A stretch of 64,000 nt of DNA from Leuctra nigra. Taxonomy: Eukaryota; Arthropoda; Insecta; Plecoptera; Leuctridae. The position numbers were made by a program, and so were the translations under genes. Below the pieces are notes generated by a model. That model did not search any database and was not told the origin of the DNA. It worked only from the letters and a program-made list of their open reading frames with translations. This document shows, piece after piece, positions 1-64,000 of the stretch (within the stretch, counting starts at the first letter, position 1; the number at the start of each line of letters is the position of its first letter). The stretch is from assembly GCA_934045905.1 (NCBI GenBank), contig OW203765.1, forward strand, positions 28,367,997 through 28,431,996, read 5' to 3'.

Positions 1-424
1 AGACATTTATACTCACTGGTGCATTATTTTTATCACTAATATGTATTGATAACATTATAAGGATCTAGATGCAGTCTAATGTCCATCTATGATGACACGC
101 AATACCATTTCGACATTTAATACATTGAAGATTGTGAAACGTACAAGAGATTGACACTGAACTAGAAAAGATCGCTTGAGGATAATCTAGATTCCTCATG
201 ACGGGAAATAACATATTACTACATTAATGCATGGACTATTGCAAATTTACTATAATTTCTTATAGGGAATCCAACCGTACGTCACCATTTTTGACAGCTC
301 TAAGTTTTTTACTAACACGACATCCTGGATTCAAGTAAAGACATGATTGGAAAGAAAAAGGAAGACAATATCGATTGGAAAAAAGTAAAAGTTTATATAA
401 AATAAATTAATATTAAAAAAATAA
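1..424. other. No gene recognised
   Basis: AT-rich sequence left of a dispersed repeat. I see no credible coding exon, splice pattern or RNA gene here. Confidence 0.5.
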
Positions 425-1523
425 TCAAGCGAGCGTAGCGAGTGTCTCCACTTGAAACTTATGGCTCGAATCTCTGTTTTTTGTGTGTGTATTTGTGCAT
501 TTGGCGTCTCCTGCCAAACGAAGTAATGGATCAGGCCAATTTTTTCACACAACTTAAATTACTATTCTCGTTATGGTCAAAATGATTTTCAGCAAGTTCG
601 CTCCATTGGTTGCATCGGAAACTTGATGTGTAGTTATAGTTAGCTTGGCAATGGGGATGAAGGAAACTCTGTGTATATAACTGCAATAGTTTGTCCGATC
701 ATCATCAAATTTTGCAAGTTCATGTGTACCAGCATTATAAGTGATTTTTTACAAATCTGTAATGAGCTTCAAGAGTAATAGACATTTTACTGACATTTGT
801 ATACTTAATTTAAAACGGCCTACAGCCACACCACCATTTGACCTATCAAATGGTCTTCGATTAATCTGATCAATCAAACTCATATTTTGCATGGTCGTTC
901 AGACCAACATTGTCTCTTATTTTTGCAAATTTTCAGCCCTACCAGTCAAGAACATAGTTGCACTTATTGACAGTTTTAATAACTGTCAGAAATGACATTT
1001 CAAAACAGAAATTCCACTGCATTCTGGGTTGCTCTATGTAGCAAAGCAAAGTTTATAGATGGCTATTCTCAATATCAAGTAAGACAGATTCTTTTCTTAG
1101 TGGATCATATTGCAATACATAATGTAGTCAAAATGTAATGTAGGTATTTCATATACATAGGTATAGGTAAACCTTATCTAAAATAATTTATTTTACGTTA
1201 TGGATTGTGTTTCACAGTTATGAAAACAACGTTTTGACCAGATAGCATCATATTTTACACATTTCCAGCCCAATCGGTCAAGAATTTACAGACTTATTGC
1301 TGTTTTAAGTGTTTGAATATCTGTCCAAAGAGATTGATGGAAAAATATCAGTACAATAATCTGTTATTTAATTGATCCAGAGTGTTTATGAAAAGTTGCA
1401 AGGAAAATTGGTAATAAATAATGTATAGTTAGTTATCTTAGATTGAATGGATCGTGCTATGATTGGCGATGTCGTGCGTGTCGGTGCTCGCTCATCAACG
1501 CGTTACACCGAGCGTTTTCCTAG
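425..1523 (+). mobile_element. Dispersed CTAG-ending repeat, apparently full-length copy
   Basis: The left end is an AGCGAGCG-type motif preceded by A. The right end holds the motif CAACGCGTTAC between CGCTC and GAGCG (a possible hairpin), followed by TTTTCCTAG and then T. The same two ends recur at about 7728, 8307-10388, 14625-15950 and 60177-61608. A|T insertion, a terminal CTAG and a subterminal GC hairpin are what non-autonomous Helitrons show, so that is my hypothesis. No complete Rep/helicase is visible in the window. Confidence 0.5.
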
Positions 1524-1667
1524 TCGTATAAAAATACATTCGGTAGAAAATGTTTGATCTGTTAATCTGCGTATAATTGATACTGAACTAGAAAAGATCA
1601 CTCGTCCCTAATTGTTTACAGAATTTTTGCTCTGATCATTATATTGATAATGATTGGATACTTAACA

Positions 1668-1950
1668 GGTTGGCTGAGTGGTTAACGCTCTGAACTTGTA
1701 TTCCGGAGGCCCGGGTTCGATTCCCGCGGCCGTCCTTCCTGACTGGGGTTTTTTCGTGGTTTTCCCTCAGTCGACAGGCAAATGCTGGAAAGGTACCTTA
1801 CTAATAGGCCACGACCGCCTCCTTCCCACCTTCCATCCTTACCTACTCTTCACCATTATCTCCCAATCATCATCATCATCATAATCATTCATCCGTCGCC
1901 ATTAGCCTCGCTGCAGAACAGTGCGACGTTAAGCCCCAGACAAAAAAATT
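1668..1950 (+). mobile_element. tRNA-derived SINE
   Basis: The head has an RNA polymerase III A-box-like TGGCTGAGTGG and a B box GGTTCGATTCC with tRNA-like spacing. It is followed by a conserved tRNA-unrelated body ending in GTTAAGCCCCAGACAAAAAA. A near-identical copy lies at 54707-54986, and a decayed body fragment at about 4255-4400. This is a SINE and not a functional tRNA, because the acceptor stem is not closed and the homology continues about 200 bp past the B box. Confidence 0.85.
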
Positions 1951-2232
1951 ATATTGATGAAAGGTATACATAAAATGCCTTACTGGGTCCCTTCGAACAC
2001 TGAGGATGAACTCTTTTGTTTATATCTAATGACACACTGCATATTTATAATTACGTAGTTACTAAAACTTCAATTTGCATAATTGTATAATTCCATTTCG
2101 TAACAATGATGCAATGCCACACGCTTCATAAAAATGTCTTAACATGTGACCAGAAAAGAATCGATGACCTTTGCAAAAGTGTGAATTCTTTTCGTCAGTA
2201 ATATTAAACAGTCTTTAGTGCATGGATTCATA

Positions 2233-2578
2233 ATGGTAGCGGTCAATATATTTATTTTAACTTCTTTAGTGATCTGCAGTTCATTAACAAAGAGTTCAGG
2301 AACATTTTCATTTGAGAAAAATGAACTGAATGTAATATATTTGGCGGGTGTTGTTTCGAATGTGTCAGAACTTGATTTTACGGTCAGCAGAAATGTGTGT
2401 GAGTTAAAAGTTGAATCTGGTGACGATCTGGACGATGGATTATATGTGGATTATTTGAATTACGAAAGGAATTTGAGTCTTTCGGAGGCTTCTGACGAAG
2501 TTGAAAGAGCTCTATGTCAAATTCACAGCAAGAGATACGTGGATGGTGTGAAAAATATGGAGCCATGGGCTATAAAAA
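2233..2578 (+). CDS. NRF-6-like gene, exon 1 (signal peptide, start of NRF domain)
   Basis: ATG at 2233 opens MVAVNIFILTSLVICSSL, a clear signal peptide. The exon ends ...NMEPWAIK with donor GTAAGT after one base of the next codon, which exon 2 completes to ATG (Met). This exon is AT-rich, unlike the GC-rich exons downstream, and carries no tandem array. Confidence 0.85.
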
Positions 2579-5500
2579 GTAAGTCAAATATTAGAGAACA
2601 ATCTTAAATATCTTATTATTAATTTTTTAATATAACAATTAATACTATTTTTCAGTTATGAAAGCTCTAATCGACAAAATCAATTACAATGTAATATATT
2701 CTTCAAATTTCATGCTATAACGGCATATCGATAAAAACAACAATTAAATAACAGTAAATAACAGAAAATAACAACAATAACACTTTGTGAGGGTTTAGAA
2801 TAATTTTGAAGACCATTCTAGTTCATTTAACCCGCAAGTGACATATGTATGGAGGTATGAAATGCTTGATCAATGAAGGTAGAAAGTGAACTTTATACTT
2901 TTTTTCATTGTACATAAAATATTAGTTTGAACATTTGTTCAGAATCAACATACTTGAGCACGTATTTGAATCATTTGGCTAAAAATGTAAAATAAGGATA
3001 TATTTAGTTGATGAAAATAAAATTAAAATATTACAGGAAAATATTAGTTTGAACAAATTTGTTTAGAATCAACATACTTGAGCACGAATTTGAATCATTT
3101 GGCTAAAAAAGTAAAATTATGATATATTTAATTGAAATATTCGCTAATAAACAACAAAATTGTTAGATTATTTACGATTATTTTTTTTTATTTTAACTAT
3201 AAATATTTGTCTCCCTTATAAAGTAATGAGTTCGAAATTAAGGTACGTATATGAACAATAACGTTCGGCCCTACTGGGAGATAATTCGGAAAATACCATT
3301 CGTCTCTCCGTATTTCACTCGTATCTCACTCATGCATAATACTTTTTAAGGAAATCAAGTGTCAACTCTTTCTGCCATCATCTGCCTTAGTAGTGAATGC
3401 AGGTAATGAGAAACTTTGCAAACCTAAAACACAAAGAAATCGCAGTCAATAAAAACGAATTACTCCATTAATCATTATAACACTTGAGTTGAACTTACTG
3501 TCTTCAAAGACTTCATGGACAGATGAACACCAGCTGCACAGATGTGCTGAGGTCTTTGAGACCTTGACATGAGGATCCTTCAGGACCTCTTGAACTTCTT
3601 CGTTGCGTTTAGCCACTCACAGGCGTAAGCTGCATCAAGCACTTGGGAGCTCTACCAAGCAAAATCAGGGGTAAATCACATATCAATATATTGCTACAAA
3701 AGAGTTTAGATTTAAAAAGTTATTTCTTCCACGACAAACGGGAATTAATCTAGTTCGAGCTTCTTTTGCCCCCAAATTAATTTTTTTTGACTGGGAACAA
3801 ATTTTTATTTTATTTGATCCATTTGACATTTGTATTACTTTATATGAACCTTTTCATTACAGAATAAGACATCCTAAAAAAATGTAATCATAATTTACTG
3901 TCGAAGACATAATTATGGGTTAAAAATATAATTTTGTTTACGAATTTTACAATACAAGAAATGTTTACCTCATCGGTAATCCACGTTCCAAGAACACAAA
4001 ATGTCATAAATTGTAGAAAAAGTCCAACGCAAACCACCAACATTATTACAACTTGGTTGTCGAACTCTTTGGCCTGCAACACAATTAGCAATTTGAACAA
4101 TTACAGTTTAATCAAATCGTCATATGACTTTCGTCGTTTCTACAATCGAAAGGTGGCTATCAGTTACGTATACACAGACATCCGAAACTTGAAATAGTAG
4201 TACAATATTTCATAATTTTCAAAAATTGATTGAGTCATCTGTACTTTTTTCTGAGATGGGGAGTTTCCCATCTATCGAGGAAGATACTTGGAAGATCCAT
4301 TAATAGGTCACGATTGCCACCTACCCACCGTCTATTTACCTATTAATCATCATCAACATTCTTCCGTCGTCACTATAATCATATAATCAATCAATAGTGC
4401 TACTTTACACACGATTTAGAAGATAGATTAAAGTTATCTTACCAAAGTCGTAATATAAAGACCAAATAATCCGACGAAGATATTAAGTGCTAGCTGGTAA
4501 GCCAGCACAAACTTGAAAACAGAATCAATATCCTTCGTAAATCTGAAAACAAAAATCAATTCAACGCAATATTATAAAACGACGTTTTATTTCTCAGCTA
4601 ACTGAATTAAATTATTCACTCACGCTGTTAAAGTTGCGTAATGTTTCAAACAAACTGTTAAACATTTTTCCATTTCAATATTTATTATTTCTTGATTAAT
4701 ATATTGATCGTCTTCATTCTTCTTTCTGATGTCTTTTGTATTTTCCTTTTGGCACCATTTTCTTCAGAATTATTTGCTGGTTGTTCATTGATTGTTTCCT
4801 CACTTGATGCGTCGTTTACTGCGTCCGGTCGATTTAAATTAAAATAAGTGACATCTGTTGCAATTATCCTTGACACTACGCTTATGTCTCTGTTCACTAA
4901 CTTGGCACTTTGAGGACTTGAATTCAAATGACGAAGTGCAATTTCTTGAAGATTCTCAAGATTTGTATCTGTCGAAAAGTATATTTATTTCATTATTATC
5001 GTAGATTAACATACTGTCAAAAAATTAATATGTATTCTAGAAAACATCAATGTAATATTGCGATTGTTGAAAATCCTCTAAGCCGCCATTTTTCAGTTTG
5101 TGACCGTCTTGTTTAAGATGGACATTGTGTTGAACTGAGTTGGAGATTTAAAAAAACGTTCATACTTTTTTTTCAATAATTTGTTCCATTTTTAATGAGC
5201 TAATTGAAAATTTAGTATTTGGCTGGTTTGAAATCACGACTTTTAAGCCCAATTTACACGGAGCACTTCTTGTACAACTTATGTACCACACTTCTGTGTC
5301 ACACTTCTTGAATGGAAATTAGAACATGTTTTAAGTTCTGTGACAGAAAGTTGCATCGTGTAAATACAAAATTGTATGAAAAATGGGAATGTGACACAGA
5401 AGTTGTTCAAGAAATTGCACCGTGTAAATGGGGCTTTACGCTGAATATAACCATTCTCAACAACATGGTAGCTTCAAAACGTATTTCAAAAACAAGATCA

Positions 5501-8500
5501 AATCTGAAAAATGGTATAATCTGCCAGAGGGCCTTCACAAACTAGATGTCAGTAATGAACCTGAGTATGACGAACTGTGACTTGGCATGGCAGGCGACAC
5601 AGACGAACAGGAGGTCGTTAATGCTGATTAGGATGAAGCCCACGAAAGCTGTCCAACATTCAACCAACATGGTCACCTCGAAGAGTATACCGGCTGGTAT
5701 GCATCATAGGGCAGCCAGTGACTGCAAGCATTTCATAGCTGTTATATCACAAGGAAAACGCTCGGTGTAACGCGTACATAAGTGTGCATTCGTATTGCAT
5801 GCGAATTAATATAAGTGTGAAAGTTGCTGCTATATAGACCATGGACACAACTGTGCAAACAAACAAACCTATTCGTTGTATCAATAGACCAAAACATAAA
5901 CTAAACGCGCATGCCCAATCCGCCATTTTCTCTTCCAGCTATGTGTGCCATTCAGGCAAGGCACTTATATGTCAATCGTATTCGAGAAAATAAGGAACAC
6001 AACTGACCTCTGGTGGATTTTGTGGTACTAGGTAAATGGCGGCTATCAAGGGCGCATTTGCATAAATATAAATACAAATATTTGATATAGTTGTTTGTTA
6101 TGGCCAAGAAAGTAAATTTATAGCTAAATATAACTTTCATTTGTTTTTTGTTTTTTCACTGCTTTACGGAAACACGAAATGTAAAAACAAAGAAATTAAT
6201 ATGTGGACCTGATAGTAGCCATCTTGCCAGAAGTGGCTCCATCACGTATCACTTATTTGTGGGAATAACGATAGTTCAGTAAAAGTTATAATTACATCGC
6301 GAAATAACAGAAATTGATGCTTACCTCAGTGTCAACATTCAAATACAATCGGCATATTTCATTTCAGCACATATTCATACACATTCTTGTGAAAACTAGA
6401 TGTCTATTCCGAGGTCTATTCACCAAAATCATCATTTGACAAACGCATTTTTTTATCACGGTCTTCTGAACCGTTCCCTTTCTGAATGAGCTCATTCAGA
6501 AAAGTTCAGAAAGCCGTGATAAAAAAATGTGATATGTCAAATGGTGATTTTGGTGAATAGACATCTAGTTTTCACAAGAATGTGTATGAATATGTGCTGA
6601 AATGAAATATGCCGATTGTATTTGAATGTTGACACTGAGGTAAGCATCAATTTCTGTTATTTCGCGATGTAATTATAACTTTTACTGAACTCATTAAGAT
6701 TGACATTTAAGTGACTTGGAACATGCGCACTAAAGAGTGGTCACACATAGTGACACGCCCTTTTTTAGTTCGCTTTGAGGGCGCCACTAGTTTATGTTTT
6801 GGTCTATTTAAAGTGAAAATTTCAGTGGTGAATTAAATGTTATATTTAAATGAGCTTATTACATTCAAGTTCAAGCACAAATTCAAGTGTTATTTTATTG
6901 ATAATAACACTTGAATTAGTACACTTTGTATATTAACACTTTGTTAATCTAATTTGACGCGTACGAAGAAAATGTTGGTCCCAATGACCATGTAAAATTT
7001 GAACTTGATGGGACCATCGTTTCATTTTCAATTTTAAGCCAATCAGAGTATTTTGCTAAAAACTAAAAATACATGTCTGGCCACTGGTATGGTCTAAGTG
7101 TAAGCTCACAATTTTAGATCGACTTGTTGGTTGGTGTGACCTGGGCATCGCAGGAAAAAATTAAAATAATAAGAGAAAGTGGCACGAAAAAAAGTTGACT
7201 TGGAAAGATATTTGGGGGAAGATTGCTTGTGTTAAGTTTATAGTCAATCACTTCTACTAAGATTTATATTTAAATGAAACAAATCCAATTTGTAAAAAAT
7301 AATTATTAAGGTTTGTATGTTATACAATTGTAACAAAATGTGACAAATACGAAAAGAAATGCCTTTAGAAAAATACATTGAGAAATTGTGTTTATTGGCA
7401 TGTCAGAAAGAAGTTATTTTATTCTACAAACACATCACGCACATGTGTATAAAATCCATTCACTGTAAGAATTTGACGACCTTGAAACATAAAGTCAATC
7501 CATTTATTAGAGCCGTCCAGCAATCTATTAGAAACAATTTCTTAACATTATGCATATCACTACAGAAATTTTACAGTCATTAAAATTGCTTTCAAATGTG
7601 AGCAGAATTACTATTGCTTGATAATAGATTTCAAGGTCGTGAATGGATTTTAAAATCATAGCGAGAATATAATTAAAACTAGATGTGCATGATGAACTAT
7701 GAGAAATGCAACTCATATAATAAAACTAGGAAAACGCTCAGTGTAACGCGTTGAAGAGCGTTTAAACACTCGAACCGGAAATGCGTACAGAACGCACAGA
7801 AAACATATACATCCATATTGAATTGAAAAATGATCTACTCAATCAAAATAAATGTATCTAAATTTCATTGAAACGTGAAAATAGCATCTAAACACTGTGG
7901 TTCCTTAAGCAAATCAGATCCATGTGGCAGTGGAAAAACAGTTATTTCCATACTTCAACTCTGACAGCTATTAAAATATCAATAAGTGCATACAGCTGAA
8001 AATGTGTAAAAACAGAGACAATGTTGTTCTTAATGACCATGCAAAATATGAGTTTGATCACATTTATTGAAGACCATTTTCATTTTTCAACCTATCAGGA
8101 GATGTTTATTTAAATTTTAACCAATCAATGCATTTCAAAAAAAATTAGGGTCAGCAAACAGAAATGGTTGTCTTTACATGTGTGCAAAATTTCAGATCGA
8201 TCAGTGCGACTTCCAATGCTCCAGGTAACAGCGGAAAAAAAGGTCCGTGTCAAAAGAGTCAGAAGGAGTCGCTCGCTCAAAAATCAAGAAGTTATTACTT
8301 ATTACTAGGAAAACGCTCTGAGTAACGCGTTGATGAGCGAGCACGGATACACGCAACACCTCGAACCGAAATTATGTCTATCGAAAATGTCATTAAAAGC
8401 CAATAATTCTTGAATTTCGTCACAGACTTGTATAAATATCTCCAAAATTTCCAAAAATATTGGTCCCAATAACCTTGCTAAGTTTTAAGTTGATCAATTA

Positions 8501-11500
8501 AACCTTTGATTGAACGGTTCCTTGTTAAGTTTCAAAAATCACATGATATCCTTCAAACAATATACCTGGGACCACTCATATGATATGATATTACTGTGTA
8601 CACAATATCAGATCAATCTGTTAAACGGTCATTATTAGTTTCATTTCGTTTGAAACTTTCTGCTCTAACTACCTTGCCTTGAACTGAAGATTCGAAGTCG
8701 CCGTGAATTTGACAGCCAACACACAAAATGTCCCTAAAATTACAAAAACTTTTGAAAATAACTACAAATTAGACTGAAAATTGGCAAAAATACCTTAAAT
8801 GTTGCTACCAATTACCATGCGAAGTTTTTAGTTGGTCGGTCCATCGGCAATACCCGCTGCACGAGAGCGGGTATTGCGTTGATTGTTTGAGTATCTCCTT
8901 GCAGCAGTCTGGTCGGGGGTCTCTTTGCTCCTTGATGCTTTATTATTAACGACATTTTGTTTCAACCTTTTAGATTTAGCTTCGTCAGTTTCTTGATCTT
9001 CAATTTCACGCAGACGCTTTTTCGCCTTTATGGCTTTCATTCTAGCAGAAGTCTTTCCATTTTTCGGCATGTTTAAATAGGGATAAGATAGGTAATGAAA
9101 AAGTAAGAAGTAGAGTACCTACCTAATTAAAGTACAATAATATTTGTGTGATCAATGTTTGAAATGCACGAAATGTGTGCTCAAAGACGTAATGTATTCA
9201 ATGTCGTAATGTTACGAAATTAATCTTGACTAAAACTTCGCAAATATGAAAATAAAGTAAACACCTTTCAACTAATAAGCGAAAGGAATCAAAGTTCCAC
9301 ACAAAAAAACGGATCAGGTAAAATAGTAACTACCTAGTTTAGAAACGGAATGAATCCAATGTTCCACAATTAAAATAAGACAACGTAATGTTTTGAACTG
9401 AATGAATCAAAACTTTCAAAAAAAAATAGCAACCTTCAAGGAAATGTCAGGCTAGACAGAAGCTCAGAAACGGAATAAATCCAACGTTTTCAAGAAGAAA
9501 ATAATTTGAAATAATCAATCCCCTGGACAAAAACTGTAGATACCTAATATCTATGCTTTAAAAGCGATTCAATTTTACTAATACCTTCACAAAGTACACC
9601 AAATTGCCAAAATTATCAACGAAAAGAAGCAAAATGCAGGAGAGATTTGGAATGACGTGTGAACGCTAGAAGAGAACAAACGCCACCCAATGATATTATT
9701 GAAATGTGAGCTTATGTTTCTAATCCCTCCTGGATGCAAAATCAGCCAAGTAGAAACACGGGAGGCACGGCCATCAGAACTACGAATTGACGAAAAGACA
9801 ATCAAGGTCCTTAAAAACTCGAAATGATTTGTTGGAAACTATGATCCAAATTGAATTATTCAAATTTGATCAACTCAATAAACATAAAAATATCTGCTTT
9901 TCACTAAAAAAGTGTACATACCATCAAAACACTCTTGTACCTAAAGCAAATCAGATTCAGTTGCATTGGAAAGACATTCATTTTCAATGTTTCATTTCTG
10001 ACAGCTATTAAAAATGTCAATAAGTGCATACTTTCTTGACAGATTCGGCTGAAAATTTGTAAAATAAGTGACATTGTTGGTCTTACTGACCATGCTAAAT
10101 ATGAGTTTGATCACATTTCTCGAAGACCATTTTCATTTTTTAGGCCATCGGGAGATACTTATTTTAACAATGAACCAATGGATGGATTTCAAAAAAAAAT
10201 TGGGTCTGCAAACAGAGAAGGTTGTCTTTACATGTGTGCAAAATTTCAGGTCGATCGGTGAAACGGTGCGACTTCTATTGCTTCCTTTAGCATACAAAAA
10301 CAAAAACAAAAAAACAAAAAAAAAAAAAAAAAAACAGAGGTCCGTGCTAAAAGAGCCAAATGGAGTCGCTCGCTTCGCTCGCTCAATTACTTATTTATTG
10401 AAGGCATCTGTCCCCTAGTTAGATTTATGATCACAACTGTTTTATCCTGTTTATTTGGGAACTATGAGAAATGCAACTCATGTATAAAATTAATACCTAC
10501 ATGAATACATTTGACCACGAGGTTGTTTCAACGCTAGAATATGCAAAGTGATAGTAATTGACAGATAATTAAATCACTGGCCATGAACCTTAATGAAATA
10601 ATTTGGAGATTGCACTTACTCATACTGTTATAAGCAAACAAAAGATTTGTAATTTTAAATTTACACAATTCGTTTCTCATGGCTCGACACTTGGCTATGT
10701 GACAATAAAATTCGAGACGATATTTTTCAACAGAGTCGTAATGAAACTTTTGTCATATGTTCAATGTCAATATGCAGATAATATCTGTAGCCTAAAGGTA
10801 GAAGGCAGGAATTCCATTTTTCGATATTGATTTATTTGACACTTTCTAGCATTACAGTGAAAATATATACCACAATTTACTAGCTTTGATTGAGTATTGA
10901 GTAGCGGAATTTAGAGTGTGAATGAAACTGTATTCATTACTTTTGGGTTCTAGGGTTATTTCGGTGACATGCGTAAAGTTATAATTCTTTGTGTAATGAG
11001 CAAGTCAGGAATGTTGCGAAGAAGTAGTTCAGAGCGACTGAAGTTGATTATTATTGTGCTACACTGGACACAACTAAAAATGGTATCAGAATGAAACGGA
11101 TTTTCTTCTTTTTAGGATCCTGACTCAAGGAATCAATCCTTGTTATTATCAATGAAATCAGAGCTCACCTACTATGAGTTAGATTATGCGTTCTAGGCAT
11201 GGACTCAGGCGCGCATGGAAGGTGGGGGGGGATTGAAGGAGATCCCCCCATCCTCTGATTCAATTCCCTCCTATGTTCTTACTTCATATACATTTATATG
11301 TCAAGATAAAAAAATATGCTTAAAAAGTATTAAAATCGCATAGGAAATGCACCAAATCATGCCTGAAATTCAAAAATGTTCCTTGGCGTGCGCTCCGGAC
11401 CCGCATTTCGCTGGGGGGCCCTCCCCCCAGACCCACCATTGTCTTCGTAGACGCTAGTTTAGTTCCTACGCGCCTATGGAGTTCATCCGATGATTCCATC

Positions 11501-14500
11501 AAATATTGTTCAGCCTATCCGTTTCTTTCGAATACCGTTTTTAATTTGGCCAAGTGTACATTGCATGAACTTATATCTAAACTTACTAGAAATACATCCT
11601 CCTTGTCGATACAGCTTGTATCACAATGGGTACACATCAGCACTAGAGCAGTCACCGATGCGTCTTTTGCAAAGAAGTCAGTCAAGCGATTCGTGGATGT
11701 AACGATCGTAATATTTTCCTCACACATTACATAATTTGAAATCATCGACTCTAAAAAATCGAACATTTCTTGAAATTTCTTTCGATTCCTAAACAATGCT
11801 GCCAATCTGAGTGCTATCATTATATAACACATTAATACAATTAAACTTTCTGTTAAATGTATTATGTTGCCTTCTTTCAGACTCCAGTAAATTGCCACCA
11901 ATTGAATTGCTAAATTGTAAATTATTTTAAGTGTCGAGACTATGGGAAAGAGTTTGCGAATCGTTTTGACTACGTAGCGATGACTCCTGCCATCTTCTTT
12001 CCACATTCCTGAGAATAATAGACATTACATTGAAATTATTATTTTTATTGATATATTTTCACGTTTTAGAATGTTATTTTTTTAGTGAAATTAAACAAGA
12101 ACGCAAAAATAGTTCGCAACATTAATAATTGTGTAGAATGCATTATTTTACGCGAGGAATTTGCTAAATTGTCTGAAGAATTCAATTACAAATTTAATCA
12201 TTACAAAAAATTTGTTGGATTTTGCTGAAAATATTTCTGATTGCGACTTGCGAGTACAAGCAAATATGAATTACATTCTTGAAATTTGAGCTCCAATGTC
12301 GCATGTCCGTTATTATTCATGAACAAACGACCTCTACTAGATAGGACGTCAAATTGTAGTGTCTTCGCGTCTACAGATAAATGATAATACGTAGAAATAT
12401 TTTCTGAACGAAAATGCAGCCAAAAAGAAAAAGTCACGAGAATGAGGAAAATAAATACCCTCTCAGTAGTTCGACCATTCATTGAAAAGACTTGAGAACA
12501 GCTATATCGATTTCCTGCGCACAGATAAGAAAGAATAAAATGTTACACCATCGATAGAATGTTGTGTTATATCATGACGTTGTTAGTTAATTACTACTAA
12601 TTTCATTAGCGATTGGTAACCCATGTACGTGTTATTTATTCAATATTATTAATGTTTCGCTGAGGAATCGTCAATGCTTCTTCGGGGAAACTGACGGACA
12701 TTGAAGAAAAAAATCAAAGATTTGATTATTGAAGATAATGCAGATAATCGGAAGATAATGGGATATCGAATGTATGCATCAAATAATTGGTATTAATAAT
12801 AATTATTATTAATTTTAAAGAAAATACCCTGGATTTCTGGAAGTTTTTAGAAAAAATTAATTCGTCAAAATCAATCAATCAATCAATCAATCCTTCTATC
12901 TATAGGAATCAGGCCATATTCGCACAATCAAGATCAGCTCTGCACCCTAGTGGTGGAGATGTGGTACTAGAGGAAAGGGTTCAACATTCAATTCTCCATA
13001 AGGAACCTGTAGAGTTTGGATACCTCTACTTCAAACACTATTAAACATAGAACCCTGAAAAAAGTAACGAGTATAGAAAAGATTATGTTTTATCGATCTG
13101 TCACCTCAGAATTTTTCTCCGAGGTTAAATTGCAGCGTAATAATCATGCAAACATGAAATGCAGCAGCCAATCAGAGTACAGGAAATGGTTCAACAGACC
13201 AATCAGGCTACAGTATAAGCCGTATTAGCTTCATACGGAAAGTTATTTTATAATTATTTAGACACAATAAATGCATTTCTGAGGTGACAGATCGAATAAG
13301 CATAATCTTTTCTATACTACTTACAATTTTTATGGTTCTATGTTTAATAGTGTATGATGTAGAGGTATCCAAACTCTACAGGTTCCTTATGGATAATTGA
13401 ATGTTGAACCCTTTCCTCTAGTACCACATCTCTACCACTAGAGTGCAGAACTGATCTTGGTTGTGCGAATATCAATCATGACCGGGAAGGTTTTTAAATT
13501 AAAATAAAAACTTAATAAATCTATAGTTTCAGTTTGGTTTAAGTATAGAAATACTTTGAAATTCCAGTTTCATAAGAATCCTTTTACACTCATACCTATA
13601 GATTCACTTTTTATTCAAGATTTAGGGCCAGTCTTTCAATACTCTGCTAACTTTTAAATGGTTGATTAGGACTGTATTGTCATGGCAACCAATGACATTC
13701 CTAGAATGCAGAACGTATTGAAAACTGGACCTAATTGATACAGTTGAATAACTGATACTTACCCAAGTAGTAGAGTGCAGTAACATTGTGACGCAAGCAA
13801 ATACGCTTATCGGCAGTTTTCTCCATAGTTACCGAGAAGAAAGGAATTTCAGCACTGGTTTCCTGACACCTCGATACAAGATACGATTCAAGTTCAGAAT
13901 AGACAGTTCGAGCAATATATCGATTTGTTTAATTCCATTATTCAATAGCTAACAGCCCAATATAGTGAGCACTTATTCTATTAATACAAAACGACTTGTT
14001 TCAGAGAGAGATCGATAATAGTATTTCATATCAATAAAGCAAAATGTTTTGTTTTAGGTTTGTTTTAGGTTCTATAAGAAAGTTTGAAACAAAACGTTGC
14101 ACACATTCGACTTTTGTCTTCCTCCATGGCTATATTAATTATTAATGTGTTACTCGTATTATTGACTAACAGTGTTTACTGACAAGAAACATTGTTTTAT
14201 TTTGACAGTATACATTTTTCAAAACATAATGATTGATTGGTAGGATTTGATGGGTCTTAATTTTTTTAACGCATTTATTTTTAATCTGATTTTAAAATTG
14301 AGTACAATATAAATTCTATAAAACAGAGAACATAAGTGGAAGCTACTTGTGCATATAACAAATATAATAAAATGTTGTATAAGAAACTGAAAGTGTCTCC
14401 TAAAAATTCATTGCAAAATACGCACATACATTATAAATAAGGACAGAATGATTGACACTCGTGCTCACTTGCTCGTCAACGCGGTGCAGATCTACGCTCG

Positions 14501-17500
14501 CTTGTCACCCGTGCTCGCTCGTCAACGCGGTGCCGACCGTACGCTATTCTTCTCTTGCATCATTTGAGTTAGAAGTGAATGAAGATAATGTGATACTTTA
14601 CAAACCTGTGAAGAAAACAAGGTGATTGAGCGAGCGAAGCGAGCGTCTCCATTTGGCTCTTTTGGCACGGACCTCTGTTTTTTTTTTTGTTTGTTTTTTT
14701 TTTTTCTGTTACTGACGATATACAGGTCAGAGTTTTTCTTCGATCGAGCTGAAATTTTGCACACATGTACGTAACATTTCTGATTGTTGCAGACCCTAAT
14801 TTTTTTGAAATCCATTGATTGGTTCAAATTTAAAAAAAATTAACTTTCGATTGGTTGTTTTGATCAAATTGAAATTTTGACAAGTCATTACCCCCAACAT
14901 TGTACCCAATCAAACAAAGTTTCAGCCAAATCCTCCCATTGGTTAAAATTTAAAACCATCTTTCCTGTGTTTTTAGAAATTTAAACTATAACCGATTGAA
15001 CGATCAACTTATAACTTCGCATGATGGTTGGGTCCAACATTATCTGCATTTTTGACAATTTTCATACTAATCTGTGTTTAAATCCAAACGTTATTGACAT
15101 TTTACGGACTATTAGCGTGTTGGCTGTCAAATTCACGGCGACTTCGACTCTTCAGTTCAAGGCAAGGTAGTTAGAGCAGAAACTTTCAAACGCAAATGAA
15201 ACTGATAATGACCGTTCAACAGTCGATCTGATATTGTGTAGACACACTTATATCATATGAGTGGTCTCAGGTATATTTTTTGAAGGAGATCCTGTGATTT
15301 TTGAAAATTAACACGGAACAGTTCAATCATAAAGGTTCAATTGATCAACTTAAAGCTTTGCATGGTTATTTGGACCAATATTTTAGGAATGTTTTGAGAT
15401 TTCTATACAAATCTGTGGCGAAATTTTAGAATTATTGGCTTTTAATGACATTTTCGATAGACAGAATTTCGGTTCGAGGTGTTGCGCGTATCCGTGCTCG
15501 CTCATCAACGCGTTACTCAGATTCATTGGTTAAAATTTAAATAAATATCTCCTGATAGGCTGAAAAATGAAAACGGTCTTCGATAATTCTGATCAAACTC
15601 ATATTTTGCATGATCATTAAGACCAATATTGTCTCTTATTTTACAAAATTTCATCCCAATCAGTTAAGAACGTATGAAGTTATTTACATTTTTAATATCT
15701 GTCAGTAATGAAGTATCGAAATGAATGTTTTCCAGTGCCAATTGAAAATTGATTCTGATTTGCTTTATGAACCAGGTGCTTAGATGCTATTTTAAAGTTT
15801 CGATGAAAAGCATACACTTTTAAGTTGATATCATAATCAATTCCATATGGATGTATATGTTTTCTGTGCGTTGTGTACGCATTTCCGGTTCGAGAATTTG
15901 CACGTACCCGTGCTCGCTTATCAACGCGTTACACTGAGCGTTTTCCTAGTATTATGTAATTATCAATTCTTCAAACACGTATTAAAAATTAATATTTTGT
16001 GTTATAATGCAAACAAAATGTTTTTTCGGCAGTGAAGTAGAAATATAAATTAAGGTACATGATTATCAATTGTAATCTATCCCAATTAATCTTTTTTTAG
16101 CACTGTTCCGTAAGGTGATACAAGCGCTCGGCCGTTTTAGCAAATTGAGAGAGAAAAATTATTTCATAAGTGGATGTATTGTCGCCAGTATTTCGCTATA
16201 GCACATTTGGATCTTTAGAAAAATCCAACAATGAGGATTAGCCGTGTTTTAGTGACAGGTTTGACGCGTCTCGAAATAAACATTGGCAACTTTGTAAGGC
16301 GAAGGGGGTGGGGAGTCATTAAACGGTCAGGTAGCTTGAAAAGAAAGTGATGAGCTTAACTCTCATACAATGAATGAATGCCTATTGTATCCTAGATAAT
16401 GGAAACCCAATGTGCTATAGCGAAAAACTGGCGACAATAACTTTAATAGATTGTTCACATGATCAGTCTGATTGTATATTAGTAGCTCTTTTTCATTTTT
16501 GCTTAAACCTTGTTAATTAGGCGCCGGTTATTTAACAAAACCGCGCAAAACTATGAAATTTCCGATACGATTGGAGACCAAACCCATTAGTTAATAGACA
16601 AACTTAGGGTTATCACTTGGGACATTTTTAAAATAAAATTTCATAAGGCACCCAGCGAGACAAGAAAACATACACATTTTCAACAAAAATTAACTCATGC
16701 AAAAAATTAAAAATGCACCAAGTGATAATCCAAAGTTTGTCTTTTATCTAATCATGATTAAAATTTCAAATCTTTCTCCAATCGTTTCCAAAATAGTGCC
16801 TGCAACAAGCGGCAAAATCGCTCGCGCTTGTAGCGCCTTAAATTTCGATCCGATCCTGCAAAGTTGTCTCAATATTCTGTGTTCCCTGGACAATACCACT
16901 CCAATACTTACAGTCTTGAAAGAAGCCATGGACAAGAGTAAACCACCAGCTGAGATGAACTCAGATCTCTGTGCTCTTGTCATCAGGATCCGCAGACTCT
17001 TCTTGAACTTCTCAGATGCATTCAGCCAATCACAGGCGTAGGCTGCGGCGAGGACCTGTGAGCTCTACCAATCAGAATCATGCAACAGGCGTTATTATTA
17101 GGGAAACGCTGTGTGTAACGCGTTGATCAGCGAGACTGCGTAGTGAATGATAAGTAATGATAAGTGATAAGTAAATAAGTGAGAATGATAAGTGAGTGTG
17201 AAAGTTGCTGTTCTAAGTTAGACCTTGCACAACATACCTACGTCTAAGGAGCAGTGACAATTCTTTAAATTTTTTTTAAGACGGCTAAGTAGTGAGTTTG
17301 ACCTTGAAGAGTTTTTTTTATCGAATTTTATCAATATCTTTTACCAATGTAATTGTTAATAAAATAAGGTTTTGTATGAGTCTTCAGAACAGTTCAATGA
17401 AAACAAATTAATAGCTTGGAATGGTTTATTAGTTTTATTTTGTCGTACAGATGTTTAGTGCCTGAAATGTAGTAAAAATATGGGACTAAACGTCAGTAGG

Positions 17501-20500
17501 ACGAAATCAAACTAATAACTCGTTCAAAATTATCAAATTATTTTTAATAAACAGTTCTAAAGACTCGTACGAAGCCTTATTTTATTAACAATTACATTGG
17601 TAAAAGGTATTGATAAAAATCGATTGAAAATCTCTTCAAGGCCACGCTCACTACTCAGCCGTCTTAAGAAATTTCAAAAATATTTGGAAACAACTAACAA
17701 GCATAAATTATGCATAAATTTTAATAACTCAAGTTCTTGACAGAATAGTCTGAAAACGGAGAAAGTCCTAAAACGAGATGTCTTTCTTTACCTTGTGCGT
17801 AATCCTGGATCCAATTTCACAAAACGCAAAGAATTCAACGAGAAGTCCGAAGATTCCGATTACAATTATCATAACAGCGAAATCCACTTGTTTTGCCTGA
17901 AAAAGTCCAAATATCTCTCATCGTGTTCTGATCATAGTTAAGTGCTTCTTCCATGGCCACGATTCTTTCGCCGCGATGTCGCATTGCGGCAGGATTTCGC
18001 ACCCATCGTCGTCCATGAATTGCCGTTGCGGCGCGATATTTTGAGACGAACCTTGCGGAACCTTAAGCAATTACGAACAGCGCCAGAGCGCTCCTATCGG
18101 TAGTCGTTTCCAGCGCATGCGCCAAAAGCCGCTGCCGCGTCGGAATCGCAAGTTTTTGAGTTGGCTCAACATTCAGCCGTGGTTCGCGTGACGTCACGCG
18201 GCGCTGCGATTCGAGCACTGATTGGCTGAGAGGCCAAGATGGCGGCGCGGAATCGCGTTGCGGCGAAAAACCGCAACCATGGAAGACGGGCTTTAGTATG
18301 ATGAGAGGGTTGGGTAGTTTGACCTTGAAAAGTTTTTTAATCGATTTTTATCAATATCTTTTAACAATGGAATTGTTAACAAAATAAGGCTTTGTACGAG
18401 TCTTCAGAACAGTTCAATGAAAATAATTCCATAGCTTTGAATGGTTTATTAGATTGACTTTATCCTACAGACGTTTAGTGCCCGAAAATTAGTAAAATTA
18501 TGGCACTAAACATCTGTTGGACAAAATAAAACTAATAACTTATTCCAAACTATGAAATTATTTTCATTGAACTGTTCTGAATACTCGTACAAAGCCCTAT
18601 TTTGTTAACAATTACATTGGTAAAAGATATTGATAAAAATCGATTAAAAAACTCTTCAAGGCCACGCTCACTACTCAGCCTTCTTAATTGTGACAGGTAA
18701 CATGGTCAAATCTCTTACCAACGTTGAAACGTAAAGTCCGCACAATCCAACGAACACGTTTAGAATTAATTGGTTGGCCAGCATTATCTTGAATACTGAA
18801 TTAATATCTTGAGTATACCTGTCAACAAATCAATCATTTATTAAATATGTTGTAATAATGGAGGAAGACAAAATATCGGAATTTGACTTTGACTTGAATT
18901 GACTTACCTTATCAATATCTGATAATGTTCGACACAAATATTTAAACATTTCTCCATTTCTATATTGATCTTCTCTTGCCTATTGACATGATACAGTTTC
19001 TTCCTAGGCTTTCTCGTTTTCAATTCAAATGGAATCGAATTTTTCAGTTTGGCAATTACCATTGATGCGTATGGGTTGAATATAACCACTTCAACTTTTG
19101 CCTCAAATGCATTTGGATGATTAAACTTCGGATTTGATTTGGTGTACCTTTTCTCTTTGTCGTTTTCTATCATTCGTTCTTCGCTAATTTTATGTATGTT
19201 CTCTAGGTTGTACCTGCAAACATCATAACTCAATGAAACCATTTCTTTCGTTCGTAGAGAACCTCATTCCATCTACTTAAAAATAGTTTTAGTCCAGAAT
19301 AGTATTTAAAGCATAGAATAACCTAAGTATATTCACATAGTACATTTAATTAATAGTATATTTAAAAAAAACGAGCTGGCTCAAACTTCGTCTGAGATAC
19401 ACATGTGGTAAAAATTTCATATTGGTCCAGTCGTAAATTACTCAGTGAATGAACTCACTATTTGGTAAAAATAAAGAGGCGAAGATATTGCTTTTACGAA
19501 GAAATTTCATGTTCGTGACGTCAGCGAAGAAAATTTGTGACAACATTTTAAAAATGCCAATTGGTAAAATTTAAATCTATAATTCGCAAAGTGTTGTTTA
19601 TTCTCTAATTATTTTGTTGAGTGCGTCAATCCTCCATCTTGAAAAACTAAATTATAATAGACAGTGCCTTTAAGGTGATGTCTTTACGATGACGCACCTG
19701 AGGATCTCGAACTGGGCCTCTGCTTGCCACGATACACTCAAGAAGAGCAGATCACAGATGCAGATCAGAATGAAGCCGATAAATGCCGTCAGGGTTTCCG
19801 AAACTAAAGTCACGGCGTAAACACCACTTGGTGTCGTATCGTAGGGTAACCAATGACTGCAGCATTAACAATTAAATGTCAAGCAGAAACATAGGAGATT
19901 CATCTTAATATTTGGGAAGTATAGAAACAAGTATAATATTTTCAGAAATTAATATTGTGATTGATTAATTGATTGATTGATTGATTGATTGAAATTTATT
20001 AACACAAACATATTTAGACAATATAACACTCTTCCACAAAGTACCTAAAAGGGACTTATCTGGTGATTAAATACATAGTAAAAACAAAATTAAAAAATCC
20101 CTGACTTAATTTTAAGAGAGAAAATCCAAAAATACAGCTTCTCAGCTATAAGTTGTGATAAATTGAAAAGTTCGACCTGACTTTGAAGTGGACTTTTTGC
20201 AACTTTAAACTTGTAAAAAAGTGCAATTCCAAGAAGTTGAATATTTTATCATCTGCTCCTACGGTACAGATAGCATTCAGTGAAGTTGAAAAGTAAAGAA
20301 CCAGAGCGCAATAAAATAAATGATCCGTCTACAACATTAAACTATTTGTAAATGCATTATGGAACTTACTAAAAGAATATTATTCTCCTTGAAATTGCTT
20401 CAACCACGACCGGTATAGTTGATATGCACATCACTGCTAAAGTAAACAGTGAAACTTCCTTGGCCAACAAATCCGTCAATCTGTTGGTCGAGTTCAGAAC

Positions 20501-23500
20501 CTCAAGATTCTCCTCACAAATCATACAATTCGCGATCATCGATTCCAAAGAATCAATCATAACTCTGAGCTGTGATCGATTCACGTACAAAGCCACCAAT
20601 CTCACGAAAACGGTTAAGTAATACAAGAAAATGATGGCGCTTTCTGTGATGTGAGTCACGTGTCCTTCTTGAATTGTAGAAACAATCGCTATTGTTTGTG
20701 CCATGAGGTTGTAGACAAGTTTCAAGGCCATCACTCGAGGAAAGAAATGGCGGATAAGATTGGTGATGTAGCGTGTACTTCTGTGGTCATCGTCCCACAT
20801 TCCTGAGAAAGTCAGAAAGTAGATTAAGTTGATTGCTTTTCTGGTTTTCTTCATAATTCTGTACCTTCAAAGGAAATGGTAAGAAGGGAATTTTCACGAT
20901 TTTTAGTTGCACACTTTTGGAATTGTGTAATCAAGCTCATTGACAAAAGTCCCCAATACAGTTATTCTATGTTATTCTAGTAATTCTATGAAACATATCT
21001 TTTCCTCAGAGATAGAATGGTGAAATTCTATTTCCTCGATTTTGCATCGCAAAAGTTCTCTAACTAGGTATTGCAATATTCTTTTGACACCATTTGGGTG
21101 CAGAATGTGTAAATGGTCGAACAAATTATAGCTCAAATTATACAAATGTAACAACTTCTAAAAATAACTAACGCTCACCTTTTCTGCAGATTTTTTTTTC
21201 CAAGATCTTAGCAATATTATGCAAGATGATAGAAATTTCTGGCAATATTACCATACTTATACTACCCTGCTGAAAACCGACTTAGGTAAATAGTATATTA
21301 TTCGACTTCCTCGAAATTATCCATCCCCATACTAGATCTATACTACCCTACTACCCTGCTGAAATTCTTGACAAGATCTTGTGAAGATTTTTCAGCAGGT
21401 TAGAGGTAGTCTAAAGGCTGAATTACAAGTTTCAAGTTTCCTTGAATTCAACCCTTTCAAGGGGGGTTGAATTCAAGACTTGGATCGTCTAAATGAAAAC
21501 ATTGAAGCATTCCAAGTCTTGAATTCAAGACATCTCTTCAGCCTTTTCAATTAGAACATGTCCTATTATCCTTCAAGTCTTGAAATACTTCAACAAATTG
21601 TTAATTTTACTGCAACATCAATCAACAAACATTAAAACATTAATTTTTCTCCTTCAAGTTTCCTTGAAATCAAGGTTTGAATTCAACCCCTTCAAGGAAA
21701 CTTGAACCGTGTAATTCAGGCTTAATACTACACTATTTGGCTAGGTGATGGTTGTAAAAAATACTCTTACCCAAGTAGTAAAGGGCAGTTATGTTGTAAC
21801 GAAGGCATGTGCGCTGTTTTTCATGCCCTTTATTACCACGAAAGCCCAAGATTTTAGAATTGTGGACCACAATCATGATGACTTTCCACCCAGAACTAAA
21901 ATATATACCGCTATGTGCGTCAAATGTAAATGTTCAAGGTTAAAATGATGAAATATACTTTAATGTTTGTAAAGAACTCTGCGATATTTATCAATCATAT
22001 ATTATTCCGGGATTGTCCAGTTCCAAGCTTTTATACCATTCGATAGGATAGCATTAACTTGTTATAAGTTTCTTCGAATACGTCTTACACGAGTATACAT
22101 ATTTACACAAACCTAACCGTGTCCAAAATAATCGATAGGTACATTTTATTGAGCGCAAAATATAATAGATTATTTGTGCACACAGAACCTACTTCGAACT
22201 TAAAGGTTTATCTTTCCTTTTCCGTTGATGTAAGTCTTTTATGACAGTTTTTCAAATGTCTAAATAAAGATTTCTATGTATTTTGCTGATTGCCCAATAA
22301 TATTGTATTTTGTTAAGTAAGGGCGCATGCAAACTACGAGTATAATGTATGAAACATGCAATAATCAGTAGGAAAAATATACATACCTAATCCATAAATA
22401 TGAGGGGGTACCCAAAAGTAACCGGAATTTGAACGTGGCGCTCAAAATATAAAAAGTAAAGAGTTTAGCTTCAGGACATACTGAGCTTATGGTGTTGTGA
22501 GCCAAACTGGCAAGTTTCAGATATCTATGTTGACCGAGACGCTTTTTATGCCATTTTTGGTACCCGTCTCCACTCGAACCCGGCGATTTTCCGCGATAAA
22601 TAAAAATAAAGAAAGGAAACCTTCTGATTTCTGATAGGTAAAACTGCAGCTGATTTTGTGTTTAAGCTTTAGATACTATTTAAAGCACTTGCTGAAAGTA
22701 AAATGCAAGTCAGAGAGTGTTTTCCCGTTTTTAAATGGCGACATGTCCTTTGAAGACCAAGCTTGACTTTGGTGAACTTTAACCAGCCAATGACGACTTT
22801 GGTTGTGATTTTTGAGATGATGACCGGGATTTTGCACTAAGAATTTGTTCCTGCTTGACGGACTGTGCATTAACAGTTACCATATTGAAGTTTTGAGAAG
22901 ATTGCATTACAATGTGGAAGAAAGTGGCCGGAAATGTGGTAAAGCAGTGACTGTTCGCTTCACCGTGATAACGCTGTAGCCCACACGGCTTAGGCCTCCT
23001 GCAGCTTTAGGCCTAAATCAATATGGCGGTTGTTCAGCATCAAGCCTAATAATTGAGCCTCGCTCTCTGTGACTTCATTTGACTACTGGTAAGAAAACAA
23101 TACATGAAACATTCTCGCGATGTTTTTCCCTAAATTTAATAAAAAATCGACGAGTTCGAGTTGAGACGAGTACCAAAAATGGCATAAAAACCGTCTCGGT
23201 CAATATAGAGGGGTAAAACTTGGCACTTAGACTCACAACACCATAGGCTCGATTTGCCCTGAAGCAAAACTCTTTACTTTTTATATTTTGAGCGCCACAT
23301 TTAAATTCCGGTTACTTTTGGGTACCCCCTCGTAGACAGTTTGTATGCAGTTGGAAGACCAAATTATTAAATGTGATCTCCCCCAGTGTTAGACGCCGGC
23401 GCCAAGCTGCCTGCCGGCTTGCTGACCGGCAACCTGGTGCTGCTGGGCAACTACACATGCACTAATCTTCCTGGTGATCTCCCCCAGTGTTAGACGCCGG

Positions 23501-26500
23501 CGCCAAGCTGCCTGCCGGCTTGCTGACCGGCAACCTGGTGCTGCTGGTCAACTACACATGCACTAATCTTCCTGGTGATCTCCCCCAGTGTTAGACGCCG
23601 GCGCCAAGCTGCCTGCCGGCTTGCTGACCGGCAACCTGGTCCTGCTGGGCAACTACACATGCACTAATCTTCCTGGTGATCTCCCCCAGTGTTAGACGCC
23701 GGCGCCAAGCTGCCTGCCGGCTTGCTGACCGGCAACCTGGTCCTGCTGGGCAACTACACATGCACTAATCTTCCTGGTGATCTCCCCCAGTGTTAGACGC
23801 CGGCGCCAAGCTGCCTGCCGGCTTGCTGACCGGCAACCTGGTGCTGCTGGGCAACTTCACATGCACTAATCTTCCTGGTGATCTCCCCCAGTGTTAGACG
23901 CCGGCGCCAAGCTTCCTGCCGGCTTGCTGACCGGCAACCTGGTGCTGCTGGGCAACTACACATGCACTAATCTTCCTGGTGATCTCCCCCAGTGTTAGAC
24001 GCCGGCGCCAAGCTGCCTGCCGGCTTGCTGACCGGCAACCTGGTGCTGCTGGGCAACTACACATGCACTAATCTTCCTGGTGATCTCCCCCAGTGTTGAC
24101 GCCGGCGCCAAGCTGCCTGCCGGCTTGCTGACCGGCAACCTGGTGCTGCTGGGCAACTACACATGCACTAATCTTCCTGGTGATCTCCCCCAGTGTTAGA
24201 CGCCGGCGCCAAGCTGCCTGCCGGCTTGCTGACCGGCAACCTGGTGCTGCTGGGCAACTACGACGAGTGTCTGGAGGCGCACGATGACGACGGCGAAGTC
24301 GCTGGACAACACTGCATGGTCTCTCTGGGACCGAAGTCCATCTTCTCGGCGTTGACGATAGACGAGAGGGCAAAATCATTTCCTGATTTAGCTGGATTTA
24401 CAACCATGTTGGACCAAATCAAATATGTAGGTCTACAAAGGATCTTTAATACTTACTGCTATTTACTTTTTCTTCCAATGCCTTTTTCACTCTCTTCTGA
24501 TTTACCTTGGCAATTTAGAAACACAATACGATTTAATTAATCGAAAATATCGATACCGGAAATATGTTAAAATGTACACGAATCTAGGATAAAACAGTGA
24601 AAGCCATATAAAATGGACCGTGATATTTCGCCCACGCATTCGGTCGACTTTGTCTGCTTTCTTATGCGAGACTGACAAAACAAAACCAAAACTAAACAAA
24701 ACAAACCTAACTGCTACCCTAAAATGACCCCTATTGATCAATCAACAGGTGAACTTGTCATACCCCCTTTCATCCCGCGTGTAAGCAAATCTCGCACAAC
24801 CGGCCGCACAATACTGCGCCATGAGTCATCGAAGAAATAACTCGGTTGGCTGATGATAATGTTTGTTTTCATTACACAAAATAAAGGCAGCTTCAACAAA
24901 TTGTTTTTATAAATTGCCACCACAGAATCCCAATTAAAATGATGCATATTCGAGCATACATGTTCAGCTACCACAGAAGAAGAAACTAGTTAGGTTTGTT
25001 TGGTTTGGTTTGGGTTTGTCTTGACAGTCTCGCCTGAGGTGGGATTCTATAACTCCATTGCGATTGCTTAGCAATTTCTTCCATAAGGATTAACATTGAA
25101 ATAATTGCTAAGCGGTCGCAATGGAGTTATAGAATCAGTGCCCTGAGCAAGCCAACCAGTGGCGTGCCGAACCTATCTTGAGGACCGGTGCTTATTCATT
25201 GATGGGTGTACCCACCCACCCCCAATGGTCAAGAACATAAAGTTGGCAGCGATCGCAATGGGGTCTGGGGAGAGGACCCCCTGGTAGGTACATGCAGGTC
25301 CGGGGTGCGAGCATAGCCTCGGAAAAAATTCAATTTCAATACCAACTTTGAAGGTTTTTGGTGGTGAATTATTTAAGTTTAAGCTCTGGGAAGTAATTAA
25401 TTTAATTATTAAACGGGTTGACCCCACACAAACGCCGCGCATCGTTTTTTTTTCTTCTTTTGGTTATAGACGGGTTTACAATAAGTTTACAGGCAGGCAC
25501 GATATTTTTGAAGGAAAACAGAACAGTCAGTATAATTTATATTAGAAATAAAATCAAACAAAAAATGCCGCGCAGCGAAATTTTGGGATTTTGACTACAT
25601 TAGAACGAGTTTCAAATGATTTTACAGGTACGACGATTTTGAAAGAAAACAGAAAATCCATTCATGTATAAAAATCACACATAAAAAAGGCGCGCAGCGA
25701 TTTTTTTTTTGGCTTCATTAGAATGGGTTTAAAATGATTTTACAGGTACCTACTAAGTATAATTTTGAAAGAGAACAAAAAAATGCATACATTAAAATGC
25801 CGCGCAGCGGATTTTTTGTATTTTGGCTACCTTAGGACGGGTTTAAAATGATATTACATTAGCAATAAAATCACACGTTTAAAATAGCCGCGCAGCGAAA
25901 ATTTTTGTTTTTGGCTACATCAGAACGGGTTTAAATGATTTAAGTGATTTAAATGATTTTGAAATGAATAAACAAAAACGCGATTTATTTATAAAAAGAA
26001 AAGCACACATTATAATGCGCTGCAGCGAATTTTTTGGTTTTCGTCTACCTAGGACAGGTTTAAAATGATTTTACATTATACTCTATTTTTTTAAGGAAAA
26101 CAGAAAAGTTCTTAATTTATATAGGTAAGTAATAAAATTATAAATAAAATAGCCGCGCAGCGAAACTTTTTGGTTTTGGCTACATTAAAACGGGTTTTAA
26201 ATGATTTTACAAGGTACTGTATTTTTGATAGAAAACAAAAAAAAAATGCGGCGCAGCTATTTTTTGTTTTTCAACTCTACATTAGCACACGTTTAAAATG
26301 GTTTTTCAGATAGGTACAATAATTGTGAATGATTATTTTTTGTATTAGGCTACCCAAGGGTGTATCCAGGATGAAATTTCGGGGGAGGGGGGGGGGGGGG
26401 GCCGACATTACTAATATTTTGAAAAATGACAGTCTAAAACAGGGGGTTCGGGGGCACAGCCCCCGAGAAAATTTTACATCAAGGTCATTCATTTAGGTGC

Positions 26501-29500
26501 AATTTTGAATCGCAATGTATAGCTATTTTGGGAACTTATAAATTACAAAATATCAAAAAATTATACTAAGAGGTTAAAGAAATTTTTGTGAATTTTAACT
26601 CAATTCTAAACAATTTGGAACGTTTTTGACATGATCTATCTATTTTTAAGTTTTTTTCCACATATTATTTTAAATGAGCTTATTTTCTTAGATGAAATCC
26701 TGATTTCGGGGGGGGGGGGGGCATGGCCCCCTCGGCCCACCCCTGAATACGCCCTTGAGGCTACCCAAGGACGGGTTTAAAATGATTATGGTACAAATAA
26801 TTCAATGGATTCAATGGATTCATGTTCGTTAATTTACATCCATCATAAATTATACACAGACAAAATGTATCTCAGCGATATTTAAATTTCCTATGCTTCT
26901 TTGCTGATAATAAATACTATTTTCGATCCAGCATGCAGGAGCATGAAAGAAAACACAGAAGATGATTCTCTAACAGTTATGCTGTTTTTATGATTCATCA
27001 AATCCTTTCAATAAGTACTGAAAATGGGTCAATTCAATATTATTTCATAAATATTTTAGTATCCATCCACCCACCGAACCATCAACCTGCAGTTTTTGCA
27101 ACCATCCACCCACCTAGACCTACTCAACCCCTAAAATGTATTAATTGCATTAGCACAAATGTACATGTTCACTGCATACATTTATTGATAAAAATCTGTA
27201 TTTCCCTTTCCTTTATTGATATTTACCTACATTCTACATTGTTACTGCTTGCTGTGCAGCAATACGACGTATACACCCTCATCACCATGTTTGTGTGAAT
27301 ACATTATGTTGTATTAGTGGATAATCAGTGTTCGAATTGGGAATTGTGTTATGGGGGGATGGTGTATCGTGGGTAAAACGATACAGTCAGTTAAGGGGGG
27401 GGGGGGGGGGGGGCTGGACCCCAAGTTTTCACCGCTGGGCGTCTTTTGGATTTTGGGATTTTGGAGGCTGCAAGAGAATGTAATTGCAAGGCGGAAATGG
27501 TAAAAGTAAATAATTACCAATTGTTCCATGCCAATTTGTTACAAGTTCAAAGTTCAATATAGTTAATAATTATTTATTGTATTGTAGTTTTAACAATGAA
27601 TTATAAATTGTCATATTTGTTAATTGTAAGCTGCCATATGATCATTGAATATGAATTCTGGCGCCAACACACGTAGAAGTCAATTATGTTTAATGGGGGG
27701 ATGGTTTTGTCCCTAAATTCGTTATGGGGGGATGCCATCCCCCCGCATCCCCCCCCAATTCGAACACTGTGGATAATGTAATACTGTTACATTATAAAAT
27801 GTGTCGCAAAATGTGCATAATGTGTACCCCCAAAAAATGACTGTGCTTGAGCACCAAATTTAGATAGGTCGGCACGCCACTGAAGCCAACCGAACGCGTC
27901 GGGGAAATATTGCGGTCCATTTTATATGGCTTTTAATACCAGTGTTTTTATCCTAGATTAATGTACATTTTAGTATTGAGATTTGTCACATATCAAACCA
28001 AAAAGCAACAATTAGTGTGACGAAATATTATATTTTTAATGTAATACTATTTAAGAGGCGAGGGGAAGCAAACGGAAAACGCACTGTTCATCAAAGTGAT
28101 TTTCTTAAATTTTGTCTGCCCACTTAATAATTTTAAAAAATCAGATAGAAACGACCCATTACAGGCTAATACACTAAATCAACTAAATATTGCCACACAC
28201 TAGAGTACTTTATGACCGCTGGTACGACCTCAAATTGTTAAATACGATTATCGTATTTAACACTTTGAGGTCGTACCAGAGGTCATATTGAACTCCAGTG
28301 TGCGGCATTATTTAGTCTATTAGGCTGTTATGGGTCGTTACTATCTGATTTTTAAAACTATTTAGTGGGTCGGCAAAATTTAAAAAAAACGCTCTGACGA
28401 ACCGTGCGATTCCCGTTTTAAGTTTGTCGTGAAAGTTCAAGGCAGCGTTGATTAAGATTTGTCTATTCTTTAATCATTTATTTATTGTTTGGTTATTAAT
28501 CCCATTCGTATTTTTGCCAGTATTGTTGGTTTGATATATTTTCTTTCTGGATTTTCACGTTTCTAATTAGCTAATAAATTATTTGAATTGTCTCACGATT
28601 CTTCTTCCCGCCTCCAGCTGGGGTTGAGTGACGTCATCACACGTGTCGGCGCCACGTGGTCCATCTGCGTGCCCGCCACGTGTCGCCCACGTGACCTCCA
28701 GCCCCTCCTGCAGGACGTGCTCAAGGATGTGTTCCGCGACGCAGACGTCCGAGTGCGCGACATCGTCTGCAACCGTCGCGGCGCTCTCGACGACCCGGCG
28801 TCGACGCTCACCGACGCCGACTGGTGCGCGATGTGAGAAGCGTCTACTTTGTTCCATTAGTCGAGAGAATAATGCCTTACTAATAAGCCCTTACATTTGT
28901 CATGTATCTAATTGCCTTGCCCGAATACCACTGTTGGAGGGTTAAATTCTTGTACGTTTTTAGTCTCGGCCATTGCATATCACGTGACTTTATTTCTCTA
29001 CATCCGATCAAAAGAAATAGTTACCTATGAGTACATACCTTACATCGTTCATGTTGAGTAATCCAAGGTGATTTATTAAGGAAATTCACTGCATACTGGA
29101 GCTTATCAATATCTTCAGTCAATATTATTTAATTTTGCAGTGATTTAATAATAAAAACAACACAAATCTCGTGTATACGTACGCGTGTGAAGACTGTCAA
29201 AACCAAGTGCTGTTCGTTTAAACATTACATTCATAATAGTGGATATAATTAATATCTCAACATTTCGTTGAAAAGAGGAAGAAAGAGCGCATGTTATACA
29301 TTAGACATTGCGTCAGGGTTGTGATGCATATGACAGTGCCTTTTTATTAGAGTAATGTTTGCTGTTCTTGGCAACGCGTAGAATTTCCTTAAACTTCAGG
29401 TCTTGATTTGAGAATATTTAGGTGCAAGGAAGTAAAATCATCTAATATGTTATTTTCGCAGTTCTTTTCTGCGTAGATTAGTTCCAACAGATGTGTCCTA

Positions 29501-32500
29501 ACTTATCTGATGAGGGAGAAGTCTTTGCTAAACTGAACCCTTCCAAGTGAAAATGTGTAGCTTTTTGGTTGAATAGTCACGTGATATACAGCCCCCTTAA
29601 GTAAGGTATCGTATCTTAAAATGTGTTTACTCTACAAATAACAACGGTTGCTACTCTCTTTAATTTTAATATACGATAATAGAGTGAAAATTCGTACAGG
29701 AATCACCCCCCTGGTTAATTGTATGAATATTTATCTTTTCAGATTCATCATAATGGTACTCGTGTTAGCTGTCATTTTGGGTACTTTTCAGGACCTTTGC
29801 CAACCGAATGAAGGTATGCATTGTAATTTATTTATTATACACCTTTCGTATGCACACTTAAATTCGAAAAAAGAAAAATGCTATTTGAGAGAAACGGAAT
29901 GGATGGAAAAGATTTGTCGGCACCATCGGAAATAGAGTCTGCTAACTCGTCATCTACCTCTAGTAGGTGGGCTCTGATTTCATTGATAATTACAAGGATT
30001 GATTGTCAAGTAACCTGACCAGCAGCCAATTCGTTTCTTCCCAATACCACTTTTCTCTCATCGAGTACGTACCACATGATGTCAATTTGTACCACTACTA
30101 GAGATAGTTGGTCTGCGAATCTATCAAAGAGAATGCTTATAACATGTTTGTTACATATTTATGGAAAAGCTAAAGAAAAGCTTGAACTAACTTATTATTA
30201 GAGCTAGGATGTTAAGGACATATCCATTTTTCAGTTTTGTTCAGACAAATCTAAAACTGATATATAAATATGTTACGTGTGTTCCTGATTTCAAAAATAT
30301 ATGTTTCATTTTGCCTGAAAATGCCTTTTTCACAAGTTTTGATAAATTCAGTCCTTTTCTTGCTATTTTAAGGTCTTTTTGTAATTTTTTCAATTATTGT
30401 GGAAAATAACATGAAATGTTTGTTGCAAGTTACAACAATTTTATGAATTTTGGTCTAGACCACAATTCATAAAATTTCCATCCACCATTTGGATGGCCAT
30501 CAACAATTGAAACTTGATACAGTAACACATTCATACAATAATTTAAGTTATTTTAATATATTTCTCCAAGTCTAACTCCTTAACCAATAAATCGAATAAT
30601 ATGTTGACAAAAATTACAGACCGTAAAATTTCATAGGTCCTAAACATACTAGCCCTACTCATTAGGTATATACGATTATTATGATTATTTTCTGTTGGCG
30701 AAATGATGCATGTTGCGCAGGCCCCCCGAGCAGCCGTCTGCTGACCGCATTCTCTGCGCGCAGCACTATAGGCAGTCTGCTGCGCGCGCAGCACGCCGCT
30801 GACGCCCTGCCCGCGCTGGACGGGATCCGAGTGCTGCGCATGGCGTACATAACACATGATGTTGTTGCGCAGGCCCCCCGAGCAGCCGTCTGCTGACCGC
30901 ATTCTCTGCGCGCAGCACTATAGGCAGTCTGCTGCGCGCGCAGCACGCCGCTGACGCCCTGCCCGCGCTGGACGGGATCCGAGTGCTGCGCATGGCGTAC
31001 ATTACACATGATGTTGTTGCGCAGGCCCCCCGAGCAGCCGTCTACTGACCGCATTCTCTGCGCGCAGCACTATAGGCAGTCTGCTGCGCGCGCAGCACGC
31101 CGCTGAGGCCCTGCCCGTGCTGGACGGGATCCGAGTGCTGCGCATGGCGTACATAACACATGATGTTGTTGCGCAGGCCCCCCGAGCAGCCGTCTGCTGA
31201 CCGCATTCTCTGCGCGCAGCACTATAGGCAGTCTGCTGCGCGCGCAGCACGCCGCTGACGCCCTGCCCGCGCTGGACGGGATCCGAGTGCTGCGCATGGC
31301 GTACATAACACATGATGTTGTTGCGCAGGCCCCCCGAGCAGCCGTCTGCTGACCGCATTCTCTGCGCGCAGCACTATAGGCAGTCTGCTGCGCGCGCAGC
31401 ACGCCGCTGACGCCCTGCCCGCGCTGGACGGGATCCGAGTGCTGCGCATGGCGTACATAACACATGATGTTGTTGCGCAGGCCCCCCGAGCAGCCGTCTG
31501 CTGACCGCATTGTCTGCGCGCAGCACTATAGGCATCTGCTGCGCGCGCAGCACGCCGCTGACGCCCTGCCCGCGCTGGACGGGATCTGAGTGCTGCGCAT
31601 GGCGTACATAACACATGATGTTGTTGCGCAGACCCCCCGAGCAGCCGTCTGCTGACCGCATTCTCTGCGCGCAGCACTATAGGCAGTCTGCTGCGCGCGC
31701 AGCACGCCGCTGACGCCCTGCCCGCGCTGGACGGGATCCGAGTGCTGCGCATGGCGTACATAACACATGATGTTGTTGCGCAGGCCCCCCGAGCAGCCGC
31801 CTGCTGACAGCATTCTCAGCGCGCAGCACTATAGGCAGTCTGCTGCGCGCGCAGCACGCCGCTGACGCCCTGCCCGCGCTGGACGGGATCCGAGTGCTGC
31901 GCATGGCGTACATAACACATGATGTTGTTGCGCAGGCCCCCCGAGCAGCCGCCTGCTGACCGCATTCTCTGCGCGCAGCACTATTGGCAGTCTGCTGCGC
32001 GCGCAGCACGCCGCTGACGCCCTGCCCGCGCTGGACGGGATCCGAGTGCTGAGCACCCTGTGGGTGATGCTGCTCCACCACTACTTGTTTAACATCTACA
32101 CCCCGCTAGCTGACCTTGAACAACTCAAGTCGGTGAGAAACAACTCTGTAAAGCGTAATGTTTGAAAATTGATCACTGTGCATCCCTATAAAAGGGTAGA
32201 AAGTAAAGGTTGATCATTCCACTCTTTTTATGGCGGCATAATATTTCATGACAAAAAAGCAGGACTTCTTCCCTAATACCCTATTTACACTAAGGATTCG
32301 ATCATAATCCAAAACCTCGATTGCAATCGAAAAAGTGTGTGAACTGAACCCAATCGAACTCGATCATGATCGAACTCTCGATTGAATTGTAAGAACGCAA
32401 TCGAAATCTGAATCATGATCGAACTCAAGGTCAAACAAAAGAAATCATGAATTTTGAAAACGAAAACTTACAAATGCTCTCTAATTGCATGTAACAAGCA

Positions 32501-35500
32501 TTATAAAGTTTAACTTGAATCTTGACTCCATTTTGATTTCGATTGTAATTGATCTGGATCATGATCGAATTATCAGTGTGAACAGGGTGTAAGGGAAGAA
32601 TATACTCACTTTTTGTTTTAATGGTATAGTAATATATTCCTTATGTACACATTTCTACGGAGTACTACCCTCTTTGTCACTGAGGGAAGAGTTTTATTCG
32701 TTTGGTTACCCTTACCTACCCTAAACTACTCTTGACTACCCTTATATCTACCCTAGTCTACAGTTATACAGTGTAAGTACACAATTGGGACACACTGTCA
32801 AGTGACTCTCTGCTTTTTCGATCTTGACCGAATGGCAGAGGCAAGTTTAAATGTCACGTGACAGCTGTAAGCCAATGAAGCTGCTCTTCACTCAGCTATC
32901 TGCTTTTTATTAGTGTGTCCCGTATTTAAAAATCGCCATATTGTTTCGACCTGTAACGCGTCTAGAAACAGAGTTAAATTAGGAAAGACAATAAGCATGT
33001 GAATAACCAAAACCACTCATGTAACGTTCTTTATTCAATTTATAAACTTATGGTCGAATGATTGGGCTTCGACAAGATAGGTATGACGAAATAAAAATAG
33101 AATTTAAGTTTTGTTGCAATATGTCAATATTTATTGATTTTATAGTATTCAGAATAACAGGCAGTAGATACTTATTATTTTGAAATAAGATTTTGACCAG
33201 ACCAAATGCGTATTCACTGGGGAGGGGGGGGGGCCTCTCCGAAATCAGGGCTTCGTCTAAAAAATTACGCACATTTAAAATAATATGTGAAAAAACTCAT
33301 ACAAGTGGCAGATCATGTCCAAAAAGTACCAAAAATGCTTAGAATTGAGTTAAAATTTCAAAGATTTCCGGGAGCTGCGCCCCGGACTTGCTTATGCTCA
33401 TAAGTTCGAACCTACTCTTAAACCTTTTAGAACAATGTTTACACATTTGTAACTTATATTTGTCAAAAATAGCTACACTGCGATTCAAAACTGCGTTGAC
33501 GTTGACCGAAAATTTTCTCCCATGTTTTCCACTGTCATTTTTCAAAATTAATGTCAGCGCCCACTCGGATATTTCATCCTGAATGCGGCCTTGGTCCATG
33601 CGCAGTCAAACACGCTCTCGAAACGAATATAATTCTGAATCTCGAGCCACTTCTTCAACTGCATCATGTCGGTCGAGGAACAGTTCCAATCGTTGTTCTC
33701 CATCCAGATCTCCATATTTTCCTTCTCCGGCAGTTCAGCGTTCTTCGACATTGTTATCAACAGCGGATGGAATTGAAGGAAAGAAGCCAAATTTAAAGAC
33801 GTCAACCGATTCAGGGTTAAATTAATAACACGTAATTTCCGAAAATGAGATAAGAAGTCAGGTTCAATAACCTAAGTTCGTTGTCGTTCAACCAGAGTCT
33901 CTCCAAATTGATCAAATGTTGAAAGTAGTCTTTAGGAAACGAGTGGATATTGCAAGAACTAGACGTGACTAAAGTAAGTGACGGTATGTTAAGGTAGCAC
34001 AACTGATATCTCATATCTTCCAAATAAGCATATTTTTGTCAGAGGTATCAATAATCACTATTTACACGATACTGTGAAATATGAACAACTTCTCGTGTCT
34101 AGATTTTGAGATATTGTAGTTATAAATTCCTATTTTTAACATGTAGTCTTATGGGGGCCATTAAAATCATGACGATTTTCATGCTATTTTTTAGTTTTTA
34201 ATTTTACTGAGGTTCAACGTTTTTTCAAAAAACTGATTTCTAGATAGATAGTTGGACATTCTATTAGGAAAAAAATTGAAAAAAATACCAACGTGTGCTA
34301 TTTTAAAAGTTATTAACCAAAAACTAAATGATTTCCCTATACCTCCTGTGTTACAGTTTTGTTCATTCTCGGAAGGCAATAAATTGAAACCTCGCTATAC
34401 GACAGGGGTTGCAAGTTAAATGACATTTTATGATTCATTTATACTTAAGGGGAATGTGCTGTGAAAATTTGCCAATTTTGAAACTTTTCGTTTTTTTACC
34501 ATTATACGAAGTCTTAGGACGAAGTCTTAGGACAAATACAACAACAAGTTGATTTGAAAACAATGATATACGCAGATGACATCTTTATATGGGACGATGA
34601 TCAAGATAGATTGCAGGAAAGCCTGAATAAATGGAATGATGTAACGTTAGAATATGGAATGAAGATTAGTCAAGACAAAAGTGAAATGATGTACATGACA
34701 AAGAAGAAAAATAAATCAAAGCAAATCTTGTTGCGGGGTGTTCCTTTGAAAATAACTTCAAATTTCAAATATCTAGGAAGCACATTAACTAATGAAGCAA
34801 AATTGAAAACAGAAATTGAAAGAAGGATACAGCTGAGTGAAGGGTTTTATCAATCTGTTAGAAAATTCCTTTGGAAAGAAGAAATTCCCGCTCGATGCAA
34901 AATTTTGATTTTTAAGATGTATTTTGTTCCAATATTGACCTACGCTTCAGTAACCTGGACCCTAAACAATAGGGAAAAGGCAAGATTAGAAGCGGCTGAA
35001 ATGAAGTTCCTGAGAAGCACATTGCAATTGACAAAAATGGACAAACAAAGAAGTAAAGTCATTAGACACACACACACAGTTACACACACACACAGTTAGA
35101 GAGTTTACATAATAAGATTAAGAGAGAGCGATTGAAATGGTATGGGCATATAAAAAGAATGGGGAAAGATAGAATACCAAGAAAAGTGATGGACAGTGTT
35201 GGAGGAAGAAAACGAAGAGTTGGAAGGCCTAGAGGAAGATGGATTGATCAAGTTAAAGATAGCATTAAGAGAAGAGGATTGAAGTGGGAAGAAGTAGAGC
35301 GTGGAAGATGGTGGGAAGATGAAGAGAAGTGGAGAGATGTGCTGATGACGCAAGAGGAAGAGAGCGAGAATGAAGAGAGTGAAGAGCAGGAAGAAGAAGA
35401 AAAGATGCGACAGGACCGGCCAACCGGCATCAATATAATTTAAGGCCTTAGTATAAGTTCTTTTAACCTGATGTAAATTGGATAAAGAAAGAATTAAATA

Positions 35501-38500
35501 AACGATAATTATTATTATTTAGATTAAATTGTTAATTAAATTATGTCAAAATTTGGAATTTTGAAGCCTTTTATTTATGTTGTAAAAATTTTTTTTTTTG
35601 CATGTTTGTAGTATATAGCTTTGAATATAGTTAAAGTTTGAATGCTGTTATCTCCGGAACTATTTTTCTTCACATTGACTGTTGTAATTTCCTACTTCTT
35701 TTTAATGATTCAACTTAGATGGCTGATTTTTTTTGGTGAGTGTAGTTATTTGTGATGAACAAAAATTTGCATTTTTATTGTTTATAAAATGAATACATCT
35801 AATTAAAATAATTAGGTAAAGTGTTAATTACCAATAAAAAGTGTAAAAAAATGTTTTTTATTTTTTATTTATTTTTGCAAACTAAAGTATTACATTAAAG
35901 TAAATTTGGAATGCCAACTTCATTAACCCAATCATTTGTGAACATAAAAATAAAAAAATAAACAATGTAGGTCAAGGAATAAAAATGTAGTAGGGATTTA
36001 TCGTAATACATCTTTTAATAACTAATTAATTAATAAAAAATTGAAAAATTAAAAAATATTTATTTTTTATTTTTTTTTAATTAGTTTTAGGCAACTCTTG
36101 ATATCTTCTCAAAATTTCAATATTGTATTACCTAAATTCATAGAGATAGAAATTTCACAGCATATTCCCCTTAACTTATAGTTGAAATGTAGGAAAACGT
36201 TTTCTGAACTTGTAATTTCAAGATTTTTATTTTTTTGTATATGTATAATGAAGGTACTACCTTAAGTGGGAAGTTTGTAATGTTCTTCAAATCATTATAA
36301 TCAAGACGTAAATCTTGCAAAAGAACGTTATCAAATAATCTGTCATCGAGAGACTCTAATTTTTTGCTGTCTAATTTAAGTTTTCTTAGTTTAGGTAGAT
36401 TCTGGAATGCTCTAAAATCGATACTCTTGATATTATTTCCTGACAAAAAAGGCTTTCCAACTTGTGCAGTCCTTTGAATGGCTCTTCACCTATGTACGAA
36501 ATTCTATTTCTCGCCAAAGAGAGTATCGTTAAGTTGGCGAACTCTGTAAAAGTAGAACCTTCAAAACGTATCTTCCACAAACAGTTCTTCAAGATTTGAC
36601 AATCCAATCACAGACACAGCTTCGATAGAAGTATAATTATTATTTGTAAGATGAAGCTTTTTCAATGTCTGAAATACTGGATCTTCGAAAGTCTTCTTTC
36701 CAAGGACGAGTCGCGGACTTTTTTCGATGGCGCACTTGTCGATTGTGTCGGAGGATGTAAATCGTGATGGCCGTGTAACGGAGGAGAGGTCTTTGATCCC
36801 GGACAAATATGTAGCGCTTTCGGCAATGCTCACGACAACGACGAGGGTTACAAATAGAAGGCAGGAAAGTTGACTCAACTGCAAGTTAGGAAATATTGGG
36901 TTGATGAAAAATAATTACGTTACAAATAACATACAAATGACATAAATTACATTACATTGTATAACATTTTTGTGAGGTGCAGGTGCAAGCGCTGGCGATT
37001 TTATCGCTTTTTGTAGGAGCTTTTTTGGATACGATTGGAGACAAAATGAGTTGACGAAGTGATTTGAGATTTTAATCATGATTAGATAAGAGACAAACTT
37101 ATTTTTAATTTTTTGCTTTGTTAATAAGTAATAATTAGTTGATATTTGGTGAAAATGATCTGGTTTCTTGTCTCGCTGGGTGCCGTATGAAATTTAATTT
37201 AAAAAATGTGCCAAGTGATAACCCTAAGTTTGTCTTTTATTTAATCGTGATTAAAATTTGAGATCATTTGGTTAACGGGTTTGGTCTCAAATCGTATCGG
37301 AAATTTCACAGTTTTACGCTGTTTTGTTGAATAATCGGTGCTTAATTTACAATGCAAGAAGCAAAAATTAAAAGGTACTACTATATACAATCAGACTGAT
37401 CATGTAACATCCTATCAAAGTTAAACCCACTTACGAAACAATTTTTCTCTCTCAATTGTCTAAAACGGCCGAGCGCTAGTATCACCTTAAAGGTAAACTT
37501 TATAACAATAGTCAGCAATTATGTCAGCAATTTTCATTAAAGTTAGAAACACATTTCGTGATATTGTCTAGCATTTTACTGTAATTTCACATGGTTTAGA
37601 TTTGTCGAGAAAGAAATTGTAAAGTAAGCGATCTTACCTCGGCTAGAGATGCGTGAACTCTGTTCCTATGATGACTGACTGTTATGTTGTTTTGCTACTC
37701 GGAATGTAACCACAGTTCTTGCTCTTGACTTTCAGTCAAAGGTCATCATGATCATAAAAATCATGGATGATAATTTGAATGTGTTTTTATTACAAAGTAA
37801 TTGAGTTAAGATTTCGGAGTATAACTATCAATTAATTTTCTTGAGTATTATTGACAGACAGTTTAGGGACCTAAACACATTTAACAGTAATATGAAATAA
37901 ACGCGCATACCACGACGTGAAGATTCGAGCCCTGGTCTGAGCCTTCTGGTTAACAATTATTTACTTCGGCTGATATTTTAATCAGAAGGTAGACCACAGC
38001 GAAGGTAGACCACAGCGAAGGTAACGCAATGTTTTCGAAAACCGGTCCTGGTGTCATGAAAATTCATAGAACGACCAATTTCTTCATGGTGGTCAGGCTT
38101 TGTAATTCTATTATGTCTCAAATTACTGAAACTGAGCTTTAATAATATCCTGGGTGTGTCGTAAAAAAAATGTAGTACCTACTATTCTAAAAGTATTAAA
38201 ACATTATTAAATATCCCACATCTGCCACCAGTTGTAAAATTTAAGATATTAATTTCACAAATGGCGTCAGAAGTAGGATTTTGATTTTGGTATAATGGAC
38301 CGGTCTTTCAATAGTCAGCTAAACCAGTAGTTAAGTTTTAAACGGTCATTCGAGGATTGTCATTGATTGTTGCCATGGCAATTATGTCCTAATTGACTCT
38401 TTAAAAGTTAACAAGGCATTGTAAAATCAATTACAAAATTAAAAACATGTATTTATTTTATTCAAAATACATACCTATACATTGATTGTATTCATCATCA

Positions 38501-41500
38501 AATCATTTGATGTTGCTGCTCCCCTCCATTTTAAGATGCCCTTATTTTGCATTGATCATTGCTACACTGGCATTAAATCCCGAAGTGTTATATCATACAA
38601 GATATGAGTTCAAGTCCCCATCTTCTAATCAGGCGCGTAGGAAGGGGGGGGGATGGGGGGATTATCCCCCCCACACTCGAGCAGGCTGACCCCCCATTCA
38701 CCATAAAAAAAACTACGTTTAGTGTCCAAAAATCACTTAAAAATTTTATAAATACTAAAAAAACGCCCTGCGGGGCAACAATTGGAGTGTTTTTTGCTTC
38801 AGTCCGTGCATTGAAAGCCCCAGAATCACTGGATTAAATTCTAAAAAACGCCCTGCGGGGCTTAGACTGATTCCGGGTATCGCAATCCTCCCCCATTATG
38901 AAAGTTGCTACTACGCGCCTGATCCTCTTCATGCATCTAAGTGATTGTTTACTTCCAGATGTATTCGGACTGGACTCACATGTTCTTCACTAATGGCGGT
39001 CTCTGCGTGGACTCGTTCCTTCTCATCAGTGGTCTTCTGCTCTCATACAACTTCCTCAAGGACAGAGCGAAGAACCTGCAGTTCAGTCTTCCACGATATT
39101 ATCTGCAGAGATACATCAGGTAACTGCAATACAGTAACAAGATTTGAGAAATGTTCGGATTATTTCAGGTTTATTTTTTAAAAACAAATTAAAATTAATA
39201 ATATTTTTTACCGAACAGATGTTTATTTGTAGAAAGGTATTTAGAAAACAATATGAAAGTGATATCAGTGATATCATACATTCTTATTAAAATTTTATAA
39301 TTTTTGTACACAGTTTTAGCCTCTTTGTATGACATTTGTTCAAAAAATATTTTATGAAACACCCGATAATAAAATAATCAGTTTACAATGTGTTTTAATT
39401 CTTTATTAGAATTATTTTTGTGTGATAAAATTCACTACTGGGACCCTTATTCTAGAACTGTTAAATTCCCAAATGCTAATCTATGTATCCGTGAATCGAG
39501 TTATATCAAAAAAAAAATGGGCAAATGTTCTAGAATAGGCCTCTTACCTGTATCATGCGGAATATCTCAAATTCTACAGGGAATAAAAGAGAGTGTGTTG
39601 AAATTGTAGCTATCATCATAACTTTTAACAATGTCTAGATTGACGCCGTCGTAGGCCCTGGTCGTGTTGCTGACGGCGACGTTGTTCAAGTACGGTCTGG
39701 ACGGCCCGTACGTCAAGGCCAACACTGTGGACGTGCAGAGAGGTCGTTAACAGTAACTCTAAACATTGTCTAGATTGACGCCGTCGTACGCACTGGTCGT
39801 GCTGCTGAGGGCGACGCTGTTCAAGTACGGTCTGAATGGTCTGTACGTCTAGGCCAACACTGTGGACGTGCAGAGAGGTCGTTAAGCTCTCAGTAACTCT
39901 ATAACAATGTCTAGATTGACGCCGTCGTACGCCCTGGTCGTGCTGCTGACGGCGACGCTGTTCAAGTACGGTCTGGACGGCCCGTACGTCAAGGCCAACA
40001 CTGTGGACGTGCAGAGAGGTCGTTAAGCTCTCAGTAACTCTATAACAATGTCTAGATTGACGCCGTCGTACGCCCTGGTCGTGCTGCTGACGGCGACGTT
40101 GTTCAAGTACGGTCTGGACGGCCCGTACGTCAAGGCCAACACTGTGGACGTGCAGAGAGGTCCTTAAGCTCTCAGTAACTCTATAACAATGTCTAGATTG
40201 ACGCCGTCGTACGCCCTGGTCGTGCTGCTGACGGCGACGCTGTTCAAGTACGGTCTGGACGGCCCGTACGTCAAGGCCAACACTGTGGACGTGCAGAGAG
40301 GTCGTTAAGCTCTCAGTAACTCTATAACAATGTCTAGATTGACGCCGTCGTACGCCCTGGTCGTGCTGCTGAGGGCGACGCTGTTCAAGTACGGTCTGGA
40401 CGGTCCGTACGTCAAGGCCAACACTGTGGACGTGCAGAGACGTCGTTAAGCTCTCAGTAACTCTAAACAATGTCTAGATTGACACCGTCGTACGCACTGG
40501 TCGTGCTGCTGACGGCGACGTTGTTCAAGTACGGTCTGGATGGCCCGTACGTCAAGGCCAACACTGTGGACGTGCAAAAGGCGTGCAGAGAGGTCGGCTG
40601 GATGGGGATGCTGTATCTCAACAACTATCTGGACACGGAGCGCAAGGTACATGCTTCACTCTTAGCAAGAGACGAGGAAATTCAAGACATTCACAGTGTG
40701 AAGATTGATGTGACAAGTTTATGGTTTTTAAATAACATGTTTGACGTTTTAAAATTATTCCTTTGTGGACCATGAAATTAAAAATGTGTCGGGTTAAAAG
40801 ATTATACCTATCAGGGCCCAGATTAACAACGGTTTTCCTCCGGGGAATTGAAAGTTTGGTTCTACAAGCAGTGAAAGAAAGAGTTTTATTTTAAAACCCT
40901 CGGGGGGAAAAGCTGTGTAAATCCGGATCCAAGTGTATCGGTTCTGCAGTTACAAGAAATGGATCTTTGTCACAATTGTTCCTTGTTTAGGGCACTCAAT
41001 ACGTAGTACTCAATTATTTCAACAAATATTTCAATCTTTCCAAATTCAAGGAGAGTCTAGAAAGATATTTGGTTAACTTCGCCAATTTGTGTATCTGCAT
41101 TATAATTGGTTTTTCCACATCCCAACTATAACGTTTCAGAGTGCAATTGTCTGTGTTTTGTATCTGCTAGCTTGAAGTTGAAATAAGTTCATGTTACGCT
41201 GTTCCAGTGTGTGGCTGTAGGTTGGTACCTCGGAGTCGACATGCAGCTGTTCTGGCTTTCACCTCTGATTCTCTACCCGCTCTGGAGGTAAGTTGCATCT
41301 GTAGACAAGAAACATGAGAACAAAATGCATCAAGTGTCTGAGAGTGTCACCACGATGACGAAAATCACATATGATTGATGGCTCTCCAAAATACAGGGTT
41401 GACTATTGAGGTCCAGTTTACTAATCAATGCATTAAAATTTGATAAATAGTTAATACTGAACTAATACTGTACTACTAAAGTAAGTTTTACTTACCCCGG

Positions 41501-42221
41501 CCGTTTTACATAAAGCGCGTTTCGCGTTTTGCGTTTTGCGTTTTTTTTATTGACCCATCATAACCACCGAAAATTTTGCCGCACGCGTTTTATTTTTAAA
41601 CCGTCCCATCTCGATTGTAGGGAGGATTTTTCAGTACCGCGCGTGGCGAAAATGACGTCACTTACGTCAACTATAAAATTAACCATAAAATAACTATAAA
41701 ATAAGACTCTAATGTTAATAATTGCTTACCATTGCATATTATTCCATCTAATAATATATAATAACACCCACATTTTTACTAACAATAATAATAAATTTAT
41801 ATTAACATTCTGTTTTCGACGGCCTCTTCTAGGCGTTATAAAAAAAGAAAAATACGCGAAACGCAAAACGCGAAACGCGTGTTATGTGAAACCGGCCTTG
41901 TGTAAAACCGCCCTTAGAGTTAGTTTACAAGTTAAATGGCGAAAATTCTAAGTTATGGTCGTATGGTGTTTGAAGAACGTATTTGACTTCAAAAAGTATA
42001 GATATTGAGCAAGTCATCAAACTTACATTTAATGTTTGAGCATTCTCCTTTGTTTGGTTCTATTTTCAGAAAGCCGACGTTTGGAAAAGTCCTACTTGGA
42101 TTCTTAACAGTTGTCGGAATTGTCATCGCCTTCATTGTGTCTTACGTCAACCAATTCCCCGTCAGCGCCTTCATCAACTCCGTAGTGGGGTGAGTAACAT
42201 CAGTCACATCATTAACATCAA

Positions 42222-42257
<36 letters not shown>

Positions 42258-45200
42258 TATCGTCATCGTATCGTCATCATCATTATTAGAGATAGGATAG
42301 TTAGGATGCATATCCCAAAATATGCAATTGAAAGTGCCCAAATATGCAAAATATGTAATTCATTTTTATATGCCCTACATTCCTACTACTAGGTATTTAA
42401 TTATTTACAAGTAATAAACTAACTCTGCACATTTTCATTTTTGATCATGGTTGATGATTGGTTGGGATGGGGCTATGGTAGGTCATCGTATATTAGGGGT
42501 GTTCAAATAGACCATTATATGGAATAAAGTTTTAAAAAATATATTTGCAGGAAACAGCTGTAGTGACATGGATGTTTTGCGTTTTTCGGGAGAAGTACAA
42601 TATTTTGAAAAAAATTAATGAACATGCAGAAAAATGAAGAAATAGTCAGTAAAATTTGAAAAAAATTTCTTTAATATGCACAATAAGCAAGAAAATGCTT
42701 AAATATGGAGTTTTCCACCAAAATGGCCCAAATATGCAAAATATGCAATTGATTCCAATATTTTTGGAATCAGGGTCTCAGAAAGCAAATGTATATCTTT
42801 GTTTATTTTTTTGCATATGATCAGACGTTTTAAAAAATATATATGAATGTGCATAACTATTCTATCTCTAATCATCATCGTTATCAAACACAATTTCGCA
42901 TATTTGTCCACAAATATAATCCCCAAAAACGATATTTATCACAATATGTAATATTTGTAACTAGGAACTGCTCTATTCCAGTGTCGAGGGTGACCGGCAA
43001 TACTACCCCACACACACCCGCTTCACCCCCTGGCTGGTCGGCATCGGGCTAGGCTACCTGCTACACAAGACCAAGACCTCCCCCAGACGCCTCTCACCGT
43101 CTGTAACCAGCCTCGCGTGGCTGACCAGCATCGTGCTGATGCTCTGCGCATGGCTCACTGCGCACCACTTCTACCAGCCCGACGTCGAGTACGACAGACT
43201 TGCTGCGTCGGCGTACACGGCGCTCATGAGGCCCACGTGGGCGCTGGGACTCGCGTGGGTCGTGTACGCGTGCTCCAGGGGCATGGGAGGTCAGTGGGAG
43301 GGTACTTAAGAGGCCCACGTAGGCGCTGGGACTCGCGTGGGTCGTGTACGCGTGCTCCAGGGGCATGGGAGGTCAGTGGGAGGGTACTTAAGATACCCAC
43401 GTGGGCGCTGGGACTCGCGTGGGTCGTGTACGCGTGCTCCAGGGGCATGGGAGGTCAGTGGGTGGGTACTTAAGAGACCCACATGCGCGCTGGGACTCGC
43501 GTGGGTCGTGTACGCGTGCTCCAGGGGCATGGGAGGTCAGTGGGAGGGTACTTAAGAGCCCCACGTGGGCGCTGGGACTCGCGTGGGTCGTGTACGCGTG
43601 CTCCAGGGGCATGGGAGGTCAGTGGGAGGGTACTTAAGAGGCCCACGTGGGCGCTGGGACACGCGTGGGTCGTGTACGCGTGCTCCAGGGGCATGGGAGG
43701 TCAGTGGGAGGGTACTTAAGAGACCCACGTGGGCGCTGGGACTCGCGTGGGTCGTGTACGCGTGCTCCAGGGGCATGGGAGGTCAGTGGGAGGGAACTTA
43801 AGAGGCCCATGTGGGCGCTGGGACTTGCGTGGGTCGTGTACGCGTGCTCCAGGGGCATGGGAGGTCAGTGGGAGGGTACTTAAGAGGCCCACGTGGGCGC
43901 TGGGACTCGCGTGGGTCGTGTACGCGTGCTCCAGGGGCATGGGAGGTCAGTGGGAGGGTACTTAAGAGCCCCACGTGGGCGCTGGGACTCGCGTGGGTCG
44001 TGTACGCGTGCTCCAGGGGCATGGGAGGTCAGTGGGAGGGTACTTAAGAGCCCCACGTGGGCGCTGGGACTCGCGTGGGTCGTGTACGCGTGCTCCAGGG
44101 GCATGGGAGGTCAGTGGGAGGGTACTTAAGAGACCCACGTGGGCGCTGGGACTCGCGTGGGTCGTGTACGCGTGCTCCAGGGTCATGGGAGGTCAGTGGG
44201 AGGGTACTTAAGAGGCCCACGTAGGCGCTGGGACTCGCGTGGGTCGTGTACGCGTGCTCCAGGGGCATGGGAGGTCAGTGGGAGGGTACTTAAGAGGCCC
44301 ATGTGGGCGCTGGGACTCGCGTGGGTCGTGTACGCGTGCTCCAGGGGCATGGGAGGTCAGTGGGAGGGTACTTAAGAGCCCCACGTGGGCGCTGGGACTC
44401 GCGTGGGTCGTGTACGCGTGCTCCAGGGGCATGGGAGGTCAGTGGGAGGGTACTTAAGAGACCCACGTGGGCGCTGGGACTCGCGTGGGTCGTGTACGCG
44501 TGCTCCAGGGGCATGGGAGGTCAGTGGGAGGGTACTTAAGAGGCCCACGTAGGCGCTGGGACTCGCGTGGGTCGTGTACGCGTGCTCCAGGGGCATGGGA
44601 GGTCAGTGGGAGGGTACTTAAGAGGCCCATGTGGGCGCTGGGACTCGCGTGGGTCGTGTACGCGTGCTCCAGGGGCATGGGAGGTCAGTGGGAGGGTACT
44701 TAAGAGACCCACGTGGGCGCTGGGACTCGCGTGGGTCGTGTACGCGTGCTCCAGGGGCATGGGAGGTCAGTGGGAGGGTACTTAAGAGGCCCATGTGGGC
44801 GCTGGGACTCGCGTGGGTCGTGTACGCGTGCTCCAGGGGCATGGGAGGTCAGTGGGAGGGTACTAAAGAGCCCCACGTGGGCGCTGGGACTCGCGTGGGT
44901 CGTGTACGCGTGCTCCAGGGGCATGGGAGGTCAGTGGGAGAGTACTTAAGAGGCCCATGTGGGCGCTGGGACTCGCGTGGGTCGTGTACGCGTGCTCCAG
45001 GGGCATGGGAGGTCAGTGGGAGGGTACTTAAGAGACCCACGTGGGCGCTGGGACTCGCGTGGGTCGTGTACGCGTGCTTCAGGGGCATGGGAGGTCAGTG
45101 GGAGGGTACTTAAGGTGATACAAGCGCTCGGCCTTTTCGAAAATTGAGAGAGAAAAATTATTTCAATAGTGGGTGTAACTTTTATAGGATGTTTACATGA

Positions 45201-47963
45201 TCAGTCTGATTGTATATTAGTAGCACTTTTTCATTTTTGATTCGTGCCTTGTTAATTAGGCGCCGGTTTACTCAACAAAACCGCTCAAAACTATGAAATT
45301 TCCGATGCGATTGGAGACCAAACCCGTGCGAACCAATTGATCAAAATTTTAACCGTGATTAGATAAAAGACAAACTTAGGGTTATCTTGGCATATGTATA
45401 AAATAAAATTTATTACGGCACCCATTGAGACGAGAAAATATACAATTCTCACCAAAAATCAACAAATTATTTTAAATTAACGAAGCGAAAAATTAAAAAT
45501 GTACCAAGCGATAACCCTAAGTTTGTCTTTTATCTGATCATGGTTAAAATTCCAAATAATTTCGTTAACCCAATTATTCTCCAATCGTATCCAAAAGGTG
45601 TCTGCAAAACCCTGGTAAGCGAACGGGAAGCGCACTCTTCGTCCAAGCGATTTTTTTTATAATTTTTCTTCACACCAACAAAAAATCAGATAGTTCATGG
45701 TGACATAACAGCGTAATAGACTAAATAATGCCACACACTGGAGTACTTGATGAAACCTGGTACGTCCTCAAAGTGTTTAATACGATATTTAAGGTAAAAT
45801 AGTCGTATTTAACACTTTGAGGTCAAACCAGGTGTCATAAAGTACTCCAGGTTTTGGCAATATTTAAACTATTTGGCTTTATCGGTCGCTACTTTCTGTT
45901 TTTTTAATTCAGTGGGTGTGAAGATTTTTTTTTAAATGACGAACTATGCGTTTTTCGAAAAAAGTGTCACGTCTTCAGTAAAAAGTTAATATCGCAATCT
46001 CGATGTATTTACAATCTGAAATTTTAAATGCATGTCATCTATCCGCCATGCTGTTGCGTCATATAATGGCTATGACGTAAATGTTGCTCTGTGTACAGGT
46101 GTTGTGACGTCATTCCTGTCTCACCACGTGTTCCACGTGACCAGTCGGCTCTGCTTCGCGCTCATGCTGACGCACTACACCGTGGTCACGGTGTCAGCAG
46201 CGGATAGAGGGAGTCCGAGGGAGCTGACCCTCCTCGTCATGGTATGTGAATACTTGCACCGTGGAGCAGCTCAGTCCAGACTCGAAGCAACCAGCATTGC
46301 ATATAGAGGGCGGTTGTGTTGCCTAATGGGCTGTTCATAAAGTATGTCATGCAAAATTGGCCTCTGTTTTACCGCCTCCCACCCTCCTTTCCCTTGTCAC
46401 AAGTTGTCACACTTTTTACAAACCCCCATAAAAAGTATGTCATCTCCACAAAAAAACAAAATGCATATTTTCACTACTTAGTTTTTTTATTTATTGCAAG
46501 GAAAAAATACACTGAAGTAATGAGAAAACACAAAACTTTTTATTGATTTATTGCAAAATTTTACAATCAAAGAATGAGAAAACAAAAAAATTGGTAGAAT
46601 TATATTACTACCTTGGTACTTAAAATACTTAAAGAGAGGGAAAATTCAAATCTCAGTTGAGAATAATAAATGTTATATTTCTTTTTGCTAAAACAAAGGT
46701 ACAAATTATCACAAAATAGATACAACAAACAGTGACATCACGCTTGTCCCCCCCCCTGTCACAGATTGTCCCAGTATAACATACACCCCTTCCCCCCTAA
46801 GGTGTAACATACTTTATTAACAGCCCCTAACTTCCTGCAAAGTGGTCTATCAGTTGTAATCCAATGTTATTATTTGACATGGCTCCCTGACACTCGATAG
46901 TTGATCTCTAATGCAGGAGGGTAGTCATCACATCTGACATCTGTGTATTGCGGGCTGCGTGCGAATCCAATGGCTTCTTTTGACGCTCACAATTCATTCA
47001 GATACCAAGAGAGAAGGGGAATAATGTCCATATAAAATAGCTCCATTGCTTACGTTTCAATAAAAATGTCAAAAACAACATAGATATAAAGACTTAAAAA
47101 TTACCTAACGTTGTAGTTCTAAGGGTCGATTACCATTAGTTTAAGCTACAGTTAGCTTAAACTCCATTTCAGAACATTCGGTATATTACTGCAATTTAAT
47201 TCCGGAGCTTATTTCCTCAGTTTAAATTAACCTCAGGCTACATTGAATGCAGTTTTTAAGCTATGCCACAGTATATAATGATAATACACCACATTTCCCG
47301 AAGTGGAGTTTAACTAAGCTGAAGATTAAACTTTAATGGTAATTTTTCCCCTAATCTCGTTTTGTCCTCATAAAAAGCATAAATTCCCCAAGTTATGAAT
47401 CCCATGTACACTCGACAATTCATAAAACGATATTTCAAAGAAATGGATTGTCTGGAAAAAAAATGTGATGGCATCATCCGATGAAGTCTATACTTACTCG
47501 TCATCTACCTCTAGTAGGTGAGCTCTGATTTCATTGATAATAACAAGGATTGATTGTCAATGAACCTGACCAGCAGCCAATCCGTTTCGTTCAAATACCG
47601 TTTTATGAATTGTTGAGTGTACATTCATTTCGCATTATCTTCATATATTAATATTGACTTGTCTTTATCTTACTGTTTAGATGTACGAGTACGTAGTCAT
47701 GGTCTTCTTGTCGATTTTAATCTCACTTCTCTTACATCTTGGCTGCGAGTTACCGATATTGGAAATCGGGAAGATTTTACTCAGCAAAAGTAAGTTCTTT
47801 GACGCTTTGCATCAATTTGTTTTAAAATTAAGTTACATCTTCACATTTCTGTGCTTCTGTTATAGATAAATTGGTCGTCAAACCGGAAAATTGGAAGGAA
47901 AATGAAAATGTTTGGACAGTTGAATCACAATCCAACAGAATCAATGGCTTTGAAAAATCTTAG
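2233..47963 (+). CDS. NRF-6-like acyltransferase (nose resistant to fluoxetine protein 6-like), 13 exons
   Basis: Exons: 2233-2578, 24194-24426, 28618-28832, 29743-29813, 31936-32132, 38959-39119, 40478-40646, 41208-41287, 42070-42189, 42982-43289, 46099-46241, 47681-47789, 47866-47963. All junctions are GT-AG and in phase, giving 2,250 nt (749 aa), a usual length for the family. Order: signal peptide; cysteine-rich extracellular NRF domain (WAIK/MLDAGAKLPAGLL, ICVPATC); first membrane helix; acyltransferase-3 core starting ALDGIRVLSTLWVML, then LCVDSFLLISGLLLSYNFL and WYLGVDMQLFWLSPL; multiple hydrophobic segments to the end. The family are multipass membrane proteins with a predicted acyltransferase fold. 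In C. elegans they act in lipid and drug uptake; the substrate here is unknown. Four exons carry tandem splice-site arrays. Three antisense genes lie in its introns. The start is the first in-frame ATG, directly before the signal peptide. Confidence 0.9.
2916..3128. repeat. Direct tandem duplication, about 120-bp period
   Basis: Two diverged copies of an AT-rich segment sharing AATCAACATACTTGAGCACG start near 2916 and 3036. They lie 3' of the OR-A pseudogene. Confidence 0.7.
3355..3423 (-). pseudogene. OR-A exon 8 (C-terminus)
   Basis: Acceptor TTTTAG, then 22 codons including VCKVSHYLHSLL and QMMAERVDT, then TGA. It is in frame and matches OR-B exon 8 (VCKVSHYLHSLLTQMMQEKN). It shows the family's native stop position, which OR-B has lost. 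Confidence 0.7.
3499..3651 (-). pseudogene. OR-A exon 7, in-frame stop
   Basis: This exon has the same 153-bp size and phase as OR-B exon 7 and carries AAYACEWLNATKKFKRS, then TGA where OR-B has Leu. The conserved RSQRPQHICAAG segment follows in the same frame. Confidence 0.8.
3969..4073 (-). pseudogene. OR-A exon 6
   Basis: It is 105 bp, open, with acceptor TTGCAG and donor GTAAAC. It encodes one hydrophobic helix containing VVIMLVVCVGLFLQFMTFCV. Size and phase are identical to OR-B exon 6 (17792-17896). Confidence 0.75.
4255..4405 (+). mobile_element. Decayed SINE fragment
   Basis: The body resembles the SINE at 1668-1950 (GGTCACGATTGCCACC, then CTACCCACC and CATCATCAACATTC). The tRNA-like head is missing. 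Confidence 0.5.
4443..4542 (-). pseudogene. OR-A exon 5
   Basis: It is 100 bp, open, and reads FTKDIDSVFKFVLAYQLAL. It parallels OR-B exon 5 (18719-18818) in length and phase. Confidence 0.75.
4624..4968 (-). pseudogene. OR-A exon 4, two frameshifts
   Basis: It encodes the intracellular loop region ending NIEMEKCLTVCLKHYATL. Just after the acceptor an extra A in an A run breaks YNLEN. A second shift lies between the segments AKRKIQK and NQEIINIEMEK. OR-B exon 4 is open throughout. Confidence 0.75.
5245..5437. mobile_element. Short MITE with terminal inverted repeats
   Basis: The ends AAGCCCAATTTACACGGAGC and its near inverse bound about 190 bp. The interior is also partly palindromic around ACACTTCTGTGTCACA. 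No coding capacity. Confidence 0.65.
5561..5721 (-). pseudogene. OR-A exon 3, frameshift
   Basis: It opens HWLPYDA and resumes one frame over at IPAGILFEVTMLVECWTAF, so one base is missing after GATGC. The donor GTTCAT is weak. The homologous OR-B exon is 19698-19856. Confidence 0.75.
5885..6807. mobile_element. Foldback element with nested palindrome
   Basis: The outer inverted repeats are TAGACCAAAACATAAACT and its inverse. Inside, 6272-6691 is a large palindrome with arms of about 200 bp around a short loop near 6480, starting AGTTCAGTAAAAGTTATAAT and ending with its inverse. No ORF of note. Confidence 0.75.
6808..7727. other. Intronic sequence with repeat fragments
   Basis: Intron 2 of OR-A. 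Around 7000-7200 there are weak matches to the dispersed CTAG-ending family (GACCTGGGCATCGCAGG). No exon recognised. Confidence 0.4.
7728..8290 (-). mobile_element. CTAG-ending dispersed repeat, truncated copy
   Basis: It begins AGGAAAACGCTCAGTGTAAC and ends with the GCTCGCTC terminus. It shares its interior (GACCATGCAAAATATGAG) with 10010-10390, but is only about 560 bp. Confidence 0.6.
8307..10388 (-). mobile_element. CTAG-ending dispersed repeat, copy split by an insertion
   Basis: The family ends lie at 8307 (TAGGAAAACGCTCTGAGTAA) and about 10388 (GCTTCGCTCGCTCAAT). The interior matches other copies at about 8307-8835 and 9835-10388. The middle, about 8836-9830, is absent from those copies and contains the ORF at 8828-9070 plus diverged short direct repeats (motif AACGGAATGAATCCAA). 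Confidence 0.55.
8828..9070 (-). pseudogene. Basic ORF resembling the N-terminus of Helitron-type proteins
   Basis: The 80-codon ORF starts MPKNGKTSARMKAIKAKK and holds SRSKETPDQTAARRYSNNQR. The ETP(D/E)Q...RR pattern recurs in the N-terminal part of many invertebrate Helitron-encoded proteins. No Rep or helicase motifs follow, so it is at best a remnant. Assignment is from memory of the motif only. Confidence 0.35.
10430..11206. other. Intronic sequence, no gene seen
   Basis: Intron 2 of OR-A. The segment near 11103-11170 is an inverted copy of a short repeat also found at about 29940-30040 and 47497-47600 (AAGGATTGATTGTCAA). Confidence 0.4.
11207..11478. mobile_element. Small element with poly-G tract and GCGCGT ends
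   Basis: It begins AGGCGCGCATGGAAGG, runs through a G9 tract and a CCCCCC block, and ends near CCTACGCGCCT. The same architecture is at 38631-38930. Confidence 0.5.
11587..12008 (-). pseudogene. OR-A exon 2, frameshifted
   Basis: It encodes the first three helices (MWKEDGRSHRY, LTESLIVLMCYIMIALRLAA, NRLTDFFAKDASVTALVLMC). After VLMC the frame is lost; the conserved continuation PIVIQAVSTRRMYF reads one frame over before donor GTAAGT. Confidence 0.8.
12201..12482 (-). CDS. Small ORF with hydrophobic start, uncertain
   Basis: The 93-codon ORF begins MNGRTTERVFIFLILVTFSF, signal-peptide-like, and has no recognisable domain. It lies in intron 1 of OR-A on the same strand. Only the length and hydrophobic start argue for coding, so chance is likely. 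Confidence 0.15.
   Translation of the reverse strand: MNGRTTERVFIFLILVTFSFWLHFRSENISTYYHLSVDAKTLQFDVLSSRGRLFMNNNGHATLELKFQECNSYLLVLASRNQKYFQQNPTNFL
12917..13471. mobile_element. Foldback element, arms about 195 bp
   Basis: The arms pair from TATTCGCACAATCAAGATCAG to its inverse near 13471, with unpaired centre 13110-13278. It lies in intron 1 of OR-A. Confidence 0.75.
13624..13731. mobile_element. Mini-MITE, about 110 bp
   Basis: It begins GGGCCAGTCTTTCAATAC and ends with a near inverse of CCAGTTTTCAATAC; the middle holds CATGGCAACCAATGACAT. Relatives are at 38299-38425 and 48892-49024. Confidence 0.6.
13763..13826 (-). pseudogene. OR-A exon 1
   Basis: ATG at 13826 and 21 codons, MEKTADKRICLRHNVTALYYL, then donor GTAAGT. 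The split Gly codon matches exon 2, as in OR-B. Confidence 0.75.
13832..14521. other. Intergenic gap between OR-A and OR-B, no gene seen
   Basis: About 700 bp between the OR-A start and the OR-B stop. It contains OR-A's presumptive promoter region. Near 14460-14535 two copies of the repeat-family terminus (CTCGTCAACGCGGTG) adjoin the OR-B last exon. Confidence 0.4.
14522..14605 (-). CDS. OR-B exon 8, tail derived from a repeat
   Basis: Acceptor TTCACAG, then VCKVSHYLHSLLTQMMQEKN as in OR-A, continuing SVRSAPR to a TGA that lies inside the repeat-family motif CGCGTTGACGAGCGAGC. OR-A stops soon after QMMAERVDT, so the OR-B extension is new. Confidence 0.7.
   Translation of the reverse strand, partial: VCKVSHYLHSLLTQMMQEKNSVRSAPR
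14522..21876 (-). CDS. OR-B: intact odorant receptor (7tm_6), eight exons
   Basis: Exons in transcript order: 21771-21876, 20370-20802, 19698-19856, 18908-19213, 18719-18818, 17792-17896, 16912-17064, 14522-14605. All junctions are GT-AG and in phase, giving 481 aa. It begins MIVVHNSKILGF and then RYNITALYYLG/MWDDDHRS. It has about seven hydrophobic segments and the conserved 7tm_6 C-terminal block AYACDWLNASEKFKKSL..LMTRAQRSEFISAGG. It should form an odorant-gated channel with Orco. It lies antisense in intron 1 of the NRF-6-like gene and is a tandem duplicate of OR-A. Its last codons and stop come from a mobile element end. At 481 aa it is somewhat long for the family. Confidence 0.85.
14625..15950 (+). 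mobile_element. CTAG-ending dispersed repeat, two overlapping copies
   Basis: It begins TTGAGCGAGCGAAGCGAGCG, includes poly-T blocks, reaches CAACGCGTTACTCAG near 15530, then resumes as a second partial copy ending TTTTCCTAG at 15950. It fills most of intron 7 of OR-B. Confidence 0.6.
16114..16837. mobile_element. TTAA-target MITE carrying a nested MITE
   Basis: Ends GGTGATACAAGCGCTCGGCC and an inverse ending GTAGCGCC. The right flank is TTAA and the left is GTAA (decayed). Relatives lie at about 36974-37486, 45114-45615, 60364-60892 and 61626-61850. A TTAA target is typical of piggyBac-type elements. It is interrupted by 16179-16437. Confidence 0.8.
16179..16437. mobile_element. TA-target MITE nested in a TTAA MITE
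   Basis: A 29-bp terminal inverted repeat starting TTGTCGCCAGT has about one mismatch, flanked by TA on both sides (16177-16178, 16438-16439). This fits a non-autonomous Tc1/mariner element. The host MITE rejoins correctly when it is removed (GTGTAACTTTGATAG in the copy at 61626). Confidence 0.85.
16912..17064 (-). CDS. OR-B exon 7
   Basis: 153 bp, acceptor TTGGTAG, donor GTAAGT. It carries the diagnostic 7tm_6 block AAAYACDWLNASEKFKKSLR. Confidence 0.85.
17278..17668. mobile_element. Palindromic MITE, copy 1
   Basis: Almost perfectly self-complementary over about 390 bp, from AAGACGGCTAAGTAGTGAG to its inverse, with centre around TTTAGTGCC. Copy 2 is 1 kb away at 18306-18686, on the far side of OR-B exon 6. 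Confidence 0.8.
17792..17896 (-). CDS. OR-B exon 6
   Basis: 105 bp, 35 codons, one hydrophobic helix (MIIVIGIFGLLVEFFAFC). Acceptor TTTCAG, donor GTAAAG. Confidence 0.8.
17948..18285. mobile_element. CpG-rich element with inverted ends
   Basis: Ends CTTCCATGGCCACG and an inverse of CTTCCATGGTTGCGG enclose about 340 bp rich in CpG (repeated GCGGCG and GCGCGG), in sharp contrast to the AT-rich intron of OR-B around it. No ORF. Confidence 0.6.
18306..18686. mobile_element. Palindromic MITE, copy 2
   Basis: Same sequence family and orientation as 17278-17668, with a decayed left end. It ends about 30 bp from the donor of OR-B exon 5. Confidence 0.75.
18719..18818 (-). CDS. OR-B exon 5
   Basis: 100 bp, reading YTQDINSVFKIMLANQLIL, then a helix. 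Acceptor GACAG, donor GTAAGA. Confidence 0.85.
18908..19213 (-). CDS. OR-B exon 4
   Basis: 306 bp, beginning YNLENIHKISEE and ending KINIEMEKCLNICVEHYQIL. It is the long, charged intracellular loop. Acceptor TTGCAG, donor GTAAGT. Confidence 0.85.
19214..19697. other. OR-B intron 3, nothing recognised
   Basis: AT-rich intron of about 480 bp between exons 4 and 3. No clear element. Confidence 0.4.
19698..19856 (-). CDS. OR-B exon 3
   Basis: 159 bp, reading HWLPYDTTPSGVYAVTLV, then a hydrophobic helix to SWQAEAQFEIL. Acceptor CTGCAG, donor GTGCGT. Confidence 0.85.
19857..20369. other. OR-B intron 2 with (GATT)n tract
   Basis: It holds a short GATT tandem run at about 19963-19992 followed by sequence with no recognised gene. 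Otherwise unremarkable. Confidence 0.4.
20370..20802 (-). CDS. OR-B exon 2
   Basis: 433 bp encoding the first three membrane helices. It runs from MWDDDHRSTRY to EAISRRIIFFY, with acceptor CTCAG and donor GTAAGT. Confidence 0.85.
20803..21770. other. OR-B intron 1 with a TIR element
   Basis: About 970 bp. 21416-21723 is an inverted-repeat element with ends AGGCTGAATTAC and its inverse and many CTTGAATTCAA motifs. Repeated ACTACCCTGCTGAAA motifs lie at 21255-21370. No exon. Confidence 0.5.
21771..21876 (-). CDS. OR-B exon 1
   Basis: ATG at 21876, MIVVHNSKILGFRGNKGH, then QRTCLRYNITALYYL and donor GTAAGA. I took the first in-frame ATG downstream of the last stop. The paralogue OR-A starts closer to the RYN motif, so a shorter start is possible but no other ATG is in frame. 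Confidence 0.7.
21877..22400. promoter_or_regulatory. OR-B upstream region
   Basis: About 520 bp between the OR-B start and a mariner-like MITE; it should hold the OR-B promoter. I see no defined motif. Confidence 0.3.
22401..23332. mobile_element. Mariner-like MITE, 932 bp
   Basis: Long inverted ends of about 65 bp beginning GAGGGGGTACCCAAAAGTAA, flanked by TA at 22399-22400 and 23333-23334. The end resembles known mariner termini (CAAAAGTAACCGG). No transposase ORF. It ends about 40 bp before the first exon-edge array. Confidence 0.8.
23375..24181 (+). repeat. Array 1: eight extra copies of the exon 2 acceptor region, 101-bp period
   Basis: Each unit holds a branch-point-like CACTAATC, a pyrimidine tract, the acceptor CTCCCCCAG and the first 67 bp of exon 2 (TGTTAGACGCCGGCGCC...), then rejoins the intron at ACATGCAC. 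The unit is not a multiple of three. The last copy, from 24182, runs on into the true exon. Copies differ by rare single bases (23569 region GGTCAAC, a missing A in the eighth copy). Confidence 0.9.
24194..24426 (+). CDS. NRF-6-like gene, exon 2 (NRF domain)
   Basis: It encodes MLDAGAKLPAGLLTGNLVLL, then GNYDECLEA and GQHCMVSLGP, the cysteine-containing NRF ectodomain. Acceptor CCCCCAG, donor GTAGGT. It is the functional terminal copy of array 1. Confidence 0.85.
25430..26340. repeat. Degenerate tandem array inside the hAT-type element
   Basis: About eight diverged units of roughly 90-135 bp share GCCGCGCAGCGA, TTTTGGCTACATTAGAACGG and AAAATGATTTTACAGG. The array resumes briefly at 26766 beyond the nested MITE. 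Confidence 0.8.
26355..26757. mobile_element. hAT-type MITE nested in the array
   Basis: Ends CAAGGGTGTATCC and inverse of CAAGGGCGTATTC, 8-bp duplication AGGCTACC at 26347-26354 and 26758-26765. It carries poly-G tracts of 13 or more bases. A relative in reverse orientation is at about 33200-33594. Confidence 0.85.
26780..27317. other. Element interior, no gene seen
   Basis: AT-rich interior of the 2.7-kb element. It has CCATCCACCCACC motifs near 27065-27115. Open frames here look like chance. Confidence 0.4.
27326..27769. mobile_element. hAT-type MITE with 8-bp target duplication
   Basis: Ends CAGTGTTCGAATTGGG and exact inverse; TGGATAAT duplicated at 27318-27325 and 27770-27777. It contains a run of about 18 G. 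Confidence 0.9.
28060..28425. mobile_element. Foldback MITE
   Basis: A near-complete palindrome around TACGATTATCGTA. The arms include TGAGGTCGTACCAG and its inverse. A relative lies at 45618-45975. Confidence 0.8.
28618..28832 (+). CDS. NRF-6-like gene, exon 3 (NRF domain)
   Basis: LGLSDVITRVGATWSICVPA, then TCRPRDLQ and IVCNRRGALDD, a cysteine-rich block typical of the NRF domain. Acceptor CCTCCAG, donor GTGAGA. GC-rich, but with no array. Confidence 0.9.
28833..29742. other. NRF-6-like intron 3, nothing recognised
   Basis: AT-rich intron of 910 bp. No clear element or exon. Confidence 0.4.
29743..29813 (+). CDS. NRF-6-like gene, exon 4 (first internal membrane helix)
   Basis: A 71-bp exon, easily missed. 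Acceptor CTTTTCAG, reading IFIIMVLVLAVILGTFQDLC, then QPNE, donor GTATGC. It is required for phase between exons 3 and 5 and supplies the hydrophobic helix that precedes the acyltransferase core. Confidence 0.75.
29814..30708. other. NRF-6-like intron 4, left part
   Basis: It contains a short dispersed repeat (29940-30040) also present at 47497-47600. It also has a small palindrome near 30436-30470 around GGTCTAGACC. No exon. Confidence 0.4.
30709..31935 (+). repeat. Array 2: eight extra copies of the exon 5 acceptor region, 152-bp period
   Basis: Each unit holds GATGTTGTTGCGCAG (acceptor) and the first ~105 bp of exon 5 up to GATCCGAGTGCTG, then returns to intron at CGCATGGCGTACA. One unit (near 31535) lacks one base. 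The period is not a multiple of three. The long reverse-strand frames here are by-products of the repeat. Confidence 0.9.
31936..32132 (+). CDS. NRF-6-like gene, exon 5 (start of acyltransferase core)
   Basis: GPPSSRLLTAFSARSTIGSL, then ALPALDGIRVLSTLWVMLLH, the family's hallmark block with the likely catalytic His, then HYLFNIYTPLADLEQLKS. Donor GTGAGA. It is the terminal copy of array 2. Confidence 0.85.
32276..32592. mobile_element. MITE-like element with GATCATGATC-rich ends
   Basis: Ends CCTATTTACACTAAGGATTC and an inverse near GTGTGAACAGGG. Rich in the palindrome ATCATGAT. No ORF. Confidence 0.55.
33200..33594 (-). mobile_element. hAT-type MITE, relative of 26355-26757, inverted
   Basis: Its end CAAGGCCGCATTCAGGATG sits directly at the end of the LRR coding exon. 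It also carries poly-G and a CAGTCATTTTTCAAAAT-like block. The far end is near CAAATGCGTATTC. Confidence 0.65.
34505..35515 (+). mobile_element. Non-LTR retrotransposon, 5'-truncated
   Basis: The reverse transcriptase palm motif YADDIFIWDDD (34560) is followed by KYLGSTLTNEAKL, LTYASVTWTLNNREK and, after a break, LKWYGHIKRMGKDRIPRKV with a charged tail. The 3' end is a TTATTATT run. Only the last third of the RT remains. A (CA)n-rich expansion at 35069-35097 shifts the frame. It lies in the LRR intron, opposite strand. Confidence 0.85.
35520..36170. other. LRR-gene intron, AT-rich
   Basis: No element or exon recognised in this strongly AT-rich stretch. Confidence 0.4.
36261..36878 (-). pseudogene. 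LRR gene, upstream coding block
   Basis: Acceptor TTGCAG at the 5' side and donor GTAGTA after NITNFPLK. Two compensating single-T indels (one extra, one missing) leave the net frame intact. Confidence 0.7.
36974..37486. mobile_element. TTAA-type MITE
   Basis: Same family as 60364-60892. The right end GAGCGCTAGTATCACC is followed by TTAA; the left end is GGTGCAGGTGCAAGCGC. Confidence 0.75.
37500..38298. other. NRF-6-like intron 5, unassigned
   Basis: No exon is seen on the + strand. A possible minus-strand donor (GTAAGA, 37632-37637) follows a short leader that could be a 5' non-coding exon of the LRR gene, but it has no ATG in frame. Confidence 0.3.
38299..38425. mobile_element. Mini-MITE
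   Basis: Diverged relative of 48892-49024 (CGGTCTTTCAATAGTCAGC, TTGCCATGGCAATTATG). Confidence 0.5.
38631..38930. mobile_element. Poly-G element with GCGCGTAG ends
   Basis: Begins CAGGCGCGTAGGAAGG and ends CTACGCGCCTG. It contains two copies of AACGCCCTGCGGGGC. Ends 28 bp before the NRF-6-like exon 6 acceptor. Confidence 0.65.
38959..39119 (+). CDS. NRF-6-like gene, exon 6
   Basis: MYSDWTHMFFTNGGLCVDSF, then LLISGLLLSYNFL and FSLPRYYLQRYI. It matches the VDtFFxLSGlL block of the acyltransferase-3 family. Acceptor CTTCCAG, donor GTAACT. Confidence 0.9.
39631..40477 (+). repeat. Array 3: six extra copies of the exon 7 acceptor region, 141-bp period
   Basis: Units start at the acceptor ATGTCTAG and carry about 95 bp of exon 7 (TTGACGCCGTCGTACGC... 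to GTGGACGTGCA), then intron CTCTCAGTAACTCTA. The period is 141 bp except the first (135). It is a multiple of three, but a TAA in the intron piece closes the frame. Confidence 0.9.
40478..40646 (+). CDS. NRF-6-like gene, exon 7
   Basis: RLTPSYALVVLLTATLFKYG, then REVGWMGMLYLNNYLDTERK. Acceptor GTCTAG, donor GTACAT. Terminal copy of array 3. Confidence 0.85.
41208..41287 (+). CDS. NRF-6-like gene, exon 8
   Basis: CVAVGWYLGVDMQLFWLSPL, then ILYPLW. WYLgvDMQLF is a family signature. Acceptor GTTCCAG, donor GTAAGT. Confidence 0.9.
41499..41897. mobile_element. Element with GCGTTTTGCGTTT-rich inverted ends
   Basis: Ends CGGCCGTTTTACATAAAGCG and a near inverse (GTGTTATGTGAAACCGGCC). About 400 bp, no coding capacity. 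Confidence 0.65.
42070..42189 (+). CDS. NRF-6-like gene, exon 9
   Basis: KPTFGKVLLGFLTVVGIVIA, then FIVSYVNQFPVSA. One membrane helix. Acceptor TTTTCAG, donor GTGAGT. Confidence 0.9.
42207..42280. repeat. (CATCGT)n microsatellite
   Basis: About ten imperfect copies of CATCGT/TCATCG directly downstream of exon 9. Confidence 0.85.
42286..42872. mobile_element. TIR element with internal AAATATGCAAAATATG blocks
   Basis: Ends TTAGAGATAGGATAGTTA and an inverse near AACTATTCTATCTCTAA; the subterminal block CCCAAATATGCAAAATATG occurs twice in direct orientation. Confidence 0.65.
42982..43289 (+). CDS. NRF-6-like gene, exon 10
   Basis: GVEGDRQYYPTHTRFTPWLV, then GIGLGYLLHKTK, LTSIVLMLCAWL and ALGLAWVVYACSRGMGG. 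Strongly GC-rich. Acceptor ATTCCAG. The true donor GTCAGT (43290) is the first of 23 repeated donors. Confidence 0.85.
43227..45113 (+). repeat. Array 4: 23 copies of the exon 10 donor region, 82-bp period
   Basis: Unit: 63 bp of exon 10 end (GGCCCACGTGGGCGCTGGGA...GGCATGGGAG), donor GTCAGT, then 19 bp of intron ending ACTTAAGA. Variants at two sites (aGGCCC/aGACCC/aGCCCC and CACGTGG/CATGTGG/CACGTAG) mark lineages; units 11-14 and 15-18 repeat the same order. The array ends where a MITE entered its TTAA. Period not a multiple of three. Confidence 0.95.
45114..45615. mobile_element. TTAA-type MITE inserted in the last unit of array 4
   Basis: Left end GGTGATACAAGCGCTCGGCC directly follows the TTAA of the array (45110-45113). 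The right end is lost near 45615 against the next foldback element. Confidence 0.8.
45618..45975. mobile_element. Foldback MITE, relative of 28060-28425
   Basis: Palindrome with arms GTACGTCCTCAAAGTG/CACTTTGAGG and ACTCCAG blocks. The outer parts match the copy at 28060. Confidence 0.75.
46099..46241 (+). CDS. NRF-6-like gene, exon 11
   Basis: GVVTSFLSHHVFHVTSRLCF, then ALMLTHYTVVTVSAADRG. Acceptor TGTACAG, donor GTATGT. Matches the late acyltransferase-3 helices. Confidence 0.9.
46327..46826. mobile_element. TIR element, GGGCTGTTCATAAAGTATG family
   Basis: Ends GGGCTGTTCATAAAGTATGT and an inverse of GGGGCTGTTAATAAAGTATG, about 500 bp apart. Confidence 0.7.
47123..47350. mobile_element. Short TIR element
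   Basis: Ends GGGTCGATTACCATTAGTTT and an approximate inverse near AATGGTAATTTTTCCC; the inner AACTCCA/TGGAGTTT also pair. Confidence 0.6.
47681..47789 (+). CDS. NRF-6-like gene, exon 12
   Basis: MYEYVVMVFLSILISLLLHL, then GCELPILEIGKILLSK: the last membrane helix and the conserved E-x-P segment. Acceptor GTTTAG, donor GTAAGT. Confidence 0.9.
47866..47963 (+). CDS. NRF-6-like gene, exon 13 (C-terminus)
   Basis: Short hydrophilic tail KLVVKPENWKENENVW to TAG at 47961. Acceptor GTTATAG. Confidence 0.75.
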
Positions 47964-48797
47964 AGATTAACATAATTTTACACTAGGCTAATTATACTTA
48001 ATAAATCATTTATATAATGACTTATATTTTGACTGATACAAAAAAGATTCGTATCTGCAATGGGCAGCATATGTCCATGCCAAAAAGTTCCAAAAAGGCC
48101 TTGGGAGAAGATCATACGTAGGATAAACTTTGACTCAATTGGATGCAGAAGAATTTTGGAATTAGGAATAGAGACTTCTGGAGGGATAAAAGACTAGAGA
48201 GGCTATAAGGCTCGATTAGGGTCGTAGAGTAATGACAAAAAAAAATTGACTGAGCAACATTTTTTATTGATCATATTTGAATCGGTCAAACAATGATAGG
48301 ATGACAGCACTCTATGATGACAGTGAGGAATTTAGTGGCTAATAGAATTGCGTATACTTTTGATAATTTGAACGTCCAAACAGATAATAATATTCTAGAC
48401 ATTTCATAGTTCCATGACAAATCTCTTAACTCAACTTTTAACAAATATTAAGTTCTGCCTCTGAGAAGTTTTAGTTGTATTCTTTATATTCTCTTTAAAT
48501 TCTCCCCATTTGGAATTATTATATTGATTTCACTTTTACACTGTTAGATTTTCATAATTGTTGTTAGCGTTATTTGATATTATATTACGGTTAGTTTTTA
48601 TATCCTTGTTATGTGTACTTGTGGAGAATTATACTCTCTGTTGGATAATAAAATACAAATGGAGCCATCGGTCCTGAAAGTCAAATGATGTATAATTTAT
48701 CTTTGCTACTTAGGTAAAGTATTCGTTACCAAATAAATGTATAACCTTTTATTGAGTTTAAACTTTTATTAAATACAGTAATTCTACATAATTATTA
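47964..48797. other. Convergent intergenic region
   Basis: About 830 bp between the 3' ends of the NRF-6-like (+) and SDR (-) genes. AATAAA-like signals occur on both sides (AATAAAATAC at 48646 for +). No other gene. Confidence 0.45.
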
Positions 48798-48839
48798 TTA
48801 AAACCACTCGCCGACAGGCTTGATGATCAGCTCATGAAT
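48798..48839 (-). CDS. SDR gene, exon 6
   Basis: IHELIIKPVGEWF then TAA. Acceptor GTTTCAG. A typical short final exon of the DHRS11 group. Confidence 0.8.
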   Translation of the reverse strand: MHELIIKPVGEWF

Positions 48840-51800
48840 CTGAAACAAAAATTAATTTATATCAAATTAAAATTAATTACATATGCTTTTAGGGACAGTT
48901 TTTCAATGCTAAGTTAAATTTAAACAGATGACTAAGACTATTACCATGGCAACAACCAATGACATGCCTTGAATTGCCACCATAATTTGACTATTGGTTT
49001 CAACAAAGCATTGAAAAACTGGCCCAAGAGTTAAAAAGCTATTTTTTTTTACAAAAGATAATATTTTTAATACATCAATGTTCAGCCTTTGGACGACGTA
49101 CAGTAAGGTTAGTGACGCAAGAATGATTATAATAATGCGAGGAAGACAATGATGAAGATAAGGTTGGGATTGGTGGGAAGACGGCGTCGTGGACTGTATG
49201 TAGGAAACCGTCCAGCATTAGATTCTCGACCGCTAGACTTCAGTCAGGATTCAGGAAGGACGATTCAGGATTCAGGATCAAGTGTGCCATGTAAAGTGTT
49301 ACCTGCACGGAGGGCGGGGTGCTGATGACGTAGACGATGGAGTCGGCAACCTCCTCGGAGCTCAGGTGAGGGTTCTTGTCGTAGGGGGTGTAGTCACCCT
49401 CCACCGCCACCCCCGCCGCGATCATGATGTCGGTCTTTACGTGGCCGGGGCTCAAACTCTGCACGACAAATCAGAGGATGTACGAGGGGAAACATGACAT
49501 TGAACCAGGATGTAATGTTTTTAATGAGCGTATAACAATCGTTACTATGGTCGGTGACAGGCAAAGATGAACCCTGTTTAACATGACCAGGTATAGGCCG
49601 GCCCATGCTAGCGCGGGTTCATCTTTGCCTGTCACCGACCATATGGTGTTTCGCGTGGTCTGTTCGTTAATGATCTCCCAATCGATCTACACTTTTGCTC
49701 ATATCAAATCTGTACGTCAATTTCAATTATTCTTGAGATACGCTCAACAACCAGTATTTCTGGGCTAATCCAATCATATTTATAATGAGTGACACGAGTA
49801 ATTTTGAGAGAGAATACTTAAATATTATTTGTTGGCATCAGTCAAATCGCAATTGATAAAGCATGATTCATAATGCCAAAAAAGTTTCAAATTATAACTT
49901 CCGACTTCTACCTCTGAGGTACAGAAATGTTCATCCTGTTGTAAGAGTCGTTAACATGATGAGGAACTCACCGTGACCTTGATCCTGGACTTCATCCTGA
50001 CGAGTTCCCTGCGCAGGTTCTCCGTGAGCGCCGTGAGCGCGTGTTTACTTGCGCAGTACATGCCAGGCGCAGGTCCGTCAGTGACGCGGTGCCCGCAGAT
50101 GCTGCGCACAGAACAGACAGTTATTCTCAGATATACTAGTCAGATGCTCATCGCTCAGTGAACACATTGACAAGCAAGCCGTCGAAATGTATGACGGCTT
50201 TTCCTTCAGATTATCCGTCAGTCCGTCAGTGATGTAAACACTATACATCAATTTTCCGGTGAAACTAAGAGACGATCTCGCTAGAAATCAATATGTTAAC
50301 GAACATGATAGTAATGAAACTAGAGTTAAAAAATTGGCCTGATCCAATACTTTGTTCGACCTAGCGAAAAGATCACATCTCCTGCGCTCGCTCAATGAGG
50401 GCATTTGGCTTGACATCATCCCCGCATTGTTGATGTGTTACCACGTGACCTACCTGTTAATGTGGATGATGTGTCCGTCATCGACTCCACGCTCTCGCAT
50501 CCTCTTCAACGCCTCCCTCGTGCACAGGCTCAGACCGATGATGTGTCATACCCCGTGACCTACCTGTTGATGTGGATGATGTGTCCGTCATCGACTCCAC
50601 GCTCTCGCATCCTCTTCAACGCCTCCCGCGTGCACATGCTCAGACCGATGATGTTCACGTCGAACACGTCGCGCCAGTACTCCGTCTTCCCGTGTCCGCC
50701 TGCAAACAAAATCCAACAATAAGTACACAAGAATCCTCGATTAAAACTGTCTAATATGTCAGCAAGAGAGTCAGCCTTTCCAATTTGATACATATTTGAA
50801 AGAGTTGATAATTCTCGCAAAAAAAATCGATTCGGATAAAAAAATCTAGAAATGCATGAAAAGGCATTAACTCTGGGGTTTACGTGACATTTGTGACATT
50901 AAATCGTGTGTTGCATGTATCATGTAGAAAATTTTGATTCGGATAAAAAAATCTAGAAATGCATTAAAAAATGCATTAGCTCTGGGTTTTACGTGACATT
51001 TGAGACATTTAATCGTGTGTTGCATGTTGCATATACTGATGCGAAGAACGTTATTTTAATTCAAATATTGAAAACCACAAAAAACCATAAAAAGGCGGCC
51101 CCTACTTTTTTCTTAGCGGCTTGACCGATTGTCTTCAAAATTTAGCAGCATAGAGATAAAGAGTAAATCTGTGTCTCTAGTGATTCAACAAAATAAAAAA
51201 ATAAAAATCTCGTGTTGATAGGAGGTACAATATATTAGGTGGGCAATATATGAGTATTTTAGGCACCTCTGTCTTGAAAATACTAAACAAAAAATAAAAC
51301 TGTTTGGCCACTTTAGACACATATCTACTCTCTATCTATAATCTGTGAAAATTTGAAGACAATCGGTCAAACCGTTCAGAAAAAAGTAGGGGCCGCCTTT
51401 TTGTGCTTCATAAAATATGGCTTTCATCAAGACTCATTTGCCGCGACAGAATGCAAAACCGTCGACGTATTTTGAACAATGTTCCAATGGCATTGCATCA
51501 TCGCCGTCCCAAAGGGTGTGTCCCGACTTACTCGCAAGCTCCATGTCGGTGTGGACGACGCCGGCGTTGTTGACGAGCACGTCGACGCCGCCGAGGTTGG
51601 CGTTGATCCAGGCGAAGGCGGCGAGGACGTCGGCCTCCACACGGATGTCGCACTTGACGGCGTGGAGTTTGCCGGGGAAGTCCGACAGTTCGGCTTTCAT
51701 TGCCTAGAGAGACAGATTGTGCAATGAATAACATTTAAGGCGATTCGACCGAAAAAAATCAATATTAATTTTCTTCATATTTCGTAAGAGGGAGCTGGTA

Positions 51801-53837
51801 ACATAATTGATTTCAAGTGACATTAGTCGGTTTTGGGCGCCACAAAAAATTCCGGGACGTTTTCAAATGTGTAAAATGCACGTTACTTTAGTCCACTCAT
51901 AGACAAAACCGTTTATCTAAATGACACGAAACTTGCAGAGAATATTCATTAGATATCTAGTTATGGGCTGACGGTCCCCTTTTTCTAATTTTTTGTTTCA
52001 ATTTTTACAAAAAAAATATACAACGTACCGGATTTTAGAGTAAAATATTACTGATTTAGTAGAAGCTACAGTCAAAGTAGGAATGAAGTTATCGAAATTT
52101 GGGGGCCGTCATGACATCCGCCGATTCTTTGTGAACAAAATGAGCCCTCGTGTAAGTCTGTAGTGTGAATGGTAGGGCTTGTGGCGTGGCGATAGTAAAT
52201 GTTTATTTTCATAAATAAAAAAGTCAAAATTTTATGGTACAACAATAATGTGTCAAAAAAGATACAGTGAGTTGTAAAATCACTACCTGTAGGAGAAAAA
52301 TACCCTCCCGACTCTTTGAGTGCAGTAGTTACGCCAATAACGTGATTTATATTTTTAGTCACGTGGTATCGCTCGAATCGCGTTAAAGAATGACAGATGA
52401 TATCGTCACGGACCAGCTTTCAACTTCATCCAAACTTCAAGATTTTTAGACATTTACAGAGACTTTTACCATGAAATTAATCGTTGCTCTCTAAGAATAC
52501 GACAGTGTTTTGTAACTATAAGAAAACGCTCTAACGTGTTGATAAGCGAGCTTTCGTATTGAATGCAAATTGAAATGCGTTTGCAAATGCTGTTCTACAG
52601 ACCTTGAGCCGAAACGAATTGCGTCAAAGAAGCAGTGATAAAATATCTGATATTTCCTTCAAGAAATTTGACAAATATTTCCAAACACGCATAGAATGTC
52701 CGTAAAATTGCCAATAACTTTTGAAGCGACAGATTAGTCCGAAAATTGCCAAAAAAACATAAAATATTGGTTGCCTCCACTTGGTTTACCTCCACTCTGT
52801 CACGACGACGAGCCACGCCGACCACAACCATCCCCTTGCGCACCAACTCCTTGACAAGGGCGGCGCCTATCCCTGCACTGGCGCCAGTCACCATGAGGTA
52901 TTGTAACTATCCCGACTCACCTCCACTCTGTCGGGACGACGAGCCACGCCGACCACAACCATCCCCTTGCGCACCAGCTCCTTGACAAGGGCGGCGCCAT
53001 CCCTGCACTGGCGCCAGTCACCATGAGGTATTGTAACTATCCCGACTCACCTCCACTCTGTCAGGACGACGAGCCACGCCGACCACAACCATCCCCTTGC
53101 GCACCAACTCCTTGACAAGGGCGGCGCCTATCCCTGCACTGGCGCCAGTCACCATGAGGTATTGTAACTATCCCGACTCACCTCCACTCTGTCAGGACGA
53201 CGAGCCACGCCGACCACAACCATCCCCTTGCGCACCAACTCCTTGACAAGGGCGGCGCCTATCCCTGCACTGGTGCCAGTCACCATGAGGTATTGTAACT
53301 ATCCCGACTCACCTCCACTCTGTCGGGACGACGAGCCACGCCGACCACTACCATCCCCTTGCGCACCAGCTCCTTGACAAGGGCGGCGCCTATCCCTGCA
53401 CTGGCGCCAGTCACCATGAGGTATTGTAACTATCCCGACTCACCTCCACTCTGTCAGGACGACGAGCCACGCCGACCACTACCATCCCCTTGCGCACCAA
53501 CTCCTTGACAAGGGCGGCGCCTATCCCTGCACTGGCGCCAGTCACCATGAAGTATTGTAACTATCCCGACTCACCTCCACTCTGTCCGGACGACGAGCCA
53601 CGCCGACCACTACCATCCCCTTGCGCACCAACTCCTTGACAAGGGCGGCGCCTATCCCTGCACTGGCGCCAGTCACCATGAAGTATTGTAACTATCCCGA
53701 CTCACCTCCACTCTGTCCGGACGACGAGCCACGCCGACCACTACCATCCCCTTGCGCACCAACTCCTTGACAAGGGCGGCGCCTATCCCTGCACTGGCGC
53801 CAGTCACCATAACGACACGTCCTGCCCAGCGTTCCAT
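48798..53837 (-). CDS. SDR-family dehydrogenase/reductase, DHRS11-like
   Basis: Exons in order: 53706-53837, 51532-51703, 50564-50699, 49972-50101, 49303-49458, 48798-48839; all GT-AG, in phase, 255 aa as usual for classical SDRs. The nucleotide-binding glycine motif is VTGASAGIGAALV, followed by VLVNNAGVVH, the catalytic Ser in HIIHINSICGH and the catalytic Tyr/Lys in MYCASKHALTAL, then SPGHVKTD. So every catalytic element is present. Insect relatives include farnesol dehydrogenases and other NADP-dependent alcohol/ketone oxidoreductases; the substrate cannot be told. Exon 1 and exon 3 have tandem donor arrays. No signal peptide, so probably cytosolic. Confidence 0.9.
48892..49024. mobile_element. 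Mini-MITE
   Basis: Ends GGGACAGTTTTTCAATGC and GCATTGAAAAACTGGCCC, with CATGGCAACAACCAATGAC in the middle. In intron 5 of the SDR gene. Confidence 0.7.
49303..49458 (-). CDS. SDR gene, exon 5
   Basis: SLSPGHVKTDIMIAAGVAVE, then LSSEEVADSIVYVISTPPSVQ: the conserved PG segment and substrate loop. Acceptor GTGCAG, donor GTAACA. Confidence 0.9.
49547..49642. repeat. Hairpin-forming inverted repeat, 28-bp arms
   Basis: ATGGTCGGTGACAGGCAAAG and its exact inverse are about 40 bp apart, in SDR intron 4. Confidence 0.85.
49972..50101 (-). CDS. SDR gene, exon 4 (active site Tyr/Lys)
   Basis: ICGHRVTDGPAPGMYCASKH, then ALTALTENLRRELVRMKSRI. YxxxK is present. Acceptor TGCGCAG, donor GTGAGT. Confidence 0.9.
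50102..50425. other. SDR intron 3
   Basis: About 320 bp plus the array segment; repeat fragment near 50340-50400 (AAAATTGGCCTGATCCAATAC) also seen near 520. No gene. Confidence 0.4.
50426..50675 (-). repeat. Array 5: two-copy duplication of the SDR exon 3 donor region, 110-bp period
   Basis: The exon 3 end, its donor (GTAGGT in the true exon) and about 24 bp of intron are repeated once downstream (50426-50541). The second copy differs by a few bases. This is the shortest array of its kind here. Confidence 0.85.
50564..50699 (-). CDS. SDR gene, exon 3
   Basis: GHGKTEYWRDVFDVNIIGLS, then TREALKRMRERGVDDGHIIH. Acceptor TTTGCAG, donor GTAGGT; the split codon AG/C gives the catalytic Ser. Confidence 0.9.
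50822..51035. repeat. Direct duplication, about 115-bp period
   Basis: Two near-identical copies of the block TTCGGATAAAAAAATCTAGA ... TTTAATCGTGTGTTGCATGT. Within SDR intron 2. Confidence 0.75.
51090..51402. mobile_element. Foldback MITE
   Basis: Ends AAAGGCGGCCCCTACTTTTT and exact inverse; the arms continue through TTGACCGATTGTCTTCAAA. In SDR intron 2. Confidence 0.8.
51532..51703 (-). CDS. SDR gene, exon 2
   Basis: AMKAELSDFPGKLHAVKCDI, then RVEADVLAAFAWINANLGG and VDVLVNNAGVVHTDMELA. Acceptor TCTCTAG, donor GTAAGT. Confidence 0.9.
51734..52388. mobile_element. Possible TTAA-flanked element
   Basis: TTAAGGCGATTCGACC at the left and the approximate inverse GCTCGAATCGCGTTAA at the right. 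Imperfect and tentative. In SDR intron 1. Confidence 0.35.
52521..52785 (-). mobile_element. CTAG-family repeat fragment
   Basis: Terminal motif AGAAAACGCTCTAACGTGTT and family interior (AAATTGCCAATAACTTTTG). It abuts array 6. Confidence 0.5.
52786..53705 (-). repeat. Array 6: seven extra copies of the SDR exon 1 donor region, 131-bp period
   Basis: Each unit starts at codon 10 of exon 1 (ATGGTGACTGGCGCC), runs to ...GACAGAGTGGAG, the donor GTGAGTCGGG and about 26 bp of intron. The first nine codons are never copied, but the internal ATG always is. Copies differ at a few sites (GTCGTGGTC / GTAGTGGTC; CCGGAC / CCTGAC). One unit lacks a base. Confidence 0.95.
53706..53837 (-). CDS. SDR gene, exon 1
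   Basis: ATG at 53837: MERWAGRVVMVTGASAGIGA, then ALVKELVRKGMVVVGVARR. Donor GTGAGT. Source copy of array 6. Confidence 0.9.
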
Positions 53838-54706
53838 GTTGCTTGTGATGTCTGGAACAACGGAGTTGATACTTTATATACGAGTGATCATCGGTTCTTA
53901 TTTTGTGATGTCAGCTAATCGGCTTGGACATCTGATCAAGTTGATTGAGTGGACCAGACAACTTTGTAATTATGGGGATTAAAGTTAGATTGATAGTCGT
54001 AGTTGTGCAAGATAGTGCTACAGTATAGCAGTGTTACTTTACAGTTATTTGTTCAAAATTCAGCTTCAGTTTCTGGGGGTTCAAAGTTAAACCGATACAA
54101 AATATCGAAATAAAAGTACGTTTTAAATAATCGAATATAATGCACTGGGTATAATGATTTAATATTCTTGGAACTACACTAGGAAGTAGATTTTGGAACA
54201 AGGTTTTAATTGTTTGACTTTTTCTTGAGTACTGGTGTAGTTCAAAGATTTTTTATTAAAAGTATCAGTGCTAAGTTACAGTTACTTGAATATTAGCAGC
54301 AGTTACATTCTTAGTTATATTATAAATTTGCAAAAACTATGGGTAATTCTTATTTCTTACGTAAGAAGTGATTGAATTTCGTGGGTGATTGATACATTTC
54401 ACAGCTGAGGACAACAGATGCGTCTAATAGAGGTGTTTTAGAAATCTGATTTGAGTTCTACCTCTTTTACAGAATGTGTCATTTCAATTTTTCAGGGGCG
54501 AATAAAATATATCATGTTAAATTTCAGTAGTTACTCAAAATTGTAACTGTCTAAAAGTTACAGTTACTACTTTCTAAAAATGAAAAGTAATTACAATAAT
54601 AAATACTTCGTTTTTAAAGTGACATATTGTTACGGATACATTTACTCGAAACAATTAGCATGTTACTTTGTATCACTTTACTACAAAAGACTGTAATGTG
54701 ATACGG
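53838..54706. other. SDR upstream region, unassigned
   Basis: Should hold the SDR promoter. The rest is AT-rich with repeated short motifs (TTACAGTTACT) near 54030-54570; no gene. Confidence 0.4.
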
Positions 54707-54986
54707 AACATGTTGGCTGAGTGGTAACGCTCTGAACTTGTATTCCGGAGGCCCGGGTTCGATTTTCGCGGCCGTCCTTCCTAACTGGGTTTTTTCGTGG
54801 TTTTTCCTCAGTCGACAGGCTAATGCTGGGAAGGTACCCTACTAATAGGCCACGACCGCCTCCTTCCCACCTTCCATCCTTACCTACTCTTCACCATCAT
54901 CTCCCAATCATCCTCATAATCATTCATCCGTCGCCATTAGCCTCGCTGCAGAACAGTGCAACGTTAAGCCCCAGACAAAAACAAAT
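54707..54986 (+). mobile_element. tRNA-derived SINE, copy 2
   Basis: About 95% like the copy at 1668-1950 and the same orientation; A box TGGCTGAGTGG, B box GGTTCGATTTT (decayed), end AAGCCCCAGACAAAAACAAA. Confidence 0.85.
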
Positions 54987-55609
54987 GTGATAATGTGCAG
55001 ATAAGAGTATCAGTAAGGATCAGGGAGGATTAGTGAATCAGTGAGTCGTGGTGTTTTTATGAACTAGATCGATTGGTGCAGTTGAACAAGTAATAAATCA
55101 TTATTGCATAATCTGACGAAAATTAGGTTGCCTTAATTGACAGGTCTAGAAAACTTTAATTTGCTGCAACTCATCACTCACGTTTGTTTGACAATTATAA
55201 GACCATTGTCACAACATCAATACATTACTCTGGAGGTCAAAATTATTTCATTTTATGAAATATGTTTAAGTAATGCCATTATTTAGTCTGACTTGCTACG
55301 TTGGCTAACTTCGATTACTGAAGCACATATTGGTTCAAATCATTAACTTTATTATCATTAAAAATGCATATCAAATCCTATCAATTGAAATACAGGTTTT
55401 GTACTATAATATTAAACCACCAACCGCAAGCACTTAATTATAAAATTATATATATTAATAATAAAATGTTCAATATTTATATGCGATATTTATATTGATT
55501 TGAAGCATGTTCTCTTCTATCATGAGTCCAATTATGTCGAAATTGTATCGAAGGATCCAAAAGAAGTCCATGGACATTTTTCCTATCTACGAGGGGGGTG
55601 GGGGGGGGG
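54987..55609. other. Intergenic, no gene seen
   Basis: AT-rich; a G-rich run at 55592-55613 begins the next element. Confidence 0.4.
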
Positions 55610-56440
55610 GGGGTCATTATATTCGCGGACTCAAAAGGTTAGAGTAGAGATGTGAGTTTCTAGAGCACTTGTTCAATTGTTTGACCGTTGTTTAGGCATA
55701 TTCATAGTTTGCACGTGACGTCATCTCATTGTTGAGCGGCCATCTTGGAGGTAACATGTCAGAACAGCTGTCAATCTGTTTTTCAGTATTTTTTTATTGT
55801 ATTTATAGTTACCTGAGCAATTGCAGGCTGCAGAAGAAGTTCTTATAGCTATAAAACCACTCATTTACAAACTATCTTCAACAAACCGATAATAATTAAA
55901 TTAAATCGACTTGACAGCTGTATACCCAAAATGGCCGAAAATATACTTTTTTACATTGTTGAGGTAAAACAAAAGAAGCTCGTGCATGAATATACCAATA
56001 ATTGCGTAATTATTGTATAAGTTATCACCGAATAAGCAAGTCAACCTCGAATGGCATTTTAATGATCAAATTGAGTGTCACGCAGTCATCAAATTAATTC
56101 AAATCAAGGAAAATCACTTCAAGCCACCTCAAACCATTTTGGAAGAGATTTTAGTGTTTACGGGGACTGTTGCATGGTTTTCCATAGAAAAATCTTTTCC
56201 AATATTTTTAACTGATTTTCATTGATTATGAAAGAACTTGATGACGGTGAAACACCTAATTGTGTCAATTGAAATATTCTTCGAGGTGGACTTACTTATT
56301 TGGCGATATCTTATACAATCAGGACACAATAATTATGCTATTTTGGATTATTCTAATTTGGTATACATCTAAAAATGGTCAAACAATAATTGAACTATGT
56401 GCTCTAGAAACTCACATCCTTTCGAGTCCGCGAATAAAAT
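55610..56440. mobile_element. Foldback-like element
   Basis: Segment 55610-55683 (CGGACTC, GTGAGTTTCTAGAGCAC, TGTTTGACC) recurs inverted at 56383-56440, and inner blocks near 55985-56045 pair with 56277-56340. Diverged. Confidence 0.5.
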
Positions 56441-57685
56441 TTGTAAATCATATAAAAATAATTTATATTAATTAAATTTTTGATACGTGTATAAACACTG
56501 TTGATAAATAGTATGCATTTAATCCCACAGATAAAGAGATGAAGCAGAGTGCATTAGTGTTGATTTGATAATGTATAATCTTTTATATCAAATAAAAACA
56601 AGTTCAATCAATCAAAAGTATATGTAATTACTAATTCGGATTAGGTAACTTGGATTGGCGGGTTACTGACAAAGCCTCCCGAGGATTGTTGGAATGTTAA
56701 AACACAGACGTGAAAACTGAGAATTCATTTTCACCGGCTAATCCGGGACAGGGTAGTTAGCCCCCTTTTTGAAAGTTTGCCCCCCAAACTATTGCAATCG
56801 TTTGTGCTGGTGCCGCAGTTGGTATTGAAGTGCAAATTTATTTTATTTGTTACTTTTTATTGGAGCATAATGTCGGCAGCATTGATAGAAACAATTAACA
56901 ATTCTCACAATCAACATTAGACAGATCCTTCCGTTTATACACCAAATTAAATTACAAGCAAGCAAAAACTCCAATATGTTAATTTATCCATTGTTGTCAC
57001 AATTTTATTTAATGCAGAATACCTTAAAAAAATACATGAAGTTCAACAATAGGGAAGTCTCCAAATTAGATTTCAGACTCATAGTTATTTTATGAAAGTT
57101 AAGATGTTGCTGAACACAGATTTGATATTATTTTTCTTTTGAGATTAAAGTTTTCAAGGAATTAATTAACAAAGATTGATATATTAATACAATTTTAAAA
57201 CAGGAAAATTGTCAATGACATCAATATCCTATATATTGCCATAGCAACAAAGGAATCACCATGGTAACACATTGTTGGAGACTTGGAAATGACATCACAT
57301 TCCTGATTCTAGTATATCCAATCAAATATCTCAAATATCCAATGACATTTAAATTTGATTTTTATAACTGAAAATTGTCAAATTTCGCTGATGATAAGTG
57401 TGTTTATCATTGTTATTTATGTTGATATTTACAAATTACCTGGAATAAAATTTCACGAGACTTCCCTATTGTCGATTCACTATCCAAGGCGTCGCCTCCA
57501 GACGTCAACAAACCGACGTCATGTCGTCATTCCCTTCTCTATCACGTGACCAATTGAACTTGACCTTTTTATCGCCTTGGTAAAAAGTTCCAAAAGACGG
57601 CCGGGTCAAATGTGTGATAAGAGACTGGCGAGTTCATCTCGTCTTGATGATTTCCCGAGCACTCTGCTGACAAGTTGAAGACAAA
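56441..57685. other. Intergenic with a TIR element
   Basis: 57045-57472 is bounded by CAATAGGGAAGTCTC and its inverse. The 100 bp before 57686 should hold the promoter of the next gene. Nothing else recognised. Confidence 0.45.
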
Positions 57686-57740
57686 ATGCATCCGATCGCG
57701 TGTGTTGTGTTGGTGGTTGTTTTTCTAGCGGCTGGCTGCG
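57686..57740 (+). CDS. First coding exon of a secreted protein, rest not found
   Basis: ATG at 57686, MHPIACVVLVVVFLAAGC, then donor GTAAGT after one base of the next codon. A textbook signal peptide followed by a strong donor. No continuing exon with family resemblance was found in the 6 kb downstream, so the product is unknown. Confidence 0.5.
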
Positions 57741-58052
57741 GTAAGTTAGTCACTTTTTACTCATTACTTCTGGATAATTGAAAGAATTAGAGATAATATG
57801 AGTGGCATTACACTCCAGTGATCTGTTTTGTAAGTGAATCACTTATTCATCAGTCCAAAAATAGTGAAACTGATTTTTTTAAACGTCTCTTAGCATGTCT
57901 CTACACACATTTTAGCCAGAAAGGGCGTCAGTCCCAGTACTCCTAATGGCTAAGATCCGCACTTAATTTACGAAATTTTGCAGGAAAGGGCATCAGTCCA
58001 AGACAGTGTATCACTTTTCTCTGAATCACAACAAAATTACTGATGCTCTTTC

Positions 58053-58563
58053 TTAAGAGTCCTGAGGTGGGATTACATAAAATGATAACTTTCTTTTCAC
58101 GGTGACAAGCTTCTCACTCAATGTTATTCACGGCCTTCTACGGACTTGTCACCGTGACAAGGAAGTTATCATTTTATGTGATCGCACCCCTGGGGACCGC
58201 AAATTTTCCCAAAATACCTCAGTCTCTCCAAAGTTCATTATTTTACTCCACTGCTATGCAACTTTGTTAGGTAGTTTTGATACCCATTTTCTCGCAATAC
58301 TGCTGAGAAAATTCAATAAATATTTAAAGATTTTTTTATTTATATTTTTCACATTTTTCATGAAAAAATACGAAAAAAAAACTTTTTTTGTTTCAAGTAT
58401 TTCTTAAAATTTCTCAATAGCATGACGAGAAAATGGGTATCAAAACTACCTACCAAAGTTGCATAACAGTGGAGTAAATAATGAATGAGCCTTGGGGAGA
58501 CTAAGGTGATATGGGAAAATTTGACACAATCCGTCAGTTTCATAGCGGTCCCCAGGACTCTTA
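58053..58563. mobile_element. Nested foldback elements
   Basis: Outer ends TTAAGAGTCCTG and inverse. An inner palindrome (58065-58190) has ends around ATTACATAAAATGATAAC, and a longer one (58185-58560) pairs through TAGTTTTGATACCCATTTTC. Confidence 0.75.
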
Positions 58564-59758
58564 AATTAGTGATTTAATTCATAATTTTGGGGTGATTTAT
58601 CGTATCAGTTGTTTAGATTTTTAAAGTGGTTTTAAGGTTGTAATTTTGGAGTAAACACATGGTTACCATCTGCAGCCGATCTTCAATTGTGTTCACAAAT
58701 CCTGAAGACCTTTGAATGACCTTTCAAAAATATTGCGACCAATCAATTAATATTCAGTAAAGAATACTGTACAAAAACAAAACTTGTAAGAAGACTACCA
58801 AGCACCTTCAAGGATTGATATCTAAACACATTAACTCACACTGAAAATTCGTGAAATCATTCTCCCAGATACTGCCGTTCATGCACCATAAAAGTAAACT
58901 TTAAAAAAATTATAATAATTGAAAACAAAAAATTAAAATCTATTCAATTTTTTTATATAAACAATATTCATTGAAAAACAAAACAAAAATATGTATTTAT
59001 TTCAAATCAAGATAAAAAAAAATAAAGCTTGGAGCATTGGGTCAAGAAGAGAATTCAAGAAGAAAGAAAGAACGTAAGTAAGAAAATAACGAAAGAGGCG
59101 AAGAAAGAAAAAGTAAACATGGTCATCATCAACGACATTCATCAGCTGGTATAGTTTTTAGACAAGATCCTAATTTAATGAAACGGGCATGGTCATTGGG
59201 TCCAACATTTTAGGTATTTTTGTTTTCAGAAGTTGTATTTTTGACCGAGCTTCCAGAGAACTTGACATTTTACTGCCATTTGATGTTCGTTTAGAAATGT
59301 TTGTTCAACTTATTCAAAGAAATTGCAAGGAATATATCACTGCTCCTTAGATGCTTTTTATAAGACTCGGAAAACGCTCTGTGTACCGCGTAGATGAGCG
59401 AGCCTTCGTATTGCATGCGGTTTCATATTCATTTGCAATTGTTACTGATCTATAATATACCTTGGAAAGAGAGGAAACAATCTATAAAAATTATTCAACA
59501 TTTTTATAATTCATTAATAAGTAGTCTTTAATATTAAAATGTATTTTCATAACTTAATTATTACACACTATAAAATGTTACCATCTATACAAAGGTACAA
59601 TTTGTACCAATAAATCAATTAGTGCAGATCAACACAAATAAAACGACAAACATCACAGTATAGAAATTAGAAAGGAATATTTTCGTCCAATGGCGAAGAA
59701 AAACGGCATGTGGTGTATTTTAGAACGATGATCAAAGTACACACAAATGGGAGAACGA
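58564..59758. other. Intergenic, repeat fragment at 59360
   Basis: 59366-59450 is a terminal fragment of the CTAG family (GGAAAACGCTCTGTGTACCG). Otherwise AT-rich with no gene. Confidence 0.4.
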
Positions 59759-59944
59759 TTACAGTCTGGTAGAATTGCCATTGCTTTTGTCCCCACTGTC
59801 TGCTTTAACTTCCTTGTCAGTGGGTTGTGTCGGGTTGTTCCACCACTGCAATTCCGCTTTGGCGAATACCAGGTAGAAGATTCCAGCCACGATGTCTACT
59901 CCAGCGGCGATGAAGAACACGATCCGCCACTGGGACATATCGGT
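59759..59944 (-). CDS. SLC17-like gene, last exon
   Basis: TDMSQWRIVFFIAAGVDIVA, then GIFYLVFAKAELQWWNNP: last helix and C-terminal tail to TAA. Acceptor TTTCAG. Confidence 0.9.
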   Translation of the reverse strand, partial: TDMSQWRIVFFIAAGVDIVAGIFYLVFAKAELQWWNNPTQPTDKEVKADSGDKSNGNSTRL

Positions 59945-62900
59945 CTGAAACAAAATCGTATCTTCTTTCAAAACTAATGTCACTCTTTCTTCTGTGTGCT
60001 GTTCTTACCATTTGCAGACCAAAAGAAACAAATCAAATCACAAAAGATTTATTACTATCCAGTTTGTTAGCCTGTTGATTTCCAGCAGGATCCGTCACTT
60101 GGTTTTACCGAAAAATTGGTTGGTATGATAAATATTTTATGAGGTTTGTTTCTTCAACTATCATCCGAACTTACTACTAGGAAAACGCTCTGAGTAACGC
60201 GTTGATGAGCGAGCACGGATACGCGCAACACCTCAAACCAAAATTCTGTCTATCGAAAATGTAGGTAATTAAAAGCCAATAATTCTTGAATTTCGTCACA
60301 GACTTGTATGAAAATCTCAAAAAATTCCTAAAATATTTGTCCAATAACCATGCAAAGTTTTAAGGTGCTGCAAGCGCAAGCGATTTTGCTGCCTTTTGTA
60401 GACACTTTTTGCGATACGATTGGAGACGAAATGGGTGGACCAAATAATTTGAAATTTTAATCGTGATTAGATAAACGACAAACTTAGGGTTATCCCTTGG
60501 TACATTTTTAATTTTTTGTCTCGTTAATTAGTAATAATTAGTGGATTTTTTGTGAAAAATTAGCTATTTTCTCGTCTCGCTGGGGGCCGTATAAAATTAA
60601 ATTTCAAAAATGTGCCAAGGGATAACCCTAAGTTTGTCTTTCATCTAATCATGATTAAAATTTGAGATCAATTGGTTTACGGGTTTGGTCTCCAATCGTA
60701 TCGCAAATTTCATCGTTTTGCGCGGTTTTGTTGAATAACCGGCGCCTAATTAACGATGCAATAAGCAAAAATTTAAAAGGGCTACTAATATACAATCGGA
60801 CTGATCATGTAAACATCCTGTATAAGTTACACTCACTTATGAAACAATTTTTCTATCTCAATTTTCTAAAACGGCCGAGCGCTAGTATCACCTTAAGTTG
60901 ATCGATTGAACCTTTATGATTGTTAATTTTCAAAAATCGTAGGGTCTCGTTCAAAAAATATACCTGGGACCACTCACACAATATCAGATCAAACTGTTGA
61001 ACGGTCATTATTATTAATTAATTTCATATGAGATTGAAAGTTTCTGCTCCAACTACCTTGGATTAGAACTGAAGAGTCGAAGTCGCCGTGAAATATGAAA
61101 TTCAAGAAATTTGACAGCAAACACGCAAAATGTCCGTAAACTATCAATAACTTTTAGATTTAAACACAGATTAGTTGTCAAAAATACAGATAATGCTGGT
61201 CCCAATAACCATGCAAAGTTTTATGTTGATCGGTCAAACGGGTCTAGTTAAAATTTCAAAAAACACAGGAATAATGGTTTTAAATTTTAACCAATGGGAG
61301 GATTTGGCTGAAACTTTTTTTGATTGGGTACAATGTTGGTTGCAATGACTTCGCTAAATTTCAAATTGATCGGACCAACCAATCGAAAGATAATTTTTTT
61401 GAAATTTGAACCAATCACAGGATTCCTTTCAAAAACGATCCCAGAGACCGCATAGATTACGTTAGTATGTGTGCAAAATTTAAGATCGATTGGTTAGACA
61501 GTTTGACCTGGGCAGTGCAGGCAAAAAATCAAACAAAAAAAAAAAAAAACACACACACAGAGAAAGTGCCATAAGAGTACCGTGGTGACGCTCGCTACGC
61601 TCGCTCAATAAATAGAGAAATTGTGGGGCGCTCGGCCGTTGGAGCAAATTGAGAGAGTTATGTTTCATAAGTTGGTGTAACTTTGATAGGATGTTCACAT
61701 GATCAATCTGATTGTATATTAGTAGAACTTTATTATTTATGATTCGTGCCAATTGTATAGGCGCCGTTATTCAACAAAACCGCACAAAACTATGAAATTT
61801 CGGATACGGGAGACCAAACCCGTTAACCAAATGATCTCAAAATTTCCAAGTGTGCTGTTCAAGAATGAACGGAAATAACATATGGCTGTTAAGGCAATGT
61901 TATGGGTGAGTAAGAGAACCGTTCGTACTATAAAATGACGTAATGAAGTCCATGAATCTTGCTTACATTGTCCTTGACGATGACTCCTGTCAGTATCGGA
62001 CCGAAAAGTGAGAATATGGTTGCTATGGTTCCTGAGATGCCGTACATGGTCCCTGCGAAGTTTGGTGCCAAGTCGATGCTGTTGATGTTGAAGCCAACGA
62101 ACACGCCGGCCAATGTGCCGAGCGACGCGCAAAGCAGGACGGTGGCAACAGTCGGGTCTGTTGCGAAGGCCAGCCCGATCAGTCCAGCAGCAGACAAGAA
62201 GGTACCTACAAGCAAGCAGGACGGTTGCAAGAGTCTGGTCCGTTGCGAACTACAGCCCGATCAGTCCAGCAGCAGATAAGAAGATACCTACAAGCAAGCA
62301 GGACGGTGGCAAGAGTCTGGTCCGTTGCGAAGGACAGCCCGATCAGTCCAGCAGCAGACAAGAAGGTACCTACAAGCAAGCAGGACGGTGGCAACAGTCG
62401 GATCCGTTGCGAAGGCCAGCCCGATCAGTCCAGCAGCAGACAAGAAGGTACCTACAAGCAAGCAGGACGGTGGCAACAGTCGGGTCCGTTGCGAAGGACA
62501 GCCCGATCAGTCCAGCAGCAGACAAGAAGGTACCTACAAGCAAGCAGGACGGTGGCAACAGTCGGGTCCGTTGCGAACTACAGCCCGATCAGTCCAGCAG
62601 CAGATAAGAAGATACCTACAAGCAAGCAGGACGGTGGCAAGAGTCTGGTCCGTTGCGAAGGACAGCCCGATCAGTCCAGCAGCAGACAAGAAGGTACCTA
62701 CAAGCAAGCAGGACGGTGGCAACAGTCGGGTCCGTTGCGAAGGACAGCCCGATCAGTCCAGCAGCAGACAAGAAGGTACCTACAAGCAAGCAGGACGGTG
62801 GCAACAGTCGGGTCCGTTGCGAAGGACAGTCTGATCAGTCCAGCAGCAGACAAGAAGGTACCTACAAGCAAGCAGGACGGTGGCAACAGTAGGGTCCGTT

Positions 62901-64000
62901 GCGAAGGACAGCCCGATCAGTCCAGCAGCAGACAAGAAGGTACCTACAACAAGCCTACGCTACAAGCAACACTTTTAGACACTGTTGGGACACAAATTAA
63001 TTTTGCATGTATTATAAGCACACTCAATGCTTTGTGGGGCATTCTGGGGGTAGACGGATTGGTTCCTCTCAAAGAACAACTATTAGACTTGCACCGGCGA
63101 TGAAATCCGTTTCAATCTTACCTGAACACTGGAATAGTTTTCTTGAAGTGCGCGTCGACAAAAGCTTCTTCCTCTGAATGACGTCAGATGCGACGCCGCA
63201 GATGATTGACACAATGAAGGTCGTCAAGTAGGGAAGCGCAGAGAGAAATCCACTCTGAAACAAGATGGAGAATATAGGTTGCGTGTGATGGATGTTGTTC
63301 GTTCATTCGTTACAAGAAGGTGGGATGTTTGCTGCTCACTTGGTTGTCGAATTACAGTGTGAATTGCAGCGATTGTTTTTTATGATTGCAATGATTGAAT
63401 AATTACGACAAACAATTACAGTCACATTAACAATAATTATAGTTTCAGTACCCAATCGCAACGCGAATTACCTAGTGGCAGACATATCGTAATAGAATTT
63501 CTCAACCTTAATGTTGACATATTAGCCCGAAAAGTTCATGTTTCAAAACTGCAAATTGAATCTGTAGTTTGTATAATTCCTGGACATTTATTGAAAAACC
63601 CTTGCGGTTGGCAACACTATTTGCTTTGCCTTGCTACCCTTTAATTAACGACTATAAAAGAACGCTCCGCCCACTGATACGTGACCAAATGGCGGGAAAA
63701 TGATTGTGGGCCAGAGTCAGTTCGGTTGATGCACAAATCGTTGCGCTACCTACCGAGCTTAGATTGAAACCCAGCACGAACTTCATGAAGGTCGGGATCT
63801 CTGTGAGCAGCGTCCAGTAGCCCCAAGCCAGCTCCATGTAGGCAACGATGATCGCCCACATGGCTGGTGACGTACTTACCGAGCTTAGATTAAACCCCAG
63901 CACGAACTTCATGAAGGTCGGGATCTCTGTGAGCAGCGTCCAGTAGCCCCAAGCCAGCCCCATGTAGGCAACGATGATCGCCCACATGGCTGGTGACGTA
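59759..64000 (-). CDS. SLC17-like anion cotransporter (MFS), 3' part
   Basis: Exons seen: 63754 onward (array, upstream part outside the window), 63122-63254, 61967-62205, 59759-59944, ending TAA at 59759. The phase is consistent. Helix and loop segments: SPAMWAIIVAYMGLAWGYWT, TFMKFVLGFNLSS/SGFLSALPYL, FIVSIICGVASDVI, NINSIDLAPNFAGTMYGISG and WRIVFFIAAGVDIVAG. These match the second half of sialin/putative inorganic phosphate cotransporters, which move organic or inorganic anions with Na+ or H+. The NxxSIDLAPNFAGTMYGI block is characteristic. A hydrophilic tail ends GDKSNGNSTRL. Substrate not determinable. Two exons bear tandem arrays. Confidence 0.85.
60177..61608 (-). mobile_element. CTAG-ending dispersed repeat with nested MITE
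   Basis: Ends TAGGAAAACGCTCTGAGTAA and GCTACGCTCGCTCAAT; about 900 bp after removing the MITE at 60364-60892. Includes A-rich and (AC)n blocks near 61530-61560. Confidence 0.6.
60364..60892. mobile_element. TTAA-target MITE nested in another repeat
   Basis: Ends GGTGCTGCAAGCGCAAGCG and GCGCTAGTATCACC; TTAA on both sides (60360-60363, 60893-60896). The host repeat reads through when it is removed. Confidence 0.85.
61626..61850. mobile_element. TTAA-type MITE, truncated
   Basis: GGCGCTCGGCCGTTGGAGCA... to GACCAAACCCGTTAACC: the left half of the family only. Confidence 0.65.
61967..62205 (-). CDS. SLC17-like gene, penultimate exon
   Basis: TFLSAAGLIGLAFATDPTVA, then VLLCASLGTLAGVFVGFNIN, SIDLAPNFAGTMYGISG and ILTGVIVKDN. 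Acceptor TTGTAG, donor GTAAGC. Terminal copy of array 7. Confidence 0.9.
62206..62950 (-). repeat. Array 7: about nine extra copies of an SLC17 acceptor region, 82-bp period
   Basis: In coding sense each unit reads from the acceptor TTGCTTGTAG through 72 bp of exon (GTACCTTCTTGTCTGCTGC...) and joins the next acceptor at CTGCTT, a short homology with the exon's CTGCTTTGCG. Variants (GGACAG/GGCCAG/ACTACAG; GGTACC/GATACC) alternate. Period not a multiple of three. Confidence 0.95.
62951..63121. other. SLC17 intron remainder
   Basis: Short intronic sequence between array 7 and the upstream exon. Nothing notable. Confidence 0.4.
63122..63254 (-). CDS. SLC17-like gene, internal exon
   Basis: SGFLSALPYLTTFIVSIICG, then VASDVIQRKKLLSTRTSRKL. 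133 bp, acceptor TTTCAG, donor GTAAGA. The conserved N-G/S-x-LSALPYL region of SLC17 proteins. Confidence 0.9.
63255..63753. other. SLC17 intron, no gene seen
   Basis: About 500 bp AT-rich intron. No element recognised. Confidence 0.4.
63754..64000 (-). repeat. Array 8: repeated SLC17 exon 3' end, 126-bp period, leaves the window
   Basis: At least two copies of a unit holding about 119 bp of exon (SPAMWAIIVAYM to FNLSS), a donor (GTAGGT in the inner copy, GTAAGT in the outer) and a few intron bases. The period is a multiple of three and the junction reads VST in frame, so both copies form one open frame. The window edge falls at the start of a third unit. Confidence 0.9.

Follow-up and report, generated by a model that had tools for sequence, protein, structure and literature searches.

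Eight tandem arrays, each spanning an exon/intron boundary, were found within 41 kb of Leuctra nigra DNA. They lie on 8 of the 19 modelled exons of three neighboring insect genes (NRF-6-like, SDR and SLC17-like; Table 1). The arrays are probably mirage-type minisatellites in an insect genome, GC-rich and exon-overlapping, which are kept where splicing hides the extra copies. The term window refers to the whole analyzed stretch of 64,000 nucleotides.

Structure of the Arrays

The eight arrays listed in a preliminary description of this DNA were confirmed by TRF. They consist of 70 units in total, with unit lengths of 82 to 152 bp, 2 to 23 copies per array and within-array matches of 94–98% (TRF). 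The unit numbers given in Table 1 were determined by splice-site anchors. As described before, each unit contains one splice boundary, with the AG or GT intact at the site in all 70 units, and acceptors and donors are equally represented (four arrays each). The reported unit make-up was also reproduced: the exon part measures 62–119 bp and the remainder, obtained by subtraction, 7–43 bp, whereby about 10 of the 43 bp of A3 are exon sequence located past a deletion. In this array, 11 bp kept by the exon are missing from all six inner copies, apparently due to a deletion between two GTGCA repeats.

The statement that no array is purely intronic or purely exonic holds in that all eight span an exon edge, but other tandem duplications are present away from the modelled exons. 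The three that were found there (D1 to D3 in Table 1) are AT-rich (GC 0.25–0.33) and either two-copy or decayed.

Table 1. Positions of the tandem arrays, their host exons and further tandem duplications in the window.
Feature	Position	Strand	Description	Evidence
A1	23373..24261	+	acceptor, NRF-6-like exon 2; 9 units, 101 bp (TRF x 8.8)	TRF, anchors, tblastn
A2	30703..32055	+	acceptor, NRF-6-like exon 5; 9 units, 152 bp (TRF x 8.9)	TRF, anchors, tblastn
A3	39619..40576	+	acceptor, NRF-6-like exon 7; 7 units, ~141 bp (TRF x 6.9)	TRF, anchors
A4	43228..45114	+	donor, NRF-6-like exon 10; 23 units, 82 bp	TRF, anchors
A5	50431..50654	-	donor, SDR exon 3; 2 units, 110 bp (TRF x 2.1)	TRF, anchors
A6	52788..53810	-	donor, SDR exon 1; 8 units, 131 bp (TRF x 7.8)	TRF, anchors
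A7	62132..62954	-	acceptor, SLC17-like gene; 10 units, 82 bp	TRF, anchors
A8	63747..64000	-	donor, SLC17-like gene; at least 2 units, 126 bp; extends past window end	TRF, anchors
NRF-6-like exon 2	24194..24426	+	holds exon-attached A1 copy; sole open in-frame acceptor of 9	AG/GT ends
NRF-6-like exon 5	31936..32132	+	holds exon-attached A2 copy	tblastn, AG/GT ends, frame test
NRF-6-like exon 7	40478..40646	+	holds exon-attached A3 copy	tblastn, AG/GT ends, frame test
NRF-6-like exon 10	42982..43289	+	holds exon-attached A4 copy	tblastn, AG/GT ends, frame test
SDR exon 3	50564..50699	-	holds exon-attached A5 copy	PDB alignment, AG/GT ends, frame test
SDR exon 1, coding part	53706..53837	-	holds exon-attached A6 copy	PDB alignment, AG/GT ends, frame test
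SLC17-like exon	61967..62205	-	holds exon-attached A7 copy	sialin/VGLUT alignment, AG/GT ends, frame test
D1	50821..51035		tandem duplication; spacing 107 bp, 2 copies, 87%; also detected by TRF	
D2	25469..26312		tandem duplication; several decayed copies, 62–76%	
D3	2916..3135		tandem duplication; spacing 122 bp, 92%	

Gene Models

The four NRF-6 arrays were compared by tblastn with the NRF-6 proteins of cockroach and Anabrus. The exon piece has a single occurrence in the protein, and of the copies, the exon-attached one alone continues into the rest of the exon. The exon parts of the SDR and SLC17 arrays are backed by PDB alignments. For NRF-6 exons 4 and 9 no tblastn match was obtained and for exon 3 a weak one; these were modelled from reading frames and splice signals. 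No extra intron was needed to join the modelled exons. The best protein matches were from cockroach, Anabrus, stick insects and termites and indicate an insect host, probably a polyneopteran, and not a cephalochordate. Neither RNA families (gathering score) nor tRNAs were found in the window.

An assembly or sequencing artefact that multiplies exon edges is very unlikely. One draft haplotype of amphioxus reportedly did have a mirage region misassembled (PMC3087553). Here, in contrast, a minor variant is shared by at least two copies at 20 columns over six arrays, including non-adjacent copies in A3, A4, A6 and A7, and unit length and sequence differ between all loci. Three 1-nt indels were detected, all of them in inner copies and none in exon-attached copies. 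Furthermore, at least one open frame runs through every one of the 19 modelled exons (3,104 nt).

Usable Splice Sites and Fate of the Inner Copies

In A1 to A7, an open in-frame exon results from 7 of the 68 sites, namely the seven attached to an exon. A frameshift, a stop or both result from each of the remaining 61. Since only the exon-attached site gives an open exon, splicing in these seven arrays must use that site if the proteins are made. In A8, which is cut by the window end, both units are open in frame.

A stop or frameshift was found in 10 of 62 inner copies and in none of the eight exon-side end copies, of which that of A8 is the unit nearest the window end. This difference is not significant (Fisher P = 0.59), so that selection was not read from these lesions and the argument is carried by the frame test. 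Substitutions were counted without the three inner copies bearing 1-nt indels. The private differences of the exon-attached copy comprise 7 synonymous and 2 amino-acid changing ones (P = 0.003), the latter two located in two-copy arrays, where the direction of change can be read either way. In the inner copies, 25 of 49 events change an amino acid compared to 33.0 expected if neutral (P = 0.011; P = 0.002 under a simpler model); for singletons alone the numbers are 16 of 29 and 19.6 (P = 0.10). This deficit counts against the proposed explanation. The inner copies may have been re-copied from the coding copy or may formerly have been coding.

The outer end copy is more distant than the interior copies are among themselves in A3, A4 and A6, which was not the case for A1, A2 and A7 (the copies of A5 and A8 are too few for this comparison). 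Higher-order repeats were rejected as proof of the array history. A4 contains a recurrent block of four copies (permutation P = 0.13; lag P = 0.11), and in A7 the lag test gave P = 0.047 but the block test found nothing. No significant higher-order structure was found in A1, A2, A3 and A6.

The intact splice dinucleotides of all 70 units, the shortage of amino-acid changes in the inner copies and the open frame of A8 would fit arrays that are functional, that is, kept for the tuning of splicing or as an ongoing step in gaining introns or exons, as intron gain from mirages was proposed for amphioxus globins (PMC3087553). Such a function is highly improbable, as the protein is broken by every one of the 61 alternative sites in A1 to A7 and young arrays are expected to have intact dinucleotides anyway. 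In addition, a BLAST search with the 19 exons and their 60-bp flanks (E < 0.01) identified no older, decayed exon-edge copies in the window outside their own loci and the arrays, and therefore no trace of older gained introns.

Placement at Exon Edges and GC Content

Eight such segments placed at random without a filter all span one exon edge with P = 3e-8. The GC thresholds applied next to this value were chosen post hoc, after the units had been seen. With GC ≥ 0.55 alone and purely exonic placements kept, the probability was P = 0.003, and it was P = 0.24 in the gene region when purely exonic placements were removed as well. Looser thresholds with both filters in the gene region resulted in P = 0.026 (≥ 0.50) and P = 0.0028 (≥ 0.45). 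Both filters applied to the whole window, where the genes left of 23 kb are outside the models, gave P = 0.027 (GC ≥ 0.55) and P = 0.0022 (≥ 0.50). When segments had to include 50 nt of exon or more, all eight were at an edge with P = 0.023. Since an excess is left at the looser GC thresholds, some edge preference may remain.

Among the 24 exon edges with an exon-side GC of at least 0.55, eight carry an array, compared to none of the 11 edges below this value (Fisher P = 0.037). These 35 testable edges are the 38 exon ends minus the start-codon end of SDR exon 1, the window end of the A8 exon and the stop-codon end of the last SLC17 exon; 27 of them are without an array. Measured over the whole exon, GC is not different in array-bearing and array-free exons (P = 0.35), and there are GC-rich stretches beyond the modelled exons that bear no array.

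DNA hairpin potential was compared between the eight units and the 27 other exon edges using folding z-scores from 60 approximate dinucleotide shuffles each. No difference was found (Mann-Whitney P = 0.43), and a hairpin-driven expansion was rejected; MFE per base differs weakly (P = 0.065) and GC differs (P = 0.006). Two exons (N11 and X4) were 1–2 nt off at one end in the hairpin, exon BLAST, whole-exon GC and ≥ 50-nt tests and exact in the edge counts and the filtered placement.

The eight-of-eight placement raises the question of a process directed at the junction, in which a feature of the exon edge (the end of an R-loop, the GC step, the co-transcriptional spliceosome or a nucleosome edge) breaks or stalls the DNA and thereby multiplies the edge. 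The value obtained with GC ≥ 0.55 without selection, that for at least 50 nt of exon, and the excess persisting after the filter at GC ≥ 0.50 or 0.45 or in the whole window (P between 0.0022 and 0.027 for the two higher thresholds) all point to it. Such a process is nevertheless unlikely: within the gene region, the frame filter accounts for the excess seen with GC ≥ 0.55, some tandem duplications lie outside the modelled exons, most testable edges carry no array and a hairpin signal is absent. Of the earlier interpretation, a local amplification that recurs at GC-rich edges of exons is supported, whereas a process aimed at junctions or at the GC step is not required (P = 0.24 filtered).

Proposed Origin of the Arrays

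The sequence itself shows the array anatomy, the single usable site in each of seven arrays and the association with GC. For the mirage-type explanation, we infer the duplication enzymology, the selective loss and the actual splicing as follows. A short GC-rich stretch (82–152 bp) would first be duplicated in tandem, probably at a microhomology of 1–6 nt, as judged from the three arrays with both original flanks readable. By eye, the junction microhomology was 6 nt in A5, about 4 nt in A7 (ambiguous by one base) and 1 nt in A4. In four arrays (A1, A2, A3 and A6), the flank lacks some of the unit's intron piece or matches it poorly, so that one clean duplication is not evident there.

Expansion and partial homogenization would then follow through slippage or unequal exchange. 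Tandem duplication took place elsewhere in the window as well, but only GC-rich, exon-overlapping stretches have grown into long near-identical arrays here. Arrays inside an exon would be lost because they usually shift the frame; the unit length is not a multiple of three in six of the eight arrays. Arrays across an exon edge would persist, as all extra copies leave with the intron when the exon-attached site is used for splicing. The share of array-bearing exons (8 of the 19 modelled) suggests a high array rate in this genome, as seen in one window.

Comparison with Known Systems

The preliminary description knew of no described process that targets splice junctions for tandem amplification. 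That the phenomenon is undescribed is not supported, since amphioxus has exon/intron boundaries repeated in tandem, which are called mirages (PMC3087553; PMC3902484). These minisatellites were described for the genes Adh, globin BflGb6 and BflGb9, TnC and PGBD5, with reported copy-number instability (PMC3087553; PMC3902484). The amphioxus globin genes have the same array anatomy and are spliced normally as determined by RT-PCR (PMC3087553).

Amphioxus mirages resemble the insect arrays in that the unit spans a 5′ or 3′ exon boundary, one authentic copy is located at the exon and the units vary. AG/GT is retained in many units of the amphioxus mirages and in all units of the insect arrays, and unit lengths are 10–72, 60, 108 and 150–160 bp compared to 82–152 bp. 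One authentic copy continuous with the exon, with the others out of coding frame, as expected for a mirage, was found in seven of the eight insect arrays, whereas both units of A8 are open. The host is an insect and not a cephalochordate, and eight arrays with up to 23 copies lie in 41 kb. Normal splicing and copy-number instability are features reported for amphioxus mirages, whereas the insect arrays are known from the sequence of a single haplotype.

De Grassi and Ciccarelli (2009; PMC2812944) described tandem repeats internal to human genes in segmental duplications. Minisatellite expansion alters the exon/intron structure there too, and boundary repeats are said to permit novel introns. 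In contrast to the insect arrays, the mean unit is about 30 bp with 4 repeats and half of them are in coding sequence; in seven of the insect arrays, the frame admits a single copy. In Drosophila, intron gain was attributed to the tandem duplication of an exonic proto-splice site, which makes a new intron (PMC2891723). Local tandem duplication with splice-like sequence is common to both, whereas the insect arrays multiply existing boundaries, and no new intron is shown.

Implications

No mirage-type arrays of insects were found among the literature matches listed, and as far as found among these, mirages were described before only in lancelets. Eight mirages in 41 kb of insect DNA would suggest that they can originate wherever GC-rich exons adjoin AT-rich introns and duplication is frequent.

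It is rather doubtful, though conceivable, that exon edges are recurrently multiplied genome-wide in this insect lineage, perhaps on a large share of the GC-rich exons and with a preference for edges beyond GC and selection. If true, this would provide a standing supply of duplicated splice sites for new introns and exons, independent of lancelets.

For gene annotation the arrays call for caution, as extra copies could pass for exons. They represent a natural test of how the spliceosome chooses a single site when as many as 23 are nearly identical, and of whether introns are gained through boundary duplication, for which the arrays are possible raw material.

Exon-edge arrays and their host genes

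Eight long tandem arrays (A1 to A8) with unit lengths between 82 and 152 bp were detected in the window using Tandem Repeats Finder. Each unit spans one exon/intron boundary, four of the arrays lying at acceptors and four at donors. Anchoring on the splice site resulted in 9, 9, 7, 23, 2, 8, 10 and 2 units for A1 to A8, a total of 70, and the AG or GT was intact in all of them. The exon-edge arrays of the preliminary description are therefore real. A8 (126 bp unit) is cut by the window end, leaving two units visible. An array was found on 8 of the 19 modelled exons, none of which was seen with arrays at both ends (the A8 exon exceeds the window).

The host genes are NRF-6-like (A1 to A4; exons 2, 5, 7 and 10), SDR (A5, A6) and SLC17-like (A7, A8). 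The Pfam domains were NRF and Acyl_transf_3, adh_short, and a weak MFS_1 match under the cut-off, respectively. The identity of the last gene was settled by PDB matches to sialin and vesicular glutamate transporter chains, and that of the SDR gene by PDB chains including those named ARPG836 and farnesol dehydrogenase. A tblastn search using the NRF-6 proteins of Blattella and Anabrus recovered NRF-6 exons 2, 5, 6, 7, 8 and 10, and 3 and 11 weakly; exons 4 and 9 were based on reading frames and splice signals. For A1 to A4, matches to one protein segment were repeated, with a single copy running on into the remaining exon. Every modelled exon is open in at least one frame.

Among 25 hits, the four best NRF-6 matches were from Blattella germanica (at most 42% identity) and Anabrus simplex, with a beetle lower. 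Among the best 120 of 7,995 SDR candidates scored, the top matches were mostly from Timema, Cryptotermes, Periplaneta, Zootermopsis, Blattella and Bacillus rossius, besides some beetles, a mosquito, leafhoppers and a mayfly. The dominating insect genera belong to the Polyneoptera.

Other repeats and open frames in the window

AT-rich tandem duplications also exist off the modelled exons, either with two copies or decayed. The reverse-transcriptase fragment is probably a retrotransposon remnant. The dispersed family is likely a mobile element, and the two similar translated frames are likely copies of a single such element. The minus-strand frames, which we take to resemble insect odorant-receptor fragments, matched no Pfam family (first frame) or only zf-BED, weakly (second frame).

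Repeats and open frames in the window other than the eight arrays
Position	Location or strand	Feature	Details
1642-1881		Translated reading frame	Very similar to 54676-54987
2916-3135	Outside the three gene models	AT-rich duplication	Two copies of ~98 bp, 122 bp apart, 92% identity
11518-12024	Minus strand	Open frame	AT-rich, no long arrays; related to 20372-20866
17295-18687		Direct repeat	Two ~373 bp copies, 1021 bp apart, 87% identity
20372-20866	Minus strand	Open frame	AT-rich, no long arrays
25469-26312	NRF-6-like intron	Several degenerate AT-rich repeats	Spacings ~100-140 bp, 62-76% alike
34518-35066	NRF-6-like intron	Reverse-transcriptase fragment	Pfam RVT_1, E = 6e-10
37145-37383		Dispersed repeat family	86% alike to 60549 copy over 239 bp
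42222-42283	Directly downstream of NRF-6-like exon 9	CATCGT hexanucleotide repeat	~10 copies
45488-45596		Dispersed repeat family	78-79% alike to both other copies
50821-51035	SDR intron, non-exonic	AT-rich tandem duplication	Two copies, 107 bp spacing, 87% identity
54676-54987		Translated reading frame
60549-60787		Dispersed repeat family

Proposed tolerance of the arrays by splicing

For each unit, the exon that would result from using its splice site was examined for frame and stops. In A1 to A7, an open, in-frame exon is obtained from 7 of 68 sites, all seven in the exon-attached copy (the unit continuous with the rest of the exon), whereas the other 61 lead to a frame shift and/or a stop. 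If the proteins are made, the spliceosome must therefore choose the exon-attached site in these seven arrays, and the extra copies would leave with the intron. The A8 exon is open with either of the two visible sites.

A stop or one-base deletion was found in 10 of 62 inner copies and 0 of 8 exon-side end copies, which is not significant alone (P = 0.59). Amino-acid changes in inner copies were below the neutral expectation (25 of 49 compared to 33.0 expected, P = 0.011), and this deficit is the main result against inner copies as pure junk. It could be due to repeated copying from the coding unit.

Origin of the arrays

Both original flanks could be compared to the unit junction in three arrays, where microhomology read by eye was 6 nt (A5), about 4 nt (A7; one-base ambiguity) and 1 nt (A4). 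Within the units of A1, A2, A3 and A6, some of the intronic sequence is absent from the flank or matches it poorly, implying either a rewritten outer end or inserted filler. All six inner copies of A3 lack the same 11 bp present in the exon, which suggests that this array was founded by one altered copy. Variants common to at least two copies occur at 20 columns across six arrays, in non-adjacent copies in A3, A4, A6 and A7, which points to copying between units.

GC content and the preference for exon edges

Of the 24 exon edges whose exon-side GC is at least 0.55, 8 carry an array, compared to 0 of 11 poorer edges (P = 0.037), which bears out the link to GC-rich exon edges proposed earlier. 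Whole-exon GC did not differ between exons with and without arrays (P = 0.35), and folding potential did not separate array edges from other exon edges.

Under random placement, eight of eight arrays at one edge has a probability of 3e-8. With GC restricted to at least 0.55, a threshold set post hoc at about the lowest GC among units, half of the random eight-placement sets touch exons in all eight cases, and the value for the 23-64 kb region is 0.003 with no placements removed. The frame filter, representing presumed loss by selection of mostly frame-breaking arrays inside exons, drops placements wholly within one exon or crossing several edges and brings this to P = 0.24, so that a junction-directed mechanism multiplying exon edges is not required. 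However, the filtered excess persists at laxer thresholds (P = 0.026 at GC of at least 0.50; 0.0028 at 0.45) and in the whole window (P = 0.027 at 0.55; 0.0022 at 0.50). This leaves room for a residual edge preference, and we regard such a mechanism as possible, though rather improbable.

Relation to known mirages

The earlier statement that no such process is described was wrong, since minisatellites of exon/intron boundaries (mirages) are known from amphioxus. First described in 2002, they were later reported from amphioxus globin genes at both boundary types, with RT-PCR suggesting normal splicing and an intron-gain model proposed from them (PMC3087553); PGBD5 was subsequently added in a paper that also cites TnC (PMC3902484). 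Human boundary repeats in segmental duplications are related to the arrays found here (PMC2812944). No insect case was found among the papers listed by the literature searches, which is weak evidence of absence with most subscription papers outside reach. The arrays are real, and they form a striking, dense group of insect mirages as a new case of a kind already known. Taken as a whole, they are probably best explained as mirages whose extra copies are spliced out with the intron.
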